A stretch of 64,000 nt of DNA from Caballeronia sp. Lep1P3 (GTDB lineage Bacteria; Pseudomonadota; Gammaproteobacteria; Burkholderiales; Burkholderiaceae). The notes under the pieces were generated by a model, which was not told the origin of the DNA, searched no databases, and saw nothing but the letters and a program-made list of their open reading frames with translations. Below, in pieces: positions 1 to 64,000 of the stretch. The number at the start of each line of letters is the position of its first letter. Positions within the stretch are counted from its first letter, which is position 1. Location of the stretch: positions 434,001 through 498,000 of the forward strand of contig NZ_CP084267.1 in the NCBI RefSeq assembly GCF_022879595.1, written 5' to 3'. Made by a program: the position numbers and the translations under genes.

Positions 1-947
1 ACAAAATAGACGACGTGCACGGCGGCGCAGGCCGCGAGCCAGCGCTGTTTGTCGAGGCGCGAGCCGCGCGCGCCGAGCGCAAGCATCATCGGGATTTCGA
101 GGAGCGCGCCGAGGCCGAGCATGATCGACACTTCTATTTGCGTGCCGTGCAATCCTTGCACGACATAGAGCGGCAATACGATCATCGTCGCGTTTGCCGC
201 GAGCCCGATAATCGTCAGCGCGACAGTCGAGCGCCAGATCTGCGCGCGCGTGCCGGACTCTTGTTTTGCAGGGTCGTGCGCTTCTTCGTGCTCGGTCTTC
301 CTCGTGACTTCCAGCGATGAGGAAGGATCGCCCGCATACGGCGCGTGCTCAGCGTTCATCTTCTCCTTGTCCTTGATGCGCCATGCAATCGCGACGCATG
401 CCGCGAACGATGCCGCCGCAAAGAGAAAGAGGCCGTGAAAGCCCGCTGCGGCCAGCACGAGCGCACCGACAGACGGACCGAAGACCCACGCCATCGACAG
501 CACGGTGCGTAGTGTCGCGAGCGCAAAGGAGCGCTCGGCTGCATCCGTAACGGGAAGCGCCGCGCGGCCGAACGAAAATACGAGCGACATCGCCGCACTG
601 CCGACACCGAGAAAAGCAATGCCGACGAAGAGCAGCGACCCATAGCTACGCAGTATGCACAGCAGCATGAAGCCGAGCGACGAGGCGACCAACGCGCCCA
701 TCAAAAGCGCGCGATGATGACCGTGCTTATCCGACCACTTGCCGGCAAAGGCGCTTGCGATCACGCCGCTTGCCGCGATGAGTGTCATGAAGAGACCGAG
801 TTGCAGCGGCGTCATGTCGGCCTGCTGCACGCCGAACAAGGAAAGAAAAGGCGCGGTGAAAGACATTGCGACGCCCAGCATCAGCGTGACGCCTGCGAGA
901 GGCATGAACGAGTGCAGGCGCGCCAGGCGGAAAAAGCGTGCGTCCAT
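1..947 (-). CDS. MFS sugar transporter (SetA/SotB-like), 3' end missing
   Basis: This reading frame starts at an ATG at 945-947 and stays open to the left window edge, giving about 315 residues without the C-terminus. I translated it by hand from the reverse strand. It is very hydrophobic, with the major facilitator layout: the signature between TM2 and TM3 reads GKWSDKHGHH, six N-terminal helices follow, then a charged central loop rich in Glu and Lys, then the start of the second six-helix half. The pattern recalls bacterial sugar efflux transporters of the SetA/SotB group, although direction of transport cannot be read from sequence. It lies downstream of the fuconate dehydratase and SDR genes on the same strand, so a role in moving L-fucose or a related sugar is likely by context only. 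Confidence 0.75.
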   Translation of the reverse strand, partial: MDARFFRLARLHSFMPLAGVTLMLGVAMSFTAPFLSLFGVQQADMTPLQLGLFMTLIAASGVIASAFAGKWSDKHGHHRALLMGALVASSLGFMLLCILRSYGSLLFVGIAFLGVGSAAMSLVFSFGRAALPVTDAAERSFALATLRTVLSMAWVFGPSVGALVLAAAGFHGLFLFAAASFAACVAIAWRIKDKEKMNAEHAPYAGDPSSSLEVTRKTEHEEAHDPAKQESGTRAQIWRSTVALTIIGLAANATMIVLPLYVVQGLHGTQIEVSIMLGLGALLEIPMMLALGARGSRLDKQRWLAACAAVHVVYF

Positions 948-1138
948 CGACGGGAGAATCCTTGGGTAGAAGGCAACTGCGAGGCAACTGCGGGGAATGC
1001 AGACCTGCACGGTAACGCAATCGACGTTCCGCGCGGTAAAAATTGAGCGAATGCGTGAATCCATGCCGCACGTCGTATCGTGCGGCATGCGGCGGATACC
1101 GGGCAGTATCCGGGTGTTTCAAAGGACTTTCTGACGGA

Positions 1139-1921
1139 TCACGCTTGCGGCGGCTGTCCGTTGGACGCGCTGAGGCCGCCATCGACCGGAAGATTCACGC
1201 CGGTGACGAAGCGCGCATCATCGCTTGCGAGAAACGCGATGACTGCGGCGATGTCGTCGGGCTGCGCGGGACGGCCAAGCGGAATGCGCTCGCGGAACTT
1301 CGCCATGAGCGCTTCGTCGCCCAGCATGTCTTCGGTCAGGTCCGTTGCGGTGAGGCTCGGACAGACCGCGTTCACGCGCACGCCGTCGCGTCCGTGATCC
1401 ATTGCGAGCGCACGCGTGAAGTTCGTCACTGCGCCTTTGGCGGCGTTATAGAAGCTCATGCCCCAGTCGCCTCCGAGACCCGACACGGACGACACGTTCA
1501 CGATCGAGCCCTTCGCCGCGATGAGATGACGTATCGCGGCGCGGCTGCAATAGAAGACGCCATCGAGATCGGTCGACATGATCGCGCGCCAGTCATCGAG
1601 CGATGCTTCGTCGATGCGGCCCGTCGGCGCGACGCCCGCGTTGTTCACGAGCACATCGATGCGCCCGAAGCGCGCGACGGCTGCATCGATCAGCTTCTCG
1701 GCGTCTTCATGGCGCGACACGTCGCAAGCGTGGACCAGCGTGCGCGATGCATCGAGATCGCGCGCCACGCGTTCGAGCTTGTCCTGCGTGCGCCCGGCCA
1801 GCACGACCGATGCGCCTTCGGCTGCGAAGCGGCGCGCAGCACCCTCGCCGATGCCCGAACCCGCGCCTGTCACGATGACGACTTTCGACGCGAAGCGAAT
1901 GGAATTGGAGGGCGTGTTCAT
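1139..1921 (-). CDS. SDR-family sugar dehydrogenase (candidate L-fucose or 2-keto-3-deoxy-L-fuconate dehydrogenase)
   Basis: A 260-residue classical short-chain dehydrogenase acting in the cytoplasm on an NAD(P) cofactor. The Rossmann motif TGAGSGIG is at residues 18-25, the NNAG structural motif at 93-96, the catalytic Ser near 145 and the YNAAK pair at Tyr158/Lys162. All catalytic residues are present. The gene lies 70 bases downstream of the L-fuconate dehydratase on the same strand and is probably co-transcribed. In the non-phosphorylating L-fucose pathway SDRs act twice, oxidising L-fucose to the lactone and oxidising 2-keto-3-deoxy-L-fuconate. Either role fits and sequence alone does not decide. 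The family call is firm; the substrate is inferred. Confidence 0.85.
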   Translation of the reverse strand: MNTPSNSIRFASKVVIVTGAGSGIGEGAARRFAAEGASVVLAGRTQDKLERVARDLDASRTLVHACDVSRHEDAEKLIDAAVARFGRIDVLVNNAGVAPTGRIDEASLDDWRAIMSTDLDGVFYCSRAAIRHLIAAKGSIVNVSSVSGLGGDWGMSFYNAAKGAVTNFTRALAMDHGRDGVRVNAVCPSLTATDLTEDMLGDEALMAKFRERIPLGRPAQPDDIAAVIAFLASDDARFVTGVNLPVDGGLSASNGQPPQA

Positions 1922-1991
1922 TGCAGATGTCCGTGAGTTGGCGATTCACGCAACGCCGCAGATTCCGTTCCAGCGGCCGCGATGCAACGCA

Positions 1992-3290
1992 TCACGTGCG
2001 CCACGCTTCCCCGTTCGGAAAGCCGTGCTTTTGCAGCGACTCGGCTTTCATTTCGATGCTATAGCCCGGCAACTTGGGCGGCATATAGCGTCCATTGCGT
2101 ATGACCACCGGATCGACGAAATGCTCGTGCAGATGATCGACGTATTCGAGCACGCGATTGTCCAGCGACGCCGACACGCAGATGTAATCGAAGAGCGAAA
2201 TATGCTGCACGTATTCGCATAAACCGACACCGCCCGCATGCGGACACACCGGCACGCCGAACTTCGCCGCCATCAGCAACACGATGATCACTTCGTTCAG
2301 CCCGCCGAGCCGGCAACTGTCGATCTGACAGAAGTCGATGGCCTGCGCCTGCAAGAGCTGCTTGAACATCACGCGGTTCTGGCAGTGTTCGCCCGTCGCC
2401 ACGCCGATCGAACCGAGCCTGCGCCGAATGGCGGCGTGCCCGAGGATATCGTCGGGACTCGTCGGCTCTTCGATCCACCACGGATCGAACTCGGCGAGAC
2501 GCCGCATGTTCGCGATGGCTTCATCGACATCCCATACCTGATTCGCGTCCATCATCAGTTTTGCGTCCGCGCCGATTTCCTCGCGCAAAATGCGGGCGCG
2601 ACGTACGTCTTCCTCAAGACTGCCGCCGACCTTTTGCTTGAAGTGCGTCCAACCCTGCGCGACGCCTTCGCGCGCGAGGCGGCGAATCTTGTCGTCGTCG
2701 TAACCGAGCCACCCAGCCGACGTCGTATAAGCGGGATAGCCGTGCGCGTGCATTTCCTTCTCGCGCTCGCCTCGCGTCTTCGCATGACGATGCAGCAGCG
2801 CGAGCGCCTCTTGCGGCGTGATGGCGTCGGTCACATAGCGAAAGTCGAGACAGCGCACGAGTTCCTCGGGCGTCATGTCGACGAGCAGCTTCCAGACTGG
2901 CTTGCCTTGCGCTTTCGCCCACAAGTCCCACACCGCATTCACAACCGCGGCCGTCGCGAGATGAATGGCGCCCTTGTCCGGACCGATCCAGCGCAGCTGG
3001 CTATCCGACGTAACCGCGCGCCAGAACGCGCCCATGTTCGCGGTAATGTCTTCGAGCGTCTTGCCGACGACGAGATGACTGAGCGCTTGCACCGCGCTGA
3101 CGACGATCTCATTGCCGCGTCCGATGGTGAACGTGAGACCGTGGCCCGTGAGCGAGGCTTGCGAATCGGTTTCGAGCGTGACGTAGGTGGCGGAGTAGTC
3201 CGGGGCGGCGTTCATGGCGTCGGAGCCATCGAGTGAACGCGAAGTAGGAAAGCGGATGTCCCGAACGGACAGCTTGGTGATCGTGGTCAT
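1992..3290 (-). CDS. fucD: L-fuconate dehydratase (enolase superfamily)
   Basis: A 432-residue enolase-superfamily enzyme that removes water from L-fuconate to give 2-keto-3-deoxy-L-fuconate, using Mg2+. From the chosen start, the residues fall where they do in the characterised Xanthomonas enzyme as I recall it: base Lys220 in the FKQK motif, metal ligands Asp248, Glu274 and Glu301, and His351 in the CPHAGG segment. A start ten codons upstream (3320) is possible. I prefer the ATG at 3290 because GGAGG sits eight bases before it and the motif numbering then fits the family. The gene is first in a leftward operon with the SDR and MFS genes, divergent from the GntR regulator. No fuconolactonase or later aldolase/hydrolase is visible in the window. 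Confidence 0.92.
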   Translation of the reverse strand: MTTITKLSVRDIRFPTSRSLDGSDAMNAAPDYSATYVTLETDSQASLTGHGLTFTIGRGNEIVVSAVQALSHLVVGKTLEDITANMGAFWRAVTSDSQLRWIGPDKGAIHLATAAVVNAVWDLWAKAQGKPVWKLLVDMTPEELVRCLDFRYVTDAITPQEALALLHRHAKTRGEREKEMHAHGYPAYTTSAGWLGYDDDKIRRLAREGVAQGWTHFKQKVGGSLEEDVRRARILREEIGADAKLMMDANQVWDVDEAIANMRRLAEFDPWWIEEPTSPDDILGHAAIRRRLGSIGVATGEHCQNRVMFKQLLQAQAIDFCQIDSCRLGGLNEVIIVLLMAAKFGVPVCPHAGGVGLCEYVQHISLFDYICVSASLDNRVLEYVDHLHEHFVDPVVIRNGRYMPPKLPGYSIEMKAESLQKHGFPNGEAWRT

Positions 3291-3404
3291 TGGTGTGCCC
3301 TCCGGGGCAATGTCGATCAACTACGGTCTGCGGGAAAACACTGATGAGCTTCGATGCGGCTTGGCGCTTGAGCCGTTCTTCAATTGCCTTAGCGTTTGCA
3401 CGCG

Positions 3405-3441
3405 TTGACAACATCGAATCTGCTTTCTAGCATGCTAGCAT
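3405..3441 (+). promoter_or_regulatory. Candidate promoter with overlapping palindromic operator
   Basis: TTGACA at 3405-3410 is followed, after 17 bases, by TAGCAT at 3428-3433, a good sigma-70 spacing. The palindrome CTAGCATGCTAG (3427-3438), nested with ATGCTAGCAT (3432-3441), covers the -10 element. This is a plausible operator for the GntR protein encoded just downstream, acting on its own operon. If this promoter is used, the ATG at 3432 lies inside it and cannot be the start codon of the regulator. Confidence 0.5.
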
Positions 3442-4196
3442 CTTCAACGGAAATCAAGCACGCCGTGAGCCCTCCATCCGATGCGGTCATCGTGAGTAGT
3501 CCGTATGATGCGCTGCACAAGGTCGGCGGCGGTGGCGCTCAGCGCGGCAGCCTCACGGACGCCGTCGAGCATGCGCTGCGCGAAGCCATCGTCACGCTCG
3601 CGCTGGAGCCGGGACTCATGATCGACAAGATAGCGGTCTGCGAGCGAATGGGCGTGTCGCGCTTTCCCGTTTCAGCCGCGTTGGCAAGGCTGGAACACGC
3701 GGGGCTCGTCGAAGTTTTGCCGCAGCGCGGCACGCGCGTGAAGCCCATTGCGTTGCGCGATATCCGTCAGCATATGTTCATCCGAAGTGCGCTCGAAGTC
3801 GAAACCGCGCGCGGCGTCGCGTCCTCGCGCGGCAGCGCCACGCTCGATGCGCTCGCCGCCAATCTCGCACAACAGCGTGACGCAGTGGCAAACGGCGAGC
3901 GTCTCGCGTTTCATGCGCTCGATCTCGCGTTTCATGAAATCCTGCTCGATGCCATTGCGCTGCCCCGCGTCAAGGAGATCGTCGCGGTGTCGCGCAATGC
4001 GCTCGATCGCGCGAGGCAACTGCTCGCAAGCCCAGAACGCCTCGTGCATACGCTCGACGAGCACGAGCGCATCTTCGAGGCGCTTCGCAAGGGCCGCGGC
4101 GATGCCGCCGCCAAAGCGATGCACGATCATCTCGATCAGGTCGTCGCGGAACTGCATCGCTCGGCGCAGGATAGGCCCGATCTCTTCGAACCGTGA
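3432..4196 (+). CDS. GntR/FadR-family transcriptional regulator
   Basis: About 254 residues: an N-terminal winged helix-turn-helix ([18 protein letters not shown] region) followed by an all-helical FCD ligand domain. The FCD metal ligands are recognisable in the ALDLAFHE (Asp, His), DEHERIF (His) and AMHDHLD (His) segments. FadR-type GntR proteins usually repress sugar-acid or organic-acid operons and release DNA on binding an intermediate. Placed between the leftward fuconate dehydratase operon and the rightward ABC importer, it probably controls both. The start is uncertain: 3396, 3432 and a GTG at 3465 are all in frame, and the promoter-like element at 3405-3433 favours the GTG. The family is certain; the ligand is inferred from neighbours. 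Confidence 0.85.
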
Positions 4197-4260
4197 CACG
4201 CGGAGGCGATACGTCATACGCACTCAAGCGCAGTATCGAACGTCAACCTTCAAAGACCTC

Positions 4261-5772
4261 ATGACTCCGCTCATATCCGTCGACAAGCTAAGCAAGCGAT
4301 TTCCCGGTGTGCGTGCGCTGCATGAAGTGCAGTTCGAGCTCATGCCCGGCGAAGTCCACGCGCTGATGGGCGAGAACGGCGCGGGCAAGTCCACGCTCAT
4401 GAAGATTCTTGCGGGCGTCTATAGCCGCGACTCGGGCGAGATGCAAGTCGACGGCAAGCCCGTCGAATTCACGAGCCCGCGCGAAGCGCAAGAACTGGGC
4501 ATCGGCATCATTCATCAGGAGTTGCAGCTGATGAATCATCTGACCGTTGCGCAGAACATGTTCATCGGGCGCGAGCCGCGCAAACTGCTCGGCCTCCTGC
4601 TCGACGAAGAAAAGCTGAACGCGCAGGCGCAAGACATCCTGGCGCACATGCATGTGAAGCTCGATCCGCGCGCGGTGGTGGAAGCGCTCACAGTGGCAAG
4701 CCAGCAGATGGTCGAGATCGCGAAGGCGCTGTCATTCGAGTCGCGGGTGCTCATCATGGACGAGCCGACTTCCGCGCTCAACGATGCCGAGATTGCCGAG
4801 CTCTTTCGCATCATCCGGCAGTTGAGGGATCGCGGCGTGGGCATCGTCTATATCTCGCACAAGATGGACGAATTGAAGCAGATTGCGGATCGCGTCACGG
4901 TGCTGCGCGACGGCGAATATGTGGGAACCGTGTCGGTGCACGACACGAGTGTCGAGACGATCATCGGCATGATGGTCGGGCGCACGCTCACTGACCTGAC
5001 CTCGTTCCTGGGCGGCGCGAATCAGGGAGACGTCGCGCTCGAAGTGAAGCATCTCAACGCGGGTCCGCTCGTGCGCGATGTGTGCTTCACGCTGCGCAAA
5101 GGCGAGATACTCGGATTCGCCGGACTGATGGGCGCGGGCCGCACCGAAGTGGCGCGCGCGGTGTTCGGCGCGGACCCGGTGGAATCCGGGGAGATCATCG
5201 TGAAGGGCGCGAAGGCGTCCATCAAAAAGCCGAGCGATGCGGTGGCGCGCGGCATCGGCTATCTGTCCGAAGACCGCAAGCGCTTCGGGCTTGCGACGGG
5301 TATGGATGTGGAGTCGAACATCGTCATGTCCAATCTCGGCAAGTTCCTCTCGGGGCGCGTGTTCCTGCGCCGCGCGAAGATACGCAAGACCGCGACGCAT
5401 TTCATCCGGCTCCTCGGCATACGCACGCCTTCCGCCACGCAGCCGGTGCGCCTGCTCTCGGGTGGCAATCAGCAGAAGATCGTGATCGCGAAGTGGCTCG
5501 AGCGCGACTGCGACGTGCTCTTCTTCGACGAGCCGACGCGCGGCATCGATGTCGGCGCGAAGAGCGAAATCTACAGGCTGCTGCGCTCGCTCGCCGAGCA
5601 AGGCAAGGCGATCGTGATGATCTCTTCGGAGTTGCCGGAGATCTTGCGCATGAGCGATCGCATCGTCGTGATGTGCGAAGGGCGCATCACGGGAGAACTT
5701 TCCGCAAGCGAAGCGACGCAAGAGCGCATCATGCAGCTCGCGACGCGGCGCCCGACTCTGCAAGCGGCCTGA
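4261..5772 (+). CDS. Sugar ABC transporter ATP-binding protein (RbsA/MglA type)
   Basis: A 503-residue double ATPase, the usual length for the CUT2 sugar importer family. The first nucleotide-binding domain has a Walker [10 protein letters not shown] at residues 37-45 and a Walker B ending in MDEPTSAL. The second has a signature LLSGGNQQK and Walker [11 protein letters not shown], while its Walker A is degenerate (GLMGAGRTE), as is normal for the family. It energises the permease encoded next. The reading frame is open far upstream, but the ATG at 4261 begins where RbsA homologues begin. It is the second gene of the gntR-ABC set, 64 bases after gntR and 20 before the permease gene. L-fucose is the likely cargo from context. 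Confidence 0.93.
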
Positions 5773-5792
5773 AGCCGCGAAGGACCTAGCCC

Positions 5793-6818
5793 ATGACACA
5801 GCCAACGGATACTGCAGCGCTCGCAAGCGAAAAACGCACGAACGGATTGCGCGCACGCGTCTTTTCACCGACCGCCCTGCAAAAGCTGCTCGCGTTCGCA
5901 AGCCTCATTTTGTTGCTGGTTTTCTTTAGTTTCGCGTCGCCCGCATTCATGCAGATGGACAACATCCTCGGCATCCTGCAGGCGACAGCGGTCAACGGCG
6001 TGCTCGCCATCGCCTCGACGTTCGTCATCATCACGGGCGGCATCGACTTGTCGGTCGGCACGCTGATGACCTTTACAGCCGTTATTTGCGGCGTGTTCCT
6101 CACGTACTGGCATCTGCCGATGTGGCTCGGCATCGTCGCGGCCATCGCTGCGGGCGCGCTCTGCGGCACCATTTCGGGCACCCTCACTGCAAAGATGAAG
6201 ATTCCGCCTTTCATCGCCACGCTCGGCATGATGATGCTGTTGAAGGGGCTTTCGCTGGTCGTGTCCGCGGATAAGCCGATCTATTTCACCGACACCGAGA
6301 ACTTCTACATGATCTCGCAGGATTCGCTCATCGGCTATTTCCTGCCAAGCGTGCCGATCCCGAATGCCGTTCTGATTCTCTTCTTCCTCGCCATCGCGAG
6401 TTCCATCACGCTGAATCGCACGGCGCTTGGCCGCTATACGTTCGCGCTTGGCAGCAACGAGGAAGCGGTGCGGCTCTCGGGCGTGAACGTGGACCGCTGG
6501 AAGATCGCTATTTATGGGCTTGGCGGCGCGATCTGCGGCATCGCGGGCCTTCTCATTGCCTCGCGTCTGAATTCCGCGCAGCCTGCGCTCGGGCAAGGCT
6601 ACGAACTCGATGCGATCGCGGCCGTCGTGATCGGCGGCACTTCGTTGAGCGGCGGCTCGGGCACGATTCTCGGCACCATCATCGGCGCGTTCATCATGAG
6701 CGTGCTGACGAACGGGCTGCGCATCATGTCCGTTGCGCAGGAATGGCAGATCGTCGTGACGGGCCTCATCATCATTCTCGCCGTGTACGCGGACATCTTG
6801 CGCCGCAGAAAGCGCTGA
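5793..6818 (+). CDS. Sugar ABC transporter permease (RbsC type)
   Basis: A 341-residue inner-membrane protein with about ten hydrophobic helices after a short charged N-terminus. The family signature FVIITGGIDLSVGT is near residues 70-83, and the EAA-like ALGSNEEAVRLSGVNV loop that docks on the ATPase is near 214-229. As a homodimer it forms the channel for the CUT2-type importer encoded with the neighbouring ATPase and binding protein. It lies 20 bases after the ATPase gene and 73 before the binding-protein gene, so one transcript is likely. Family identity is strong; the sugar is not determined by sequence. Confidence 0.92.
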   Translation: MTQPTDTAALASEKRTNGLRARVFSPTALQKLLAFASLILLLVFFSFASPAFMQMDNILGILQATAVNGVLAIASTFVIITGGIDLSVGTLMTFTAVICGVFLTYWHLPMWLGIVAAIAAGALCGTISGTLTAKMKIPPFIATLGMMMLLKGLSLVVSADKPIYFTDTENFYMISQDSLIGYFLPSVPIPNAVLILFFLAIASSITLNRTALGRYTFALGSNEEAVRLSGVNVDRWKIAIYGLGGAICGIAGLLIASRLNSAQPALGQGYELDAIAAVVIGGTSLSGGSGTILGTIIGAFIMSVLTNGLRIMSVAQEWQIVVTGLIIILAVYADILRRRKR

Positions 6819-6891
6819 TCGAGAGAGGGGAACACTGGAAGACCAGATAGCACATCAAAAACGGATAGCCTACCTTAGGAGGAGAACCATC

Positions 6892-7833
6892 ATGTTCAAA
6901 AGAAGAACCATCGGTATCCTGATCAGTTTCGCGGCGCTTGGTGTGGCATCGGGCGCGGCCTTCGCGGACGAGCCTTACGTGCCGCTCATTTCCAAGGGCT
7001 TTCAGCACCAATTCTGGCAAGCCGTGAAGTCGGGCGCCGAGCAGGCGGCGAAGGAGCAGAAGGTCAGAATGACGTTCGAGGGACCGGAAACGGAAGCGAT
7101 GGTCGACAAGCAGATCGACATGCTGTCCGCCGCGCTTGCGAAGAAGCCGCAGGCCATCGGCATCGCCGCGCTCGACAGCAAGGCCGCCATTCCGCTTCTC
7201 AAGCGCGCGCAGAACAACAAGATTCCGATCATTGCATTCGACTCGGGCGTCGATAGCGACATACCGCTCACGACATGCGCAACCGACAACCTGGCGGCCG
7301 CCGCGCTTGCCGCCGACAAGATGGCCGGTGCCATCGGCAATGCGGGCGAAGTCGGCGTGATCGTGCACGATCAGACGAGCCGCACGGGCATCGATCGTCG
7401 CGATGGCTTTCTGAATGAAATGAAGTCGAAGCATCCGAACGTCAAGATCGTGTCGGTGCAGTACGGCGGCGGCGATCACCTGAAGTCCGCGGAAATCGCG
7501 AAGGCGATGATCCAGGCGAACCCCAACATCAAGGGCATATTCGGCGCGAACGAAGGCTCGGCGGAAGGCGCGGCCATTGGCGTGAAGGAGTCGGGCAAGA
7601 AGCTCGTGCTGATCGGCTACGACTCGGGCAAGGAGCAAAAGGAAGACATCAATTCGGGGCTGATGTTTGGCGCGATTACGCAGAACCCGATCGGGATCGG
7701 CAAGTGTGTCGTCGATTCGGCGGTCAAGGCGCTGAAGGGCGAGAAGCTCCCGAAGAAGGTCGATACCGGTTTCTACTGGTACGACAAGGGCAACATGAAC
7801 GATCCGAAGATTTCGGCCGTGCTGTATGACTGA
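6892..7833 (+). CDS. Periplasmic sugar-binding protein of the ABC importer
   Basis: A 313-residue type I periplasmic binding protein (RbsB-like). The signal peptide has basic residues KRR at 3-5, a hydrophobic core and a likely cleavage after AFA near residue 25. The mature protein shows the two-lobe pattern of the family, with IPIIAFDSGV and TDNLAAAALAADKM in the first half and GIFGANEGSAEGAA in the second. An exceptionally good ribosome site, AGGAGGAG, lies about eight bases before the ATG, in line with high expression of binding proteins. Last gene of the ABC operon; a hairpin follows at 7858-7885. The ligand is probably L-fucose or a similar sugar by context. Confidence 0.93.
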   Translation: MFKRRTIGILISFAALGVASGAAFADEPYVPLISKGFQHQFWQAVKSGAEQAAKEQKVRMTFEGPETEAMVDKQIDMLSAALAKKPQAIGIAALDSKAAIPLLKRAQNNKIPIIAFDSGVDSDIPLTTCATDNLAAAALAADKMAGAIGNAGEVGVIVHDQTSRTGIDRRDGFLNEMKSKHPNVKIVSVQYGGGDHLKSAEIAKAMIQANPNIKGIFGANEGSAEGAAIGVKESGKKLVLIGYDSGKEQKEDINSGLMFGAITQNPIGIGKCVVDSAVKALKGEKLPKKVDTGFYWYDKGNMNDPKISAVLYD

Positions 7834-7857
7834 TTAGGCGCGTTCGGTTCACGCAAT

Positions 7858-7885
7858 GCAGGAGAGGGCGCCGGCCCTTTCCTGC
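7858..7885. terminator. Stem-loop between convergent genes
   Basis: GCAGGA and AGGGC pair with GCCCT and TCCTGC around a short loop (one mismatch on each side), giving a strong hairpin just after the binding-protein gene and just before the end of the opposing glycine-rich gene. No T-run follows on either strand, so termination activity is only likely. Confidence 0.45.
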
Positions 7886-7897
7886 GTGCGACTTCGC

Positions 7898-8239
7898 TCA
7901 TTGCCCCGCGCTTCCGTTTCGCGCGGACCCGGTGGATGTTTCCCGATGCGTCTGCGTGCCGCCGTTGCCGCTGCCCGGCGTCGCCGCTGTTCTGCCGCCG
8001 CCGGTCCCGCCCGAGTTGCCCGTTCCGCCCGCGCCGCCCGTCGTTCCGCCGGGGCCGCCTGTAGCGCCCGTAGCGGCAGCCGAGGTGCCGCCATTGCCGC
8101 CCGTCGACTCGCCGGCGCTCACGCCGCCCGTCTTCTTCGCATCGCCGAGACCGCCAACGCCTGCGCTGCCTGCTGCGAACGCGCCGCTCGATAGCGACAG
8201 TATTGCCGCCGTGACGAGTGCGCCGGATAACTTACTCAT
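7898..8239 (-). CDS. Small glycine-rich exported protein of unknown function
   Basis: A 113-residue protein. An N-terminal signal peptide (hydrophobic residues 6-20, cleavage likely after AFA near residue 23) is followed by a low-complexity tail of Gly, Thr, Ser and Ala with many GG pairs and GTGG-like steps, no Cys and almost no hydrophobic residues. The ribosome site GGGAGAAG lies five bases before the ATG, which supports a real gene over a chance frame. It stands alone between the sugar ABC operon and the NRAMP-like gene, which it diverges from. Small Gly-rich secreted proteins of this kind are common and uncharacterised in Burkholderia relatives. Periplasmic or surface location is predicted; I assign no function. 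Confidence 0.7.
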   Translation of the reverse strand: MSKLSGALVTAAILSLSSGAFAAGSAGVGGLGDAKKTGGVSAGESTGGNGGTSAAATGATGGPGGTTGGAGGTGNSGGTGGGRTAATPGSGNGGTQTHRETSTGSARNGSAGQ

Positions 8240-8378
8240 GTTGCTTCTCCCTTTGAACGCGCTGCATGCGGCAGCTCACCGTCTTGCGCAATACGCATGC
8301 CTCGCGGCATGGAGTCATTGCGCCGCAGCATCGTATCGTCGATGAAAGAGGAACGTTTCGTGCGTCTGCCTGCGCATC

Positions 8379-9707
8379 ATGCCGGCGGACCGTCGAATGA
8401 GCGAACGCGTCAACAAGCAGATGGCGGACGAAGACTCGCGCGCGAGCGCACGGCCCGCGCGTTCGTGGGCCGCCGATGTCGGGCCGGGCCTCGCGAGCAT
8501 CGCATCCGACAACGATCCAGGCGGCATCGCGACATACACGCTCGCGGGCGCATGGTACGGCTTCGACCTGTTGTGGGTCTGCGTGCTCACGTATCCGTCG
8601 ACCGTCGCGCTGCAACTCATCGCAGCGCGCGTCGCGGCCATCACCGGGCGCGGGCTGACGGCGAACATGCGCTCGCATTACTCGTCGCTCTTCTACTACT
8701 TCGCGGTCGGGCGCTTTCTCATCGCCAATACGTGCAACATCGCCGTCGATGTGCTCGCCATCGGCGTGGCGTTGCGCGCCTTTTTCGGCGGCTCGCTGAT
8801 GTGGTGGGCCTTGATGGGAGGCGGCGTGTCCATCGCGCTGCAATGGTTCGTTCCCTATGCGCGCTATGCGCAGGTGCTCAAGTGGGCGACGCTCGCCATG
8901 TTTGCTTACGTGGGCGTCATCATGGTCGTCGCGATACCGTGGCAGACGGTGGCGATGCGCGCGTTCGTGCCGCACGTCGTGTGGTCCGAAGAGTACGTGA
9001 CGATGCTCATTGCCGTGCTCGGCACCACCGTCAGCCCTTATCTGATGTTTGCGCAAGCCGAGCAGGAAGTGCAGGAAAAGAACGCAGCGGGCGGACGCGA
9101 TACTGCATCGCATGCGCAGCCGTTCGACCGCCATATGCGCAGGATTCGCCGCGACACACTGCTGCGCACCGCGCTCTCGAATGCAGGCGCGCTGTGCATG
9201 ATGATCGCGGCGGCTGCAACCTTGCATCTGATGCAGGCCACACCCACAGGCGAGACGGTGCAGATGGCGCGCGTGCTCGAACCCATCGCGCACGGCTACG
9301 CGGGCCGCCTGCTTGGTGTCGCGCTCATCGGCTCGGCATTGCTGGCGCTGCCGCCGCTCGCGGGCTCTGCTGCGCAGGCGCTCGCGAGTTCGTTCGACTG
9401 GCCGCGTGGCGAGCGGCGCGACAGGCGCATCGCGTGGCTGCTGCTTGCGGTGATGGTGGCGGGCATCGTCGGCGCAGTGGTGCTCGCCATGCGCCATGTC
9501 GAGCCGGTGAAAGCGCTTTACTGGAGCGCAGTGGTCAACGGCATGACGGTGACGCCCGTGCTTGCGCTTCTCGTGCTGCTCAGTTCCAAGCGTGAAGTCG
9601 TGGGCGATCTCGTCGCGCACTGGACGCTGCGCGCGTTGAGCTGGCTTGCGACGCTTGCAACCGCCGCCACGATCGTCGCGCATTTCGTGCTGGAGTTCGT
9701 GCGATGA
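8379..9707 (+). CDS. NRAMP-family transporter with atypical metal site
   Basis: A 442-residue inner-membrane protein of about eleven helices with the NRAMP fold pattern. TM1 carries SDNDPGG (Asp46, Pro47, Gly48), matching the family DPGN. In TM6 the segment TTVSPYLMF has Ser219 and Tyr221 where canonical Mn/Fe transporters have the Met and His of the MPH motif. Loss of that methionine is known in NRAMP-related proteins with other cation preferences, such as magnesium. The start is uncertain: Met codons at 8379, 8397 and 8421 are in frame with no strong ribosome site. The gene is monocistronic, facing the convergent LysR gene. Family firm; transported ion unknown. Confidence 0.87.
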   Translation: MPADRRMSERVNKQMADEDSRASARPARSWAADVGPGLASIASDNDPGGIATYTLAGAWYGFDLLWVCVLTYPSTVALQLIAARVAAITGRGLTANMRSHYSSLFYYFAVGRFLIANTCNIAVDVLAIGVALRAFFGGSLMWWALMGGGVSIALQWFVPYARYAQVLKWATLAMFAYVGVIMVVAIPWQTVAMRAFVPHVVWSEEYVTMLIAVLGTTVSPYLMFAQAEQEVQEKNAAGGRDTASHAQPFDRHMRRIRRDTLLRTALSNAGALCMMIAAAATLHLMQATPTGETVQMARVLEPIAHGYAGRLLGVALIGSALLALPPLAGSAAQALASSFDWPRGERRDRRIAWLLLAVMVAGIVGAVVLAMRHVEPVKALYWSAVVNGMTVTPVLALLVLLSSKREVVGDLVAHWTLRALSWLATLATAATIVAHFVLEFVR

Positions 9708-9731
9708 CGCGCGCCATGACGAAGCGGCGCG

Positions 9732-10634
9732 TCACATCGAATCGATCGACGATGCGAACGCGCGCGCCGTTTCGATGAAGTTCGCGGTCTTGGCGCTGCC
9801 CGTCTCCACGCGCGACGCGAGCGCGAGCCGTATCGATATGGTCTTGCCGGCCACCTCGCGATACGCGACGCCTTCGACCTGTATCTGACACACCGACGCG
9901 GGCACGAGCGATACGCCGAACCCCGCCGCGACCAGATTCACCACCGACGATAACTGCGGCGCCTGTTGCCCCGCGATCGGCTCGAATCCCGCCTCGCGGC
10001 ACGCACCGACGATGACATCGTGCAACGTGGGGCTCGCCACGCGCGGCAGCATGACGAACGGGTCCTGCGCGAGTGCGGACAGCGCGATCTTCTTTCTTCT
10101 GGCGAGCGGATGTGTCGTTGGCAGCACGGCGCGCATCGGTTCGATAGCGATGTGATGAAACTCGACGCCCGCCGGCGACTGACTGCCGATTCTGACGAAC
10201 GCGACGTCCACGCTGCCCGCATCGAGCCACGCGAGCAGTTGCGCCGTGTTGCCTTCGGCGAGCGTCAGCACGACGTTCGGATACGACTGCCGATATGCGC
10301 GTATCAGCTTCGACACGACCGGATTGAACGCCGCCGATCCCGTGAAGCCGATGTTGAGCTGCCCCATCTCGCCGCGCCCCGCGCTCTGCGCGTTTTCGAC
10401 GGCGGCGCGCGCGTCGTCGAGCATGCGTTTCGCGTCGACGGCGAAGGCTTCGCCCGCTTCCGTCAAAACGACACCGTGCCCGGTGCGCCGAAAGAGGCGC
10501 ACGCCGAGTTCGTCTTCGAGTGCATGAATTTGCTGGCTAAGCGGCGGCTGGCCGATGCCGAGCCGTTCCGCCGCGCGCGTCACGTTTTGCTCTTCGGCCA
10601 CGGCCAGAAAATAACGGATGTGACGCAGCTCCAT
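9732..10634 (-). CDS. LysR-family transcriptional regulator
   Basis: A 300-residue LysR protein: winged helix-turn-helix at residues 1-60 (AERLGIGQPPLSQQI recognition region), linker helix to about 90, then a two-lobe substrate-binding domain. The N-terminus resembles the BenM/CatR/CbbR branch, whose ligands are small organic or aromatic acids. It diverges from sdhCDAB with 223 bases between them, and a T-N11-A type inverted repeat lies 38 bases upstream of its own start. It may therefore autoregulate and could influence the sdh operon, although a distant target is equally possible. Domain call is firm; target is inferred. Confidence 0.9.
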   Translation of the reverse strand: MELRHIRYFLAVAEEQNVTRAAERLGIGQPPLSQQIHALEDELGVRLFRRTGHGVVLTEAGEAFAVDAKRMLDDARAAVENAQSAGRGEMGQLNIGFTGSAAFNPVVSKLIRAYRQSYPNVVLTLAEGNTAQLLAWLDAGSVDVAFVRIGSQSPAGVEFHHIAIEPMRAVLPTTHPLARRKKIALSALAQDPFVMLPRVASPTLHDVIVGACREAGFEPIAGQQAPQLSSVVNLVAAGFGVSLVPASVCQIQVEGVAYREVAGKTISIRLALASRVETGSAKTANFIETARAFASSIDSM

Positions 10635-10671
10635 GCGATATCTGTAAAAGCTATTTCAGAAAGACGAGATA

Positions 10672-10689
10672 GATATTGGACAGTATATC
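10672..10689. promoter_or_regulatory. Candidate LysR operator (T-N11-A type)
   Basis: GATAT and ATATC face each other across eight bases within AT-rich sequence, 38 bases upstream of the LysR start and in the gap shared with sdhC. This has the form of a LysR regulatory site. Confidence 0.4.
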
Positions 10690-10786
10690 AATACCGCGAC
10701 AAAATAGCGCTATCGCGCGAAGTCCGCGCGCAGTCGGCGTATTCAAAACACCAACGACGCTTATAACGTTCCCCGCAGACCTGGCT

Positions 10787-10811
10787 TCCCGCGCGACGCG
10801 TCGCGCCGGGA
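10787..10811 (+). other. Perfect GC palindrome in the sdh leader
   Basis: GCGCGACGCGTCGCGC (10791-10806) is a perfect 16-base palindrome, extended by flanking CCC and GGG. It lies about 50 bases before sdhC and would form a stable hairpin in the leader RNA or serve as a protein site. Confidence 0.35.
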
Positions 10812-10857
10812 CTGCGTTCGTCGAATTCGTTTAGAGAGACAAAGGAAGGGGTCTAGC

Positions 10858-11268
10858 ATGGCTGAAGCCGTAAAAAAACCAAGGCCCGAGTACCGGAACA
10901 TCGGGCTTGGACAGATCGCGAAGTATCGCTTGCCGTGGGCGGGGAAGGTGTCGATCCTGCACCGCATCAGCGGCCTGCTGCTGTTCATCGCGCTGCCATT
11001 CCTGCTGTATCTGCTCGATCAGAGCCTCACCTCGGAAATCAGCTTCGACGCCTTCAAGGGCTTTCTCGCGCACCCCGTCGTCAAGATCATCACGCTCGTG
11101 CTGTCGTGGGCGTATCTGCATCACTTCTGCGCGGGCATCCGCTTTCTCGCGCTCGATGCACACGTCGCCGTGAACAAGGAAGGCGGGCGTCAGACCGCCA
11201 TCGCGGTGCTCGTCGTCTCGCTCGTGCTGACGCTCGCCGTCGCGCTCAAACTTTTCGGAGCCTTCTAA
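10858..11268 (+). CDS. sdhC: Succinate dehydrogenase cytochrome b556 subunit
   Basis: A 136-residue membrane anchor of complex II with three transmembrane helices. The family segment GKVSILHRISGLLLF is near residues 29-43, and the conserved haem-ligand region HHFCAGIRFL lies near 86-95. It binds haem b and, with SdhD, forms the ubiquinone site holding SdhAB to the inner membrane. The ribosome site AAGGAAGG precedes the ATG. It is first of four tightly spaced genes, with one base before sdhD. Length and order match beta-proteobacterial sdh operons. Confidence 0.95.
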   Translation: MAEAVKKPRPEYRNIGLGQIAKYRLPWAGKVSILHRISGLLLFIALPFLLYLLDQSLTSEISFDAFKGFLAHPVVKIITLVLSWAYLHHFCAGIRFLALDAHVAVNKEGGRQTAIAVLVVSLVLTLAVALKLFGAF

Positions 11269-11269
11269 C

Positions 11270-11638
11270 ATGGCAACTCAGAACAGAGTCGGTCCGAAGC
11301 GTCTTGTCGTCGGCGCGCATTACGGCCTGCGCGAATGGCTCGCGCAACGCGTGACGGCTATCGTCGTCGCGGTGTATACGCTCGTCTTGCTCGTGCTTTT
11401 CTTCGGCGCGCATAACTTCTCCTACGAAGGCTGGGCCTCCATCTTCGCGATGCAGTGGATGAAGCTCGCCACGTTCGTCGCCTTGCTCTCGCTCTTCTAT
11501 CACGCGTGGGTCGGCATGCGCGACATCTGGATGGACTACGTGAAGCCCGTCGGCTTGCGCCTCGGTCTGCAAGTGCTGACCGTGCTGTGGCTCATCGGAT
11601 GCGCCGGCTACGCTGCACAGATTCTCTGGAGAGTTTAA
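11270..11638 (+). CDS. sdhD: Succinate dehydrogenase membrane anchor subunit
   Basis: A 122-residue protein with three transmembrane helices, the small anchor of complex II. Near the N-terminus GAHYGLREWLAQRVTAI matches the quinone-site region of the family, and FYHAWVGMRDIWMDY (near residues 77-91) carries the conserved His and the Asp-Tyr pair found by ubiquinone. One base separates it from sdhC and five from sdhA. Together with SdhC it anchors the catalytic dimer. Confidence 0.94.
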   Translation: MATQNRVGPKRLVVGAHYGLREWLAQRVTAIVVAVYTLVLLVLFFGAHNFSYEGWASIFAMQWMKLATFVALLSLFYHAWVGMRDIWMDYVKPVGLRLGLQVLTVLWLIGCAGYAAQILWRV

Positions 11639-11643
11639 AGAAC

Positions 11644-13419
11644 ATGGCTGCAATCAAGACTTCCCTGCCGCGTCGTCGCTTTGACGTGGTCATCGTCGGC
11701 GCGGGCGGATCGGGCATGCGCGCATCGCTGCAACTGGCGCGCGCGGGCCTCTCCGTCGCGGTGCTGTCGAAGGTGTTTCCGACGCGCTCGCACACGGTGG
11801 CCGCGCAAGGCGGCATCGGCGCATCGCTTGGCAACATGAGCGAGGACAACTGGCACTACCACTTCTACGACACGATCAAGGGCTCCGACTGGCTCGGCGA
11901 CCAGGACGCGATCGAGTTCATGTGCCGCGAAGCGCCCAATGCCGTGTATGAACTCGAACACATGGGCATGCCGTTCGACCGCAATGCGGACGGCACCATC
12001 TATCAGCGTCCGTTCGGCGGCCATACCGCGAACTATGGCGAGAAGCCCGTTCAACGCGCATGCGCCGCAGCGGACCGCACCGGCCACGCATTGCTACATA
12101 CGCTGTATCAGCAGAACGTCGCGGCTAAAACGCACTTCTTCGTCGAATGGATGGCGCTCGATCTCATTCGCGACGCCGATGGGGACGTGCTCGGCGTGAC
12201 CGCGCTCGAGATGGAAACGGGCGACGTGTACATCCTCGAAGGCAAGACCACGCTGTTCGCAACAGGCGGCGCGGGGCGCATCTTCGCGGCCTCGACCAAT
12301 GCGTTCATCAATACCGGCGATGGCCTCGGCATGGCCGCGCGTTCCGGCATCGCGCTGCAGGACATGGAGTTCTGGCAGTTTCATCCGACGGGCGTGGCGG
12401 GCGCGGGCGTGCTGATCACCGAAGGCGTGCGCGGCGAAGGCGGCATTTTGCGCAACGCCAACGGCGACCGCTTCATGGAACGTTATGCGCCGACGCTCAA
12501 GGACCTCGCGCCGCGCGACTTCGTTTCGCGCTCGATGGACCAGGAGATCAAGGAAGGCCGCGGCGTGGGTCCGAACAAGGATCACGTGCTGCTGGATTTG
12601 TCGCACATCGGCGCCGAGACGATCATGAAGCGTCTGCCGTCGATTCGCGAGATCGCGCTGAAGTTCGCCAACGTCGACTGCATCAAGGAGCCGATCCCTG
12701 TCGTGCCGACCATCCACTATCAGATGGGCGGTATTCCGACCAACATGCACGGACAAGTGGTCGGCACCGCCAACGGCTACAACGATCCGGTCAACGGCTT
12801 CTATGCAGTGGGCGAATGCTCGTGCGTCTCGGTGCACGGCGCGAATCGTCTGGGCACGAACTCGCTGCTCGATCTCGTCGTATTTGGGCGCGCGGCGGGC
12901 AATCACATCGTCAAGCATGCAAGCGAGATGAAGGAGCACAAGCCGCTGCCGGCCGATGCCGCCGACTTCGCGCTCGAACGTCTCGCGGTGCTGGAGAAAT
13001 CGACGTCGGGCGAATACACGCAGGACATCGCCAACGACATCCGCGCGACGATGCAGGCGCATGCGGGCGTGTTCCGCACCGCGAAGCTGCTGGAAGAAGG
13101 CGTCGGCAAGATCGCTGAACTGGCCGAGCGCGTGAAGCATGTGCATCTGAAGGACAAGTCGAAGGTGTTCAACACGGCGAAGGTCGAAGCGCTGGAACTG
13201 GCGAACCTGATCGACGTGGCGCGCGCGACGATGGTGTCGGCCGAAGCGCGCAAGGAAAGCCGCGGCGCGCATGCGCACAGCGACTACGAACATCGCGACG
13301 ACGAGAACTGGATGCGTCATACGCTGTGGTTCAGCGAAGGCAATCGCCTCGACTACAAGCCGGTGCAGATGAAGCCGCTGACGGTCGAATCGGTGCCGCC
13401 GAAGGCGCGTACCTTCTAA
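11644..13419 (+). CDS. sdhA: Succinate dehydrogenase flavoprotein subunit
   Basis: A 591-residue catalytic subunit that oxidises succinate to fumarate. The dinucleotide motif VGAGGSGMRA is near residues 18-27, and the covalent FAD attachment His50 sits in SHTVAAQGG. Substrate-site segments include HPTG (near 250) and a GGIPTN motif, and the C-terminal domain ends with YKPVQMKPLTVES. The frame is open 63 codons upstream into sdhD, but the ATG at 11644 gives the normal family length and begins the standard MAAIKTSLPRRRFD N-terminus. It is the third gene of sdhCDAB, joining TCA cycle and respiratory chain. Confidence 0.97.
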   Translation: MAAIKTSLPRRRFDVVIVGAGGSGMRASLQLARAGLSVAVLSKVFPTRSHTVAAQGGIGASLGNMSEDNWHYHFYDTIKGSDWLGDQDAIEFMCREAPNAVYELEHMGMPFDRNADGTIYQRPFGGHTANYGEKPVQRACAAADRTGHALLHTLYQQNVAAKTHFFVEWMALDLIRDADGDVLGVTALEMETGDVYILEGKTTLFATGGAGRIFAASTNAFINTGDGLGMAARSGIALQDMEFWQFHPTGVAGAGVLITEGVRGEGGILRNANGDRFMERYAPTLKDLAPRDFVSRSMDQEIKEGRGVGPNKDHVLLDLSHIGAETIMKRLPSIREIALKFANVDCIKEPIPVVPTIHYQMGGIPTNMHGQVVGTANGYNDPVNGFYAVGECSCVSVHGANRLGTNSLLDLVVFGRAAGNHIVKHASEMKEHKPLPADAADFALERLAVLEKSTSGEYTQDIANDIRATMQAHAGVFRTAKLLEEGVGKIAELAERVKHVHLKDKSKVFNTAKVEALELANLIDVARATMVSAEARKESRGAHAHSDYEHRDDENWMRHTLWFSEGNRLDYKPVQMKPLTVESVPPKARTF

Positions 13420-13441
13420 GGCACAAAGCAAGGGAATCGAA

Positions 13442-14143
13442 ATGGCAAAGAGAATTTTTGAGGTCTATCGCTACGATCCGGACAAGGACGCCGCGCCGCG
13501 CATGCAGACGTATGAGCTGGAGATTCAGCACGAACGCATGCTGCTCGACGCGCTGGTGAAGTTGAAGGCGCTGGATGAGACGCTGTCGTTCCGTCGCTCG
13601 TGCCGCGAAGGCGTGTGCGGCTCGGACGCGATGAACATCAACGGCAAGAACGGGCTTGCGTGCCTGACGAATCTGAATGAGTTGCCGCAGCGCATCGTGC
13701 TGCGTCCGCTGCCGGGGCTGCCGGTGGTGCGCGATCTCATCTGCGACTTCACGCAGTTCTTCAACCAGTATCACTCGATCAAGCCGTATCTGATCAACGA
13801 CACGCCGCCGCCCGAGAAGGAGCGTTTGCAGTCGCCGGTGGAGCGCGATGAACTCGACGGCCTTTACGAGTGCATTCTGTGCGCGAGCTGCTCGACATCG
13901 TGCCCGAGCTTCTGGTGGAATCCGGACAAGTTCGTGGGGCCGGCCGGCTTGCTGCAGGCGTATCGCTTTATCGCCGATAGCCGCGATCAGGCCACTGGCG
14001 AGCGCCTGGATAACCTCGAAGACCCGTATCGCCTGTTCCGCTGCCACACGATCATGAACTGCGTCGACGTGTGCCCGAAGGGGCTGAACCCGACGAAGGC
14101 GATTGGCAAGATCAGGGAAATGCTGGTGCGTCGGGCGGTTTAA
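13442..14143 (+). CDS. sdhB: Succinate dehydrogenase iron-sulfur subunit
   Basis: A 233-residue electron-transfer subunit. The N-terminal ferredoxin domain carries the [2Fe-2S] ligands in SCREGVCGSD and GLAC, including the Asp that replaces the fourth Cys in many proteobacteria. The C-terminal domain carries the [4Fe-4S] and [3Fe-4S] ligands in CILCASCSTSCP and CHTIMNCVDVCPKG. It passes electrons from SdhA-bound FAD to ubiquinone. It lies 22 bases after sdhA and ends the operon, with a textbook terminator 30 bases beyond. The sdhE and gltA genes that often follow in related genomes are absent here. Confidence 0.97.
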   Translation: MAKRIFEVYRYDPDKDAAPRMQTYELEIQHERMLLDALVKLKALDETLSFRRSCREGVCGSDAMNINGKNGLACLTNLNELPQRIVLRPLPGLPVVRDLICDFTQFFNQYHSIKPYLINDTPPPEKERLQSPVERDELDGLYECILCASCSTSCPSFWWNPDKFVGPAGLLQAYRFIADSRDQATGERLDNLEDPYRLFRCHTIMNCVDVCPKGLNPTKAIGKIREMLVRRAV

Positions 14144-14173
14144 TCTTCAATCGCCGCACCATTGCAAGGATCA

Positions 14174-14200
14174 CCGCGACCTCTACGGTCGCGGGCTTTT
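14174..14200 (+). terminator. Rho-independent terminator of sdhCDAB
   Basis: An 8-bp GC stem, CCGCGACC against GGTCGCGG with a five-base loop, is followed by GCTTTT. It lies 30 bases after the sdhB stop codon. Confidence 0.85.
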
Positions 14201-14243
14201 CCCACTGAAATGGCGACGTGAAAAATAGTCAGGATGGCGAACG

Positions 14244-15269
14244 TTATCGTCGCAACTCGCCCGGTCCCTTGCCCGTCCAGCGCTTGAGCGCGCGCCTGAA
14301 ATTCGCGGTGTCGCTGAAGCCGAGCAGCATCGCGACATCGTCGGTGCTCATCTTCGTCGTCTTCAGATATTCGAGCGCGAGCGAACGCCGCACATCGTCG
14401 ACGATACCGAGAAACGACGTTCCTTCCGCCTCGAGACGCCGCCTGAGCGTGCGCGTCGTCATATGCATCGATTCGGCTGTCGCTTCCATGCCGGGAAACA
14501 CGCCCGGCGTGCTCATGAGTATCTGATAGACCTCGCCCGATACGCCGCTCGATGTCTTCGCCTGACCGATGAGCCTGTCGCACGTTTCCTGCAACAGCGA
14601 TGCAGTGAGTTGATGCGCAAGTTGCGGCTTGCGATCGAGTATGGCGCTGTCGTAGACGAGTTCGCACTGCGGCGCGTCGAAGTGGCACGGACAGCCGAGA
14701 TACTCGGAATAAATGTCAGCGTGCGCGGGCGCGTGATACGCGAAGCATGCCTTCACCGGCGGACACAGACTGCCCGCCACATCCTGAAGATGCGTGACGT
14801 GCTGCATGTATTGCTGCTCGATGACGAACTCACGCAATTCGCGCGACGGACTCGATACGAAGGCATCCGGAAACGTCCACACCATTCTGTCGGGATATTC
14901 GGTCCATTCGATCGCGACCGTGGGCGTCGCGAGCCGATGATATTTCACGCCGAGCTTGAAGTAGTCGCGCAAGGAAAGGCACGACATCAGCGCGTAGCCG
15001 TACATGCCATAAGCGGACAGATGCAGTCTGCGGCCAGCCTTGAACGGCGTCGCGGGATCGCGCGATAGCGAGATCGCGTTCTTGCATACGGTCGCATATT
15101 GTCCGATGGAAGTGAGGACCGAGGCATCGTCGAGCGCTTCCACCGTCAGCTCGGTGCCCCGCAAGCTGTCCGCCGGCGCAATGCCCTGTTCGGCGAGCAC
15201 CTCGACGAGCGCGGCAATCTTGTAAGGCGCATACATGCGCTCGTTCAGCGGGGGACGGGTCGTCGGCAT
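14244..15269 (-). CDS. AraC-family transcriptional regulator (Arabinose_bd type)
   Basis: A 341-residue regulator. Residues about 20-210 form the N-terminal ligand domain of the OruR/ArgR-like AraC group (Arabinose_bd, PF12625 type; LHLSAYGMYGYALMS region). The C-terminal 90 residues hold two helix-turn-helix motifs, MTTRTLRRRLEAEG and VAMLLGFSDTANFRRALKRW. The frame runs on 361 codons upstream, but that stretch is antisense to the BKACE gene, and the ATG at 15269 fits the family N-terminus. It diverges from the BKACE-MFS-SDR-SDR genes with 156 bases between starts, so it most likely activates that operon in response to the substrate. Relatives control catabolism of carnitine, ornithine and similar amino or quaternary acids. 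Confidence 0.88.
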   Translation of the reverse strand: MPTTRPPLNERMYAPYKIAALVEVLAEQGIAPADSLRGTELTVEALDDASVLTSIGQYATVCKNAISLSRDPATPFKAGRRLHLSAYGMYGYALMSCLSLRDYFKLGVKYHRLATPTVAIEWTEYPDRMVWTFPDAFVSSPSRELREFVIEQQYMQHVTHLQDVAGSLCPPVKACFAYHAPAHADIYSEYLGCPCHFDAPQCELVYDSAILDRKPQLAHQLTASLLQETCDRLIGQAKTSSGVSGEVYQILMSTPGVFPGMEATAESMHMTTRTLRRRLEAEGTSFLGIVDDVRRSLALEYLKTTKMSTDDVAMLLGFSDTANFRRALKRWTGKGPGELRR

Positions 15270-15425
15270 GGCTTCGTCATCGAGTTCGAGGGATGTCCTC
15301 GCAGGACTCCCGCGTGTCCGGAAATGACCTTTTCGGCGGCATGCTAACTCAATAAGATTCGTGTCACAAGCCGCCGTTCGAGAGTGCGGCGGCATTGGCG
15401 AAGACATGGAGACGAGGAACGCAAC

Positions 15426-16364
15426 ATGAGTCAGCCGGGCCGCAAGGTCATCATTTCGTGCGCCGTCACGGGCGCAACGCACGTCCCTTCGATGTCGGAA
15501 CATCTGCCGCTCACGCCGGCCGATATCCGCGATCAGGCCATCGACGCCGCGCGCGCAGGGGCCGCCATCATTCATCTGCACGCGCGCGATCCGATCGACG
15601 GACGCCCCACGCCGAGCCCGGACGTCTTCAGGCAATTCGTGCCGGCGATTGCCGATGCCACCGATGCGGTCATCAACATCACGACGGGCGGCAGCACGCG
15701 CATGACGCTCGAAGAGCGGCTTGCCTATCCGCTCGCCGCCGCGCCCGAGATGTGCTCGCTCAACATGGGCTCGATGAACTTTTCCATTCATCCGCTCGCC
15801 GCGAAGATTTCGTCGTGGCGTTACGGCTGGGAGAAGGACTACGTGGAAGGCATGGAAGACATGATCTTTCGAAACACGTTCAAGGACATCAAGCACATTC
15901 TTCTGGAACTGGGCGGCATGGGCACGCGCTTCGAGTTCGAGTGCTACGACCTCGGCCATCTCTACAATCTCGCGCATTTCGTGGATCAGGGGCTCGTCAA
16001 GCCGCCGTTCTTCATTCAGTCCGTGTTCGGCATTCTGGGCGGCATGGGCGCGGACCCCGAAAACATGACCGTCATGCGCTCGACGGCGGATCGCCTGTTC
16101 GGACGCGAGAACTATCACTTCTCCGTACTCGGCGCGGGCCGGCATCAAATGCCGCTCGTCACGATGAGCGCGATTCTCGGCGGCAACGTGCGCGTGGGCC
16201 TGGAAGACAGCGTGTATATCGCCAAGGGCAAGAAGGCCGAATCGAACGCGCAGCAGGTGACCAAGATTCGCCGCATTCTGGAAGAGCTTTCGTTCGAGAT
16301 CGCCACGCCCGCCGATGCGCGCGCGATGCTCGGTCTCAAGGGACGCGATCACGTCACGCTCTGA
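15426..16364 (+). CDS. Beta-keto acid cleavage enzyme (BKACE, DUF849)
   Basis: A 312-residue zinc-dependent TIM-barrel enzyme of the BKACE family, to which 3-keto-5-aminohexanoate cleavage enzyme belongs. Members condense a beta-keto acid with acetyl-CoA and release acetoacetate plus a new acyl-CoA. Visible marks are the zinc site HLHARD (His50, His52), the TTGGS phosphate or CoA loop near residue 84, the ELGGMGTRFE region and the conserved Glu near 260 in GLEDS. The ATG at 15426 is preferred over an upstream in-frame codon because homologues begin with a short lysine-rich lead into the first strand. It is first of four rightward genes with an MFS permease and two SDRs. The side-chain substrate is unknown; carnitine is one option, but no carnitine dehydrogenase is present. 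Confidence 0.88.
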   Translation: MSQPGRKVIISCAVTGATHVPSMSEHLPLTPADIRDQAIDAARAGAAIIHLHARDPIDGRPTPSPDVFRQFVPAIADATDAVINITTGGSTRMTLEERLAYPLAAAPEMCSLNMGSMNFSIHPLAAKISSWRYGWEKDYVEGMEDMIFRNTFKDIKHILLELGGMGTRFEFECYDLGHLYNLAHFVDQGLVKPPFFIQSVFGILGGMGADPENMTVMRSTADRLFGRENYHFSVLGAGRHQMPLVTMSAILGGNVRVGLEDSVYIAKGKKAESNAQQVTKIRRILEELSFEIATPADARAMLGLKGRDHVTL

Positions 16365-16433
16365 CGCGGCTCATTCATTCGATCCACGCTGCATAAAAGC
16401 TAGACCCGTGCAGCGCACCCATCAGGAGACAAG

Positions 16434-17786
16434 ATGGACACCAGCGCCGTCAAAGACAGCCTCGACGCGATGCATCGCGCCGCGACGAGGAAAGCCATGT
16501 TGCGGCTCATCCCGCTCATGTGCGCAATCTACTTCATGTCCTTTCTCGACCGCACGAACGTCGCGCTCGCGAAGGTTCAGCTCGCGGCCGATGTCGGCAT
16601 TAGCGCGGCCGCCTACGGGCTCGGCTCGGGCATCTTCTTCATCGGCTATGCACTGCTCGAAGTGCCCAGCAATCTCGCGGCGCATCGCGTGGGGCCACGC
16701 CGCTGGATCGCGCGCATCGCGGTGAGCTGGGGCATTCTCTCGACGGCGATGATGTTCGTGCACGGCGAGTGGTCTTTCTATGTGCTGCGCGTGCTGCTCG
16801 GCATCGCGGAAGCCGGGCTCTTTCCCGCGCTCATGTACATGGTGACGTTGTGGTTCGCGCCCGCGGACCGTCCGATCGCCGTCGGCTGGATCTACACGGC
16901 GCCCGCCCTTGCGCTCGTGCTCGGCAATCCCATCGGAGGCGCGTTGATGCAACTGGGCGGCGTAGGCGGCCTGCATGGCTGGCAGTGGATGTTCATGATC
17001 GAAGGCATCCCGAGCGTGATCGCGGGTATCGTGCTCTTCTTCAAGCTGCCCGAGCGTCCGCACGATGCACGCTGGCTCTCGGCCGAAGAAGCGCAGGCGC
17101 TCGAAGCGCGTGCCCTCATCGACACGCATGGCCATCCCGAACTCACTTCGGCGGACTGGCTCGCTGCGATCAAGCGTCCGACGACCGTGCTGATCGGCCT
17201 CATCTACTTTCTGAACCAGGTGGCGTTCGTCGGGCTCTACTTCTTCACGCCCGCGATGATTCAGCAGATGCACGTCAGGACGCCGTTCATCGTCGGCGTG
17301 TTGTCGGCGAGCGTCGGTGTGGGCTTTCTGCTCGGCGTGCTGATTCTGCCGCGCATTCATCGACGTTATGGGAACGACTGCGTGTATCTGGGCATACTGA
17401 CGGCTGGACTCGTCGCGGGCGCCTGTGCGTTCGTCGCGACGGCCAATCCGGCGGCGCGCATGACATTGCTCGCAGTCACGGCATTCTTCGGCGGCGGGGT
17501 GCTGCCCTCGTACTGGGCCATTGCGATGAAGCGTCTGCAAGGCATCCAGGCAGCGGCGGGGCTGGCGTTCATCAACACGATCGGGCTTATCGGCGGATTC
17601 GTCGGACCGTATCTGTTCGGCGTGACGGAGACTGTGACGGGCCGCAGCGATTCGGGCTTTCTCGTGATCGTCGTGGCGTCGGTGCTCGGGCTTGCGCTCG
17701 TGCCGGTGTTTGCAAAAGCGATCCGGCGCGAAGCGGGCGGCGCACGAACCGCGGGCAATGGCAAGGCGGCCGGCATGCACTCGTAA
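16434..17786 (+). CDS. MFS permease of the anion:cation symporter type
   Basis: A 450-residue twelve-helix major facilitator. The N-terminal LIPLMCAIYFMSFLDRTNVALAK is typical of the ACS group (tartrate, phthalate, hexuronate and hydroxyphenylacetate permeases). A shortened TM2-3 signature (AAHRVGPRRW) follows, and the central loop near residues 200-245 is charged. It presumably imports the organic acid handled by the BKACE and SDR enzymes encoded beside it, 69 bases after BKACE and 27 before the first SDR gene. The specific acid cannot be read from sequence. Confidence 0.88.
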   Translation: MDTSAVKDSLDAMHRAATRKAMLRLIPLMCAIYFMSFLDRTNVALAKVQLAADVGISAAAYGLGSGIFFIGYALLEVPSNLAAHRVGPRRWIARIAVSWGILSTAMMFVHGEWSFYVLRVLLGIAEAGLFPALMYMVTLWFAPADRPIAVGWIYTAPALALVLGNPIGGALMQLGGVGGLHGWQWMFMIEGIPSVIAGIVLFFKLPERPHDARWLSAEEAQALEARALIDTHGHPELTSADWLAAIKRPTTVLIGLIYFLNQVAFVGLYFFTPAMIQQMHVRTPFIVGVLSASVGVGFLLGVLILPRIHRRYGNDCVYLGILTAGLVAGACAFVATANPAARMTLLAVTAFFGGGVLPSYWAIAMKRLQGIQAAAGLAFINTIGLIGGFVGPYLFGVTETVTGRSDSGFLVIVVASVLGLALVPVFAKAIRREAGGARTAGNGKAAGMHS

Positions 17787-17813
17787 ATCGAACATAACAA
17801 GGCTGAAAGAACC

Positions 17814-18554
17814 ATGAGACTCAAAGGAAAGGTCGCGATCATCACCGGTGCGGGACAGGGCATCGGAGCCGCCACTGCATTGAAGTTCGCGCGCGAAGGC
17901 GCGGTCGTCGTCGCGTGCGATATCAACGAGTCATCGGTGAAGCACGTCATCGCGCAGTGTCACGAAGCGGGCGCGCAAGGCAGCGCGTTCGCGGTCGACA
18001 TGGCGGATCGGCGCAGCGTCGACGACATGGTGGCCGCGGTGCGCGAGCGTCATGGACGCATCGACGTGCTCGTGAACAACGCGGGCATCACGCGCGATGC
18101 GCGCCTGCAGAAGATGACGATCGAACAGTTCGACGCGGTCATCGACGTGAATCTGCGCGCGGTCTTTCACGCGAGCCAGGCGGTCGTCGACGGCATGATC
18201 GCGCAAGGCTCGGGCGTGATCCTGAACGCAAGCTCGGTGGTCGGCATCTACGGCAACTTTGGGCAGACGAATTACGCCGCATCGAGGTTCGGCGTGATCG
18301 GCTTCACGAAGACATGGAGCCGCGAACTCGGGCCGAAGGGCATTCGCGTGAACGCGGTGGCGCCCGGCTTCGTGGAAACGCCGATTCTTTCGACGATTCC
18401 CGACGACGTGCTCGGGAAGATGCGCGCACAGGTGCCGCTCGGACGCCTCGGCAAGCCCGAGGAAATCGCCAACGTGTATGCGTTTCTTGCAAGCGACGAG
18501 GCGAGCTATATCAACGGCGCGGTCATCGAAGCATCCGGCGGCATGACGCTTTGA
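17814..18554 (+). CDS. SDR-family oxidoreductase (FabG-like) with Arg in place of catalytic Lys
   Basis: A 246-residue classical short-chain dehydrogenase close in form to 3-oxoacyl-ACP reductase: TGAGQGIG at residues 11-18, NNAG at 88-91, Ser at 140-141 and Tyr154. The expected YxxxK reads YAASR, so residue 158 (codon AGG at 18285-18287) is Arg instead of Lys. Lys lowers the Tyr pKa and holds the nicotinamide ribose, so activity may be reduced or altered. The remainder, including [10 protein letters not shown] and a C-terminal [10 protein letters not shown], is intact. It lies in the AraC-controlled cluster, 37 bases before another SDR gene. It could oxidise a beta-hydroxy acid to the BKACE substrate, or act as a structural or sensory partner. 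Confidence 0.88.
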
Positions 18555-18591
18555 CGCGCCGCGCGCCACTGAACATTCGATACGACGACAC

Positions 18592-19383
18592 ATGGATACT
18601 TTCGAATTACTGAAACCGCAGCCGGGATTGCGCGTGCTGATAACGGGCGCCGCTTCCGGCATCGGCGCGAGCATCGCGCAAGCCTTCTCGCAGGTGCAGG
18701 CAAACGTCTTTATCTGCGATGTCGATGCCTCCGCCGTCGAGCGCTTCACGGCGAGTCACGCGTCGCTGCATGGCTGCGTGGCCGATGTAGGCGATGCACA
18801 GCAAGTGGACCGCGTGATCGACGAAGCGCGCGCGGCGTTGGGCGGCCTCGACGTGCTCATCAATAACGCGGGCATCGCGGGACCGACCGGTGCCGTGGAA
18901 GCGCTCGATCCCGCGCAATGGGAGCGCACCGTCACGACCAATCTGACGAGCCAGTTCTACTTTCTGCGCAAGGCCGTGCCGCTCATGAAAGAGACTTCGG
19001 AACGCGCGAGCATCATCACGATGTCGTCGGTGGCGGGCCGTCTCGGTTATGCGTTTCGCACGCCCTATGCGGCGACGAAGTGGGCGCTTATCGGCCTCAT
19101 GAAGTCGCTTGCCATCGAACTCGGGCCGAGCAATATTCGCGTGAACGCGGTGCTTCCGGGCGTGGTTCAGGGCGAGCGCATGGATCGCGTGATCGCGGCG
19201 CGCGCGGAGGCGGTCGGCGTGAGCTTCGAGACCATGCGCGACGAGTATCTCGAGAAGATATCGCTGCGCCGCATGGTGACGGTCGAGGACATCGCCGCGA
19301 TGACGCTGTTTCTGACGTCGCCTGCGGCCGGCAACATCACGGGGCAAGCCATCAGCGTCGATGGCAACGTCGAGTATCTGTGA
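18592..19383 (+). CDS. SDR-family oxidoreductase
   Basis: A 263-residue classical short-chain dehydrogenase with all catalytic parts: TGAASGIG at residues 18-25, NNAG at 91-94, Ser146, and Tyr159 with Lys163 in YAATK. The extended segment after NAVLPGVVQG (about residues 190-215) carries the substrate loop with MDRVIAAR. It is the last gene of the rightward BKACE-MFS-SDR-SDR set. With the neighbouring SDR lacking its Lys, this is probably the working dehydrogenase, oxidising an alcohol to a keto acid for BKACE. The substrate is inferred only from context. Confidence 0.88.
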   Translation: MDTFELLKPQPGLRVLITGAASGIGASIAQAFSQVQANVFICDVDASAVERFTASHASLHGCVADVGDAQQVDRVIDEARAALGGLDVLINNAGIAGPTGAVEALDPAQWERTVTTNLTSQFYFLRKAVPLMKETSERASIITMSSVAGRLGYAFRTPYAATKWALIGLMKSLAIELGPSNIRVNAVLPGVVQGERMDRVIAARAEAVGVSFETMRDEYLEKISLRRMVTVEDIAAMTLFLTSPAAGNITGQAISVDGNVEYL

Positions 19384-19402
19384 GCGCATAAGGGGGGTGT
19401 AG

Positions 19403-19422
19403 GCGCGGGTTGCGGCCCGCGC
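19403..19422. terminator. Stem-loop between convergent genes
   Basis: GCGCGGG pairs with CCCGCGC around TTGCGG, 20 bases after the second SDR gene and before the end of the flavohemoglobin gene. There is no T-run, so this is a possible terminator only. Confidence 0.35.
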
Positions 19423-19468
19423 TTCGATGCCTGCATCGCACTATCGCAAGCCAAGATGACTTTCGTAG

Positions 19469-20695
<1,227 letters not shown>

Positions 20696-20823
20696 TTATG
20701 GTTCGACGTGCGCGGTCTCGCGCGCACGCATCGCGGTTGTCTCCCCTGATGCGTAGCAAGCGCCATGCGCTCCTAGGCGGCGAAATCGATTACTCTTTCG
20801 ACACGCGATGGAGGCACAGTGCC

Positions 20824-22533
20824 ATGAAGAAACTCATCAACGATCCGGCCAGCGTGGTGCGCGAAATGCTCGAAGGACTCGCGCGGCAGGCGCCGCACGT
20901 CGCCTTGCTCGGCGACGAAAACGTACTGGTTCGACGCGCGCAGGCGGCAAGCGATGATCGCGCGGTCGCGGTCATCTCGGGCGGCGGCAGCGGGCACGAA
21001 CCCGCGCACGGCGGCTATGTCGGCGCGGGCATGTTGAGCGCGGCGGTATGCGGCGAGGTGTTCACGTCCCCGCCGACCGATGCCGTTCTCGCGGCGATCC
21101 GCGCAACGGCCGGCGCGCGCGGCGCCGTGCTCATCGTGAAGAACTACACGGGCGATCGCCTCAATTTCGGGCTTGCCGCCGAACTCGCGCGCGCCGAAGG
21201 CATTCCGGTGGAAGTCGTCGTCGTCGCGGACGATGTGGCCTTGCGCAAGCTCGCCGGCCGCGGTCATCGGCGAGGCATCGCGGGCACGGTGCTGGTTCAC
21301 AAGATCACGGGCGCGGCCGCCGCGCGCGGGCTTGCGCTTGCGCAGGTCGCGGCCATCGCGCGCAATGCGGCAGAGAAGCTCGGAACGATGGGCGTCGCGC
21401 TCGATGGCTGCACGCTGCCGGGCGTCGCTGCATCGAGCTTCACGCTCGCCGACGACGAGATCGAACTCGGCCTCGGCATTCACGGCGAGAAGGGCGTCGA
21501 GCGCACGTTGCCGCAAGCCGCCACGCCGCTCACCGAGACGCTCGTCGCGAACATCGTCGAGCACATGGGCATCGAGCGCGGCGAGCGCGTGGCGCTGCTC
21601 GTCAACGGACTGGGCGCGACGCCGCAGATGGAACTGGATATCGTGCTGCGCGCGGCCTACGACGCGCTCGCGCAACGCGGCGTGCACGTCGAGCGCGCGT
21701 GGGCGGGCACGCTGCTTTCGGCGCTGAACATGCCGGGCTGCTCGGTGTCGCTCATGCGTGTCGACGACGCCATGCTCGATCTGCTCGATGCACCCACCGA
21801 AGCGCGCGCATGGCCAGGCGGCGGCGCGGTCAATCGCGACATTCGCATCGACGTGCCGGTCGAGGAAGAAGCGCAGCCCGCGCTTGCGAGCGAGTCGGAG
21901 CGCGCCTGCGCAGAGCGCATCGAGGCGGCGTTGCAGTCGGTTGCCGATGCGCTCATCGCAAGCGAGGCGAGGCTCACGGAACTCGATTCCCTCGCGGGCG
22001 ATGGCGACCTCGGCGCAAGCATGAAGCGCGCGGCTCACGCGTTGTGCGCCGTGCCGCAAGCGGCGCTCGGCACGCCGTCCCGCGCGCTCGCGGCGCTCGG
22101 CGCAGCCTTGCAGAAAGCGATCGCCGGCAGTTCCGGTCCGTTCTATGCAACCGCGCTGATGCGCGCATCGCGCGTGCTGTCGCGCACGAATGAAAGCGCG
22201 GCAAGAGACTGGGCCACGGCCTTCAACGAAGCGGTGCAGGCTATCGGCGAACTCGGCGGCGCGAAGGCCGGCGATCGCACGATGCTCGATGCGCTGCTGC
22301 CCGCAGCGTCCACGTTCGAAGCGGCGTTGAACGCGGGCACGCCGCCGGGCGATGCATGGGCGAGCGCGGTATCGGCGGCGCAGCAAGGTGCCGACGATAC
22401 CGCGCGCATGACGCCTCGCGTCGGACGCGCAAGCTATCTCGGCGCGCGCGCCGTCGGTTCATCGGATGCGGGCGCGGTCGCCGTCGCGGTGTGGCTTGCG
22501 GCGCTCGCGCCCCATGTCGGCAGGCGGGCGTGA
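20824..22533 (+). CDS. ATP-dependent dihydroxyacetone kinase, DhaK-DhaL fusion
   Basis: A 569-residue single-chain kinase that phosphorylates dihydroxyacetone (or glyceraldehyde) with ATP. The DhaK domain occupies residues 1-330, with GGGSGHEP near 50-57 and His220 in GIHGEKG, the residue that forms a covalent hemiaminal with the substrate in the Citrobacter enzyme. The DhaL domain follows, with the Mg-ATP motif GDGDLGASM and a GSSGPFYATAL loop. The frame is open 50 codons upstream, but the ATG at 20824 begins the standard MKKLIND N-terminus. It is a stand-alone gene, not linked to PTS partners, which fits the ATP-using type. Related fusions can also phosphorylate other triose or tetrose sugars, so the exact substrate is open. 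Confidence 0.92.
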   Translation: MKKLINDPASVVREMLEGLARQAPHVALLGDENVLVRRAQAASDDRAVAVISGGGSGHEPAHGGYVGAGMLSAAVCGEVFTSPPTDAVLAAIRATAGARGAVLIVKNYTGDRLNFGLAAELARAEGIPVEVVVVADDVALRKLAGRGHRRGIAGTVLVHKITGAAAARGLALAQVAAIARNAAEKLGTMGVALDGCTLPGVAASSFTLADDEIELGLGIHGEKGVERTLPQAATPLTETLVANIVEHMGIERGERVALLVNGLGATPQMELDIVLRAAYDALAQRGVHVERAWAGTLLSALNMPGCSVSLMRVDDAMLDLLDAPTEARAWPGGGAVNRDIRIDVPVEEEAQPALASESERACAERIEAALQSVADALIASEARLTELDSLAGDGDLGASMKRAAHALCAVPQAALGTPSRALAALGAALQKAIAGSSGPFYATALMRASRVLSRTNESAARDWATAFNEAVQAIGELGGAKAGDRTMLDALLPAASTFEAALNAGTPPGDAWASAVSAAQQGADDTARMTPRVGRASYLGARAVGSSDAGAVAVAVWLAALAPHVGRRA

Positions 22534-22553
22534 TCGCCGTTGCAAAGCGCGGA

Positions 22554-24017
22554 TCAGCGAAGCGGAGCGATGCCTTCGGCGACGCCTGCCGGCATGCAGA
22601 TGTGCTTGATCTCGGTGAAATCCGCGAGCGCGTCGTAGCCATGCAGACGCCCGAGCCCGCTTTGCCGATAGCCGCCGGTCTCGGCTTCAGCAAAGAGCTT
22701 GTTGTGATCGTTGATCCACACGGTCCCGTTGCGCAGCGCGCGTGCAACGCGAAAGGCGCGCGGACCGTCGTGCGTCCACACGCTCGCTGACAGCCCGAAG
22801 ACCGTATCGTTGGCCTTCGCGAGCGCTTCCTGTTCGCTATCGAAAACTTCGAGCGTGACGAACGGCCCGAAGATTTCGTCCTGACAGAAGAACGCCTTCG
22901 GATCGGCATGCTCGACGAGCGTCGGCGAGAGAAACGCGTGGCCCGAGCGCGCGCCGCGCAGAAGCACGCGGTCGGCCATATCGCATGCACGCTCGATGGT
23001 GCGGTCCACGTTGTCGCGCGTCGGCGCATCGATGAGCGCGCCGATATCCGTCGCCGGATCGATGCCCGGTCCCACTTTCAACGACGCAAGCGCCGCAGCA
23101 AGATGCTCGCGCATCTGCGCCGCGCGCGACGCATGCACCAGCACGCGCCGCGCCGCCGTGCATTGCTGACCCGAGATGATCGTCGCGGCGCGGGCAAGGC
23201 GTGGCGCGATGGCCGCGATGTCGGCATCGTCGAATACGAGGCAGCACGACTTGCCGCCGAGTTCGAGCGACAGCTTCTTCATGCTGTCGGCGGCGGCGGC
23301 CATGATTTTCTTTCCGGTCGCGGTCGAACCGGTGAAGCTCACGACATCGACATCATGCGAATCCGCAAGCCGCGCGCTCGCCGCGTGGCCTTGCTCGTTG
23401 ACGAGATTCACCGCGCCCTTCGGCAGCGCCGTTGCGTCGAAGCAGCGCAGCATGGCGGCGGTGAGAAGCGACGTCTGCGCGGCGGGCTTGACGACAGCCG
23501 TGCAGCCCGCCGCGAGCGCCGGCGCAAGCGAGCGCACGAGCAGCACCGCAGGCGCATTCCACGGCACGATGATCGCGGCGACGCCAGCGGCTTCGCGCAG
23601 CATCGTCGAGAGGGTGCCCGGTTCCGGTTCCAGCACATGCCCGGCGATATGGCGCGCGAGTCCCGCGTAATAGCGCACTTCGGAGATGGCGCCCGCAATC
23701 TCGCCGCGCGATTGCGCAATCGTCTTGCCGTTCTCGCGCGTGAGCAGCGTCGCGAGCGCTTCGCGTTGCGCCTCCAGCGCCGCGGCCCACGCGAGCAGCA
23801 CGTCCTGGCGCAGACGCGCGTCCTGCGCCCACGTCGTGCGGTCGAACACATGGCGGGCGGCGGCAATTGCCGCGTCCGCGTCGCGTGCGCCGCCGTCGGC
23901 ATACTGGCCGATGGCTTCGCCCGTCGCGGGGTCGATGCTGTCGAGCGTGGGCGTGCCGGTCCATTCGCCGGCGATCCAGTGTGGTGCGGGGTGGGGTGCG
24001 CGGTGTGGTGCATTCAT
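22554..24017 (-). CDS. NAD(P)-dependent aldehyde dehydrogenase, probably of furan metabolism
   Basis: A 487-residue aldehyde dehydrogenase. The oxyanion Asn region reads VPWNAP, the cofactor motif FTGSTATG, the general-base Glu sits in LELGGKS, and the nucleophile Cys in SGQQCTAARR. The N-terminus is rich in His and Pro (APHRAPHPAPH). Its start codon overlaps the stop of the upstream LysR gene in ATGA form, so the two are translationally coupled and this enzyme probably belongs to the regulon of that LysR protein. Oxidation of furfural or HMF to the furoic acids is the natural role in this locus, but other aldehydes are possible. Confidence 0.87.
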   Translation of the reverse strand: MNAPHRAPHPAPHWIAGEWTGTPTLDSIDPATGEAIGQYADGGARDADAAIAAARHVFDRTTWAQDARLRQDVLLAWAAALEAQREALATLLTRENGKTIAQSRGEIAGAISEVRYYAGLARHIAGHVLEPEPGTLSTMLREAAGVAAIIVPWNAPAVLLVRSLAPALAAGCTAVVKPAAQTSLLTAAMLRCFDATALPKGAVNLVNEQGHAASARLADSHDVDVVSFTGSTATGKKIMAAAADSMKKLSLELGGKSCCLVFDDADIAAIAPRLARAATIISGQQCTAARRVLVHASRAAQMREHLAAALASLKVGPGIDPATDIGALIDAPTRDNVDRTIERACDMADRVLLRGARSGHAFLSPTLVEHADPKAFFCQDEIFGPFVTLEVFDSEQEALAKANDTVFGLSASVWTHDGPRAFRVARALRNGTVWINDHNKLFAEAETGGYRQSGLGRLHGYDALADFTEIKHICMPAGVAEGIAPLR

Positions 24018-24955
24018 GCGGAGCGTTCCTTCAATGTGGACGATATTTCGGAAACCGAACTATTCGATGCCCGATGCAGTTCGTCGCGGATGATCTCGAT
24101 GAGCGCCTCGGCTGCCGCGCTCAACGGACGGCGCGGATGGCTCACGCAGACGATGTGACGCACGATGCGCGGCGCGAGTATCGGACAGGCGCGCAACGTT
24201 CCATGCCGCGCCGCGCGCTCGACGACGATGCGCGGCAGGATCGTCGCGAAACGCGTGCTCTCGACGAGCTTGAGGATGGTCGAAAGCACGTCGATCTCGA
24301 AGCGCGGCGCGAGCAGCACGTCTTCGTGCTGCGCGGCGCTGTCGAGCACGCCGCGCAGACCGTGGCGCTTGGTCGGCAGCACGAGTTCCAGTTCCGGCAA
24401 TTGCGCAAGCTCGATTGCGTGCGGCAGGTCCGGGCCATGCGTGGCGCTCGTTGCCAGGACCATTTCTTCGTCGAGCAACGCGCGCGCATCGAGCGAAAGA
24501 CGCGCGCGCGGCTTGTTGATGATCGCGGCATCGAGCTGGCCGCCCGCCACCCAGTCGATGAACGTCGCGCTGTAGCCATCGGCGACGGTGACTTCGACAT
24601 CGGGATAGCGCGCATGAAAGCGCGAGAGCGAATCGGCGAGCACGCTTTCCGTCACCGATGCAATCAGCCCGATGCCGACGTGCCCGGTCACGACTTCGTC
24701 GCGCTGAACGAGCTGCTGCCGCGCGTGCGCGAGGTCGCGCATGATCGGCAGAAAGAGCCGGTACATGAGACGTCCCGCAGCGGTCGGCGCCATGCCGTGC
24801 GCGCCGCGCTCGAAAAGCTGCTGATGCAGCTCGTCCTCCAGTTTCGCAATCTGCATGCTGAGCGCGGGCTGCACGATGTTCAGGCGCTTGGCCGCGCGCG
24901 TCACCGAGCCGTCCTCGAACAGTGCGATGAAGTACTGGATTTGCTTCAGGTCCAT
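24014..24955 (-). CDS. LysR-family regulator of the furan locus (HmfR-like, paralogue 1)
   Basis: A 313-residue LysR protein starting MDLKQIQYF: DNA-binding helix-turn-helix at 1-60 and a two-lobe ligand domain to about 295. By hand alignment 55 of its first 67 residues equal those of the second LysR protein at 37407-38318, and similarity continues through the ligand domain. The pair sits at opposite ends of the furan gene block. It diverges from the UbiD gene with 282 bases between, so it probably controls the rightward operon and, by the ATGA overlap, is co-expressed with the aldehyde dehydrogenase. The Cupriavidus hmf genes are likewise accompanied by two LysR genes. The ligand, perhaps furoate or furoyl-CoA, is inferred. 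Confidence 0.88.
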   Translation of the reverse strand: MDLKQIQYFIALFEDGSVTRAAKRLNIVQPALSMQIAKLEDELHQQLFERGAHGMAPTAAGRLMYRLFLPIMRDLAHARQQLVQRDEVVTGHVGIGLIASVTESVLADSLSRFHARYPDVEVTVADGYSATFIDWVAGGQLDAAIINKPRARLSLDARALLDEEMVLATSATHGPDLPHAIELAQLPELELVLPTKRHGLRGVLDSAAQHEDVLLAPRFEIDVLSTILKLVESTRFATILPRIVVERAARHGTLRACPILAPRIVRHIVCVSHPRRPLSAAAEALIEIIRDELHRASNSSVSEISSTLKERSA

Positions 24956-24979
24956 TCATGTCCCTCGGCATCAGCGCTG

Positions 24980-25162
24980 CTAATACCCTGTGCCTTTGTT
25001 ATCACTGCCGCATTCCTCGTACCGCGAAAGCGTTGCCGGTGCCCGGGTACGCCGCAGCGCGCTCAGGAAGGCATCTATTGATACGGAACTGTAAGACGCC
25101 TGTCATCGGGGCTAATACGGATATAAGAGCCAATGATTTGCCGCATCAGAAAACAGTATTAG
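24980..25162. promoter_or_regulatory. Divergent regulatory region with repeated CTAATAC motif
   Basis: The gap between the LysR gene and the UbiD gene holds CTAATAC at 24980-24986 and 25112-25118, and its reverse complement GTATTAG at 25156-25162. The last two face each other across 37 bases. AT content is clearly higher than in the flanking genes. These are candidate LysR sites controlling the furan operon. Confidence 0.4.
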
Positions 25163-25237
25163 AAGTTATGGCGTGATCTCGCTACGCTTCAACCATGCGC
25201 TTGCTGCGGCATTCTTCGCCGACAGGGCAGGCATCAG

Positions 25238-26752
25238 ATGGAGACGCAGATGAATACACGCGATGCCGCAACGAACGGCGTTCCCTCTTTTTCGTGGGCC
25301 ACCCAGAATAAAAGCAGCGCCGATGCCGCTTCGCTGTCGCTGCGCGACTGGCTCGCGCATCTCGCGAAAACCGGCCGCGTCGCGACCATCGACAAGCCGG
25401 TTTCGCTAAAGCACGAACTCGCCGCCATCGCGAAGCGTCTCGACGGGACGCAGGCCGCGTTCTTCACGCATCCCGGCGGCCACGCGATGCCTGTCGTCAG
25501 CGGCTTCATGGCGAAGCGCGCGTGGATCGCGGAAGCGATGGGCGTCGAGGAAGCCGGGCTGCTCGCGCGCTTTTCCGCTGCCGCATCGGCGCCGCTTCCG
25601 TCGAAGCTCGTTGCCCGCGAGAACGCGCCGTGCCAGCAAGTCGTGCATGCGCAAGACATCGACCTGCATAAGCTCTTGCCGATTCCCACGCACAGCGAGC
25701 ATGACAACGGCCCGTACATCACGGCGGGCCTCGTGATCGCGCGCAATCCGCGCACGGGCGTGCAGAACGTCTCCATCAACCGCATTCAGGTGCATGGCCG
25801 CGATCGCATGGCGATCCTGCTGCTGCCGCGCCATCTGTACGCATTTCAGCGCGCCGCCGAAGAAGCGGGCGATGCGCTCGACGTGGCCGTTGCCATCGGC
25901 GTCGATCCGCTGACGATGCTCGCATCGCAAGCCATCACGCCGATCGATCACGATGAACTCGAAATCGCCGGCGCGCTGCACGGCGCACCGCTGCCGGTCG
26001 CGCAATGCGTGACCAACGGCGTGCATGTGCCCGCGCTCGCGGAGATCGTGATCGAAGGGCGCATTCTGCCGAACGTGCGCGAGCCGGAAGGCCCGTTCGG
26101 GGAATTCCCCAAGTACTACAGCGCGAAGGAATCGCGCGAAGTCATCGAAGTCACGGCGGTCACGCATCGGCGCAACCCGATTTTTCATACGATCGTGCCC
26201 GCAGAAATGGAGCATCTGCTGCTCGGCGCGATCCCGCGCGAAGCGACGCTGCTCGCGCATCTTCAGCGCAGCCATCCGAGCGTGAAGGACGTGCATTTGT
26301 CTGTGGGCGGCGTCTGCCGCTATCACCTGTGGGTGCAGTTCGACAAGAAGCGCGAAGGCGAAGCCAAGAACGTGATTCTCTGTGCGTTCGGCGCGCATTA
26401 CGACATCAAGCAAGTGGTCGTCGTCGATCCGGACGTGAACGTGCACGATCCCGCCGAAATCGAATGGGCGATTGCGACGCGCTTCCAGGCCGACCGCGAT
26501 CTCGTCGTGGTGGCGGGCGCGCAAGGCTCGCCGCTCGATCCATCGACGACGGTCGGCCAGCCCGAGGACGCGCCCGCGCATCTGCAAGGCGTGAGCGCGA
26601 AGATGGGGCTCGACGCGACGCGGCCCGTCGTGTATCCCGCGCATGTCTTCACGCGCGTGCGGATTCCGGGGCAGGACACGGTCGACCTGAACGCGCTCGT
26701 CGCGGCGGACAGCAGCGCCCTGAACGACTATCTCGCAACCGATCATGGCTGA
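25238..26752 (+). CDS. hmfF: UbiD-family prenyl-FMN decarboxylase (candidate furandicarboxylate decarboxylase)
   Basis: A 504-residue UbiD-family enzyme. These use prenylated FMN to remove or add CO2 on unsaturated acids. The prFMN and metal region reads NVSINRIQVHGRDR, and EGPFGEFPKYY carries the conserved active-site Glu; the C-terminal IPGQDTVDLNA is present. The partner UbiX gene overlaps its end by eight bases. In this neighbourhood it matches HmfF, which decarboxylates 2,5-furandicarboxylate to 2-furoate. A second in-frame ATG at 25250 has the better ribosome site (GGAGA five bases upstream) and may be the true start. It is the first gene of the rightward furan operon. UbiD family is certain; furan substrate rests on the whole cluster. 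Confidence 0.9.
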   Translation: METQMNTRDAATNGVPSFSWATQNKSSADAASLSLRDWLAHLAKTGRVATIDKPVSLKHELAAIAKRLDGTQAAFFTHPGGHAMPVVSGFMAKRAWIAEAMGVEEAGLLARFSAAASAPLPSKLVARENAPCQQVVHAQDIDLHKLLPIPTHSEHDNGPYITAGLVIARNPRTGVQNVSINRIQVHGRDRMAILLLPRHLYAFQRAAEEAGDALDVAVAIGVDPLTMLASQAITPIDHDELEIAGALHGAPLPVAQCVTNGVHVPALAEIVIEGRILPNVREPEGPFGEFPKYYSAKESREVIEVTAVTHRRNPIFHTIVPAEMEHLLLGAIPREATLLAHLQRSHPSVKDVHLSVGGVCRYHLWVQFDKKREGEAKNVILCAFGAHYDIKQVVVVDPDVNVHDPAEIEWAIATRFQADRDLVVVAGAQGSPLDPSTTVGQPEDAPAHLQGVSAKMGLDATRPVVYPAHVFTRVRIPGQDTVDLNALVAADSSALNDYLATDHG

Positions 26753-27359
26753 ACGCGGAAAGCGCATCGTCGTCGGCATCTCGGGCGCGAGCGGCGCGGT
26801 CATCGGCGTGCGGCTGCTCGCCGCGCTGCGCCGGCTCGGCACGCACGAGACGCACCTGATCGTGTCGCAGTCGGGCGCGGTCACGGCGGCGCAGGAACTC
26901 GGCCTCACGCGCGGCGACATCGACGCGCTCGCGGACGTCGTGCATAACGTGCGCGATATCGGCGCGGCCGTGGCAAGCGGTTCGTTCCTGAGCGACGGCA
27001 TGGTGATTGCGCCGTGTTCCATGAAAACGCTCGCGGGCGTCGCGAACGGCTTCGCGGACAACCTGCTCACGCGCGCCGCCGACGTCATGCTCAAAGAGCG
27101 CCGCCGCCTCGTGCTCGTCGCGCGCGAAACGCCGCTCAATCTCGCGCACTTGCGCAACATGACGCTCGCGACCGAAATGGGCGCCATCGTCATGCCGCCC
27201 GTGCCCGCGTTCTACGCGCATCCGAAGACTATCGACGATGTCGTCGATCACACGGTCGGGCGCATCCTGGATCTGTTCGGCATCGAGCACGGCGAGATCG
27301 CGCGCCGCTGGAGCGGTCTCGCCGACGAATTCGGCAGCCGCGGCGAAGGCAAGGAGTGA
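26745..27359 (+). CDS. hmfG: UbiX-family flavin prenyltransferase
   Basis: A 204-residue enzyme that attaches a dimethylallyl group to FMN to make the prenyl-FMN cofactor of the UbiD partner. Visible motifs are GISGASGAVIG near residues 10-20, APCSMKTLA near 89-97 and RETPLNLAHLRNM near 125-137, all diagnostic for UbiX. The start overlaps the end of the decarboxylase gene by eight bases, so the pair is translationally coupled. A dedicated UbiX beside a catabolic UbiD is the arrangement of HmfF/HmfG. It could also supply the housekeeping UbiD of ubiquinone synthesis. Confidence 0.93.
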   Translation: MAERGKRIVVGISGASGAVIGVRLLAALRRLGTHETHLIVSQSGAVTAAQELGLTRGDIDALADVVHNVRDIGAAVASGSFLSDGMVIAPCSMKTLAGVANGFADNLLTRAADVMLKERRRLVLVARETPLNLAHLRNMTLATEMGAIVMPPVPAFYAHPKTIDDVVDHTVGRILDLFGIEHGEIARRWSGLADEFGSRGEGKE

Positions 27360-27363
27360 AGCC

Positions 27364-30300
27364 ATGAACCAGCGCGATACCGGATTCGCCGACATCAACG
27401 CGCGCGTCGCCGACAGCGATGCAGTCCAGCCCGCGCGTCACGTCGGCCGGCCGATGCAGCGTCTCGAAGACCCCGCGATTCTCACCGGGCGCGGGCGCTA
27501 CGGCGACGATCTCGCGGTCAAGCCCGGCACGTTGCAGGCCGCGATCCTGCGCTCGCCGCACGCGCACGCGGATATCGTGGCCATCGACACGCAAGCGGCA
27601 TCGAAGCTGCATGGCGTGCGCGCGATTCTCACGCGCGACGATCTCCGGCCGTGGTCGCGGCCCTTCGTCGTCGGCGTGAAGTCGCCGATGGAGCAATGGG
27701 CGCTCGCGATGGACCGCGTGCGTTATGTCGGCGAGCCGGTTGCCGTCGTCATGGCGGAATCGCGCGCGATCGCGGAAGACGCGCTCGATCTCATTCGCGT
27801 CGAATACGCGCTGCGCGATCCGGTTACATCCATCGAGCAGTGCTTGCAGGACGACGCGCCCGTTCTGCACGAGCGCGTGGGAACGAACGTCATCAGCGAC
27901 AGGCATTTCCGCTATGGCGACCCCGAAGCGGCGTTCGCGAGCGCGCCGCATCGCGTGAAGCTCACGACGCACTATCCGCGCAACACGTGCGCGCCGATCG
28001 AATGCGGCGTCGTTATCGCGGAGTATCTGTCAGGCGACGAAGGCTACGACGTCACCTCGAATTTCATGGGGCCGTTCTCGCTGCACGCCGTCATGGCGAT
28101 GGCGCTCAACGTGTCCGCCAACCGTCTGCGTCACAAGGCGCCGCGCGATTCCGGCGGCAGCTTCGGCGTGAAGCAGGCCGTGTTTCCGTATGTCGTGCTG
28201 ATGTGCCTCGCTTCGCGCAAGGCGGGCGCGCCGGTGAAGTGGGTCGAGGACCGGCTCGAGCACCTGAGCGCGGCGACCTCGGCGACTGCGCGCCTTTCGA
28301 CCATCGAAGCGGCGGTGCAAGACGACGGGCGCATCGTCGCGCTTTCCTACGATCAACTCGAAGACGTGGGCGGCTACGTGCGCGCACCCGAGCCCGCGAC
28401 GTTCTACCGGATGCACGGCTGTCTGACGGGCGCGTATGCGATCGACAATCTCATCGTGCGCAATCGCGTGGTGCTCACCAACAAGACGCCGAGCGGCCTC
28501 GTGCGCGGCTTCGGCGGACCGCAGGTCTATTTCGCGCTGGAGCGGCTGGTTCAGCGCATCGCCGTCGAATTGAAGCTCGACGTGCTCGATGTCTATCGCC
28601 GCAACTTCGTGCCCGCCGATGCGTTTCCGTATCGCGCGGCAGCCGGCGCGCTGCTCGATTCCGGCAACTATCAGGAAGCGCTGCGGCGCTCGGTCAGCGA
28701 AGGCGGCTACGGCGAACTCGCCGCGCGGCGCGATGCGGCCCGCAAGGAAGGGCGTCTCTATGGCATCGGCTTCGCGGCGATCGTGGAGCCGTCGGTGTCG
28801 AACATGGGCTACATCACGACCGTGATGCCGCCCGAGGCGCGCAAGAAGGCCGGGCCGAAGAACGGCGCGATCGCGAGCGCGACGGTGAGCGTCGATCTGC
28901 TGGGCGGCGTCGTCGTCACGATCGCATCGACGCCGGCCGGACAGGGCCACATGACGGTGTGCGCGCAAGTCGTCGCGGACGTGCTCGGGCTGGACCCGAA
29001 GGACATCGTCGTGAACGTCGAGTTCGACACGCACAAGGACGCGTGGTCCGTCGCGGCGGGCAACTATTCGAGCCGTTTCGCGGGCGCGGTGGCCGGCACG
29101 GTGCATCTCGCGGCGACGCGCGTGCGCGACAAGCTCGCCCGCATTCTCGCGAAGCAGTTCGGCTGCGCGCCCGGCGACGTGCATTTCGAAGGCGCGCGCA
29201 TTTATCCGAAGGACGCGCGGGACCGCGCGCTGCCGTTCGCGCGCGCCGCGAGCAACGCGCCGCACTGGGCGCCGGCGTTGCTGCCCGAGGGCGACGAGCC
29301 GGGCCTGCGCGAAACCGTGTTCTGGTCGCCGCCGCACATGGACGCGCCCGACGAAGCGGACCGCATCAACACGTCGGCGGCGTATGGCTTCGCGTTCGAC
29401 ATGTGCGGCGTCGAAGTGGACCGCGCGACGGGGCGCGTGCGTATCGACCGGTACGTGACGGTGCACGACGCGGGCACGATCCTCAATCCCGCGCTCGCGG
29501 ACGGCCAGATTCGCGGCGCGTTCGCGCAAGGGCTCGGCGCGGCGCTGATGGAAGAGTTCCGCTATGGCGCGGACGGCAGCTTCCAGTCCGGCACGCTCGC
29601 CGACTATCTGATGCCGACGACCTGCGAAGTCCCCGATCCGGTGATCGTGCATCTCGAAACGCCGTCGCCGTTCACGCCGCTCGGCGCGAAAGGACTCGGC
29701 GAAGGCAACAACATGAGCACGCCGCCGTGCATCGCGAATGCGGTGGCCGATGCGCTCGGCGTCGCGGACATTCGCCTTCCGCTCACGCCGCAAAAGGTGA
29801 TGGCGATGATCGGCATCGACGATCCCGAACCGTCGCGCCCCGAATATCGCGAAGCGCCCGCGACGAAGCCCGCGGCGCCCGGCGGCGGCCGCGCGCTCAC
29901 GGCGCAAGGCACGGTCGATCTGCCCGCGACGCCCGAAGCGGTGTTCGCCGTGCTGCTCGACCCGAAGGCGCTCGCCAATGTCATTCCCGGCTGTCACGCG
30001 CTGGAAGAAACCGCCCCGAACCAGTATCGCGCGGATGTGACGGTGGGCGTGGGCATGATCAAGGCGCGTTTCGAGGCGCGCATCGGCTTGTCGGAAATCG
30101 ACGCGCCGCGCCGCCTGCGTCTCGCGGGCGCGGGCATGTCGCCGCTCGGCAGCGCGCGCGGCAACGGTCTCGTCGAACTGACGCCGCACGCGGGCGGCAC
30201 GCGGCTCACGTATGACTACGAGGCGCAAGTGTCCGGCAAGGTCGCGGCGGTCGGCGGCCGCATGCTCGAAGGCGCGGCGAAGGTCGTGCTCCGGCAGTTG

Positions 30301-30396
30301 TTCGAATCCCTCGGGCGGCAGGCGGCGGGCAAGCCGGTGCAGACGCGCGGCTCGTGGATCGCAAGACTTCTTGCACGTTTCAGGAGGCACGCATGA
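27364..30396 (+). CDS. hmfA: Molybdenum dehydrogenase large subunit fused to a CoxG-like SRPBCC domain (candidate 2-furoyl-CoA dehydrogenase)
   Basis: A 1010-residue protein. Residues about 30-790 are the xanthine dehydrogenase/CO dehydrogenase large subunit holding the molybdopterin cofactor, with GGSFG at 264-268, a RGFGGPQ motif and the active-site Glu780 in AKGLGEG. Residues about 843-985 form a separate SRPBCC domain of the CoxG type (VDLPATPEAVFAVLLDP start), the kind that helps mature or localise molybdenum hydroxylases. With the FAD and 2Fe-2S subunits encoded next it would hydroxylate 2-furoyl-CoA at C5. The ATG at 27364 is used, four bases after the UbiX stop, and the upstream open frame lies inside that gene. 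The end overlaps the next start in ATGA form. The SRPBCC fusion is a notable feature. Confidence 0.9.
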   Translation: MNQRDTGFADINARVADSDAVQPARHVGRPMQRLEDPAILTGRGRYGDDLAVKPGTLQAAILRSPHAHADIVAIDTQAASKLHGVRAILTRDDLRPWSRPFVVGVKSPMEQWALAMDRVRYVGEPVAVVMAESRAIAEDALDLIRVEYALRDPVTSIEQCLQDDAPVLHERVGTNVISDRHFRYGDPEAAFASAPHRVKLTTHYPRNTCAPIECGVVIAEYLSGDEGYDVTSNFMGPFSLHAVMAMALNVSANRLRHKAPRDSGGSFGVKQAVFPYVVLMCLASRKAGAPVKWVEDRLEHLSAATSATARLSTIEAAVQDDGRIVALSYDQLEDVGGYVRAPEPATFYRMHGCLTGAYAIDNLIVRNRVVLTNKTPSGLVRGFGGPQVYFALERLVQRIAVELKLDVLDVYRRNFVPADAFPYRAAAGALLDSGNYQEALRRSVSEGGYGELAARRDAARKEGRLYGIGFAAIVEPSVSNMGYITTVMPPEARKKAGPKNGAIASATVSVDLLGGVVVTIASTPAGQGHMTVCAQVVADVLGLDPKDIVVNVEFDTHKDAWSVAAGNYSSRFAGAVAGTVHLAATRVRDKLARILAKQFGCAPGDVHFEGARIYPKDARDRALPFARAASNAPHWAPALLPEGDEPGLRETVFWSPPHMDAPDEADRINTSAAYGFAFDMCGVEVDRATGRVRIDRYVTVHDAGTILNPALADGQIRGAFAQGLGAALMEEFRYGADGSFQSGTLADYLMPTTCEVPDPVIVHLETPSPFTPLGAKGLGEGNNMSTPPCIANAVADALGVADIRLPLTPQKVMAMIGIDDPEPSRPEYREAPATKPAAPGGGRALTAQGTVDLPATPEAVFAVLLDPKALANVIPGCHALEETAPNQYRADVTVGVGMIKARFEARIGLSEIDAPRRLRLAGAGMSPLGSARGNGLVELTPHAGGTRLTYDYEAQVSGKVAAVGGRMLEGAAKVVLRQLFESLGRQAAGKPVQTRGSWIARLLARFRRHA

Positions 30397-31214
30397 AGCC
30401 CGCATCGTTCGACTATCTGCGCGCCAAGACGACGCAGGACGCGCTCGATGCGCTCGCGCAATACGGCGAGGACGCGCGCATTCTGGCGGGCGGGCAATCG
30501 CTGATGGCGGTGCTCAACATGCGGCTCGCCCAGCCGCGCGTGCTCGTCGATGTCTCGCGCACCGCCGAACTCGATGCCGTGCGCGTCGACGACCGAGCGG
30601 GGCATCTCGTCGTGAGCGCGGCGGCGACGCAAGGCAGCGTCGAATGGCGCGGCACGCTGCAAGACGAAGTGCCGATGCTCGCGATGGCGTTCCCGAATAT
30701 CTCGCATTTTCAGATCCGCAATCGCGGGACGGTGTGCGGTTCCATCGCGCATGCCGATCCGAGCGCCGAACTGCCGCTCGTGCTGAGCGCGCTCGGCGGC
30801 GACGTGCTGCTGCGCTCGAAGAAGAAGCGCCGCACGCTCGCGGCGAAGGACTTCTTTCAGGGAATGCTGATGACCGCGCGCGAGCCGGACGAACTCGTGG
30901 AAGCCGTGCGCTTTCCGCTGAAAAGACCGGGCGAGCGCTACGCATTCACCGAATTTTCCGCGCGCCACGGCGATTTCGCGGTGGTCGCGTGCGCGGCGGC
31001 CGTCACGGACGATTCGATTCGCATCGCGGTGGGCGGCGTCGCGGACAGGCCGGTTGCGGAAACGTGGCCGCGTCTCTCGGGCGACGATCTGCGCGGCGCG
31101 CTGAACGATTTGAGTTGGAAACTGAACGCGCAGGACGACGCGCACATCAGCGCGAAGTATCGCCGGCACCTGGTCCGGCAACTCGGATGGCGCGTGATCG
31201 AGGAGGCGAAGTGA
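30393..31214 (+). CDS. hmfB: Molybdenum dehydrogenase FAD-binding subunit
   Basis: A 273-residue CoxM-type medium subunit. The FAD loops are recognisable as LAGGQSLMAVLNMRL near residues 31-45 and NRGTVCGSIAHADPSAE near 110-126, with the C-terminal CO_deh_flav_C domain (FSARHGDFAVV onward). It passes electrons from the 2Fe-2S clusters to an acceptor. The ATG at 30393 overlaps the previous stop and has AGGAGG eight bases upstream. The end overlaps the next GTG start. In the furan pathway this is the middle subunit of furoyl-CoA dehydrogenase; the same fold also serves CO, nicotinate and quinoline oxidation. Confidence 0.91.
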   Translation: MKPASFDYLRAKTTQDALDALAQYGEDARILAGGQSLMAVLNMRLAQPRVLVDVSRTAELDAVRVDDRAGHLVVSAAATQGSVEWRGTLQDEVPMLAMAFPNISHFQIRNRGTVCGSIAHADPSAELPLVLSALGGDVLLRSKKKRRTLAAKDFFQGMLMTAREPDELVEAVRFPLKRPGERYAFTEFSARHGDFAVVACAAAVTDDSIRIAVGGVADRPVAETWPRLSGDDLRGALNDLSWKLNAQDDAHISAKYRRHLVRQLGWRVIEEAK

Positions 31215-31762
31215 GCAACACGGCGGACAACATCATGCGGCACGGCGAGCAGCAGCGCATCACGCTGACGCTCAACGGCCGCGAAAGAAGCGGTCATTGC
31301 GAGCCGCGCGAACTGCTGTCGGATTTCATCCGGCACGAACTCGGCGCGACCGGCACGCACGTCGGCTGCGAGCATGGCGTGTGTGGCGCATGCACGGTGC
31401 ACGTGGATGGCATCGCGGCGCGCTCGTGCCTGATGCTGGCCGTGCAGGCCGACGGACGGCGCATCGACACGGTCGAAGGCCTCGCGCCCGGGCAAACGCT
31501 CGGCGATCTGCAGCAGGCGTTCCAGCGGCATCACGCGCTGCAGTGCGGCTTCTGCACGGCGGGCATTCTGATGTCGTGCGCGGACTATCTGAAGCGCGTA
31601 CCGAATCCCACCGAGGAGCAAGTGCGCGAGATGCTGTCCGGGCACATCTGCCGCTGCACCGGTTACACGCCGATCGTCGCGGCCGTGCTGGACGCGGCCG
31701 CGCGCCGTCAGTCGGGCGAGGCGGGCGAGGGGAACGAGGCGAAGGAGGCCGAACATGCTTGA
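31211..31762 (+). CDS. hmfC: Molybdenum dehydrogenase [2Fe-2S] subunit
   Basis: A 183-residue small subunit with two clusters. The plant-ferredoxin type site uses Cys53, Cys58, Cys61 and Cys73, and the helical-domain site uses Cys112, Cys115, Cys147 and Cys149 (QCGFC and CRCTGY). I chose the GTG at 31211, which overlaps the preceding stop as GTGA and has GAGGAGG just upstream; an ATG at 31235 would trim eight residues. The open frame upstream of the GTG is inside the FAD-subunit gene. The C-terminal 20 residues are charged and Glu-rich, beyond the usual domain end. It joins the large and FAD subunits as the electron relay. Confidence 0.93.
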   Translation: MSNTADNIMRHGEQQRITLTLNGRERSGHCEPRELLSDFIRHELGATGTHVGCEHGVCGACTVHVDGIAARSCLMLAVQADGRRIDTVEGLAPGQTLGDLQQAFQRHHALQCGFCTAGILMSCADYLKRVPNPTEEQVREMLSGHICRCTGYTPIVAAVLDAAARRQSGEAGEGNEAKEAEHA

Positions 31763-33317
31763 TCTCGGCCGCACCTTCCTGCAAAGCGTCGAGCGCAGCC
31801 CGGACGCGCTCGCGCTCGTCGATGGCGACGTGCAACTGACATATGCCGCGTGGCATCGCGTGATTCTGAATGTCGCCGATGGCCTGCGCGAACTCGGCCT
31901 GCAACGCGGCGACCGGCTGCTCGTCGTGCTGCAGAACCGCTGGGAAATGGCGACGCTGCACTGGGCCGGCCAGTTCGCGGGCATCGTGATCGTGCCGCTC
32001 AACTGGCGCGCGAAGCCCGACGAACTCGAATACTGCGTGACGGACGCGGGCGTGAAGGCGATCGTCTACGAACCCGTTTGCGCCGATGCGGTGGCGCAAA
32101 GCGCATCGGCGCAGAACGTGCCGCGCATCGGTCTCGACGATGTCGCGGGCCGTACGATGACCTTCGACGCACTCATGGCGGAACGCGAGCGCGAACGCAC
32201 CGGCGAGACGGTGCACGCCACCGCCGACGACATCTCGCTCATCCTCTATACATCCGGCACGACCGGCAAGGCGAAGGGCGTGCCGCGCCGTCATCGGCAC
32301 GAACGCGCGGGCGCGCTCGCGCACGTCGCGCAAAACCTGTATCGGCGCGGCGAAAGAACGCTCGGTGTGATGCCGCTCTATCACACGATGGGCGTGCGCT
32401 CGCTGCTTTCGATGGCGCTCGTCGATGGCGTGTTCGTCTGCGTGCGGCGCTGGAACGCGAAGCTCGCGCTCGACTCCATCGCGGGCCACGCGCTGACGTG
32501 CCTCTATCTCGTGCCGACGCTTTATCACGATCTGCTCGCCGACAGCGCATTCGCGAGCACGGATACGTCGTCGGTCAGAAAGCTCGGCTTCGCGGGCGCG
32601 CCGATGAACGACGGCCTGCTCAAGCGCCTCTCGGCCGCCTTCGAGCCGGACCTTTTCGTGAATCACTACGGCTCGTCCGAGGTCTACACGTTCAGCATCG
32701 ATCAGGACGCCACGAAAAAGCCCGGCAGCGCGGGGCGCGCGGGCATCAATACGCGGCTGCGCGTGGCGAAGCTCGACGCCGTTTCGCCCGACGACATCGC
32801 CGCGACGGGCGAGGAAGGCCAGATCATCGCGGACCTGCTCGGCGACGAAGCGTTCGAAGGCTACTGGAACCGCCCGGACGCGAACGCGAAGTCGCTGCGC
32901 GACGGCTGGTACTTCACCGGCGACACCGGCTACTTCGACCGTGACGGCGATCTCTACGTGACGGGCCGCGTCGACGACATGATCATCAGCGGCGGCGAGA
33001 ACATCTCGCCGGTGGACATCGAATCGGTGTTGTCGCTGCATCCGGCTGTCGATGAAGTCGCGGTCGCGGGCGTGAAGGACGAGCGCTGGGGCCAGCGCGT
33101 CGTCGCGTTCATCAAGCGCCGCGAGTACGTGGACGCCGAAACGCTCGACGGCTGGTGCCGCCAGTCCGATCTCGTCAATTTCAAGCGGCCGCGCGACTAC
33201 GTGTTCGTCGACGACATTCCGAAGTCGCCGGTCGGCAAGATACTGCGCCGCAAGCTGCAGGCGGGCGAATACGCGAGCGACGCCAACGCTCGACCCACAC
33301 AGACTACGAAGGAGTAA
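31755..33317 (+). CDS. hmfD: AMP-forming acyl-CoA synthetase (candidate 2-furoyl-CoA synthetase)
   Basis: A 520-residue member of the ANL adenylating family. The P-loop reads LYTSGTTGKAKG near residues 163-174, the adenine site NHYGSSEVY, then YFTGDTGY and GRVDDMIISGGENISP in the hinge, and the C-terminal catalytic Lys in PVGKILRR. It would activate a carboxylic acid to its CoA thioester, using ATP. It overlaps the 2Fe-2S subunit gene by eight bases and is followed six bases later by the enoyl-CoA hydratase-family gene. In this context 2-furoate is the most likely acid, making the substrate for the molybdenum dehydrogenase. Benzoate-like aromatic acids would be the alternative. Confidence 0.9.
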   Translation: MLDLGRTFLQSVERSPDALALVDGDVQLTYAAWHRVILNVADGLRELGLQRGDRLLVVLQNRWEMATLHWAGQFAGIVIVPLNWRAKPDELEYCVTDAGVKAIVYEPVCADAVAQSASAQNVPRIGLDDVAGRTMTFDALMAERERERTGETVHATADDISLILYTSGTTGKAKGVPRRHRHERAGALAHVAQNLYRRGERTLGVMPLYHTMGVRSLLSMALVDGVFVCVRRWNAKLALDSIAGHALTCLYLVPTLYHDLLADSAFASTDTSSVRKLGFAGAPMNDGLLKRLSAAFEPDLFVNHYGSSEVYTFSIDQDATKKPGSAGRAGINTRLRVAKLDAVSPDDIAATGEEGQIIADLLGDEAFEGYWNRPDANAKSLRDGWYFTGDTGYFDRDGDLYVTGRVDDMIISGGENISPVDIESVLSLHPAVDEVAVAGVKDERWGQRVVAFIKRREYVDAETLDGWCRQSDLVNFKRPRDYVFVDDIPKSPVGKILRRKLQAGEYASDANARPTQTTKE

Positions 33318-33323
33318 TTCCAC

Positions 33324-34130
33324 ATGAGCGATTTGAACCATCGCGGCCAGACGCTGCTGCAAGACCTCGACGGCTTTTCGGTCGAAATCGACGCCGCCCG
33401 GGAGCGCGCCGACATCATCCTGCATCGTCCGCCGCTCAACGTCATTTCGATGCACGCGCGCGACCAGCTTCGCACGGTGTTCGAAGCACTGGACGACGAC
33501 GAGCGCGTGCGCGTGATCGTCGTGCGCGCGAAGGGCGAGCACTTTTCGAGCGGCGGCGACATCAAGGGCTTTCTCGAAGCGTCGCCGGAGCATGTGTCGA
33601 AGCTCGCATGGAACATCGCCGCGCCCGCGCGCTGCTCGAAGCCGGTTATCGCGGCCAATCGCGGCTTCTGCTTCGGCGTGGGTTTCGAGTTGTCGCTCGC
33701 ATGCGATTTCCGCATCGTCACCGAAACGACGTTCTACGCGCTGCCGGAGCAGAAGCTCGGCCAGATTCCCGGCTCGGGCGGCTCGGCGCGCCTTCAGGCG
33801 ATGGTCGGCATCGGCCGCACGAAGGACATCGTGATGCGCTCGCGCCGCATTCCCGGCAAGCAGGCTTACGAATGGGGCATCGCGGTGGACTGCGTGCCGG
33901 ACACCGAACTGGAAGCCGCCACCGATGCGCTCGTCGACGAACTGCGCGCGTTCTCGCCGCTCGCGCAGCGCACCGCGAAGAAGCTCCTGAACGATTCGGA
34001 GGACGCGCCGCTTTCCATCGCGATCGAACTGGAAGGCCATTGCTATAGCCGCCTGCGCTCGTCCGACGATTTCCGCGAGGGCGTCGAAGCGTTTCACGGC
34101 AAGAGGAAGCCGGCGTTCCGCGGAAGCTGA
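33324..34130 (+). CDS. hmfE: Enoyl-CoA hydratase/isomerase-family protein (candidate HmfE)
   Basis: A 268-residue crotonase-fold enzyme. The first oxyanion-hole segment is EHFSSGGDIKGF near residues 72-83, and the second is NRGFCFGVGFELSLACDF near 111-128, followed by PEQKLGQIPGSGGSARL. It begins after AAGGAG, spaced eight to nine bases from the ATG. In the furan pathway the crotonase-family HmfE is assigned to the late steps, after 5-hydroxy-2-furoyl-CoA opens to 2-oxoglutaryl-CoA, releasing 2-oxoglutarate. Family is sure; the exact reaction is taken from the known pathway and not from residues. Confidence 0.87.
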   Translation: MSDLNHRGQTLLQDLDGFSVEIDAARERADIILHRPPLNVISMHARDQLRTVFEALDDDERVRVIVVRAKGEHFSSGGDIKGFLEASPEHVSKLAWNIAAPARCSKPVIAANRGFCFGVGFELSLACDFRIVTETTFYALPEQKLGQIPGSGGSARLQAMVGIGRTKDIVMRSRRIPGKQAYEWGIAVDCVPDTELEAATDALVDELRAFSPLAQRTAKKLLNDSEDAPLSIAIELEGHCYSRLRSSDDFREGVEAFHGKRKPAFRGS

Positions 34131-34165
34131 TCGGCGGCGCCGCATACAAGAACAGGAGACACGCG

Positions 34166-35914
34166 ATGGAACGCTTCGATTACGTGATCGTGGGCGGCGG
34201 TTCGGCGGGATGCGTGCTCGCGCACCGGCTGTCGGCGGTGCCGTCGCTGCGCGTCGCGCTGATCGAAGCCGGCGCCGACACGCCGCCCGGCGCGGTGCCC
34301 GCGGCCATTCTCGACAGCTATCCGATGCCGGTGTTCTGCGGCGACACCTACATCTGGCCCGAACTGAAGGCGAAAGCCACGAAGGACGCCGCGCCGCGCG
34401 TGTACGAGCAGGGCCGCGTGATGGGCGGCGGCTCCAGCATCAACGTGCAGTCGGCCAATCGCGGCCTGCCGCGCGACTACGACGAATGGGCCGCGACGGG
34501 CGCGCACGGCTGGGCGTGGCGCGACGTGCTGCCGTACTTCCGCAAGCTGGAGCGCGACGTGAACTTTCCGGGCGGCGAGTTGCACGGCAGCGACGGCCCT
34601 GTGCCGATCCGCCGCATCATGCCGAAGGACTGGCCCGCGTTCTGCCATGCGTTCGCGAAGGGCTTGCGCGCGAACGGCGTCGCCGAGTTGCAGGACCAGA
34701 ACGGCGAGTTCGGCGACGGCTTCTTTCCCGGCGCGTTCTCGAATATCGACGACAAGCGCGTGTCCACGGCCATCGCCTATCTGGACGAAGCCACGCGCAA
34801 GCGTCCGACTCTCGCGGTGTTTTCGAATCTGCGCGTCGAGCGCATCGTGATGGAAGGCGCGGCGGCGCGTGGCGTGATCGCGGTGGCGGCGAGCGGCGAG
34901 CGCGTGCGCTTCGATGCCGGCGAGGTCGTGCTGAGCGCGGGCGCGTTGCAATCGCCGGCGCTGCTCTTGCGCGCGGGCATCGGCGATGCGCGCGAACTCG
35001 CGGCGCTCGGCATCGCGTGCGCGGTCGATTTACCGGGCGTCGGGCGCAATCTCCAGGATCATCCGTCGCTCACGTTCTGCCATTTTCTCGAACCGCGTTT
35101 CCGGATGCCGCTCGCGCGGCGCCGCGCCAGCATGATGGCCGCGCGCCTCAGTTCCGGCGTCGCGGGCTGCGACGAGTCCGATTTGTACTTGTCGAGCGCG
35201 ACGCGCGCGGCGTGGCACGAACTCGGCAACCGGCTCGGCCTGTTCTTTCTGTGGTGCAACCGGCCGTATTCGCGGGGCCGCGTGCAGCTCGCATCGTCCG
35301 ATGCGGCCGCCGCGCCGCGCGTCGATCTCAACCTGCTCGACGACGAGCGCGACGTGCAGCGCCTTGCCGCCGGCGTGCGGATGCTTGCGCGCGTGGTTCA
35401 GGCGTCGGGTCTCGGACACGATGCTGACGATGGGCGCGACTTCTTTCCCGCCGCGTTCTCGCCGCGCGTCAAGGCGATGAGCCAGGTCGGCGAAGGCAAC
35501 GCGCTGCTCACGAAGGCGCTCGGCGCGCTGCTCGATACGCCCGCGCCGATGCGCCGCTTCCTGATCGACCGCTTCTTCACGCGCGGGCTGAATATGGCCG
35601 CGCTCCTCGCCGACGAGCGCGCACTCGCCGATTTCATCCGCGCGAACGTGTTCGGCGTGTGGCACGCGAGCGGAACATGCCGAATGGGCGGCGCGCACGA
35701 CCGCGACGCCGTCACGGATACCGAAGGCCGCGTGCATGGCGCGCGGGGCTTGCGCGTGGTCGATGCATCGCTGATGCCGAGACTGCCATCGGCCAATACG
35801 AACATACCGACCATCATGATCGCCGAGAAGATCGCCGACGCGATGATCGCGCAACGACGCGCGAGCGAAGCTACCAACGTGTTGGGAACGCCCCCGCTCG
35901 CCGCCGCGCACTGA
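34166..35914 (+). CDS. hmfH: GMC-family FAD oxidoreductase (candidate HMF/furfural oxidoreductase)
   Basis: A 582-residue glucose-methanol-choline oxidoreductase. FAD binding is by VGGGSAGCVLAHRLS near residues 9-23 and the PROSITE-type GRVMGGGSSIN near 86-96. The C-terminal active-site His lies in WHASGTCRMG, followed by DASLMPRLPSANTNIPTIMIAEK. AGGAGA stands nine bases before the ATG. Homologous HmfH oxidises HMF-derived alcohols and aldehydes stepwise towards furandicarboxylate, and such FAD enzymes may pass electrons to O2 or another acceptor. It is 35 bases after the hydratase-family gene in the furan operon. Choline and other alcohol oxidases share this fold, so the assignment leans on the cluster. 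Confidence 0.9.
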   Translation: MERFDYVIVGGGSAGCVLAHRLSAVPSLRVALIEAGADTPPGAVPAAILDSYPMPVFCGDTYIWPELKAKATKDAAPRVYEQGRVMGGGSSINVQSANRGLPRDYDEWAATGAHGWAWRDVLPYFRKLERDVNFPGGELHGSDGPVPIRRIMPKDWPAFCHAFAKGLRANGVAELQDQNGEFGDGFFPGAFSNIDDKRVSTAIAYLDEATRKRPTLAVFSNLRVERIVMEGAAARGVIAVAASGERVRFDAGEVVLSAGALQSPALLLRAGIGDARELAALGIACAVDLPGVGRNLQDHPSLTFCHFLEPRFRMPLARRRASMMAARLSSGVAGCDESDLYLSSATRAAWHELGNRLGLFFLWCNRPYSRGRVQLASSDAAAAPRVDLNLLDDERDVQRLAAGVRMLARVVQASGLGHDADDGRDFFPAAFSPRVKAMSQVGEGNALLTKALGALLDTPAPMRRFLIDRFFTRGLNMAALLADERALADFIRANVFGVWHASGTCRMGGAHDRDAVTDTEGRVHGARGLRVVDASLMPRLPSANTNIPTIMIAEKIADAMIAQRRASEATNVLGTPPLAAAH

Positions 35915-36008
35915 TTTTTTCAACCTCAACAAGAGCACGCATATAACAAAACGTGCCGCGACACGGGGGCGATCGAAAGACGGCCCGGTGACAAACTAGG
36001 AGATGCAA

Positions 36009-37391
36009 ATGTCCGTAGCTGCACAAGACGGGGCCGCCGCGCTTCCGGTGAACCAGCGGCAGATCATGGGAGCGGTGCTCGCCTCCTGCATGGGCTGGGC
36101 GCTCGATCTGTTCGATCTGTTCGTGTTGTTGTACGTGGCGCCGGTGGTCGGGCGTCTCTTCTTCCCGTCCGAACACGCGATGCTCTCGCTCGCCGCGGTC
36201 TATGCGTCCTTCGCGGTGACGCTGCTCATGCGTCCGCTCGGCTCCGCGCTCTTCGGCTCCTACGCGGACCGCCACGGCCGCAAGGGCGCGATGATCATCG
36301 CGGTGGTCGGCGTCGGTGTCTCGACGGCGGCCTTCGGCGTGTTGCCGACCGTCGCGCAGGCGGGGCTCGTCGCGCCGATTCTCTTTCTGCTGCTGCGGCT
36401 CGTGCAGGGCGTGTTCGTCGGCGGCGTGGTGGCATCGACGCATACGATCGGCACGGAATCGGTCGCGCCGAAGTATCGCGGCGCGGTGTCGGGGCTGATC
36501 GGCGGCGGCGGCGCGGGGCTGGGCGCGCTGCTCGCATCGCTCACGTATCTCGCGATGTCGTCGATCTTTCCCGGCGATCTCTTCGACACGTGGGGCTGGC
36601 GCTGCATGTTCTTCACCGGCATCCTGAGTTCGGTGCTCGGCCTCTTCGTGTTCAACAGTCTCGAGGAATCGCCGCTCTGGAAAAAGCTCGCCGCGGAGAA
36701 GGCCGCGAAAGCCAAGGCCGCCGCCGCGCAGGTTCAGACCGCGCCGGCCGAAGTGGTGCGCTCGCCGGTGCGCACGCTCTTTTCGCGCGACTATCGCGGC
36801 GTGCTGTTCGTGAACCTGCTGCTGACCATCGGGGGCGGCAGCGGCTACTACCTCACGTCCGGCTATCTGCCGACGTTCCTCAAGGTCGTGAGCCATGCGC
36901 CCAACGGCGCCGCCGCCGCGATCCTGATGATCTCGAGCGTGGCGGTGCTCGCCGCGTCGGTTGCGGCGGGGCACTTGAGCACGTTCATCGGGCGCAAGAG
37001 CGCGTTCGTGTGGATCGGCCTGATCCGGCTCGTCGCGCTGCCGGGGCTTTTCCTGCTGCTGCCGACCGCGCACAGCATCACGATGATCGGCGTCTACGCG
37101 GTGCTGCTCTCCGCGCTCGGAAGCGCGGGCTATGCGCCGATCCTCATCTTCCTGAACGAACGCTTCCCGACCGCGATCCGCGCAACCGGCACCGGCCTTT
37201 CATGGAACATCGGCTTTGCCATCGGCGGGATGATGCCGACCTTCGTCTCGCTCATCGCGAAGGATGCGAGCCAGTTGCCCTCGACGCTCGCGATCTTCGT
37301 CGGCGCGATCAGCGTGATCTTTCTGGTCGGCGCGTTTATCGTGCCCGAGACGCTCGGCAAGCTGGAAAACGGCGCGCGGCGCGCCGGCTGA
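36009..37391 (+). CDS. MFS transporter of the furan operon
   Basis: A 460-residue twelve-helix major facilitator of the aromatic-acid or metabolite:H+ symporter type. The N-terminal SCMGWALDLFDLFVL carries the helix-1 Asp typical of that group, and GSYADRHGRKGAMI is the TM2-3 signature. ATG codons at 36003 and 36009 are both possible. AGGAG (35998-36002) touches the first and is six bases from the second, so I prefer 36009. It follows the GMC gene by 94 bases, enough for its own promoter. It corresponds to the HmfT transporters found with other hmf genes and presumably imports furoate or HMF acids. It ends 15 bases from the convergent LysR gene. Confidence 0.9.
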   Translation: MSVAAQDGAAALPVNQRQIMGAVLASCMGWALDLFDLFVLLYVAPVVGRLFFPSEHAMLSLAAVYASFAVTLLMRPLGSALFGSYADRHGRKGAMIIAVVGVGVSTAAFGVLPTVAQAGLVAPILFLLLRLVQGVFVGGVVASTHTIGTESVAPKYRGAVSGLIGGGGAGLGALLASLTYLAMSSIFPGDLFDTWGWRCMFFTGILSSVLGLFVFNSLEESPLWKKLAAEKAAKAKAAAAQVQTAPAEVVRSPVRTLFSRDYRGVLFVNLLLTIGGGSGYYLTSGYLPTFLKVVSHAPNGAAAAILMISSVAVLAASVAAGHLSTFIGRKSAFVWIGLIRLVALPGLFLLLPTAHSITMIGVYAVLLSALGSAGYAPILIFLNERFPTAIRATGTGLSWNIGFAIGGMMPTFVSLIAKDASQLPSTLAIFVGAISVIFLVGAFIVPETLGKLENGARRAG

Positions 37392-37409
37392 ACATCAGGC
37401 TGAACATCA
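37386..37409. repeat. Tandem 12-base direct repeat across two stop codons
   Basis: GGCTGAACATCA occurs twice in direct succession (37386-37397 and 37398-37409). One copy holds the MFS stop codon and the other the stop codon of the opposing LysR gene. Confidence 0.7.
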
Positions 37410-38318
37410 GGCTTCCGGCGCGCGCTTGGTCACGCGCCGGATTTCCTCGGTGATGATGCCGATGAGCGCCTGCGCGGCGGGACCGATCGGCCGCTTCGGA
37501 TGCGTGACCTGGATGATGTGACGCACGATCGGCGGCGAGACGATGGTGCGGGCGCGCAGACGGCCATCGTCCACTTCCGCCTGCACGACGACGCGCGGGA
37601 GAATCGTCGCCGTGGCGCTCTGCTCGACGAACTGCACGATGGTGCTGAGCAGATCGATCTCGAACTTCGGCTTGATGACGATGTCGGCGGCCATGAGCGC
37701 GGCGTCGAGCGCGCCGCGCAAACCGTTGCGGCGCGTCGGCAAGACGAGTTCGAGGTCCGTCCGCCCGACGAGATCGATTTCGTCCGGTAGCGCCGGGCCG
37801 TGCGTCGCGCTGGTCACGAGCACCATTTCCTCGACGAGCAGCGGCTCCACGTCGAGCGTGAGCCGTCCGCGCGGCTTGTTGATGATCGCGGCGTCGAGCC
37901 GGCCGGATTCGACGGCGTCGATGAGCTGCGCGCTGAAACCGTCGGCCACCGACACTTCCACTTGCGGAAAGAGCGCATCGAAGCGCGCGAGCGATTCGGG
38001 CAGCACGCTTTGCGCCTCCGACGACACCATGCCGAGCGACACGCGCCCGGTCACGATCACATCGCGCCGGGACAGATGCTCGCGCGCGTTGTCGATGTCG
38101 CGCATGATCGGCGTGTAGAGCCGGTACATGAGGCGCGCCGCTTCCGTCGGCGCCATGCCGTGCGGCCCGCGCTCGAAAAGCGTCTGACGCACTTCGCTCT
38201 CCAGCTTCGCGACCTGCATGCTGAGCGCGGGCTGCGCGATGTTGAGGCGCTTCGCGGCGCGCGTGACCGTGCCTTCCTCGAAGAGCGCGATGAAATACTG
38301 GATCTGCTTGAGTTCCAT
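37407..38318 (-). CDS. LysR-family regulator of the furan locus (HmfR-like, paralogue 2)
   Basis: A 303-residue LysR protein starting MELKQIQYF, with the helix-turn-helix in the first 60 residues and a two-lobe ligand domain. It is a close paralogue of the LysR protein at 24014-24955 along most of its length, including the shared ADGF/YSA and AAIINKPRGRL segments of the ligand domain. The open frame extends 51 codons upstream, but that part is arginine-rich non-domain sequence and the ATG at 38318 aligns with the paralogue. It faces the end of the furan operon. Two nearly identical DNA-binding domains suggest shared operators, perhaps with different ligands. Confidence 0.88.
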   Translation of the reverse strand: MELKQIQYFIALFEEGTVTRAAKRLNIAQPALSMQVAKLESEVRQTLFERGPHGMAPTEAARLMYRLYTPIMRDIDNAREHLSRRDVIVTGRVSLGMVSSEAQSVLPESLARFDALFPQVEVSVADGFSAQLIDAVESGRLDAAIINKPRGRLTLDVEPLLVEEMVLVTSATHGPALPDEIDLVGRTDLELVLPTRRNGLRGALDAALMAADIVIKPKFEIDLLSTIVQFVEQSATATILPRVVVQAEVDDGRLRARTIVSPPIVRHIIQVTHPKRPIGPAAQALIGIITEEIRRVTKRAPEA

Positions 38319-38475
38319 GTGACAGGCGTGAACCGGACGGGACCGACGAGGATAGTACCGCGCGCCGCCCCTCAAGAGATCGGCGCCGTGGTCGTTAACT
38401 CCCGTATGGAGTCGCCGATTCCAGCCGGGCGCCGGCGAGGCCGCGAGCCCGCGGCGACCAAGCGAGAGCATTCAT

Positions 38476-39636
38476 GTGGACCTCATTACCTTTTACTTCC
38501 TTGCGATAGGCACGTTGCTCGCCAGTTGCGGCCTGACGTACTGGGAGCATCGGACGCAGCAAAGGCGCAGCCGCGAACTCAAGATACTGGCGGCGGGTTA
38601 TCTGACGCTCGCCGTCGGCTGCACGGCGGCGTCCTTTCGGCACGATTTGCCCGGCGCGCTCGGCTCGGCGCTGAGCAATGTCGTCATCGAGGCGGGGTAT
38701 CTGCTCGTCCTGCACGGCGTCGCGGCGCTGAGCGGGCGGCATTATCGCGGGTTCTCCATCGGGCTGGGCGGCGTGCTGGCGCTCGTCTGGATCGTCGGCG
38801 GCGCGCGCTGGCAGGACGCAATTTGGAATTTCGCGAGCGCGCTTCCGATTGCCATCGCCTCGGGCATGACCGCGCGCGAACTCGCCAAAAGCGACGGCAA
38901 CCACTGGGGGCAGGCGCGGCGCATCGCCGTGATCGTCTCGGGCGTTCACGGCGTTTTTTATGCGGCGCGGGCGTGCGTGCTGCCGTGGGTCGCGGCGTCG
39001 TTCGGGCCGCATCTGCTGCCGGTCGTCGGCAAGATCACGATGTACGAAGGCGTGCTTTATTCGGTCATTTTGCCGATGACGCTGCTGCGGCTCGTGCGCG
39101 ACGAAGCGCATGCCGAACTGCTGCGGGAATCGACGACGGATTACCTGACGGGACTCGGCAACCGCCGATGGTTCTTCGAGGAAGGCGCGCGCGCGATTCG
39201 CGAGGGCGCGGCATGCGTCCTTGCGATCGATCTCGACCAGTTCAAGACGATCAACGACCGGCACGGCCATCACGCGGGCGACGAGGTGTTGAAGTCGTTC
39301 GCGCGGGTCGCGCGCAGCGTGCTCGGGCGCGACGCCGTGCTTGCGCGGATCGGCGGCGAAGAGTTCGCTGCGGTGCTTTTGCACCGCGACGGTCAGCGTG
39401 CGCGCGCGCTCGGCGACGCCATCGTCGGGCGGTTCGCGCACGCGGTGTCGTTCGATGCGGACGCCGCGCAGATCCGCGCGACGGTGAGCATCGGCCTCGC
39501 GCTCTCGGACGCCGATGGCGCAGCGCTTCCCGAGTTGCTCGCCTCGGCCGACCGCGCGTTGTATGCGGCCAAGTCTGCGGGAGGCAACCGGCTGGTGGTC
39601 GCGGGCGAGGCCGTTGCGAGCGTCACGTTCGCGTGA
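38476..39636 (+). CDS. Membrane-bound GGDEF protein, probable diguanylate cyclase
   Basis: A 386-residue protein with about six N-terminal hydrophobic helices (residues 1-205) and a C-terminal GGDEF domain (about 215-375). The active-site loop is GGEEF, and the preceding DYLTGLGNRRWF and DLDQFKTINDRHGHHAGD motifs are intact, so synthesis of cyclic di-GMP is likely. No RxxD inhibitory site is seen before the loop. The start is the GTG at 38476; no ATG fits the frame nearby. It stands alone, divergent from the LysR gene and convergent with the PrpD-family gene. The signal sensed by the membrane part is unknown. Confidence 0.87.
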   Translation: MDLITFYFLAIGTLLASCGLTYWEHRTQQRRSRELKILAAGYLTLAVGCTAASFRHDLPGALGSALSNVVIEAGYLLVLHGVAALSGRHYRGFSIGLGGVLALVWIVGGARWQDAIWNFASALPIAIASGMTARELAKSDGNHWGQARRIAVIVSGVHGVFYAARACVLPWVAASFGPHLLPVVGKITMYEGVLYSVILPMTLLRLVRDEAHAELLRESTTDYLTGLGNRRWFFEEGARAIREGAACVLAIDLDQFKTINDRHGHHAGDEVLKSFARVARSVLGRDAVLARIGGEEFAAVLLHRDGQRARALGDAIVGRFAHAVSFDADAAQIRATVSIGLALSDADGAALPELLASADRALYAAKSAGGNRLVVAGEAVASVTFA

Positions 39637-39649
39637 ACGCAAGCGTGCG

Positions 39650-41146
39650 CTAGCGTGGGATGGCGGCCAGTGCGATGTCGCCCGCGTTATCCAGTTGCTC
39701 CACATGCCAGCACTTGTCCATCAACGCACGCGTCTGACCGGGCGGCAAGATGCCGTCGGCGAGATCGGAGAATTTCTTTTCCAGTTGCGCATCGGTCATC
39801 GGCACTTCCACGCTGCCTATCGCGTGCTGAATAAATTTGTGCAGCTTGCGGCCGTCCTTTAGCGTGATAGTCATGTCGACCTGTTCCGGCTTGATGGCGG
39901 GATCGACAATGGCGTTCACCTTGTCGCGCAACGCAACGGTATTCGGGTCGCGCACTTTGGCGTCGCTGAACTGCTTCTCGCCTGCGGCGCCGTCGATGAT
40001 CGCAATGGCTACCGCATGATAAATGCTGAACTTTCCTTCCAGCCCGATCTGCGGCGTCTTCTTCCCGGTCAGTTCGATGACTAACGGATGCACGCGAAGG
40101 TCGATCCGCTCGATCTGATCGGCCTTGAGATTATTTTCATTGCGAAGCTGGATCGCGGCATCGATGGCCGGATGAATGACGATGCCGCACGCGAACGGCT
40201 TGTACGTATTGAGCGTCGATTCGTAATGCGTGCCGAGACCTTCGGTGATCTCGCGATAATCCTGCTTGGTGCTGATCGTGTTGGCCCAGCCGCGCTTCGC
40301 CTCGATCATGCCGTCCGAACTCGTGTAATCCTTGCTCGCCAGAAGCGCCGCAAAGATGCCGTTCGCGGCGGCGCGTCCCGGATTGAAGCTCTTGTTCATC
40401 GAGCCGAATGATTCGCGCAGGCCGACCGGCTGCGACGCGGCGAGTCCGAGCGCCCAGACCATCTGCTGAACGCTGAGTCCCATGAGCTTGCCCGTCGCCG
40501 CCGCCGATCCGAACACGCCGCACGTACCCGTAATGTGCCAGCCGACATCGTAATGATTGGGATAGACCGCGTTTCCAATGCGCAACTCCGTCTCGACGCC
40601 AAGCACGAGCGCATTGAGAAAGTCCTTGCCCGACATCGGCCGATATTGCGAGAACGCGAGAATCGCGGAGACCACGGGACCTGCCGGATGAATGATCGTT
40701 TTCAGATGCGTGTCGTCGTAATCGAAGATATGGCTGCTGACGCCATTGACGAATGCCGCGTTCATGATGTCGAAGCGCTCCGTGCGGCCAAGCAGATTCG
40801 CTTGCGGCGGCCCTGAAAACGGCGTCAATGCGGCGACCGCGCGATCCACCGTCTCGTCGTGCGAGCCTCCCACCGCAACGCCGACCCAGTTCATGAGCGT
40901 GCGAATGCCTTCCTTGCGAACCGGCGCGGGCAAGTCTTCATAACGCGTCTTGCCGATGAATTCGGCAAGGATGCGCGTCACTTTCGGCGGACGCGCTTTC
41001 GGTGCGTCTGCGCTTGCATTCGCGGACGCGGGCACCGCTTTGGCCGCTCCCGATGACTGAGCGAATGCGCTGGACGAAGCGGTCGCGGACGCGAGCGCAC
41101 CCGCAGCGCTTGCTTTCAGAAATTGGCGACGATGGGTGACGGACAT
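39650..41146 (-). CDS. MmgE/PrpD-family protein with Tat signal peptide
   Basis: A 498-residue protein. The first 30 residues form a twin-arginine signal (THRRQFLKA, then a hydrophobic Ala-rich core, cleavage likely after AFA). The rest is a full MmgE/PrpD domain, the 2-methylcitrate dehydratase/immune-responsive-gene-1 fold, with IFDYDDTH, HPAGPVV and YKPFACGIVIHP segments. GAGGAG lies nine bases before the ATG at 41146; an upstream frame extension of 57 codons lacks a ribosome site. PrpD enzymes are normally cytoplasmic, so export through Tat is unusual and the substrate may be a periplasmic hydroxy-acid. It is isolated from any propionate genes. Confidence 0.88.
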   Translation of the reverse strand: MSVTHRRQFLKASAAGALASATASSSAFAQSSGAAKAVPASANASADAPKARPPKVTRILAEFIGKTRYEDLPAPVRKEGIRTLMNWVGVAVGGSHDETVDRAVAALTPFSGPPQANLLGRTERFDIMNAAFVNGVSSHIFDYDDTHLKTIIHPAGPVVSAILAFSQYRPMSGKDFLNALVLGVETELRIGNAVYPNHYDVGWHITGTCGVFGSAAATGKLMGLSVQQMVWALGLAASQPVGLRESFGSMNKSFNPGRAAANGIFAALLASKDYTSSDGMIEAKRGWANTISTKQDYREITEGLGTHYESTLNTYKPFACGIVIHPAIDAAIQLRNENNLKADQIERIDLRVHPLVIELTGKKTPQIGLEGKFSIYHAVAIAIIDGAAGEKQFSDAKVRDPNTVALRDKVNAIVDPAIKPEQVDMTITLKDGRKLHKFIQHAIGSVEVPMTDAQLEKKFSDLADGILPPGQTRALMDKCWHVEQLDNAGDIALAAIPR

Positions 41147-41350
41147 TCTTTTGTCTCCTCGATGTATGGTGGCTTGGCACCGGTTTGGAATGTTTGGGAG
41201 CGGCTGACTACTTTTCAGCCGCTTGGCTAAGCGGGCCTTAAGCAAACTGGCGATAGCCTTTTGCCTTTGGCTTCGAGCATCGCCGGATATTCTCGTCTCC
41301 GGGAAGGCGCGGCCCATTCACCCTTCGTAGCAGATTTCACTCCAAGAGCG

Positions 41351-42106
41351 ATGCAGAAACTAAGCGCAACCGTAACCAAGGTCCCCGAGATCACGCTTGC
41401 ATTCTGGATCATCAAGATTGCGGCGACGACGCTCGGCGAAACGGGCGGCGATGCCGTGTCGATGTCGATGAATCTCGGCTATCTGTTCAGCACGATCATT
41501 TTCGCGGCGATATTTTTGGTGGCGGTCGCGGCGCAGATACGCGCGGAGCGCTTCAATCCCGTGCTTTACTGGGTCACCATCATCGCGACCACCACGGTCG
41601 GCACGACACTCGCCGATTTCACCGACCGGTCACTCGGCGTAGGGTATGCCGGCGGCAGTGCGATTCTGTTGTTCCTGCTGCTTGCATCGCTGATCACCTG
41701 GTATCTCACTACGGGATCGGTGTCGGTCCGAACGGTTTCATCGACGAGAGCAGAGATGTTTTACTGGCTCACGATCATGTTCTCGCAGACGCTGGGCACA
41801 GCGCTCGGAGACTGGACCGCCGATACCGCCGGCCTCGGCTATTCGGGTGCAGCGCTCATCTTCGGCGGCGTGCTGCTGGCGCTCGCCATCGCGCACTTTT
41901 ACACGCGCATTCCCAAGACGGTGCTCTTCTGGGCCGCGTTCATCGTGACGCGCCCGCTCGGGGCGGTAGTGGGCGACTTCCTCGACAAGCCTGTGGTCGA
42001 TGGCGGTCTTGCCATGAGCCGCTATGGGGCTTCGACTGCACTCGTGCTGTTCATCATCGTATGCATGTCGGTATTTCGACAACGCCCCGCTGCGGCCAAT
42101 CACTGA
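41351..42106 (+). CDS. Membrane protein with four internal repeats (COG4705-like)
   Basis: A 251-residue inner-membrane protein of about eight helices, built from four repeats. Each has an aromatic-Trp pair (Trp19, Trp74, Trp139, Trp194) and, exactly eight residues after the Trp, an eight-residue core of form xxGxxxxD: TLGETGGD (27-34), TVGTTLAD (82-89), TLGTALGD (147-154) and PLGAVVGD (202-209). This is characteristic of the COG4705 group of uncharacterised membrane proteins. Four Asp residues in matching helix ends hint at a pore or ion site. The ATG at 41351 starts at the conserved domain; an earlier in-frame start would add 30 residues. Function unknown. Confidence 0.8.
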   Translation: MQKLSATVTKVPEITLAFWIIKIAATTLGETGGDAVSMSMNLGYLFSTIIFAAIFLVAVAAQIRAERFNPVLYWVTIIATTTVGTTLADFTDRSLGVGYAGGSAILLFLLLASLITWYLTTGSVSVRTVSSTRAEMFYWLTIMFSQTLGTALGDWTADTAGLGYSGAALIFGGVLLALAIAHFYTRIPKTVLFWAAFIVTRPLGAVVGDFLDKPVVDGGLAMSRYGASTALVLFIIVCMSVFRQRPAAANH

Positions 42107-42130
42107 ACGCCGCAATCGCCTGAGTGAAGT

Positions 42131-42152
42131 CGCGCAGCGGCCCCGCTGCGCG
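42131..42152. terminator. Perfect GC-rich inverted repeat
   Basis: CGCGCAGCGG and CCGCTGCGCG are separated by two bases, 24 bases after the COG4705-like gene. It would make a very stable hairpin and may end transcription, although no T-run follows. Confidence 0.4.
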
Positions 42153-42266
42153 CGCTCGCGCGAACGAGAAAGCTCCCACCGCTTCAACGCCTCCCTAAAG
42201 TTTCGTCTCCCTAGGCCGTAATAGAGTACGAGCGTGATCTTCTCGACGACTTCAGCGTTTCATGAC

Positions 42267-42283
42267 AGGTATTTCGAATACCT
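42267..42283. promoter_or_regulatory. Candidate operator upstream of the glycosidase gene
   Basis: AGGTATT and AATACCT face each other across TCG in the gap before the glycosidase gene, 115 bases upstream of its start. The perfect 7-base arms suggest a site for a dimeric regulator. Confidence 0.35.
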
Positions 42284-42398
42284 AACGAAGTCACGCGCCT
42301 TGGCGTCGTGCGGATACCACTGCGTCCGTCTCCCGGACATCGAGCCTCGCGCACATCGGAATCGTCGATAGCCCTCGCCATCGGCACTCTCAACCGGC

Positions 42399-43637
42399 AT
42401 GACGAACATGACCCACTTCCTCGTCGGTGCGCTTGGCGCGCCCGCTCGATTTTTGACGGCACGAAAGTCCGCGATAGGCGCCGCCGTGCTGGCGGCAAGC
42501 GCGTTGCTTGCGGCATGCGGCGGGGGCGGAGGCGGCGGCGCGGACGCGGCATCCGGTGCGATGAAAAGCGCGGCCGCTCCGGCATCGGCAAGCGCGGCGA
42601 CAACGGCGCAGCCGACGCAGCCGACGCAGGACGCGAGCGATGCATCGCCGCCGGCTAACACGACGACGGCAAGCTCGGACGGAGCATCGAAGCCTGTCGG
42701 CACCGGCTTGCCGGCGTCTTCCCTCTTCTATGGCGTCAACGGTCACAACAACGAAGGCGGCGCCTACGATATCTCGAGCACCGCACTGCAACTGGCGCAA
42801 TTGCAGGACCTCGGCATGAAGCTCTATCGCAACGAGGTGTACAGCCAGGCATCGGCGACGAAGCTCGCTCGCATTGCAGCAACGATGGCGCTCGGCGGCG
42901 TGACGGTCTATCCGGTACTGCTCGTCGACGCGAGCAGCTTCGCGAACGAAACCGATGCGTACAACGCGGCGTATGCGCTCGGGCAACAGACCGCGACTTC
43001 CTATCCGTATCCGTATTACGAGGTGTCGAACGAACTCGCTTCCGGCGCGCTGACGGGCAACGTCGACGGCGTCTATCCTCAACAGTTCGTCAATGCCAAG
43101 TTCCAGCTCGCGCGCGGCGCGATCCGCGGGCTGATCGATGGCATCAAGTCGGTCGATACGAACGGCAAGATCGTCATGGGCGGCGATACGCGGCTGCATT
43201 ACGGCTTCGATCAGATGTTGTTCGACGGCACGCAGCCGGACGGCACGAGCGGCCACCCGAGGCTCACGTGGGACATCACCGCATGGCACTGGTACTCGGA
43301 GCAGGGCGATATCACGCACGCGTGCGGCGGCACCGGTTGCCACGATGTTCTCGGCGCGCTGCAAGCCTTCGGCAAACCCATCTGGCTGACTGAATTCGGC
43401 GTGCGTCCGTGGCTTGGCAACGACCAGCAGATTGCCGCTTACATGGTCGGCGACAGCATGATGGCGCAGTTCGTGTCGGTTGCATCGAGGTACAACCTGC
43501 AATCGATTCAGGCCTACGAGCTGTATGACGACCCTATCGGCGGCGAAGGCAATTACGGGCTTTTGATGAACGACGGCGTCACGCAAAAGCCCGCATATGG
43601 CGCGGTGAAGAGCTTCATCGCGGCGCATCCGATGTAA
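42399..43637 (+). CDS. Clan GH-A glycoside hydrolase-like lipoprotein
   Basis: A 412-residue exported lipoprotein. The signal peptide ends in the lipobox LAAC with Cys40, followed by seven Gly and a Pro/Ala/Ser/Thr-rich tether to about residue 105. The remainder is a TIM-barrel of the GH5/GH39 type: EVSNE with the putative acid/base Glu212 and LTEFG with the putative nucleophile Glu332, about 120 residues apart as in clan GH-A. Probably anchored in the outer membrane and acting on a polysaccharide or exopolymer; biofilm-polymer hydrolases such as PslG belong to the same clan. It stands alone, so the substrate is unknown. Confidence 0.8.
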   Translation: MTNMTHFLVGALGAPARFLTARKSAIGAAVLAASALLAACGGGGGGGADAASGAMKSAAAPASASAATTAQPTQPTQDASDASPPANTTTASSDGASKPVGTGLPASSLFYGVNGHNNEGGAYDISSTALQLAQLQDLGMKLYRNEVYSQASATKLARIAATMALGGVTVYPVLLVDASSFANETDAYNAAYALGQQTATSYPYPYYEVSNELASGALTGNVDGVYPQQFVNAKFQLARGAIRGLIDGIKSVDTNGKIVMGGDTRLHYGFDQMLFDGTQPDGTSGHPRLTWDITAWHWYSEQGDITHACGGTGCHDVLGALQAFGKPIWLTEFGVRPWLGNDQQIAAYMVGDSMMAQFVSVASRYNLQSIQAYELYDDPIGGEGNYGLLMNDGVTQKPAYGAVKSFIAAHPM

Positions 43638-43683
43638 CGGGCGCCGCTGTCGTGCGACGGGCGGCGGCGCCTCGCTGCATCGG

Positions 43684-45258
43684 TCACACGGCCGTTAGCC
43701 GGAAGAACGAAACCGCCTGCGTCAACTGACGTCCCTGTTCATCGAGCGATTGCGAAGCTGCCGCCGCTTCCTCGACGAGCGCCGCGTTCTGCTGCGTGAC
43801 CTGATCCATCTGCGCGATCGCCTGGCTCAACTGTTCTATGCCGCGGCTCTGCTCGCCCGAGGCCGTTGCGATCTCACTCATGATGCCGCTCACCTTCGAC
43901 ACCGCGCCGAGCACATCGGCCATCGTCGAGCCGGCTTCCTGCGCGAGCGACGAACCTTCGGCCACGCGTTCGACCGATGCGCCGATTAGCTCCTTGATTT
44001 CTTTCGCCGCCGTCGACGAGCGTTGTGCGAGGCTGCGCACTTCCGATGCGACCACCGCAAAGCCGCGTCCTTCCTCGCCCGCGCGCGCCGCTTCGACGGC
44101 GGCGTTCAGCGCGAGTATGTTCGTCTGAAACGCGATGCCTTCGATGATGCCGGTGATGTCCGCGATCTTGGCGGAGCGCGCGCTGATCTCGGACATCGTT
44201 TCGACCATGCGCACCACCGCTGCATTGCCTTGCCGCGCGACAGCGGACGCATCGGCCGAGAGCGCATTGGCCTGCTGCGCGTGCTCCGCGTTCTGACGCA
44301 CCGTGCTCGTCAGTTCCTCGACGCTCGACGCCGTTTCTTCGAGCGATGCCGCCTGCTGTTCCGTGCGCGTCGACAAGTCGACGTTGCCGGTCGCGATCTG
44401 GCTCGATCCCGTCGCGATGCCGTCCGCGCACGCGCGCACGTTGGCGATGAGTTCGACGAGGTTCGTCTGCATCGTATTCATCGATGCGAGCACGCTGCCG
44501 CTGCGCGCATTGCGCACGCGCGCGACGGACGCGAGATCGCCGCTTGCCACGCGCTCGGCCACGTCGCTCAGTTCGCCCGGCTCCGCGCCTAGCGCATGCA
44601 AGAGGCTGCGCGTAATGACGATGCCCGCTGCCGCCGCCGCGATGATCGCCGCCGCGCACAGTGCGATCAGCCACGCGCGCCGCGCCGCATAACGCTCGGC
44701 CGATTCGGAGACGAGTTGCAAGCCGTTTGCGTCGGTCATGTCGGCGAAGTCTTGCGTCGCCTTGACGAGCGCGGCGAGCAGGGGCCGGCATTCGTCGTTC
44801 ATCTTCACGATGGCCGCTTCGTGCTGACCCTTGAGCGCGAGATCGACGATGCCGAGCGCGACCGGGCCGTACAGCGCCTCCACGCGATCGATTTCCGCTA
44901 CCTTCGCGCGCGCCTCGGCGGTGACGTCCGGCGCGGCCGCAGTCATCTCGTTGAGTCTCGCGAGGTCGCGTTTCACGTCTTCGTGTGCCTGAACGACGGC
45001 TGCATTTTCCAGGTCGAGGTCCGACTGCTTCGTGACGAGCACGAGATTGCGCGCGGCAATCGCACGCCGATCGACCGCCGTGCGAACCCGTTGGGCAAGC
45101 GTCGCCCGCGCGTTGATCTGCGAGACGAAGGTGACGAAGCGCGCGTTGGCGTCAGCGAGCGATTCGATGGATAGCGCGGCTACCAGCAGCACCGCGCCGG
45201 TGAGCAATCCGAAGCCGATGGCGAGCTTCGTCCTGACAGACATCCGTTTGCTTTTCAT
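43684..45258 (-). CDS. Methyl-accepting chemotaxis protein
   Basis: A 524-residue chemoreceptor. TM1 is at about residues 12-32, a four-helix-bundle ligand domain spans 33-190 in the periplasm, TM2 lies near 193-215, then HAMP, then the coiled-coil signalling domain with the hairpin tip around [22 protein letters not shown] (tip centre near residue 375). There is no C-terminal NWETF-like CheR tether. The ribosome site AAGGAAG is present before the ATG. A sigma-28-like promoter lies about 110 bases upstream, which ties expression to flagellar genes. The attractant cannot be inferred; nearby sugar and furan genes are only suggestive. Confidence 0.93.
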
Positions 45259-45614
45259 TGTTCTTCTTCCTTGTCGTTCGGAGTTGGGTTGTCGACGCCG
45301 GCACGCACCCGATAGACGCCGATGGCACGTCTACGGCACGTAGTCGGATGGCTGAAGATGAACGAAACATCGACGTGAAAAGCAAACGTTTTAGTCGTGA
45401 ATTTAATTTGAGTTTGGCGCTTGTATCGGAAAGAAAGGGCGTTCGGACCAGGTGTAACGGAAGAAATAAGAAAGTAATTCGTGATCCTAATGGCGCGTGG
45501 AATGCCCTTGCAATCGGGCCGCATCGGCACGCGATGCGGCCGCCCGAGCGCGCGCCGCCATCGCGGGCAGCGCTCGTTCTTCTGCGCTCCAGGGCCGATT
45601 CTTCCTTTCTCCAG
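45259..45614. other. 356-base gap: chemoreceptor leader and remnant upstream region
   Basis: The left part holds the leader and promoter of the chemoreceptor gene. Around 45375-45480 the base composition is clearly AT-richer than the genes beside it. I see no convincing gene. Confidence 0.5.
45367..45393 (-). promoter_or_regulatory. Sigma-28 (FliA)-like promoter of the chemoreceptor gene
   Basis: On the reverse strand TAAA is followed after exactly 15 bases by GTCGATGT, matching the flagellar-class consensus TAAA-N15-GCCGATAA at five of eight positions in the second element. It lies about 110 bases upstream of the chemoreceptor start codon. Confidence 0.5.
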
Positions 45615-46172
45615 ATGCCATCACGAATCAATTCTCTGCGCTCCCAGTGCGTTCTCTTCGACGTGGACGGGACGCTGCTGGACTCCCGCGCGCGGATGCA
45701 TCTCGCTCAAGGCGAATGCGCCACGCGTTATCGGCTCGGCCCGTCGCACGTCATACGCGAAGCGCAGGGACACCGCACCATCGACACCTTGCGTCAGCTT
45801 GCGCCCGCAGGCGCGGACGCCGAAGCGGATGCGCAGTTGGTCATGCGTCGCGAACACGAGGACGCCGAGGGCATCGTGGAAGCGCCTGACGCCGCGCGCC
45901 TGTTGCGCGATCTGCCGGGCGATCGCTGGGCGGTCGTAACGTCCGAGCCGCGCCGCGCAACCTGCTAGTGACGCTCGGCGCGCGCGGGAGACACCTTTAC
46001 GGACGCATTCGCGGGGGCGCGCGTTGCCGGCGCGGAACACGCCACGGCTGTTTCGTCCGCGCAGTCGGCTGCCGCCATGTGCGTAACGCGTGCGGGCGCT
46101 GCACCCTCCATTTCGTTTCTTCACGAGCCTGACATGGCGCTGCCTTCGAATAGCTCGGTATCGACGCGCTAA
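45615..46172 (+). pseudogene. Decayed HAD-family phosphatase
   Basis: The first 118 codons encode the front of a phosphoglycolate/glycerol-phosphatase type HAD hydrolase: motif I FDVDGTLLDSR near residues 14-24, a cap region, and motif II VVTSEP near 108-113. A stop at 45966-45968 cuts it off before motifs III and IV. Beyond it, another frame reads on from about 45993 to 46172, without a recognisable start and ending at a TAA, in a stretch as long as the missing C-terminus would be. A frameshift near 45950 plus further decay is the simplest reading. Expression of the truncated protein cannot be excluded, but it would lack the Lys and Asp needed for catalysis. Confidence 0.5.
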
Positions 46173-46670
46173 CATCCGAAGAAATGTTGAAGAGACCTAA
46201 ATTTGAATAAACCGCGAAGCGGCTCGTTTACTCAGTGTCTCATTCGTTCTATCAAAGACGATCTGCCGTTCTAAAGCCGAACTTGGCTTGCGAACAACCT
46301 ACATCGATCCCTAAAGCCGATTGTTTCTTGCGGATTTGCATCGACGAATGGCACTCCTCTCGACTGCGGATGCGTCACACTGCATCATAATGGCAGCACT
46401 CGTCGGGAAAGCCATAGCATCATGACAACGCACGGTTTGCAATAAGCAACGCATCCGTTCCGTCTGATTAATGCGGGTCGAAACTGCCGAATCAGGGCGT
46501 TTCCTCAAAGTGGTGCACGCGCGTAAAGACGATCGTGCGTGCGGTTTCGGCAGCTGGAATAACGAAAGGCAAAGGAAGACTAAGGAACGAACGAATAGAT
46601 TCGACGTTGGCGCGCTTTTGAGAACCAAGACGGAAATCACTGCACCGACCACATTACTGAAAGGTAGCCG
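46173..46670. other. About 500-base AT-richer gap without a supported gene
   Basis: Composition is distinctly less GC-rich than in the rest of the window. TAAAGCCGA occurs twice, 39 bases apart (near 46274 and 46313). A reverse-strand open frame crosses the region but has no domain-like features. It ends at the glycosyltransferase start and may hold its promoter. Confidence 0.5.
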
Positions 46671-47948
46671 ATGCGAATCGCATTCATTGTCGACAAATTG
46701 CCCGTAGCCTCGGAGACATTCGTCTTGCGTCAGATGCAAGGGTTCTCCGAGCGTGGGCATCAAGTCTTTGCTCTTGCAGCCAACTACGACTATTCCGCGG
46801 CTGATCCTTTGCGAGGGCGCGTCGAGTTGCGGATCTTCCGGCAAGACGTCGGACTTGTGCGGACCCTAATGAGGCTCGTGAGACTCGGCGCCCTTGCCGC
46901 AGTGGACGATCAGGGGCGCAAGCGCCTGTTCGTTGCGCTGCGTGCGGCAGTGCGCGGCTGTCGCTCCGCACTGCTAGACATCGCGTCGGGTTCCGAAACG
47001 TCGGGTGTCGATTTCGACGTCGTCATCGCTCATTTCGGGCCGATCGGCGTGCGCGCGATGTATCTGCAGGAAGCGGGCCTGCTGACCGGACCGATAGCCA
47101 CCGTATTTCATGGCGCGGACATGAGCGAACAGGCGATCGTCGATCATTGGTTGCCGCATTATCGACGGCTTTTTCAGGTGAGCCCGCTTCTGCTGCCGAT
47201 CAGCGATCTCTGGAGAGAGCGGCTGATTCAATGGGGAGCGCCTGCTTCGCGAACGAAGGTTCACCATATCGGAGTCGATCTCGACCAGTTGACGGCCAAG
47301 TCGTGCAATCTCCCGGTGCACCGGCCGCTCAAGGTGCTCAGCGTCGCGCGATTCACCGAGAAGAAGGGACTCGCCTATGCCATCGCTGCCGTGCGCGACT
47401 GCGAGCACCCTATCGAATTCAATATCATCGGCTACGGACCGCTCGAAAGCGACTTGCGGCAAATCGCTTCTTCGAGCACCAACAAGATCAACTTTCTCGG
47501 CAAGCGCACGCACGAGCAAGTTTTCGACGAACTTCAGAATGCGGACGTTTTCTTGCTGCCCTCGGTCGTTGCGACGAATGGCGACATGGAAGGCATTCCG
47601 GTGTCGATCATGGAGGCGATGGCGCTCGGCGTCGTCGTCGTCGCGACGCGGCATAGCGGCATTCCGGAACTCGTGACGGACGGCGTGACGGGCATTCTGG
47701 TCGAAGAACGGTCGTCGGGCGACATTGTCGAGGCGCTTTGCGCGATCGTCGAAAACAGGGCGGATATCGAAGCGATGCGAGTCAATGCGCGCCGCAAGGT
47801 CGAGGCCGATTTCAACAGCCAGAAGCTCGACGAAGACCTGGAACAACTTCTTGTCGGAATGCTTGGCTGCGGCGCTTCGCCTGGCGCGGAAAGCCGCGAC
47901 TTCTATAGCCAGAAAGCTGCGGCTAGCTCGGATCGTCCGCTCACTTAG
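46671..47948 (+). CDS. Glycosyltransferase family 4 protein
   Basis: A 425-residue GT-B fold transferase. The N-terminal acceptor half begins MRIAFIVDKLPVASETFVLRQ, as in WcaL/colanic-acid type enzymes. The C-terminal donor half has LSVARFTEKKGL near residues 223-234 and the nucleotide-sugar EX7E motif region MEGIPVSIMEAMA near 307-319. It would add a sugar to a polysaccharide or lipid carrier at the cytoplasmic face. No other polysaccharide genes are near, and the upstream gap is AT-rich, so it looks like an orphan or acquired gene. The last 25 residues are low-complexity. Confidence 0.88.
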   Translation: MRIAFIVDKLPVASETFVLRQMQGFSERGHQVFALAANYDYSAADPLRGRVELRIFRQDVGLVRTLMRLVRLGALAAVDDQGRKRLFVALRAAVRGCRSALLDIASGSETSGVDFDVVIAHFGPIGVRAMYLQEAGLLTGPIATVFHGADMSEQAIVDHWLPHYRRLFQVSPLLLPISDLWRERLIQWGAPASRTKVHHIGVDLDQLTAKSCNLPVHRPLKVLSVARFTEKKGLAYAIAAVRDCEHPIEFNIIGYGPLESDLRQIASSSTNKINFLGKRTHEQVFDELQNADVFLLPSVVATNGDMEGIPVSIMEAMALGVVVVATRHSGIPELVTDGVTGILVEERSSGDIVEALCAIVENRADIEAMRVNARRKVEADFNSQKLDEDLEQLLVGMLGCGASPGAESRDFYSQKAAASSDRPLT

Positions 47949-48077
47949 CCGAGTTTTTCAGCTTTTGTTTCATCAGCCTCAAGCGTTTCCGCGCTCCACG
48001 CCTCAAAGCTATGCTCTATCCTGTGATTGACATTCGCTGCGCGCGAGTGTCATTCGCGTTCGATAGCGGAGGGAGCG

Positions 48078-49505
48078 ATGGCCTACGTTCGAACTGCCAC
48101 GAGCGAAACGCCGCGCACGGTTGCCGATCTTCCGTGCCCGCCCGCGCTGCCGCTCTGCGGCAATCTGCTGCGGCTACAACCAGCGAGCCTCCATCTGACA
48201 CTCGAGGCGTGGGCGAGACGCTTCGGCTCGCCTTATCGGGTGCAGTTAGGCCCGATTCCCATCACGGTGTGGACGCAGGCAGACTTGATGCAGACCGTGA
48301 TGCGCGAGCGCCCGCACGCGTATCGGCGCATCGCGCCAATGGAAGCCGTCTTGAAGGAGCTTGGCGGTAACGGCGTTTTCTCGGCGGAGGGCGCGGCATG
48401 GGAGCCGCAGCGTCGGCTTGTCATGCATGCGTTGTCCTCGTCGAACATCAGGTCGTTCTTTCCGACGCTCGCGGCTATCACCGAGCGCTTTCTGGTGCGA
48501 CTCAGCGAGGCGGCGAAGCGTCACAAGACGCTTGAAATGACCGACGAACTGAAACGGTACACGGTCGATGTGACGAGCACGCTCGCGTTCGGTGAAGACC
48601 CGCATACGCTTGATCGCGAGCGGGGCATCATTCAGGAACAGCTTGCGCTCATTCCTCCCGCACTCATGAGGCGAGTCTCTGCCTTGATTCCGTACTGGCG
48701 CTATGTCAGTCTTCCTCGCGACAGACGGCTCATGCGCGCAATGAAAGAAGTGCATCGCTATATCGACAGCATGATCGAGCGCGCGCGCAACCGAATGTCC
48801 GAATGCCCGGACTCGGCTCCCGGCAATTTGCTGGAGGCGATGCTGTTCGCGCGCAATGCGCCGGACTCCAAGATCACCGATGAGCAGGTCGCGGCGAACG
48901 TCCTGACGCTGCTGGTCGCGGGCGAGGATACGACGGCGAACGCTATCGCGTGGGCGCTCATGTATATCGCAGCCGACGCGGGTTTGCAGTCTCGTTTGTT
49001 CGAGGAGTCTCTAAAGACGCTTGGCGATCGAAGCGTATGCCCGGACTTCGATGCGCTAAAGAAACTCGAATTGTGCGAAGCGGTATGCAGTGAGGCGCTT
49101 CGCTTGCGCCCAGTCGCCGCGATACAGACGTTCGAGCCGCTAACGGAAGTGAGCGTCGGCGGCGTGGTTCTGCCGCCAGGCACACGCATGTTCTACTTGA
49201 CGCGTCCTGGCATGCTGGATCCGAATAATTTCGTTCGCCCTGAAGCGTTCATTCCCGACAGATGGCTGCATGCGCGGCAAGCAGACAACGGCCCGCATGA
49301 GCAGAAAGCGTATCTTTCGTTTGGCGCGGGGCCGCGAGTCTGTCCGGGGCGTTATCTCGCCGCGGTGGAAATGCGCCTGGTCATATCGATGATGACAAGG
49401 CGGTTCAAGTTAAGGCTTGCAGTCGATTCCGAGTCGATAAAAGAAGTGTCGGCCTTTACGATGGTGCCTAGCCGCATGCCCATCACACTCGAGGCGCGCG
49501 CGTGA
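48078..49505 (+). CDS. Cytochrome P450
   Basis: A 475-residue P450. The oxygen-activation helix I reads AGEDTTAN near residues 291-298, the ExxR pair lies in EALRLRP, and the heme loop is FGAGPRVCPGR with ligand Cys422. AGGGAG lies immediately upstream of the ATG at 48078, which I prefer over an earlier in-frame codon. The sequence style (lipid-type PERF region PDRWL and long N-terminal PCPPALPLCGN) resembles fatty-acid or terpene P450s with a proline-rich hinge but no membrane anchor. No ferredoxin or reductase gene lies near, so redox partners must be elsewhere. Substrate unknown. Confidence 0.93.
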   Translation: MAYVRTATSETPRTVADLPCPPALPLCGNLLRLQPASLHLTLEAWARRFGSPYRVQLGPIPITVWTQADLMQTVMRERPHAYRRIAPMEAVLKELGGNGVFSAEGAAWEPQRRLVMHALSSSNIRSFFPTLAAITERFLVRLSEAAKRHKTLEMTDELKRYTVDVTSTLAFGEDPHTLDRERGIIQEQLALIPPALMRRVSALIPYWRYVSLPRDRRLMRAMKEVHRYIDSMIERARNRMSECPDSAPGNLLEAMLFARNAPDSKITDEQVAANVLTLLVAGEDTTANAIAWALMYIAADAGLQSRLFEESLKTLGDRSVCPDFDALKKLELCEAVCSEALRLRPVAAIQTFEPLTEVSVGGVVLPPGTRMFYLTRPGMLDPNNFVRPEAFIPDRWLHARQADNGPHEQKAYLSFGAGPRVCPGRYLAAVEMRLVISMMTRRFKLRLAVDSESIKEVSAFTMVPSRMPITLEARA

Positions 49506-49580
49506 TGTCCGTGATCTGCGCCAAGCAGATCGCGCAGGAAACCAGTATCGTGTCGTCTACCTCGACTCCTGCATCGGCTC

Positions 49581-50441
49581 ATGAACGCTTACCGCTTTGA
49601 CCCAGCACGCGCAATCGCAATTGCCGCTACTGTGCTGACGCTTGCAATAACGGGCTGCGCATCGCCGTCGCATGAACGCGATTTGCAAAGCAATAGCGCT
49701 GCGTCACTGGATGCCGCCATCAACGGGCCGCAGCGCGCAAGTCGGGCGCGTGCGCGCGATGTCTATCGGCATCCAAGAGAAACCTTGCAGTTCTTCGAAT
49801 TGAATCCGGCACAGGCAGTGCTGAAAATCGCACCGGGAGGCGGTTGGTACGCGGACATCCTTGCGCCTTATCTGCGCGATTCAGGGCAGTTGTACGAGGC
49901 GCAATACATCAGCACGTCACCCGATCTAGCCAGAGAGGACAACGCGACCGACTCGGAGTATCGGCAAAAGCTCGCTAACGCTCCGGCCGTTTATGGCAAG
50001 GTCGTGGTCGGCACATTGCATCGGGGCGAATTTCAGGGCTTCGACGCGAACGGGAAATTCGATCGCGTATTGACGTTCAGAAACATTCATAACTGGGTCA
50101 AGGACGGGCAACTGGATGCGAACATGCACGCCTTCTTCGGTGCGCTGAAGCACGGCGGCGAACTCGGGGTCGAAGAGCATCGGGCACGGCCGGGAACGAG
50201 CTTGCAGCGAATGATCGATTCGGGCTATGTCACGGAAGCGTTCGTCATCGAGCACGCACGAGCGGCCGGATTCGTGTTGAGCGCGAGCAGTGAGATCAAT
50301 GCCAATTCGAAAGACACGAAGGATTATCCGAACGGCGTATGGTCGCTGCCGCCGACATACAAAGGCGGGGACATCGACCGGGCACGCTTCGCCGCAATCG
50401 GAGAATCGGATCGCATGACGCTCAGGTTCGTCAAGCCTTAG
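49581..50441 (+). CDS. Exported methyltransferase-fold lipoprotein (COG4798-like)
   Basis: A 286-residue protein with an N-terminal lipoprotein signal (lipobox ITGC, Cys26) and a class I SAM-methyltransferase fold of the COG4798 predicted-methyltransferase group. The glycine motif reads APGGGWYADILAPYL near residues 83-97, and FRNIHNW, EEHRA and a C-terminal RFVKP match the group. The acidic residue normally two before the glycine loop (VLEVxPGGG style) is Lys here. The group is commonly exported although SAM is cytoplasmic, so true methyl transfer is doubtful. It lies 75 bases after the P450 gene on the same strand. Confidence 0.8.
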   Translation: MNAYRFDPARAIAIAATVLTLAITGCASPSHERDLQSNSAASLDAAINGPQRASRARARDVYRHPRETLQFFELNPAQAVLKIAPGGGWYADILAPYLRDSGQLYEAQYISTSPDLAREDNATDSEYRQKLANAPAVYGKVVVGTLHRGEFQGFDANGKFDRVLTFRNIHNWVKDGQLDANMHAFFGALKHGGELGVEEHRARPGTSLQRMIDSGYVTEAFVIEHARAAGFVLSASSEINANSKDTKDYPNGVWSLPPTYKGGDIDRARFAAIGESDRMTLRFVKP

Positions 50442-50461
50442 ACACTGAGTGCAGGCTTTTC

Positions 50462-50484
50462 GACGGCGTATGCCGTCTCTTTGT
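50462..50484 (+). terminator. Hairpin with T-rich tail after the methyltransferase-like gene
   Basis: GACGGC and GCCGTC pair around GTAT and are followed by TCTTTGT, 20 bases after the stop codon. This fits a modest rho-independent terminator. Confidence 0.55.
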
Positions 50485-50494
50485 CGAACCGCGC

Positions 50495-50531
50495 CGGTTA
50501 GCACGGCGCGATTCTAGGCGCGTGCTAACCG
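50495..50531. terminator. Long stem-loop between convergent genes
   Basis: CGGTTAGCACG pairs fully with CGTGCTAACCG, with a further CGC/GCG pairing after a bulged G. It lies just before the end of the opposing SDR gene and may serve that gene as terminator. Confidence 0.5.
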
Positions 50532-50552
50532 AATAATCGTGACGGCGCGGAA

Positions 50553-51407
50553 TCACGCCTCGTTTTCAGGGAAATCCGCTCCCACTGTCGTCTTCTCCCA
50601 TGCGTCGAAATCACCTTTGAGGGAATCGAGTTTCTTGCGCGCAAGCTCCAGCGCGGCTTTGCCTAGCAGCAGACGCAACGGCGGGGTTTCGGCAGTCGCT
50701 GCTTCGATGATGGCGTGCGCGGCCCGCACTGGGTCGCCGATCTGATTGCCGCTGCGCGCAGCGGTTTGCTTGCGCCGCTCGCCGGCCGTTGCCGCATAGT
50801 CGGCGATCTCGGTCGCCGATTGTTTGATCGATGGCCCCGCCCAGTTGGTTCGAAACGGCCCCGGCTCGACGAGCAGTACGTCGATGCCGAGCGGCTTGAC
50901 CTCGGCGGCGAGCGATTCCGATATGCCTTCCACCGCGTATTTCGTGCCGTGATAGTAGCCGGTAGCGGCAAAGCTGGTCAGCCCGCCAATCGACGAGACA
51001 TTAATGACGATGCCGCTTTTCTGCGCACGCATGATCGGCAGAACGGCCTTGGTCATATCGACGAGGCCGAATACGTTCGTCTCGAACATGTCGCGCACGG
51101 CATCGTCCTCGCCTTCCTCGATTGCGGCGAGGTAGCCGTAGCCCGCGTTATTGACGAGCGCGTCGATGCGGCCGAAACGCTGCGTCGTGCGTTCCACGGC
51201 TTCCGCAATCTGAGCGGGATTCTGTACATCGAGCGGCAATACGATTGCGCGCTCTTCATGTCCCTTAATGATGTCCTCCACCTTCGACGCATCGCGGGCT
51301 GTCACGACCGCGCGCCAGCCGCGCTCGAGTACCGCTTTTGCCAACTCACGGCCGAAGCCGGTCGAACAGCCGGTGATCAGCCAGACGGAATTGTCCCGGT
51401 TCATCAT
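50553..51407 (-). CDS. SDR-family oxidoreductase
   Basis: A 284-residue classical short-chain dehydrogenase of the group named for retinol or 17-beta-hydroxysteroid dehydrogenase likeness: TGCSTGFG near residues 12-19, NNAGYG near 87-92, the Ser in NVSSIGG, and Tyr/Lys in YHGTK. The C-terminal 60 residues extend beyond the core, as usual in this group. A second Met follows the first, so the start may be one codon later. It is monocistronic and divergent from the H-NS gene across 353 bases. Substrate unknown; such SDRs are frequent, often stress-related, in soil Burkholderiales. Confidence 0.88.
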   Translation of the reverse strand: MMNRDNSVWLITGCSTGFGRELAKAVLERGWRAVVTARDASKVEDIIKGHEERAIVLPLDVQNPAQIAEAVERTTQRFGRIDALVNNAGYGYLAAIEEGEDDAVRDMFETNVFGLVDMTKAVLPIMRAQKSGIVINVSSIGGLTSFAATGYYHGTKYAVEGISESLAAEVKPLGIDVLLVEPGPFRTNWAGPSIKQSATEIADYAATAGERRKQTAARSGNQIGDPVRAAHAIIEAATAETPPLRLLLGKAALELARKKLDSLKGDFDAWEKTTVGADFPENEA

Positions 51408-51760
51408 GTTAAGACTCCTTTAACGTTGAAAATTTCTGTCAAATCTGCCGGCAGTCGACGGCATAGGACAAAGGACGGAATAGCGCGTCATGACGGTTGC
51501 TCGGCGGCAATGTAATTTCTTAACGGCTAGAGAAAAACTCAGTCCGTTTGGCCGATTGCGCACAACAGCGTGACGTGAAAGCATTGTCCGGCATACTCTG
51601 TCGCAGAGATCGTGCCGGGGCATCTGTCGAATATCGCGGCAAGCGGGCGTATTTGCATCGTCAAATGGGCGCTAATTCACTTTGCACGACGCGAGAGATT
51701 CGCGCAGCTTGCTAAGCCTGTGGCATAGTCCCGACATCTTCATTAAACGGGAGACCCGTA
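51408..51760. other. 353-base divergent gap between the SDR and H-NS genes
   Basis: AT-richer patches occur at 51418-51440 and 51510-51540. No gene is supported. It must contain the promoters of both neighbours, but I cannot place them with confidence. Confidence 0.4.
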
Positions 51761-52360
51761 ATGGCAACAATCGATACTCTGAACGCAAAGATCGCGAAGC
51801 TGCAAGCCCAAGCCGAAGCGCTGAAGAAGAAACAATCTGTCGCTGTTATCGCGCAGATACATCAGTTAATGGATGACCACGGCTTGAGCATCGGCGACCT
51901 GGCGGGTGGCAATGAAACCGGAAGACGAAAAAGCAAAGCGGACTTTTCGGCTGGTTCCGGCAAAGCGCACAAATCGGCGGCGAAGTATCGCGATCCGAAA
52001 ACCGGAGCCGAATGGAGCGGTCATGGCCGCGCGCCTGGCTGGATTGCGAGCGCCAAGAATCGCGATCGCTTTCTCATCGACAAGAATGCGAAGAGCGCTG
52101 CGGTTACCAGGAAGACAGGTAAAGCTGTCGGCAATTACGTGAGAGGCCCGCAGCCGGCCAAATATCGTGATCCCGACTCTGGCGCGACATGGAGCGGCCG
52201 GGGCAAGGCACCGGGGTGGCTCGCGAGTGCGAAAGATAGAACGGCATTTCTGATCGACGGCTTCGACGCGTCGTCCGAAGGAAAGCAGCCCGGCGCCAAG
52301 CAGGCGAAGGCGAAGAAGACGGTGGCCAGGAAACGTTCGACGAGCGAAGCGAGCGCGTAA
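51761..52360 (+). CDS. H-NS-family DNA-binding protein with two DNA-binding domains
   Basis: A 199-residue nucleoid protein. Residues 1-50 form a short coiled-coil oligomerisation segment. Two copies of the H-NS C-terminal domain follow, at 74-106 and 133-165, each beginning KYRDP, containing TWSG or EWSG and the AT-hook-like GRAPGW / GKAPGW, and ending FLI. The tail (175-199) is basic, rich in Lys and Ala. H-NS proteins bind AT-rich, often foreign, DNA and silence it. Doubling of the DNA-binding domain gives bivalent binding within one chain. It lies within the accessory, AT-richer part of the window. The ribosome site GGGAGA precedes the ATG. Confidence 0.92.
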   Translation: MATIDTLNAKIAKLQAQAEALKKKQSVAVIAQIHQLMDDHGLSIGDLAGGNETGRRKSKADFSAGSGKAHKSAAKYRDPKTGAEWSGHGRAPGWIASAKNRDRFLIDKNAKSAAVTRKTGKAVGNYVRGPQPAKYRDPDSGATWSGRGKAPGWLASAKDRTAFLIDGFDASSEGKQPGAKQAKAKKTVARKRSTSEASA

Positions 52361-52796
52361 GAATCGCGACAAGGAAGCGCGCTCGCGGACGAAGCATCGT
52401 GCTAGATCTCGAGCCTTCCTTTGCACAGGTGCAGTCCGCAGGCGGGACGCTGTAATGACGCATTCACGGCGGCCCGCTGCAGTCAGAAAATGGCACTGAG
52501 TCGGCAATAATGCGAGCGAGCTCGCGTCTGCGGACTTCCATCAGAGAGATCAGTGCGGAAAGCGGTGTCGCGCGGTTCAAGGGTATTTGCGTGGGAGCTC
52601 GACTCGAGCATCGCCCCGACGCTTGGAACCGACTTATTCGTCTGCCAAGACAATCCATTCCTTAAGAAAGCAATGCGTGGAAGGATTCAATGCTCATGCA
52701 CGCCTTCACGCACGCGTATTTTCTGCGTTTTTAGCGCTGCACTACCACCCTAGCGTATGATGGCCGCCATTGAATATCCCCCAAGGAGACCATCGC
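52361..52796. other. 436-base gap without a supported gene
   Basis: Only short frames without domain features occur here. The last 60 bases precede the MEDS gene and should hold its promoter; AAGGAG is at its 3' end. Confidence 0.4.
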
Positions 52797-53450
52797 ATGG
52801 ACCAGCCGACCCTGGCAGGCACGCCGCTAGACGCGTTTCACGTTTGCGCGTTCTTCAATAGCCGCGAGGAAGAGTACGAGACGTTGAGTCCCTTTTTCAA
52901 AGAGGCGATCGACAACGGCGAGAAGAACATGCATATAGTGAACCCGGCACTGGTGGATGACCATCGCGCCCGCCTGGTCGCCTCGGGAATCGACGCCCCG
53001 CAGTGCGAGATATGCGGGCAACTGGAAGTCGTCACCTGGCGCGAAGCCTATCTCGACGATAAAGGCGAATTCGACAAGGACCGCATGTTGGCCGTCGTCG
53101 ACCGGCTGACCGGCACAGGCCGGGATGCGGGCTTCTCGCGCATCCGCATCATGGGCAACATGGATTGGGTTTTCGATGATTCCGATGCCGTTCCAAGACT
53201 CATTGAATACGAAGCCGAAGTGAACGAGGTGCTCGAGCGCAATCGGCAGCCAGCCATATGCGTGTACGACATGGCGAAGCTCTCCGGCGCCATGCTGATG
53301 GACTTGTTGCGAACGCACCCGCTTACGCTCGTCAACGGTGTCGTGCAGGAAAATCCCTTCTTCACGGCACCGTCGGAAATGGTGCGCGAACTCAAGCGCC
53401 GCCAGTCACCCGATGCGCCTCTCAACCCGCATTCCGAAAGCAACGCATAA
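52797..53450 (+). CDS. MEDS-domain protein (DcmR-type sensory domain)
   Basis: A 217-residue cytoplasmic protein made of one MEDS domain: the start FHVCAFFNSREEEYETLSPFF and the strand after NGEKNMHIVN (near residues 12-48) are typical. MEDS is named from methanogen/methylotroph DcmR and is thought to sense hydrocarbon-derived or redox signals. AAGGAG eight bases before the ATG at 52797 fixes this start over one nine codons upstream. Only 18 bases separate it from a hybrid histidine kinase gene, so the two are probably one signalling unit. There is no DNA-binding domain here, unlike DcmR. Confidence 0.85.
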   Translation: MDQPTLAGTPLDAFHVCAFFNSREEEYETLSPFFKEAIDNGEKNMHIVNPALVDDHRARLVASGIDAPQCEICGQLEVVTWREAYLDDKGEFDKDRMLAVVDRLTGTGRDAGFSRIRIMGNMDWVFDDSDAVPRLIEYEAEVNEVLERNRQPAICVYDMAKLSGAMLMDLLRTHPLTLVNGVVQENPFFTAPSEMVRELKRRQSPDAPLNPHSESNA

Positions 53451-53468
53451 AGAAACATCAGCCAAGGC

Positions 53469-55091
53469 ATGGACACTGAGTCACGCCCAAAGCGGCCGTC
53501 GCGGGAAGTCGCGGAGCAAAGCCTGAGAGACCTCATGGGCCTGCTCGCCTTGCCGGCACTATGGGCGGGGCGCGACGGCCGAACCATCATCGAGCTCATG
53601 CTGCAAGCCGTCGAACGCGTGGTGCGCCTCGACATTTGCTATGCGCATGTGCCTGTGCTTGCGGATACGCTTCCCGTCGACAGCTTGCGGCTGCGCGAAG
53701 TCGAAGCGTCCCCGAATCTGCGTCGCGAATGGGAACCGGCGATTGCATCGTGGCGGACGATGGCAATTGGCATGCGCCCGGTCGTTCACAAGACGCCGAA
53801 GGGACCGCACAGAATGGTTCGGCTTAGCCTTGGTTATAGCGCGGGCCAGGGCAGCGTCTGGTTCGGTGCGGCGGATGCGGAGTTTCCATCGGTGACCGAT
53901 CTGGCGTTTCTTCGGGCGGCGACCTCGCTTGCGGCCACGGGTTTGCAGGCAGCGAGGGCCATGCACGAGCGAGAGGAGGCGAGCCGCGCCAAGGACGAAT
54001 TTCTCGCCATGCTTGGACATGAGCTTCGTAATCCGCTTGCGCCCATTACCACGGCGCTTGGGCTGATTCGCAAGCATCGCGGAGGGGCGTCGGACCCGTA
54101 CCACGACATCATCGAGCGGCAAGTCACACACCTTTCGCGCCTCGTAGAAGATCTTCTCGATGTGAGCCGGATTACACGCGGTTCTATCGAACTCGCCGTG
54201 GAGCCGCTGCGTATCGGGTCTGTTCTCGCGCGCGCAATGGAAGCCGCCAGTCCATTGGTCGAGCAACGCAAGCAGAGCCTCTCGATGAACGTCGCGGACG
54301 ACGGAGCCCTTATTTCAGGGGATTTGACGCGTCTCACGCAAGTGTTCGGGAACCTGCTCAATAACGCCGCCAAGTACACCGACGTCGGCGGACGCATTCA
54401 TGTCGAAGCGGCGGCAAGCGGCACGCACATATCGGTCGGGGTATCGGATAACGGCGCGGGCATCAGCGCCGAATTATTGCCGCGCCTCTTCAAGATTTTT
54501 GAGCAGGGACGCACCACCATAGATCGCGCCGGGGGTGGGCTCGGGATCGGTCTTGCGCTCGTCAAGAATCTCGTGGAATTGCACGGCGGCAAGGTCTCGG
54601 CGACTAGCGGCGGTTCGGGCAAAGGTTCGACCTTTACGGTCACGCTTCCGATCGCGCCTCAGACGAGTGCGATGCCCACGCTGCCGCCGCCGGCTCCCTT
54701 ACTTCCGGAAGGGCATGGCGTGCGGGTTCTGCTCGTCGACGACAACGAGGACGGCCTGCTTTCTATGGAGGCTTTTCTGCTGGAAGTCGGATTCGACGTT
54801 GCGGCGGCGAGCAATGCAGCGGCGGCGCTCAAGGTGGCTGCGGAGTTCTCGCCCGCATTCGCGGTGCTCGACATCGGCTTGCCGGACATGGACGGTTATC
54901 AGTTGGCCGAGGCACTGCGTCGGCAGCAGTCTGAAAATCCAGTGCGCCTTTTTGCGCTGACCGGTTACGGGCAGGCGGATGACCGCAGGCGGTCATCGGA
55001 TGCAGGCTTCGAGCGTCACTTCGTCAAGCCCGTTCCGTTAATGGAACTGGTTGATGCCTTAAGCGATTTCAGCGGCCCGTCGCGCTCCTGA
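53469..55091 (+). CDS. Hybrid histidine kinase with receiver domain
   Basis: A 540-residue soluble sensor kinase. Residues 15-165 form a GAF-like sensory domain without membrane helices. The HisKA domain has phospho-acceptor His184 in MLGHELRNPL, and the HATPase domain has NLLNNAAKYT, DNGAGI and GGGLGIGLAL. A Pro-rich linker leads to a receiver domain with Asp468 in LDIGLPDMDG and the conserved Lys in FVKP. It lacks an output domain, so the signal passes on through phosphotransfer. It follows the MEDS gene by 18 bases, suggesting that the MEDS protein supplies its input. The partner response regulator is not in the window. Confidence 0.9.
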   Translation: MDTESRPKRPSREVAEQSLRDLMGLLALPALWAGRDGRTIIELMLQAVERVVRLDICYAHVPVLADTLPVDSLRLREVEASPNLRREWEPAIASWRTMAIGMRPVVHKTPKGPHRMVRLSLGYSAGQGSVWFGAADAEFPSVTDLAFLRAATSLAATGLQAARAMHEREEASRAKDEFLAMLGHELRNPLAPITTALGLIRKHRGGASDPYHDIIERQVTHLSRLVEDLLDVSRITRGSIELAVEPLRIGSVLARAMEAASPLVEQRKQSLSMNVADDGALISGDLTRLTQVFGNLLNNAAKYTDVGGRIHVEAAASGTHISVGVSDNGAGISAELLPRLFKIFEQGRTTIDRAGGGLGIGLALVKNLVELHGGKVSATSGGSGKGSTFTVTLPIAPQTSAMPTLPPPAPLLPEGHGVRVLLVDDNEDGLLSMEAFLLEVGFDVAAASNAAAALKVAAEFSPAFAVLDIGLPDMDGYQLAEALRRQQSENPVRLFALTGYGQADDRRRSSDAGFERHFVKPVPLMELVDALSDFSGPSRS

Positions 55092-55129
55092 TTGCGAAAG
55101 AAACGGCGCTCCGCATGAAATGGAGCGCC
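55091..55129 (-). terminator. Terminator of the PRC-barrel gene
   Basis: GGCGCTCC (55105-55112) pairs with GGAGCGCC (55122-55129). Reading leftward, the hairpin is followed by GTTTCTTTC, a T-rich tail suited to the leftward PRC-barrel gene ending at 55138. It also sits after the kinase gene. Confidence 0.6.
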
Positions 55130-55137
55130 TCGCAGTC

Positions 55138-55566
55138 TTATTCGGCCTTGAGCTTTCGCGGCTTGGGCGGGGCCTGTACCTTGTTGTATTGGAATTCAGG
55201 CGTGTCTTTCAACGCTTGCTTCGTGGCCCCGGCCAGATAGAAATTGCCGTTGCGGATATCGAGCGACGCGATCGGTACGGCGACATCATGCGTCGCGACG
55301 CCCAGGAAACCACCGGTCGAAATGATGGCGGCGGAAACCGTGGTATCGGGAGAAATCACCAGATCTTTGATGGAGCCGATCTTCTCGTTGCGATCGTTAT
55401 AGACCGCCTTTCCAATGATGCTTTTCTTCGCGCTCCAGCCTTCGAGCAATGCCTGCGATTGCTGAACGGTGACGCTCAGCGGCTGCGTGCCCGCGACCTG
55501 CGCGTGCGCGCCAACGCTCGCGAGTCCCAGAGCGGTTGCAAGAGTCAGGCAATTCCACAGTTTCAT
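55138..55566 (-). CDS. Exported PRC-barrel domain protein
   Basis: A 142-residue protein with a signal peptide (hydrophobic core 8-18, cleavage likely after AHA near residue 22) and a PRC-barrel domain at about 45-115 (IIGKAVYNDRNEKIGSIKDL start). The C-terminal tail is Pro/Lys-rich. PRC-barrels are small beta-barrels serving as adaptors, and periplasmic versions in proteobacteria are uncharacterised, often stress-induced. It is monocistronic with its own terminator. It lies between the kinase gene and a DUF2934 gene, a pairing of general-stress style proteins. No enzymatic function is indicated. Confidence 0.85.
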   Translation of the reverse strand: MKLWNCLTLATALGLASVGAHAQVAGTQPLSVTVQQSQALLEGWSAKKSIIGKAVYNDRNEKIGSIKDLVISPDTTVSAAIISTGGFLGVATHDVAVPIASLDIRNGNFYLAGATKQALKDTPEFQYNKVQAPPKPRKLKAE

Positions 55567-55790
55567 GTCGATCCTTTATCGTGGGAGATGCGAGACGTCC
55601 GCAAGTTTCGCGCCCGCCAGCGTTGTGGAATGCACTCGGCAATTTTATTTCGTCTGAGCTTAAAGGGCTTTGCGCACTTTCCGGGCAATGCATTAAACGC
55701 GCCGCTATCCGCCGAGGGTACGAAGGTTGCTGCGATGGCGAGCGCGAACCCGCTCGCATTCACGTCACCCTTTGCGCCTCGGAGGAAGTC

Positions 55791-56027
55791 ATGGAAGACC
55801 AGAAAGAGCAAGACCGTATTCGTCGCCGGGCCTACGAACTGTGGGAGCGCGAGGGCAGTCCGGACGGACGCGCCGAAGAGTTCTGGCAAAGGGCGATCGA
55901 GTCGCTGGACACGGAATCGTCGCAAGGAACGGGAAGTCAGCAAGCGGATGCGAACGGCACTTCCGATGCAGCGCGCAGCGAGCGCGAACGCATCTCCGAG
56001 GAAAGCGAAGGCCCGACCGGAAAGTAA
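55791..56027 (+). CDS. DUF2934-domain small protein
   Basis: A 78-residue acidic cytoplasmic protein. Residues 8-40 match the DUF2934 pattern (IRRRAYELWEREGSPDG followed by AEEFWQRA), with the remainder a Ser/Glu/Gln-rich disordered tail. GGAGG lies five bases before the ATG at 55791. The open frame extends upstream, but nothing there resembles the family. DUF2934 proteins are short, widespread in Proteobacteria and of unknown function, often near stress or general regulatory genes. It stands alone. Confidence 0.75.
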   Translation: MEDQKEQDRIRRRAYELWEREGSPDGRAEEFWQRAIESLDTESSQGTGSQQADANGTSDAARSERERISEESEGPTGK

Positions 56028-56307
56028 TTCGGATCTCGCCACGCCATTCCAGCCGACCGCGCCTGAGCGCCACCGTAAAGACCGGCGCGGCCGGCTCCCC
56101 GATGTTCCGCACGGCGTCTAAACGTCCTTCACGCGCCAGAATAAAAGAATCCGCGCGTTTTCCCGTATATCAAGCTTGCTATCGCGGTCGCCGAATAAGT
56201 TATTGGACCTGCATGGAGAGACGCGTCTAATCTTGCTGAGGGTTCGACCCGGACCCCATGACCTCGGACCTCGAGCCGCGGCAGACACGATCCATCAGGA
56301 GACAGCA

Positions 56308-57276
56308 ATGACACAGACCCGTCGTGCGGTACTTGGTGCAATCCTTGGTTCGGTTGTATTAATCGCTGCAGGCGTGAATGCGCGCGCCGACGACAAGCAG
56401 ATCACGCTCGGTTTTGCGCAAGTCGGCGCGGAAAGCGCATGGCGTACCGCGAATACCGTTTCGGTGAAATCCGCTGCAAAGGACGCGGGCATCAACCTGA
56501 AGTTTTCCGATGCCCAGCAGAAACAGGAAAACCAGATCAAGGCCATTCGCTCCTACATTGCGCAGCGCGTCGATGTCATTGCGTTTTCTCCGGTGGTCGA
56601 GTCCGGTTGGGAACCCATTCTCACCGAAGCAAAAAATGCAAAGATTCCGGTGATTCTCACGGACCGCAACATCGATGTGAAAGACAAGTCGCTCTATGTG
56701 ACGATGATTGGATCGGACTTTCTCGAGGAAGGGCGTCGAGGCGGCAAGTGGCTGGAAGAGCACTATAAGAACGACAAGGGGCCGATCAACATCGTCGAAT
56801 TGCAAGGCACGGTGGGATCGGCGCCCGCGAACGACCGGCGCGCGGGCTTGCTCGAAGTCATAAAGAACGATCCGAAGTTCAAAGTCATCGCATCGCAAAG
56901 CGGCGACTTCACGCTTGCTGGCGGCAAGCAGGTCATGGAGGCTTTTGCCAAGACCTATGGCAAGCAAATCAACGTCGTGTATGCGCATAACGACGACATG
57001 GCGCTCGGCGCAATTCAGGCGATGGAAGAAGCCGGCATGAAGCCGGGCAAGGACGTCACTGTGGTCTCGTTCGACGCGACCAAAGGTGGCTTCGAGGCGA
57101 TGGCTGCCGGCAAGATAAACGTCGACGTGGAATGCAGTCCTTTACTCGGGCCTCAGTTGATGACGGCGGTAAAGGAAGTCGTTGCAGGCAAGCCATTGCC
57201 GAAACGCATCGTGACCGAAGAGACCATCTTCCCGATGAGCGTCGCCGCACAGACATTGCCGCAGCGCAAATACTGA
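56308..57276 (+). CDS. ytfQ: Periplasmic sugar-binding protein (YtfQ-like)
   Basis: A 322-residue type I periplasmic binding protein. The signal peptide (TRR at residues 3-5, hydrophobic 10-22) is cleaved probably after ARA near 27. The mature start, QITLGFAQVGAESAWRTAN, and later DRNIDVKDKSLYVTMIGSDF match YtfQ, the galactofuranose-binding protein of E. coli, more than ribose or xylose binders. CAGGAGA precedes the ATG at 56308. First of a four-gene transporter set. In this genome the ligand could be a furanose form of another sugar; see the linked deoC and dehydrogenase genes. Confidence 0.9.
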   Translation: MTQTRRAVLGAILGSVVLIAAGVNARADDKQITLGFAQVGAESAWRTANTVSVKSAAKDAGINLKFSDAQQKQENQIKAIRSYIAQRVDVIAFSPVVESGWEPILTEAKNAKIPVILTDRNIDVKDKSLYVTMIGSDFLEEGRRGGKWLEEHYKNDKGPINIVELQGTVGSAPANDRRAGLLEVIKNDPKFKVIASQSGDFTLAGGKQVMEAFAKTYGKQINVVYAHNDDMALGAIQAMEEAGMKPGKDVTVVSFDATKGGFEAMAAGKINVDVECSPLLGPQLMTAVKEVVAGKPLPKRIVTEETIFPMSVAAQTLPQRKY

Positions 57277-57355
57277 AGCGTCGAGCCTGTCGTGCTCGAT
57301 CATCGCGTCCATCGCTCCATTGCGATGGACGGGCGACCTCTTCCCGGCGACTCTC

Positions 57356-58870
57356 ATGATCGACACTCCTGTGGTCGAAACGATTGGCTTGTGCAAGTCT
57401 TTCCCTGGCGTTCGTGCGCTGCATAACGTCGATTTCCGCCTGTTTCCCGGCGAGATTCATACACTGATGGGACAGAACGGCGCGGGTAAATCGACGCTCA
57501 TCAATGTGCTGACCGGCGTGCACGAACACGACGCCGGAGAAATACGGCTTGGCGGCAGTCCCGTGAAATTCTCGTCGCCGCTCGAAGCCGAGGCAGCGGG
57601 AATCCGGACGTTGTATCAGGAAGTGAATCTGTGTCCGAATCTTTCGGTCGCGGAAAACGTGTTCGCGGGGCGTCAACCCAAGCGACGCGGTGCCATCGAC
57701 TGGAAGACGATCAATGCGCGCGCACAAGCCGCGCTCGCGAAACTCAACGTCTCGGTGGACGTGAGCAAATCGCTCGATGCGTATCCAATCGCAGTGCAGC
57801 AAATGGTCGCCATTGCGCGTGCGTTGTCGGTGGATGCGCGCGTGTTGATTCTGGACGAACCGACTTCCAGTCTCGACGACGGCGAAGTGTCGCGACTCTT
57901 CGACGTGCTGCGCAAGCTGCGTCAATCGGGTTTGGCGATTCTCTTCGTCACGCATTTTCTGGAGCAGACTTACGCGATATCGGACCGCATTACGGTCATG
58001 CGCAATGGCGAGCGCGAAGGCGAGTACCTTGCGAAGGATCTGCCGGTCGAAGTGCTCGTCTCGAAGATGGTCGGCCACGAGCGCATGACCGAACGTCTCA
58101 AGCGCGCGGCTAACGAGCCGCTCACGCAACATGCCACGGCGCCGCCGCTCCTCGAAATGCGCGGCGTTGGACGGCGAGGCTTGATGAATCCTGTCGATAT
58201 AGCGTTGCGGCCCGGCCAGATACTCGGGCTTGCCGGTCTTCTCGGATCGGGCCGCACCGAGACCGCGCGCCTGCTGTGCGGCGCGGAGCGTCCGGATGCA
58301 GGCGCGATCACGGTGCGCGGAAAACCGGTGAAACTGCATTCCCCGCGCGATGCGGTGCGTCTTGGCATCGCCTATTGCCCCGAGGACCGCAAGAAGGAAG
58401 GCATCGTCGCGGACTTATCGATTCGCGAGAACATCATTCTCGCCATTCAGGCGCGGCTAGGCGTTTGGCGTTGCATCGGCAAGGCGAAACAGCGCGAGAT
58501 GGCGGACGAGTACATTCAGCATCTCGGCATCAAGGCGCGCGATGCCGAGCAGCCTATCGGCCTCCTATCGGGCGGCAATCAGCAGAAGGTGCTGCTTGCC
58601 CGCTGGCTAGCGACGGAGCCGAGCATGCTCGTTCTCGACGAACCCACGCGCGGCATCGACGTGGCGGCCAAGTTCGAAATCATGGACCGCGTGCTTGCGC
58701 TCTGCGCAAAAGGGCTTGGGATTCTCTTCATTTCATCTGAAGTGAGTGAAGTCGTGCGCGTGAGTCACCGCATCGCGGTGTTGCGCGATCGCCGCAAGGT
58801 TGCCGAGGTCGCGGGCCATACGGCATCGGAGGATGACGTGTACCGCCTCATCGCCGGAGGATCGGAATGA
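57356..58870 (+). CDS. ytfR: Sugar ABC transporter ATP-binding protein (YtfR-like)
   Basis: A 504-residue double ATPase of the CUT2 family. Domain one has Walker A GQNGAGKST near residues 38-46 and Walker B LILDEPTSSLD. Domain two has the degenerate GLLGSGRTE loop, signature LLSGGNQQK and [11 protein letters not shown]. An upstream in-frame start at 57320 would add 12 residues; the ATG at 57356 is where the family begins. It lies 79 bases after the binding protein and overlaps the next permease gene in ATGA form. It powers the two permeases encoded downstream. Confidence 0.92.
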   Translation: MIDTPVVETIGLCKSFPGVRALHNVDFRLFPGEIHTLMGQNGAGKSTLINVLTGVHEHDAGEIRLGGSPVKFSSPLEAEAAGIRTLYQEVNLCPNLSVAENVFAGRQPKRRGAIDWKTINARAQAALAKLNVSVDVSKSLDAYPIAVQQMVAIARALSVDARVLILDEPTSSLDDGEVSRLFDVLRKLRQSGLAILFVTHFLEQTYAISDRITVMRNGEREGEYLAKDLPVEVLVSKMVGHERMTERLKRAANEPLTQHATAPPLLEMRGVGRRGLMNPVDIALRPGQILGLAGLLGSGRTETARLLCGAERPDAGAITVRGKPVKLHSPRDAVRLGIAYCPEDRKKEGIVADLSIRENIILAIQARLGVWRCIGKAKQREMADEYIQHLGIKARDAEQPIGLLSGGNQQKVLLARWLATEPSMLVLDEPTRGIDVAAKFEIMDRVLALCAKGLGILFISSEVSEVVRVSHRIAVLRDRRKVAEVAGHTASEDDVYRLIAGGSE

Positions 58871-59904
58871 ATAGACTGAAGACAGTGGCCCGGCATCCGC
58901 TCATGTGGCCCTGCTTGACGCTCGTTGCGCTGTGTCTGCTTGATGTCGCGCACAACCCGAACTTCCTTTCCATCCGAATGCTCGATGGCCATCTATTCGG
59001 TGCGCCCATCGACATTCTGAATCGCGTTACGCCGCTCATCCTTGTGTCTTTGGGCATGACGCTCGTTATCGCAACGCGCGGCATCGATATCTCTGTCGGC
59101 GCGATTGTCGCGATCGCCGGCGCAACGGCCGCCACCATTCTTGCCGACGATTCTTCGCGCGTCATACTTGCGATCATGGCGGCATTGGCGGTCGGCCTGC
59201 TTGCGGGCATGTGGAACGGCTTGCTCGTGGCGTTCGTCGGCATGCAGCCGATCATCGCGACGCTCATTCTGATGGTCGCGGGACGAGGCGTCGCGCAGTT
59301 GCTCACAGGCGGACAAATCATTCCGATCAGCGCGCGCGGGTACGTGATCGTCGGCGGCGGTTATCTGGCGAGCGTGCCGTGTTCGGTGTGGGTGGCGCTT
59401 GGCGCGCTATTGCTTACGGCGTTGCTCGTGAATCGGACGTCGCTTGGTTTGTTCATTCGCGCGATCGGCGTCAATCCGGTTGCGACGCGGCTCGTCGGTC
59501 TGCGCTCGAGCCTGATTGTGTTCGGCGTGTATGCATTCTCCGGACTCACTGCGGCGATGGCCGGCATTCTCGCCAGCTCGAACGTGCGCAGCGCAGACGG
59601 CAACAATGCAGGCCTGCTGCTCGAACTCGACGCGATCCTTGCCGTCACGCTGGGCGGCACGTCACTTCTCGGTGGACGCTTTAGTCTCGCGGGCACCGTG
59701 CTTGGCGCACTCATCATTCAGACGCTCACTTACACGACGTATTCCATTGGTGTGCCGCCCGAAGCGACGCTCGTCGTGAAGGCGGCGGTCGTGCTGGTCG
59801 TGAGCGTGATTCAATCGTCGACGGCGCGCACTGTATTGCTGCGCCCATTCAAGCGCATGGTTCCGCTTGCTTCAAAAGAGCCGCTCGCGGAGGCATCCAA
59901 ATGA
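58867..59904 (+). CDS. ytfT: Sugar ABC transporter permease (YtfT-like)
   Basis: A 345-residue inner-membrane permease of about nine to ten helices, with the family signature TLVIATRGIDISVGAIVAI near residues 60-78 and the docking loop IRAIGVNPVATRLVGL near 199-214. It overlaps the ATPase gene upstream and the second permease downstream, each in ATGA form, so the three are translationally coupled. YtfT and YjfF form a heterodimer in the galactofuranose transporter, unlike the homodimers of ribose systems, and the presence of two distinct permease genes here fits that. Confidence 0.92.
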   Translation: MNRLKTVARHPLMWPCLTLVALCLLDVAHNPNFLSIRMLDGHLFGAPIDILNRVTPLILVSLGMTLVIATRGIDISVGAIVAIAGATAATILADDSSRVILAIMAALAVGLLAGMWNGLLVAFVGMQPIIATLILMVAGRGVAQLLTGGQIIPISARGYVIVGGGYLASVPCSVWVALGALLLTALLVNRTSLGLFIRAIGVNPVATRLVGLRSSLIVFGVYAFSGLTAAMAGILASSNVRSADGNNAGLLLELDAILAVTLGGTSLLGGRFSLAGTVLGALIIQTLTYTTYSIGVPPEATLVVKAAVVLVVSVIQSSTARTVLLRPFKRMVPLASKEPLAEASK

Positions 59905-60971
59905 AAAGCCTTATCGACCGCGCAACCGATCCGAGGGTGCTGCCCATTGTCGTCACAGTCGCTTTGTTTATGGCGCTGTTCGGCTTCGGCTCGATCATGT
60001 ATACCGGCTTCTTTTCGATGCAAGTGCTCTTCGGCTTGCTCATCGACAACGCGTTCCTACTGATCGTCGCCATCGGCATGACGTTCGTTATCGTGTCGGG
60101 CGGAATCGATTTGTCTGTCGGATCGGTTGTCGCGCTTACGACGATTCTCTGTGCCGTATTCGCCGAACGCCTGCATTGGCCCGTATGGATCATCCTGCCG
60201 CTCGTGCTGGCTTTAGGCGCATGCTATGGCGCCGCAATGGGCGCGCTCATTCATTACTTTCGGCTTCAGCCTTTCATTGTCACGCTTGCCGGAATGTTTC
60301 TCGCGCGCGGGGCGTGCTTTCTCATTACGACGCAATCCATCACCATCACCGATCCGACGTTTCGTGCGCTATCCGGCTTTCATCTCGACGTCGGTGGGGC
60401 GTCGATCACGACGGGCGCGCTTCTCGCCATCGTCACACTGCTCGTAGCGATCTTCGTCGCGCACTTCACGCGTTTCGGACGCAACGTGTATGCGGTCGGC
60501 GGAAACGAGCGGTCCGCGCTTCTCATGGGCTTGCCCGTTGCGCGCACGAAAGTCGGCGTCTATGCGCTGAGCGGATTGTGTTCCGCGCTAGGCGGCGTCG
60601 TGTTCACGCTGTATGTGCTGTCCGGCTATGGACTGCAAGGGCAGGGCATGGAACTCGACGCAATCGCTGCAACAGTGATCGGCGGTACGCTTCTCACGGG
60701 CGGCGTGGGTTATGTCGTCGGTTCGGTTTTCGGCGTGGGCATTCTCGGCACGATACAGACGTTGATCACTTTTGACGGCACACTCAGTTCCTGGTGGACG
60801 CGCATCGTGATCGGCGCGCTGCTCTGCGCGTTCTGCCTGCTTCAACGCGTCATCGAACGACACGCGACGCGTCGCAAGTCAAACGGCACAAAGCTGGGCG
60901 AGGGCATGCCTTCGAAGAAATCGCATCGTCCAATACCGCCCGACGCGACGATTGAAGCCGAGCCGCTCTAG
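59901..60971 (+). CDS. yjfF: Sugar ABC transporter permease (YjfF-like)
   Basis: A 356-residue inner-membrane permease, the partner of the preceding one. The signature FVIVSGGIDLSVGSVVAL lies near residues 74-91, and the docking loop ALGG-type VGGNERSALLMGLPVART lies near 199-216. The C-terminal 40 residues are charged and basic beyond the last helix. ATGA overlap with ytfT. It closes the transporter operon, 167 bases before the deoC start, with a promoter-like segment between. Confidence 0.91.
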   Translation: MKSLIDRATDPRVLPIVVTVALFMALFGFGSIMYTGFFSMQVLFGLLIDNAFLLIVAIGMTFVIVSGGIDLSVGSVVALTTILCAVFAERLHWPVWIILPLVLALGACYGAAMGALIHYFRLQPFIVTLAGMFLARGACFLITTQSITITDPTFRALSGFHLDVGGASITTGALLAIVTLLVAIFVAHFTRFGRNVYAVGGNERSALLMGLPVARTKVGVYALSGLCSALGGVVFTLYVLSGYGLQGQGMELDAIAATVIGGTLLTGGVGYVVGSVFGVGILGTIQTLITFDGTLSSWWTRIVIGALLCAFCLLQRVIERHATRRKSNGTKLGEGMPSKKSHRPIPPDATIEAEPL

Positions 60972-61050
60972 AACGTTTTGTCGCTCTTGGCAAGAATCTC
61001 TAGCCCAGCCGCTTACAGCGTAACGACCATTCTTCTCCGCACTTTCCCTA

Positions 61051-61079
61051 TGTTACGATCCTAACAGCACTGCTATAAA
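61051..61079 (+). promoter_or_regulatory. Candidate promoter and operator upstream of deoC
   Basis: TGTTAC (61051-61056) and TATAAA (61074-61079) stand 17 bases apart as possible -35 and -10 elements. The inverted repeat TGTTACGATCCTAACA (61051-61066) overlaps the first, a layout suited to repression. Confidence 0.45.
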
Positions 61080-61138
61080 CTGAGATCAATCTATCAAGAG
61101 CTGTTGTGCGCCGCGCAAGGGCACAGCCAAACGATCTC

Positions 61139-62146
61139 ATGCTGGAAACCGCATCGAATTCAATCGTCGCGTGGCCGGGAAAAGCGGCCGCCGCCACAGT
61201 TGCGCGCAATCCGGGCGTGCCTTTCGATCTTGCATGGCTAGAGGGACTGCGCGTCAATCAATCGGCTGTCGCGCGACGCGCCTCTACGCTCGGAACGCGC
61301 CGTTCCGTCAAGAAAGACGCCCAGGCAGCGTGGCTTCTTAAGGCTATTACGTGCATCGACCTGACGACGCTTAGTGGCGACGACACCACTGCGCGCGTGC
61401 AGCGTCTTTGCGCCAAGGCGCGCCGTCCGCTGCGCGAGGACCTGGTCGACGCACTCGGCATGTCTCATATCCCTGTCACAACGGGCGCGGTGTGCGTGTA
61501 TCACCGCTTCGTCAAGACTGCCGTCGATGCGCTCGCGGGCAGCGGCATTCCCGTCGCGGCCGTGTCGACCGGTTTTCCGGCGGGCCTCAATCCGCATGCC
61601 CTCAAGCTGCGCGAGATCGAAGCGTCGGTCAAGGACGGCGCTAAGGAAATCGATATCGTCGTGACGCGCGAGCATGTGCTGACGGGAAACTGGCAAGCGC
61701 TTTACAACGAAATGCGCGACTTCCGCGCGGCTTGCGGCGACGCGCACGTCAAGGCCATTCTCGCTACGGGCGACATACGCACGCTCTCGAACGTCGCCAA
61801 GGCATCGATGATTTGCATGATGGCCGGCGCCGATTTCATCAAGACATCGACGGGCAAGGAAGGCGTGAACGCGACGCTGGATGTTTCGCTCGTGATGGTC
61901 CGCATGATCCGCGAATACCTCGCGCATACGGGCGTCGCAATCGGCTTCAAGCCGGCGGGCGGCGTATCGACCGCCAAGTCGGTGCTGCAATATCAGATTC
62001 TCATGAAGGAAGAACTGGGACGCGAATGGCTCGAAGCGGACCTGTTTCGCATCGGCGCCTCGAGTCTGCTCGCCGATATCGAGCGGCAGCTCGAACACCA
62101 CGTAAGCGGACGTTATTCGGCGTTCAATCGTCATCCGGTCGCATAA
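61139..62146 (+). CDS. deoC: Deoxyribose-phosphate aldolase
   Basis: A 335-residue aldolase that cleaves 2-deoxy-D-ribose 5-phosphate to glyceraldehyde 3-phosphate and acetaldehyde. The Schiff-base Lys235 sits in FIKTSTGKEG, the proton-relay Asp lies in CIDLTTLSGDDT and Lys in GFKPAGGVST. A start at a GTG (61106) is possible; I use the ATG at 61139. The N-terminal 75 residues precede the barrel, as in the longer DeoC type. The aldehyde dehydrogenase gene follows by 24 bases. Together they could channel acetaldehyde to acetate or acetyl units, and the transporter genes upstream may import the deoxysugar or nucleoside. A related non-phosphorylated substrate cannot be excluded. Confidence 0.92.
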   Translation: MLETASNSIVAWPGKAAAATVARNPGVPFDLAWLEGLRVNQSAVARRASTLGTRRSVKKDAQAAWLLKAITCIDLTTLSGDDTTARVQRLCAKARRPLREDLVDALGMSHIPVTTGAVCVYHRFVKTAVDALAGSGIPVAAVSTGFPAGLNPHALKLREIEASVKDGAKEIDIVVTREHVLTGNWQALYNEMRDFRAACGDAHVKAILATGDIRTLSNVAKASMICMMAGADFIKTSTGKEGVNATLDVSLVMVRMIREYLAHTGVAIGFKPAGGVSTAKSVLQYQILMKEELGREWLEADLFRIGASSLLADIERQLEHHVSGRYSAFNRHPVA

Positions 62147-62170
62147 CCCAGCATTCGCACATAAAGCCTC

Positions 62171-64000
62171 ATGAGCGTAGCCGAATACTTTTCTTCGATG
62201 GAATACGGACCCGCACCGGAAGACGATCGCGCCGTGCGTGCGTGGCTCGAACAGCACGCTGGCCGCTTCGGTCACTTCATCAACGGTGCCTGGCGGGATA
62301 GCGCGCAAGAAGAACGCTTCGATTCCCGCGAGCCCGCGAGCGGCCGCGTGCTTGCATCGATCGCACAAGGTTCCGGAGCCGATGTCGATGCCGCCGTGCA
62401 AGCCGCGCACGACGCGCTCGAATCCTGGCAAGGCATCGGCGGCGCGGGGCGCGCGCGGCATCTCTATGCGCTGTCCCGCACGGTTCAAAGGCATAGCCGT
62501 CTCTTTGCGGTGCTCGAATCGCTGGATAACGGCAAGCCGATTCGCGAGTCGCGCGATATCGATATCCCCCTTGTTTCAAGGCACTTTCTGCATCATGCCG
62601 GTTGGGCGCAACTGCAGGACCGAGAGTTCGCGGAATGGGCGCCGCTCGGCGTCATTGGGCAAATCGTTCCGTGGAATTTTCCGCTATTGATGCTCGCGTG
62701 GAAAATCGCGCCCGCGCTTGCGCTTGGCAATTGCGTCGTGCTCAAGCCCGCCGAATATACGTCGCTCACGGCGCTGCTCTTTGCGGAACTTGCGCATCGC
62801 GCAGGCCTGCCAAAGGGCGTTCTGAATGTCGTTACCGGCGACGGACGCACGGGCGCGGCGATCGTCGAGCATCCGCGCGTTGCCAAGATTGCTTTCACTG
62901 GTTCGACTGAAGTGGGCCGCCAGATTCGCGCGACGACTGCCGGCTCTGGCAAATCGCTAACGCTCGAACTGGGCGGCAAGTCGCCGTTCATCGTATTCGA
63001 CGACGCCGATATCGATTCCGCGGTCGAAGGCGTGGTCGATGCTATCTGGTTCAATCAAGGTCAAGTGTGCTGCGCGGGCTCCCGTCTGCTCGTGCAGGAA
63101 GGCATCGAGGCGCGTTTCATCGAGAAGCTCAAGCGGCGCATGGAGACACTGCGCATTGGGCCGTCGCTGGACAAGGGCGTCGATATGAGCGCAATCGTCG
63201 ATGACGTCCAGCTCGAACGCATCCGTGCGCTCGTCGCCAAAGGCGAAAGCGAGGGCTGCGCGATTCATCAGCCTTCGCGTGTTTCCTTGCCCGAAGGCGG
63301 CGCGTTCTTCGCGCCCACGCTGGTGACGAACGTCGCGCCGGCATCTACGCTCGCGCAAGAGGAAATCTTCGGTCCCGTGCTGGTTGCAATGAGCTTTCGC
63401 ACGCCAGAGGAGGCCGTCGCGCTTGCCAACAATACGCGTTACGGCCTCGCGGCGAGTGTGTGGAGCGAGAACATCAGCCGCGCGCTCGATGTCGCGCCGC
63501 GCCTGCAATGCGGAGTCGTATGGATCAATGCGACCAATCTCTTCGATGCGGCCGTGGGCTTTGGCGGCTATCGCGAATCCGGCTTTGGACGCGAAGGCGG
63601 ACGCGAGGGCATTTACGAATATCTGAAGCCGCGTGCTTGGGCCAAGCTTCCGGTGCTTGCGCAAGCAAGAGCGCAGCCGCCCGAGCCGGATACGCTCGTC
63701 GATGTTGGCAATGTCAGCGCCATCGACCGAACCGCCAAACTCTTTATCGGCGGCAAGCAGGCGCGTCCGGATAGCGGCTATTCGCGGCTCGTGCGCACGC
63801 CATCGGGCGAAATTGTCGGCGAAGTGGCCGAGGGCAACCGCAAGGACATTCGAAACGCTGTGGCCGCTGCGCGCGGCATGACGAAATGGGCTGCGGCGAG
63901 CGCACACAATCGCGCACAGGTGTTGTATTACCTTGCAGAGAATTTGAGTGCCCGCGCCGATGAATTCGCGCGGCATCTCGTGGCTAGGGCGGGTTCGAAC
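62171..64000 (+). CDS. Aldehyde dehydrogenase with a second, duplicated module (3' end missing)
   Basis: At least 610 residues, open at the window edge. Residues 1-490 are a complete NAD(P)-dependent aldehyde dehydrogenase: VPWNFP, FTGSTEVG, LELGGKS with the general-base Glu and GQVCCAGS with Cys300, then EEIFGPV. From about residue 520 a second aldehyde dehydrogenase N-terminus begins (KLFIGGKQARPDSG, then a RTPSGEIVGEVAEGNRKDI strand-helix), so the protein has two modules. It is 24 bases after deoC and probably oxidises the acetaldehyde or deoxysugar aldehyde made there. Whether the second module has its own Cys cannot be seen here. The two-module form is known near deoC in related bacteria from memory only. 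Confidence 0.87.
   Translation, partial: MSVAEYFSSMEYGPAPEDDRAVRAWLEQHAGRFGHFINGAWRDSAQEERFDSREPASGRVLASIAQGSGADVDAAVQAAHDALESWQGIGGAGRARHLYALSRTVQRHSRLFAVLESLDNGKPIRESRDIDIPLVSRHFLHHAGWAQLQDREFAEWAPLGVIGQIVPWNFPLLMLAWKIAPALALGNCVVLKPAEYTSLTALLFAELAHRAGLPKGVLNVVTGDGRTGAAIVEHPRVAKIAFTGSTEVGRQIRATTAGSGKSLTLELGGKSPFIVFDDADIDSAVEGVVDAIWFNQGQVCCAGSRLLVQEGIEARFIEKLKRRMETLRIGPSLDKGVDMSAIVDDVQLERIRALVAKGESEGCAIHQPSRVSLPEGGAFFAPTLVTNVAPASTLAQEEIFGPVLVAMSFRTPEEAVALANNTRYGLAASVWSENISRALDVAPRLQCGVVWINATNLFDAAVGFGGYRESGFGREGGREGIYEYLKPRAWAKLPVLAQARAQPPEPDTLVDVGNVSAIDRTAKLFIGGKQARPDSGYSRLVRTPSGEIVGEVAEGNRKDIRNAVAAARGMTKWAAASAHNRAQVLYYLAENLSARADEFARHLVARAGSN

Follow-up and report, generated by a model that had tools for sequence, protein, structure and literature searches.

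Does the block of twelve genes at positions 22554-38318 of the 64 kb stretch of DNA analysed here (the window), from the soil bacterium Caballeronia sp. Lep1P3, encode the breakdown of 5-hydroxymethylfurfural (HMF), furfural and furoate, and if so, what becomes of the electrons withdrawn from furoyl-CoA? The initial annotation, made from the sequence, had read the block as a complete furan catabolic gene set. Here we compare the locus with solved protein structures, family models, related genomes and published pathways, and predict, with a probability of roughly 0.93, that it is one more instance of the known hmf type of locus, which serves the catabolism of these three compounds.

Gene layout and control region

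Every gene that had been named, including the two LysR genes and the aldehyde dehydrogenase at the left end, was found as an intact frame with the expected Pfam domains: aldehyde dehydrogenase, LysR1, UbiD, UbiX, a three-subunit molybdenum dehydrogenase, CoA ligase, crotonase, GMC oxidase, MFS transporter and LysR2. The features, with predicted functions, are as follows.

22554..24017, minus strand: aldehyde dehydrogenase, adh/psfA-like by position (PF00171, E 8e-142; below the cut-off of all 25 listed NCBIfam models)
24014..24955, minus strand: LysR1, putative regulator (PF00126 and PF03466)
24956..25237, no strand: divergent LysR1-hmfF control region (motif and alignment of intergenic regions)
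25238..26752, plus strand: HmfF, UbiD-type 2,5-furandicarboxylate (FDCA) decarboxylase (best solved relative 6h6v)
26745..27359, plus strand: HmfG, UbiX-type flavin prenyltransferase (NCBIfam UbiX family models above their cut-offs)
27364..30396, plus strand: HmfA, molybdenum large subunit of furoyl-CoA dehydrogenase with CoxG fused (PF01315, PF02738, PF20256, PF06240)
29890..30393, plus strand: CoxG domain, linker and tail inside HmfA (PF06240, E 5e-22)
30393..31214, plus strand: HmfB, FAD subunit (PF00941 and PF03450, in a scan begun at GTG 30354)
31211..31762, plus strand: HmfC, 2Fe-2S subunit, start at GTG 31211 or ATG 31235 (PF01799; relatives in syntenic loci)
31755..33317, plus strand: HmfD, furoyl-CoA synthetase of the acyl-CoA ligase family (PF00501, PF13193; synteny)
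33324..34130, plus strand: HmfE, crotonase-fold 2-oxoglutaroyl-CoA hydrolase (PF00378; 79-97% identity in the loci holding HmfE)
34166..35914, plus strand: HmfH, GMC-family HMF/HMFCA oxidase (best solved relatives are HMFO chains)
36003..37391, plus strand: MFS transporter of the metabolite/H+ symporter family, proposed furan-acid uptake (PF00083, PF07690)
37407..38318, minus strand: LysR2, putative regulator, convergent with the MFS gene (62% identical to LysR1)

On the plus strand hmfF and hmfG overlap by 8 bases, hmfA and hmfB by 4 (HmfB from ATG 30393) and hmfC and hmfD by 8, while hmfB and hmfC overlap by 4 bases if HmfC starts at GTG 31211 and lie 20 apart if it starts at ATG 31235; the remaining gaps are 4 bases (G/A), 6 (D/E), 35 (E/H) and 88 (H/MFS). 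The description of the first seven plus-strand genes as packed is therefore correct, at -8 to +6 bases per junction (+20 with the later HmfC start), and the GMC and MFS genes follow after small gaps. For the large subunit the most probable start is 27364, and the 516-aa frame at 30212-31762 is not one protein, since the stretch holds the FAD subunit, read in another frame, and the 2Fe-2S subunit. The aldehyde dehydrogenase and LysR1 genes overlap by 4 bases, and both run leftward, divergent from hmfF over 282 bases. An alignment of 64 such intergenic regions reveals a conserved block at about 25077-25195. The motif CTAATAC, chosen after the region had been viewed, occurs at 24980 (plus), 25112 (plus) and 25156 (minus), its only three matches in 64 kb, against 0.63 expected and with three reached in 2 of 100 shuffles. 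A sigma-70 scan of 22000-39000 returned no promoter-like site where 1.9 are expected by chance, and is therefore uninformative.

The furan assignment and the proposed pathway

The substrate is indicated most directly by two proteins. Among solved structures the UbiD protein is closest to 6h6v, the FDCA decarboxylase HmfF (E 3e-139, 468 bits), with the next enzyme at 209 bits, and residues E274, H296 and R304 of the 6h6v chain correspond to E304, H326 and R334 here. A furan-specificity role has been ascribed to histidine H297 of HmfF (PMC7976604), which we read as the same residue as H296 of the 6h6v chain, and it is retained as H326. For the GMC protein the best solved relatives are 4udp, 6f97 and 4udr, all HMF oxidase (HMFO), at 435-440 bits, followed by 8b7s at 225 bits. 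Five residues of MetspHMFO (His467, Asn511, Asn102, Trp369 and Trp466) are conserved across 41 HMFO-like sequences (PMC7414962), and N102, W369, W466, H467 and N511 are present as N93, W363, W499, H500 and N544 in HmfH, which departs from HMFO at M103 (Val) and V367 (Phe), positions described as variable (PMC7414962). These relatives and residues, together with the gene order, support the furan reading of the initial annotation, which had also called for a comparison with characterised Hmf proteins. HmfF and the HMF oxidase match directly, whereas HmfA, B, C, D and E owe their predicted roles to protein family, conserved gene order and linkage to HmfF and HmfH. All three subunits of the dehydrogenase (large, FAD and 2Fe-2S) are encoded together beside hmfD and hmfE.

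The initial annotation had also stated what would speak against furans, namely a grouping of the large subunit and the UbiD protein with enzymes such as those for nicotinate, isoquinoline or hydroxybenzoyl-CoA. The UbiD protein groups with HmfF. For the large subunit the answer is partial: it scores only 228 bits with 4-hydroxybenzoyl-CoA reductase and 116 bits, split over two chains, with nicotinate dehydrogenase, but among solved relatives it comes closest to CO dehydrogenase (375 bits), followed by quinoline oxidoreductase (355 bits). Those two top matches, and the service of molybdenum hydroxylases and UbiD enzymes to many heteroaromatics, might suggest that the block degrades another heteroaromatic acid of the pyrrole, thiophene or pyridine type, its hmf resemblance being secondary. 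We regard this as very improbable: the UbiD and GMC proteins match furan enzymes far above any other solved relative, the two low scores count against it, and a GMC oxidase of the HMF type is hard to place in a pyridine or pyrrole route. Still more remote, and close to negligible, is a reading of the molybdenum enzyme as a carbon monoxide dehydrogenase beside a furan pathway made up of the remaining genes. The top solved match is indeed CoxL (8uem), a CoxG domain is present and the top NCBIfam match is an aerobic CO dehydrogenase model; however, the NCBIfam CoxL models reach 454 bits against a cut-off of 950 and 403 against 991, GFGG stands at HmfA 380-387 where the aligned CoxL segment has CSFR, which we take to bear the copper ligand, and the gene lies between hmfG and the CoA ligase gene. 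On the NCBIfam cut-offs and the solved-relative scores the pyridine-type, hydroxybenzoyl-CoA and CO dehydrogenase readings of the molybdenum enzyme were dropped.

On the hmf reading the steps can be transferred by homology from Cupriavidus basilensis, for which the pathway is published and mutant phenotypes are described for both hmf clusters (PMC6961589). HmfH and the aldehyde dehydrogenase would carry the side-chain oxidation of HMF derivatives as far as FDCA, the latter also converting furfural to furoate and oxidising FFCA. HmfG would supply prenylated FMN, with which HmfF would decarboxylate FDCA to 2-furoate; HmfD would form furoyl-CoA, HmfABC would hydroxylate it, and after opening of the lactone HmfE would set free 2-oxoglutarate. 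Uptake of furan acids would fall to the MFS protein, and regulation to the two LysR proteins. To call this set complete, as had been done, is too strong, because lactone hydrolysis, molybdenum-cofactor maturation and a dedicated HMF-to-HMFCA step, the first HMF oxidation, have no gene found in the locus. By Pfam and NCBIfam family models, none of the twelve locus genes matched a lactone-opening (hyd-type) family; and a psfD/XdhC-type maturation gene is absent from the locus, the two PF02625 matches of the genome lying elsewhere (C1:3032122 and C1:2202675).

Relatives of the locus

Of the 80 relatives fetched, 48 show F-G-A-B-C-D-E-H-MFS, the commonest order among them, which argues against chance; eight further loci have the nine-gene order minus the GMC relative. 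Because several of these loci (80 kept from 221 candidates) end at contig ends, and because the order string admits only matches on the hmfF strand with at least 45% identity, the counts are lower bounds. LysR1 is divergent from hmfF in 64 of the 80 loci and an aldehyde dehydrogenase relative lies behind it in 32, while LysR2 is mostly beyond the 10 kb flank taken. The nine-gene order is seen, for example, in Paraburkholderia phenoliruptrix HU18. On pBPHY01 of P. phymatum STM815 the order is LysR1-F-G-A-B-C-D-E-H-MFS-LysR2, as here, with LysR2 beyond the MFS gene, but the 24 kb stretch read there holds no relative of the aldehyde dehydrogenase present in Lep1P3.

The locus type and the contiguous block are already known. 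HmfA-H were reported in 2014 from B. phenoliruptrix and all mutualist Burkholderia compared in that study (PMC4101177), an hmf cluster on 12 kb of B. phytofirmans DNA has been expressed in Pseudomonas putida KT2440 (PMC6678421), and an aldehyde dehydrogenase close to hmf genes has been described (PMC6604932). The initial annotation had set one contiguous block apart from C. basilensis: contiguity holds, and novelty does not, given the 48 relatives, P. phymatum and the B. phytofirmans fragment. The split that it gave for C. basilensis HMF14 agrees with the hmfABCDE and hmfFGH'H clusters of a review (PMC6961589); HmfA-E of that strain have the GenBank accessions ADE20399-20403 (PMC6678421). As described in the review, HMF14 shares the gene families and the proposed route to 2-oxoglutarate, with two clusters and a second hmfH' against one block and one hmfH here. 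Pseudomonas umsongensis GO16, by its description, shares hmfABCDE, hmfF, the HmfF accessory gene psfC, an aldehyde dehydrogenase, transporters and a LysR gene (PMC12064950), but has PsfG in place of HmfH, and its hyd, psfD and araC were not found in the Lep1P3 locus.

A CoxG domain fused to HmfA

HmfA carries a domain on which the initial annotation was silent. Residues 849-986 match PF06240 (CoxG) at 78.5 bits against a gathering cut-off of 22.2, and a short basic tail follows at 997-1010. A profile also finds 8uds, the CoxG of M. smegmatis (E 1.3e-9). The molybdenum part and CoxG share one frame in all 72 loci showing both, and a search of 398 family genomes finds the fusion in 86 of 87 matches; in the sole exception (G955) the frame is broken ahead of the CoxG part, which follows directly. 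Of the 80 PF06240 matches listed in a phylum sample, 14 fall within frames 340-999 aa long; ten of these were examined, and in eight the 2Fe-2S subunit, once together with the FAD subunit, precedes CoxG. Other molybdenum hydroxylases thus bear CoxG on the 2Fe-2S subunit and HmfA on the large subunit, and among the matches listed and the frames examined in that sample it is only this attachment to the large subunit, and not fusion as such, that is peculiar to HmfA. CO dehydrogenase, in the papers considered, resembles HmfABC as a three-part molybdenum hydroxylase with a CoxG-family protein, which is separate there and fused here. Together the two kinds of fusion point to a physical partnership.

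Recruitment of such enzymes to the membrane is the role that PMC4240915 and PMC11962113 support for CoxG, so HmfABC may be docked there and reduce quinone; CoxG is moreover cited as a menaquinone-binding protein in a survey (PMC13240472). In the fuller form of this proposal, to which we give an even chance, furoyl-CoA dehydrogenase would be a built-in quinone reductase in which CoxG and the tail dock the enzyme and bind quinone, electrons pass to the respiratory chain and not via NAD+, and other molybdenum hydroxylases have arrived at the same solution through a fusion of CoxG with their 2Fe-2S subunit. It is possible, but unlikely, that the domain serves subunit assembly or stability and neither membrane docking nor quinone transfer. 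Two observations would fit such a role: in a coxG mutant of O. carboxidovorans the CO dehydrogenase retained a complete metal site but only 51% of its specific activity (PMC4240915), and the G3PDHs of Sulfolobus can reduce quinone with no CoxG (PMC11962113). Yet the same two papers favour recruitment to the membrane, the menaquinone citation points the same way, and conservation of the domain comes close to that of the catalytic part, at a mean column entropy of 0.60 bits where the molybdenum domains have 0.54.

Docking by the tail was considered in 42 sequences: that of the window, plus the 41 that remained of 71 extracted HmfA sequences once near-duplicates had been removed. The net charge is at least +2 in all 42 and a tryptophan lies within the last 18 residues in 40; the hydrophobic moment beats that of shuffled tails at p<=0.05 in only three of the 42, so by moment statistics the idea of an amphipathic tail is weak. 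The full-length model of HmfA is poor (mean pLDDT 60). Among the literature matches listed, one paper, PMC8941161, has both CoxG and furoyl-CoA dehydrogenase, in passages that do not connect them.

The locus adds one strain with predicted furan catabolism, of use for clearing inhibitors from biomass hydrolysates and for FDCA chemistry. The HmfA-CoxG fusion, if the proposal is true, would reveal the destination of the electrons released in furoyl-CoA oxidation, and would offer a covalently tethered model for the service of CoxG to molybdenum hydroxylases.

The gene block and its relatives

All 12 genes that the initial annotation had listed at 22554-38318 were matched, confirming its observation of one contiguous block and supporting its reading of the locus in terms of furan (HMF, furfural and furoate) catabolism. 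The locus adds another case of an already known hmf kind and as such offers little that is new. The stretch concerned is:

G000:C3:434001-498000, the window, in the strain's own genome of 6.18 Mb

From hmfF to hmfE the junctions measure -8, +4, -4, -4, -8 and +6 bases, followed by gaps of +35 bases ahead of hmfH and +88 ahead of the MFS transporter gene, while the aldehyde dehydrogenase (ALDH) gene and LysR1 form a pair running leftward. Beside the locus, at 39650-41317 (-), lies a gene for an MmgE/PrpD-family protein (PF03972, PF19305) with an export-signal-like start. A flavohaemoglobin-like protein with a globin and an NAD-binding domain is encoded at 19469-20683 (-), and a dihydroxyacetone kinase-type gene (20674-22533) adjoins it.

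When the stretch between LysR1 and hmfF in the window was aligned with its counterparts from 63 other loci (64 sequences in all), a conserved block emerged at about 25077-25195. All three copies of the heptamer CTAATAC in the 64 kb window sit inside the 282-base LysR1-hmfF region; the expected number is 0.63, and a count of three was reached in 2 of 100 shuffles, for a motif picked after the region was inspected. This suggests that the repeats are a putative LysR operator.

Synteny was compared in the best 80 of 221 confirmed HmfF relatives from the named genome collection. Among these 80 loci, the order F-G-A-B-C-D-E-H-MFS was found in 48, and F-G-A-B-C-D-E-MFS in eight, including Paraburkholderia xenovorans LB400, with no relative of the GMC oxidase in the stretch compared (L026, L031, L036, L039, L042, L045, L047 and L053). 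Five Massilia loci read H-MFS-A-B-C-D-F-G-E, three Cupriavidus loci F-G-H-A-B-C, and the other 16 have different or cut arrangements. A LysR1 gene pointing away from hmfF is present in 64 of the 80, and ALDH stands behind LysR1 in 32. P. phymatum STM815 carries the block with both LysR genes, as in the window. Within the genus, HmfF (E <= 1e-150) is present in 31 of 58 genomes, the window's own included, so the locus is accessory. For B. phenoliruptrix and all mutualist Burkholderia compared there, HmfH, D, ABC, FG and E are reported in PMC4101177. On a Cupriavidus oxalaticus T2 plasmid (L091, 1560-24605), hmfF-G, a gene for a tripartite tricarboxylate transporter binding protein and hmfA-B-C-D-E are flanked by integrase genes and TniB/TniQ-type transposition genes; since the plasmid is also typed as conjugative, the pathway may be mobile there.

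Enzyme identities and the proposed route

The top solved relative of HmfF is 6h6v, described as HmfF, and the second-ranked enzyme is AnInD, an indole-3-carboxylate decarboxylase (both PMC8988006). With 468 bits against 209, the UbiD-type protein groups with HmfF, which answers for this protein the concern of the initial annotation that a grouping with nicotinate, isoquinoline or hydroxybenzoyl-CoA enzymes would count against the furan reading. Residues E274, H296 and R304 of 6h6v are retained as E304, H326 and R334; E274 and R304 we take to be functionally important. A histidine reported as key for furan specificity, H297 in the numbering of PMC7976604, is by our reading H296 of the 6h6v chain.

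The HmfA-E assignments are predicted from domains, synteny and linkage. HmfA falls far below the cut-offs of the CO dehydrogenase family models. Against solved structures it scores higher with CO dehydrogenase and quinoline oxidoreductase than with 4-hydroxybenzoyl-CoA reductase and nicotinate dehydrogenase, in a table containing neither an isoquinoline enzyme nor a furoyl-CoA dehydrogenase, so for the large subunit the same concern is answered only in part.

The three top solved relatives of HmfH are all HMFO chains (435-440 bits; the next scores 225). Five HMFO residues conserved across 41 HMFO-like sequences (PMC7414962) are retained (N93, W363, W499, H500, N544), and M103 and V367, positions frequently substituted according to the same source, are replaced by Val and Phe. 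At 582 aa, the protein is nearer in length to C. basilensis HmfH (gene of 1740 bp, PMC12064950) than to the 531-aa HMFO chain.

The scheme that most likely applies is drawn from PMC6604932, PMC6678421 and PMC12064950. HMF would be oxidised to FDCA, which HmfFG would decarboxylate to 2-furoate; HmfD would form furoyl-CoA, HmfABC would hydroxylate it, and after lactone opening HmfE would set 2-oxoglutarate free. As argued in PMC12064950, HmfH acts chiefly from HMFCA to FFCA and the aldehyde dehydrogenase PsfA from FFCA to FDCA; by position, the ALDH of the locus is the natural candidate for the latter step. No locus gene is assigned to HMF to HMFCA, and no lactone hydrolase was identified among the locus genes, whereas GO16 has the lactone-opening hyd. 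GO16 also has an XdhC-type psfD, unlike this locus; two XdhC-family matches lie elsewhere, on contig C1. Away from the hmf locus, G000:C1:3031583-3032328 holds a second, stronger CoxG-family match adjoining an XdhC-family match.

The CoxG domain fused to HmfA

HmfA is a molybdenum large subunit with a fused CoxG domain (PF06240):

29890-30393 (+), within hmfA: CoxG domain, then a variable linker and short basic tail, in nearly all HmfA relatives examined

Both parts share a single frame in all 72 loci showing both among the best 80 of 221; in the remaining eight, HmfA is cut short or outside the stretch compared. In a family sample of 398 genomes, 84 carry HmfA (87 matches), 86 of the matches lying in frames of at least 1011 aa; in the other (genome G955) the frame is broken ahead of the CoxG part, which follows directly. 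A phylum sample of 299 genomes gave at least 80 listed PF06240 matches. Five of those listed lie in frames of at least 1000 aa, and all five are HmfA (62-100% identity). In a comparison with HmfA covering ten genomes, the other large subunits listed do not exceed 38% identity and align only to residue 846, the CoxG start. Frames of 340-999 aa account for 14 of the matches listed. Ten were examined, and in eight (L106, L107, L108, L109, L110, L112, L113 and L115, all from other molybdenum hydroxylases) CoxG follows a 2Fe-2S subunit, and in L108 an FAD subunit as well, which rules out that CoxG fusion as such is peculiar to HmfA. CoxG is thus joined to differing molybdenum hydroxylase subunits, the large-subunit fusion being confined to HmfA among the matches listed.

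Conservation is about equal in the CoxG domain and the catalytic part (mean entropy 0.60 vs 0.54 bits, 25 sequences), and the HmfA CoxG profile matches the CoxG chain 8uds (E 1.3e-9). In Oligotropha carboxidovorans, loss of coxG is reported to lengthen the generation time on CO from 21 to 149 h, and membrane recruitment by CoxG is the proposal of those authors (PMC4240915); one CO oxidiser without coxG is noted in PMC8941161. CoxG-like proteins are reported to bring the Sulfolobus G3PDH to the membrane, although this enzyme reduces quinone also without its CoxG (PMC11962113), and a survey cites quinone binding by CoxG (PMC13240472). By analogy with these CoxG proteins of CO dehydrogenase and G3PDH, HmfABC may attach to the membrane and act as a quinone reductase. 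The statistics of the HmfA tail are weak as support for docking, and the quality of the model of the whole protein is low (mean pLDDT 60), with blocks of the CoxG part at 67-86, two blocks at 53-54 and the tail at 38-42. The HmfA-CoxG fusion is the single testable addition to a known locus.
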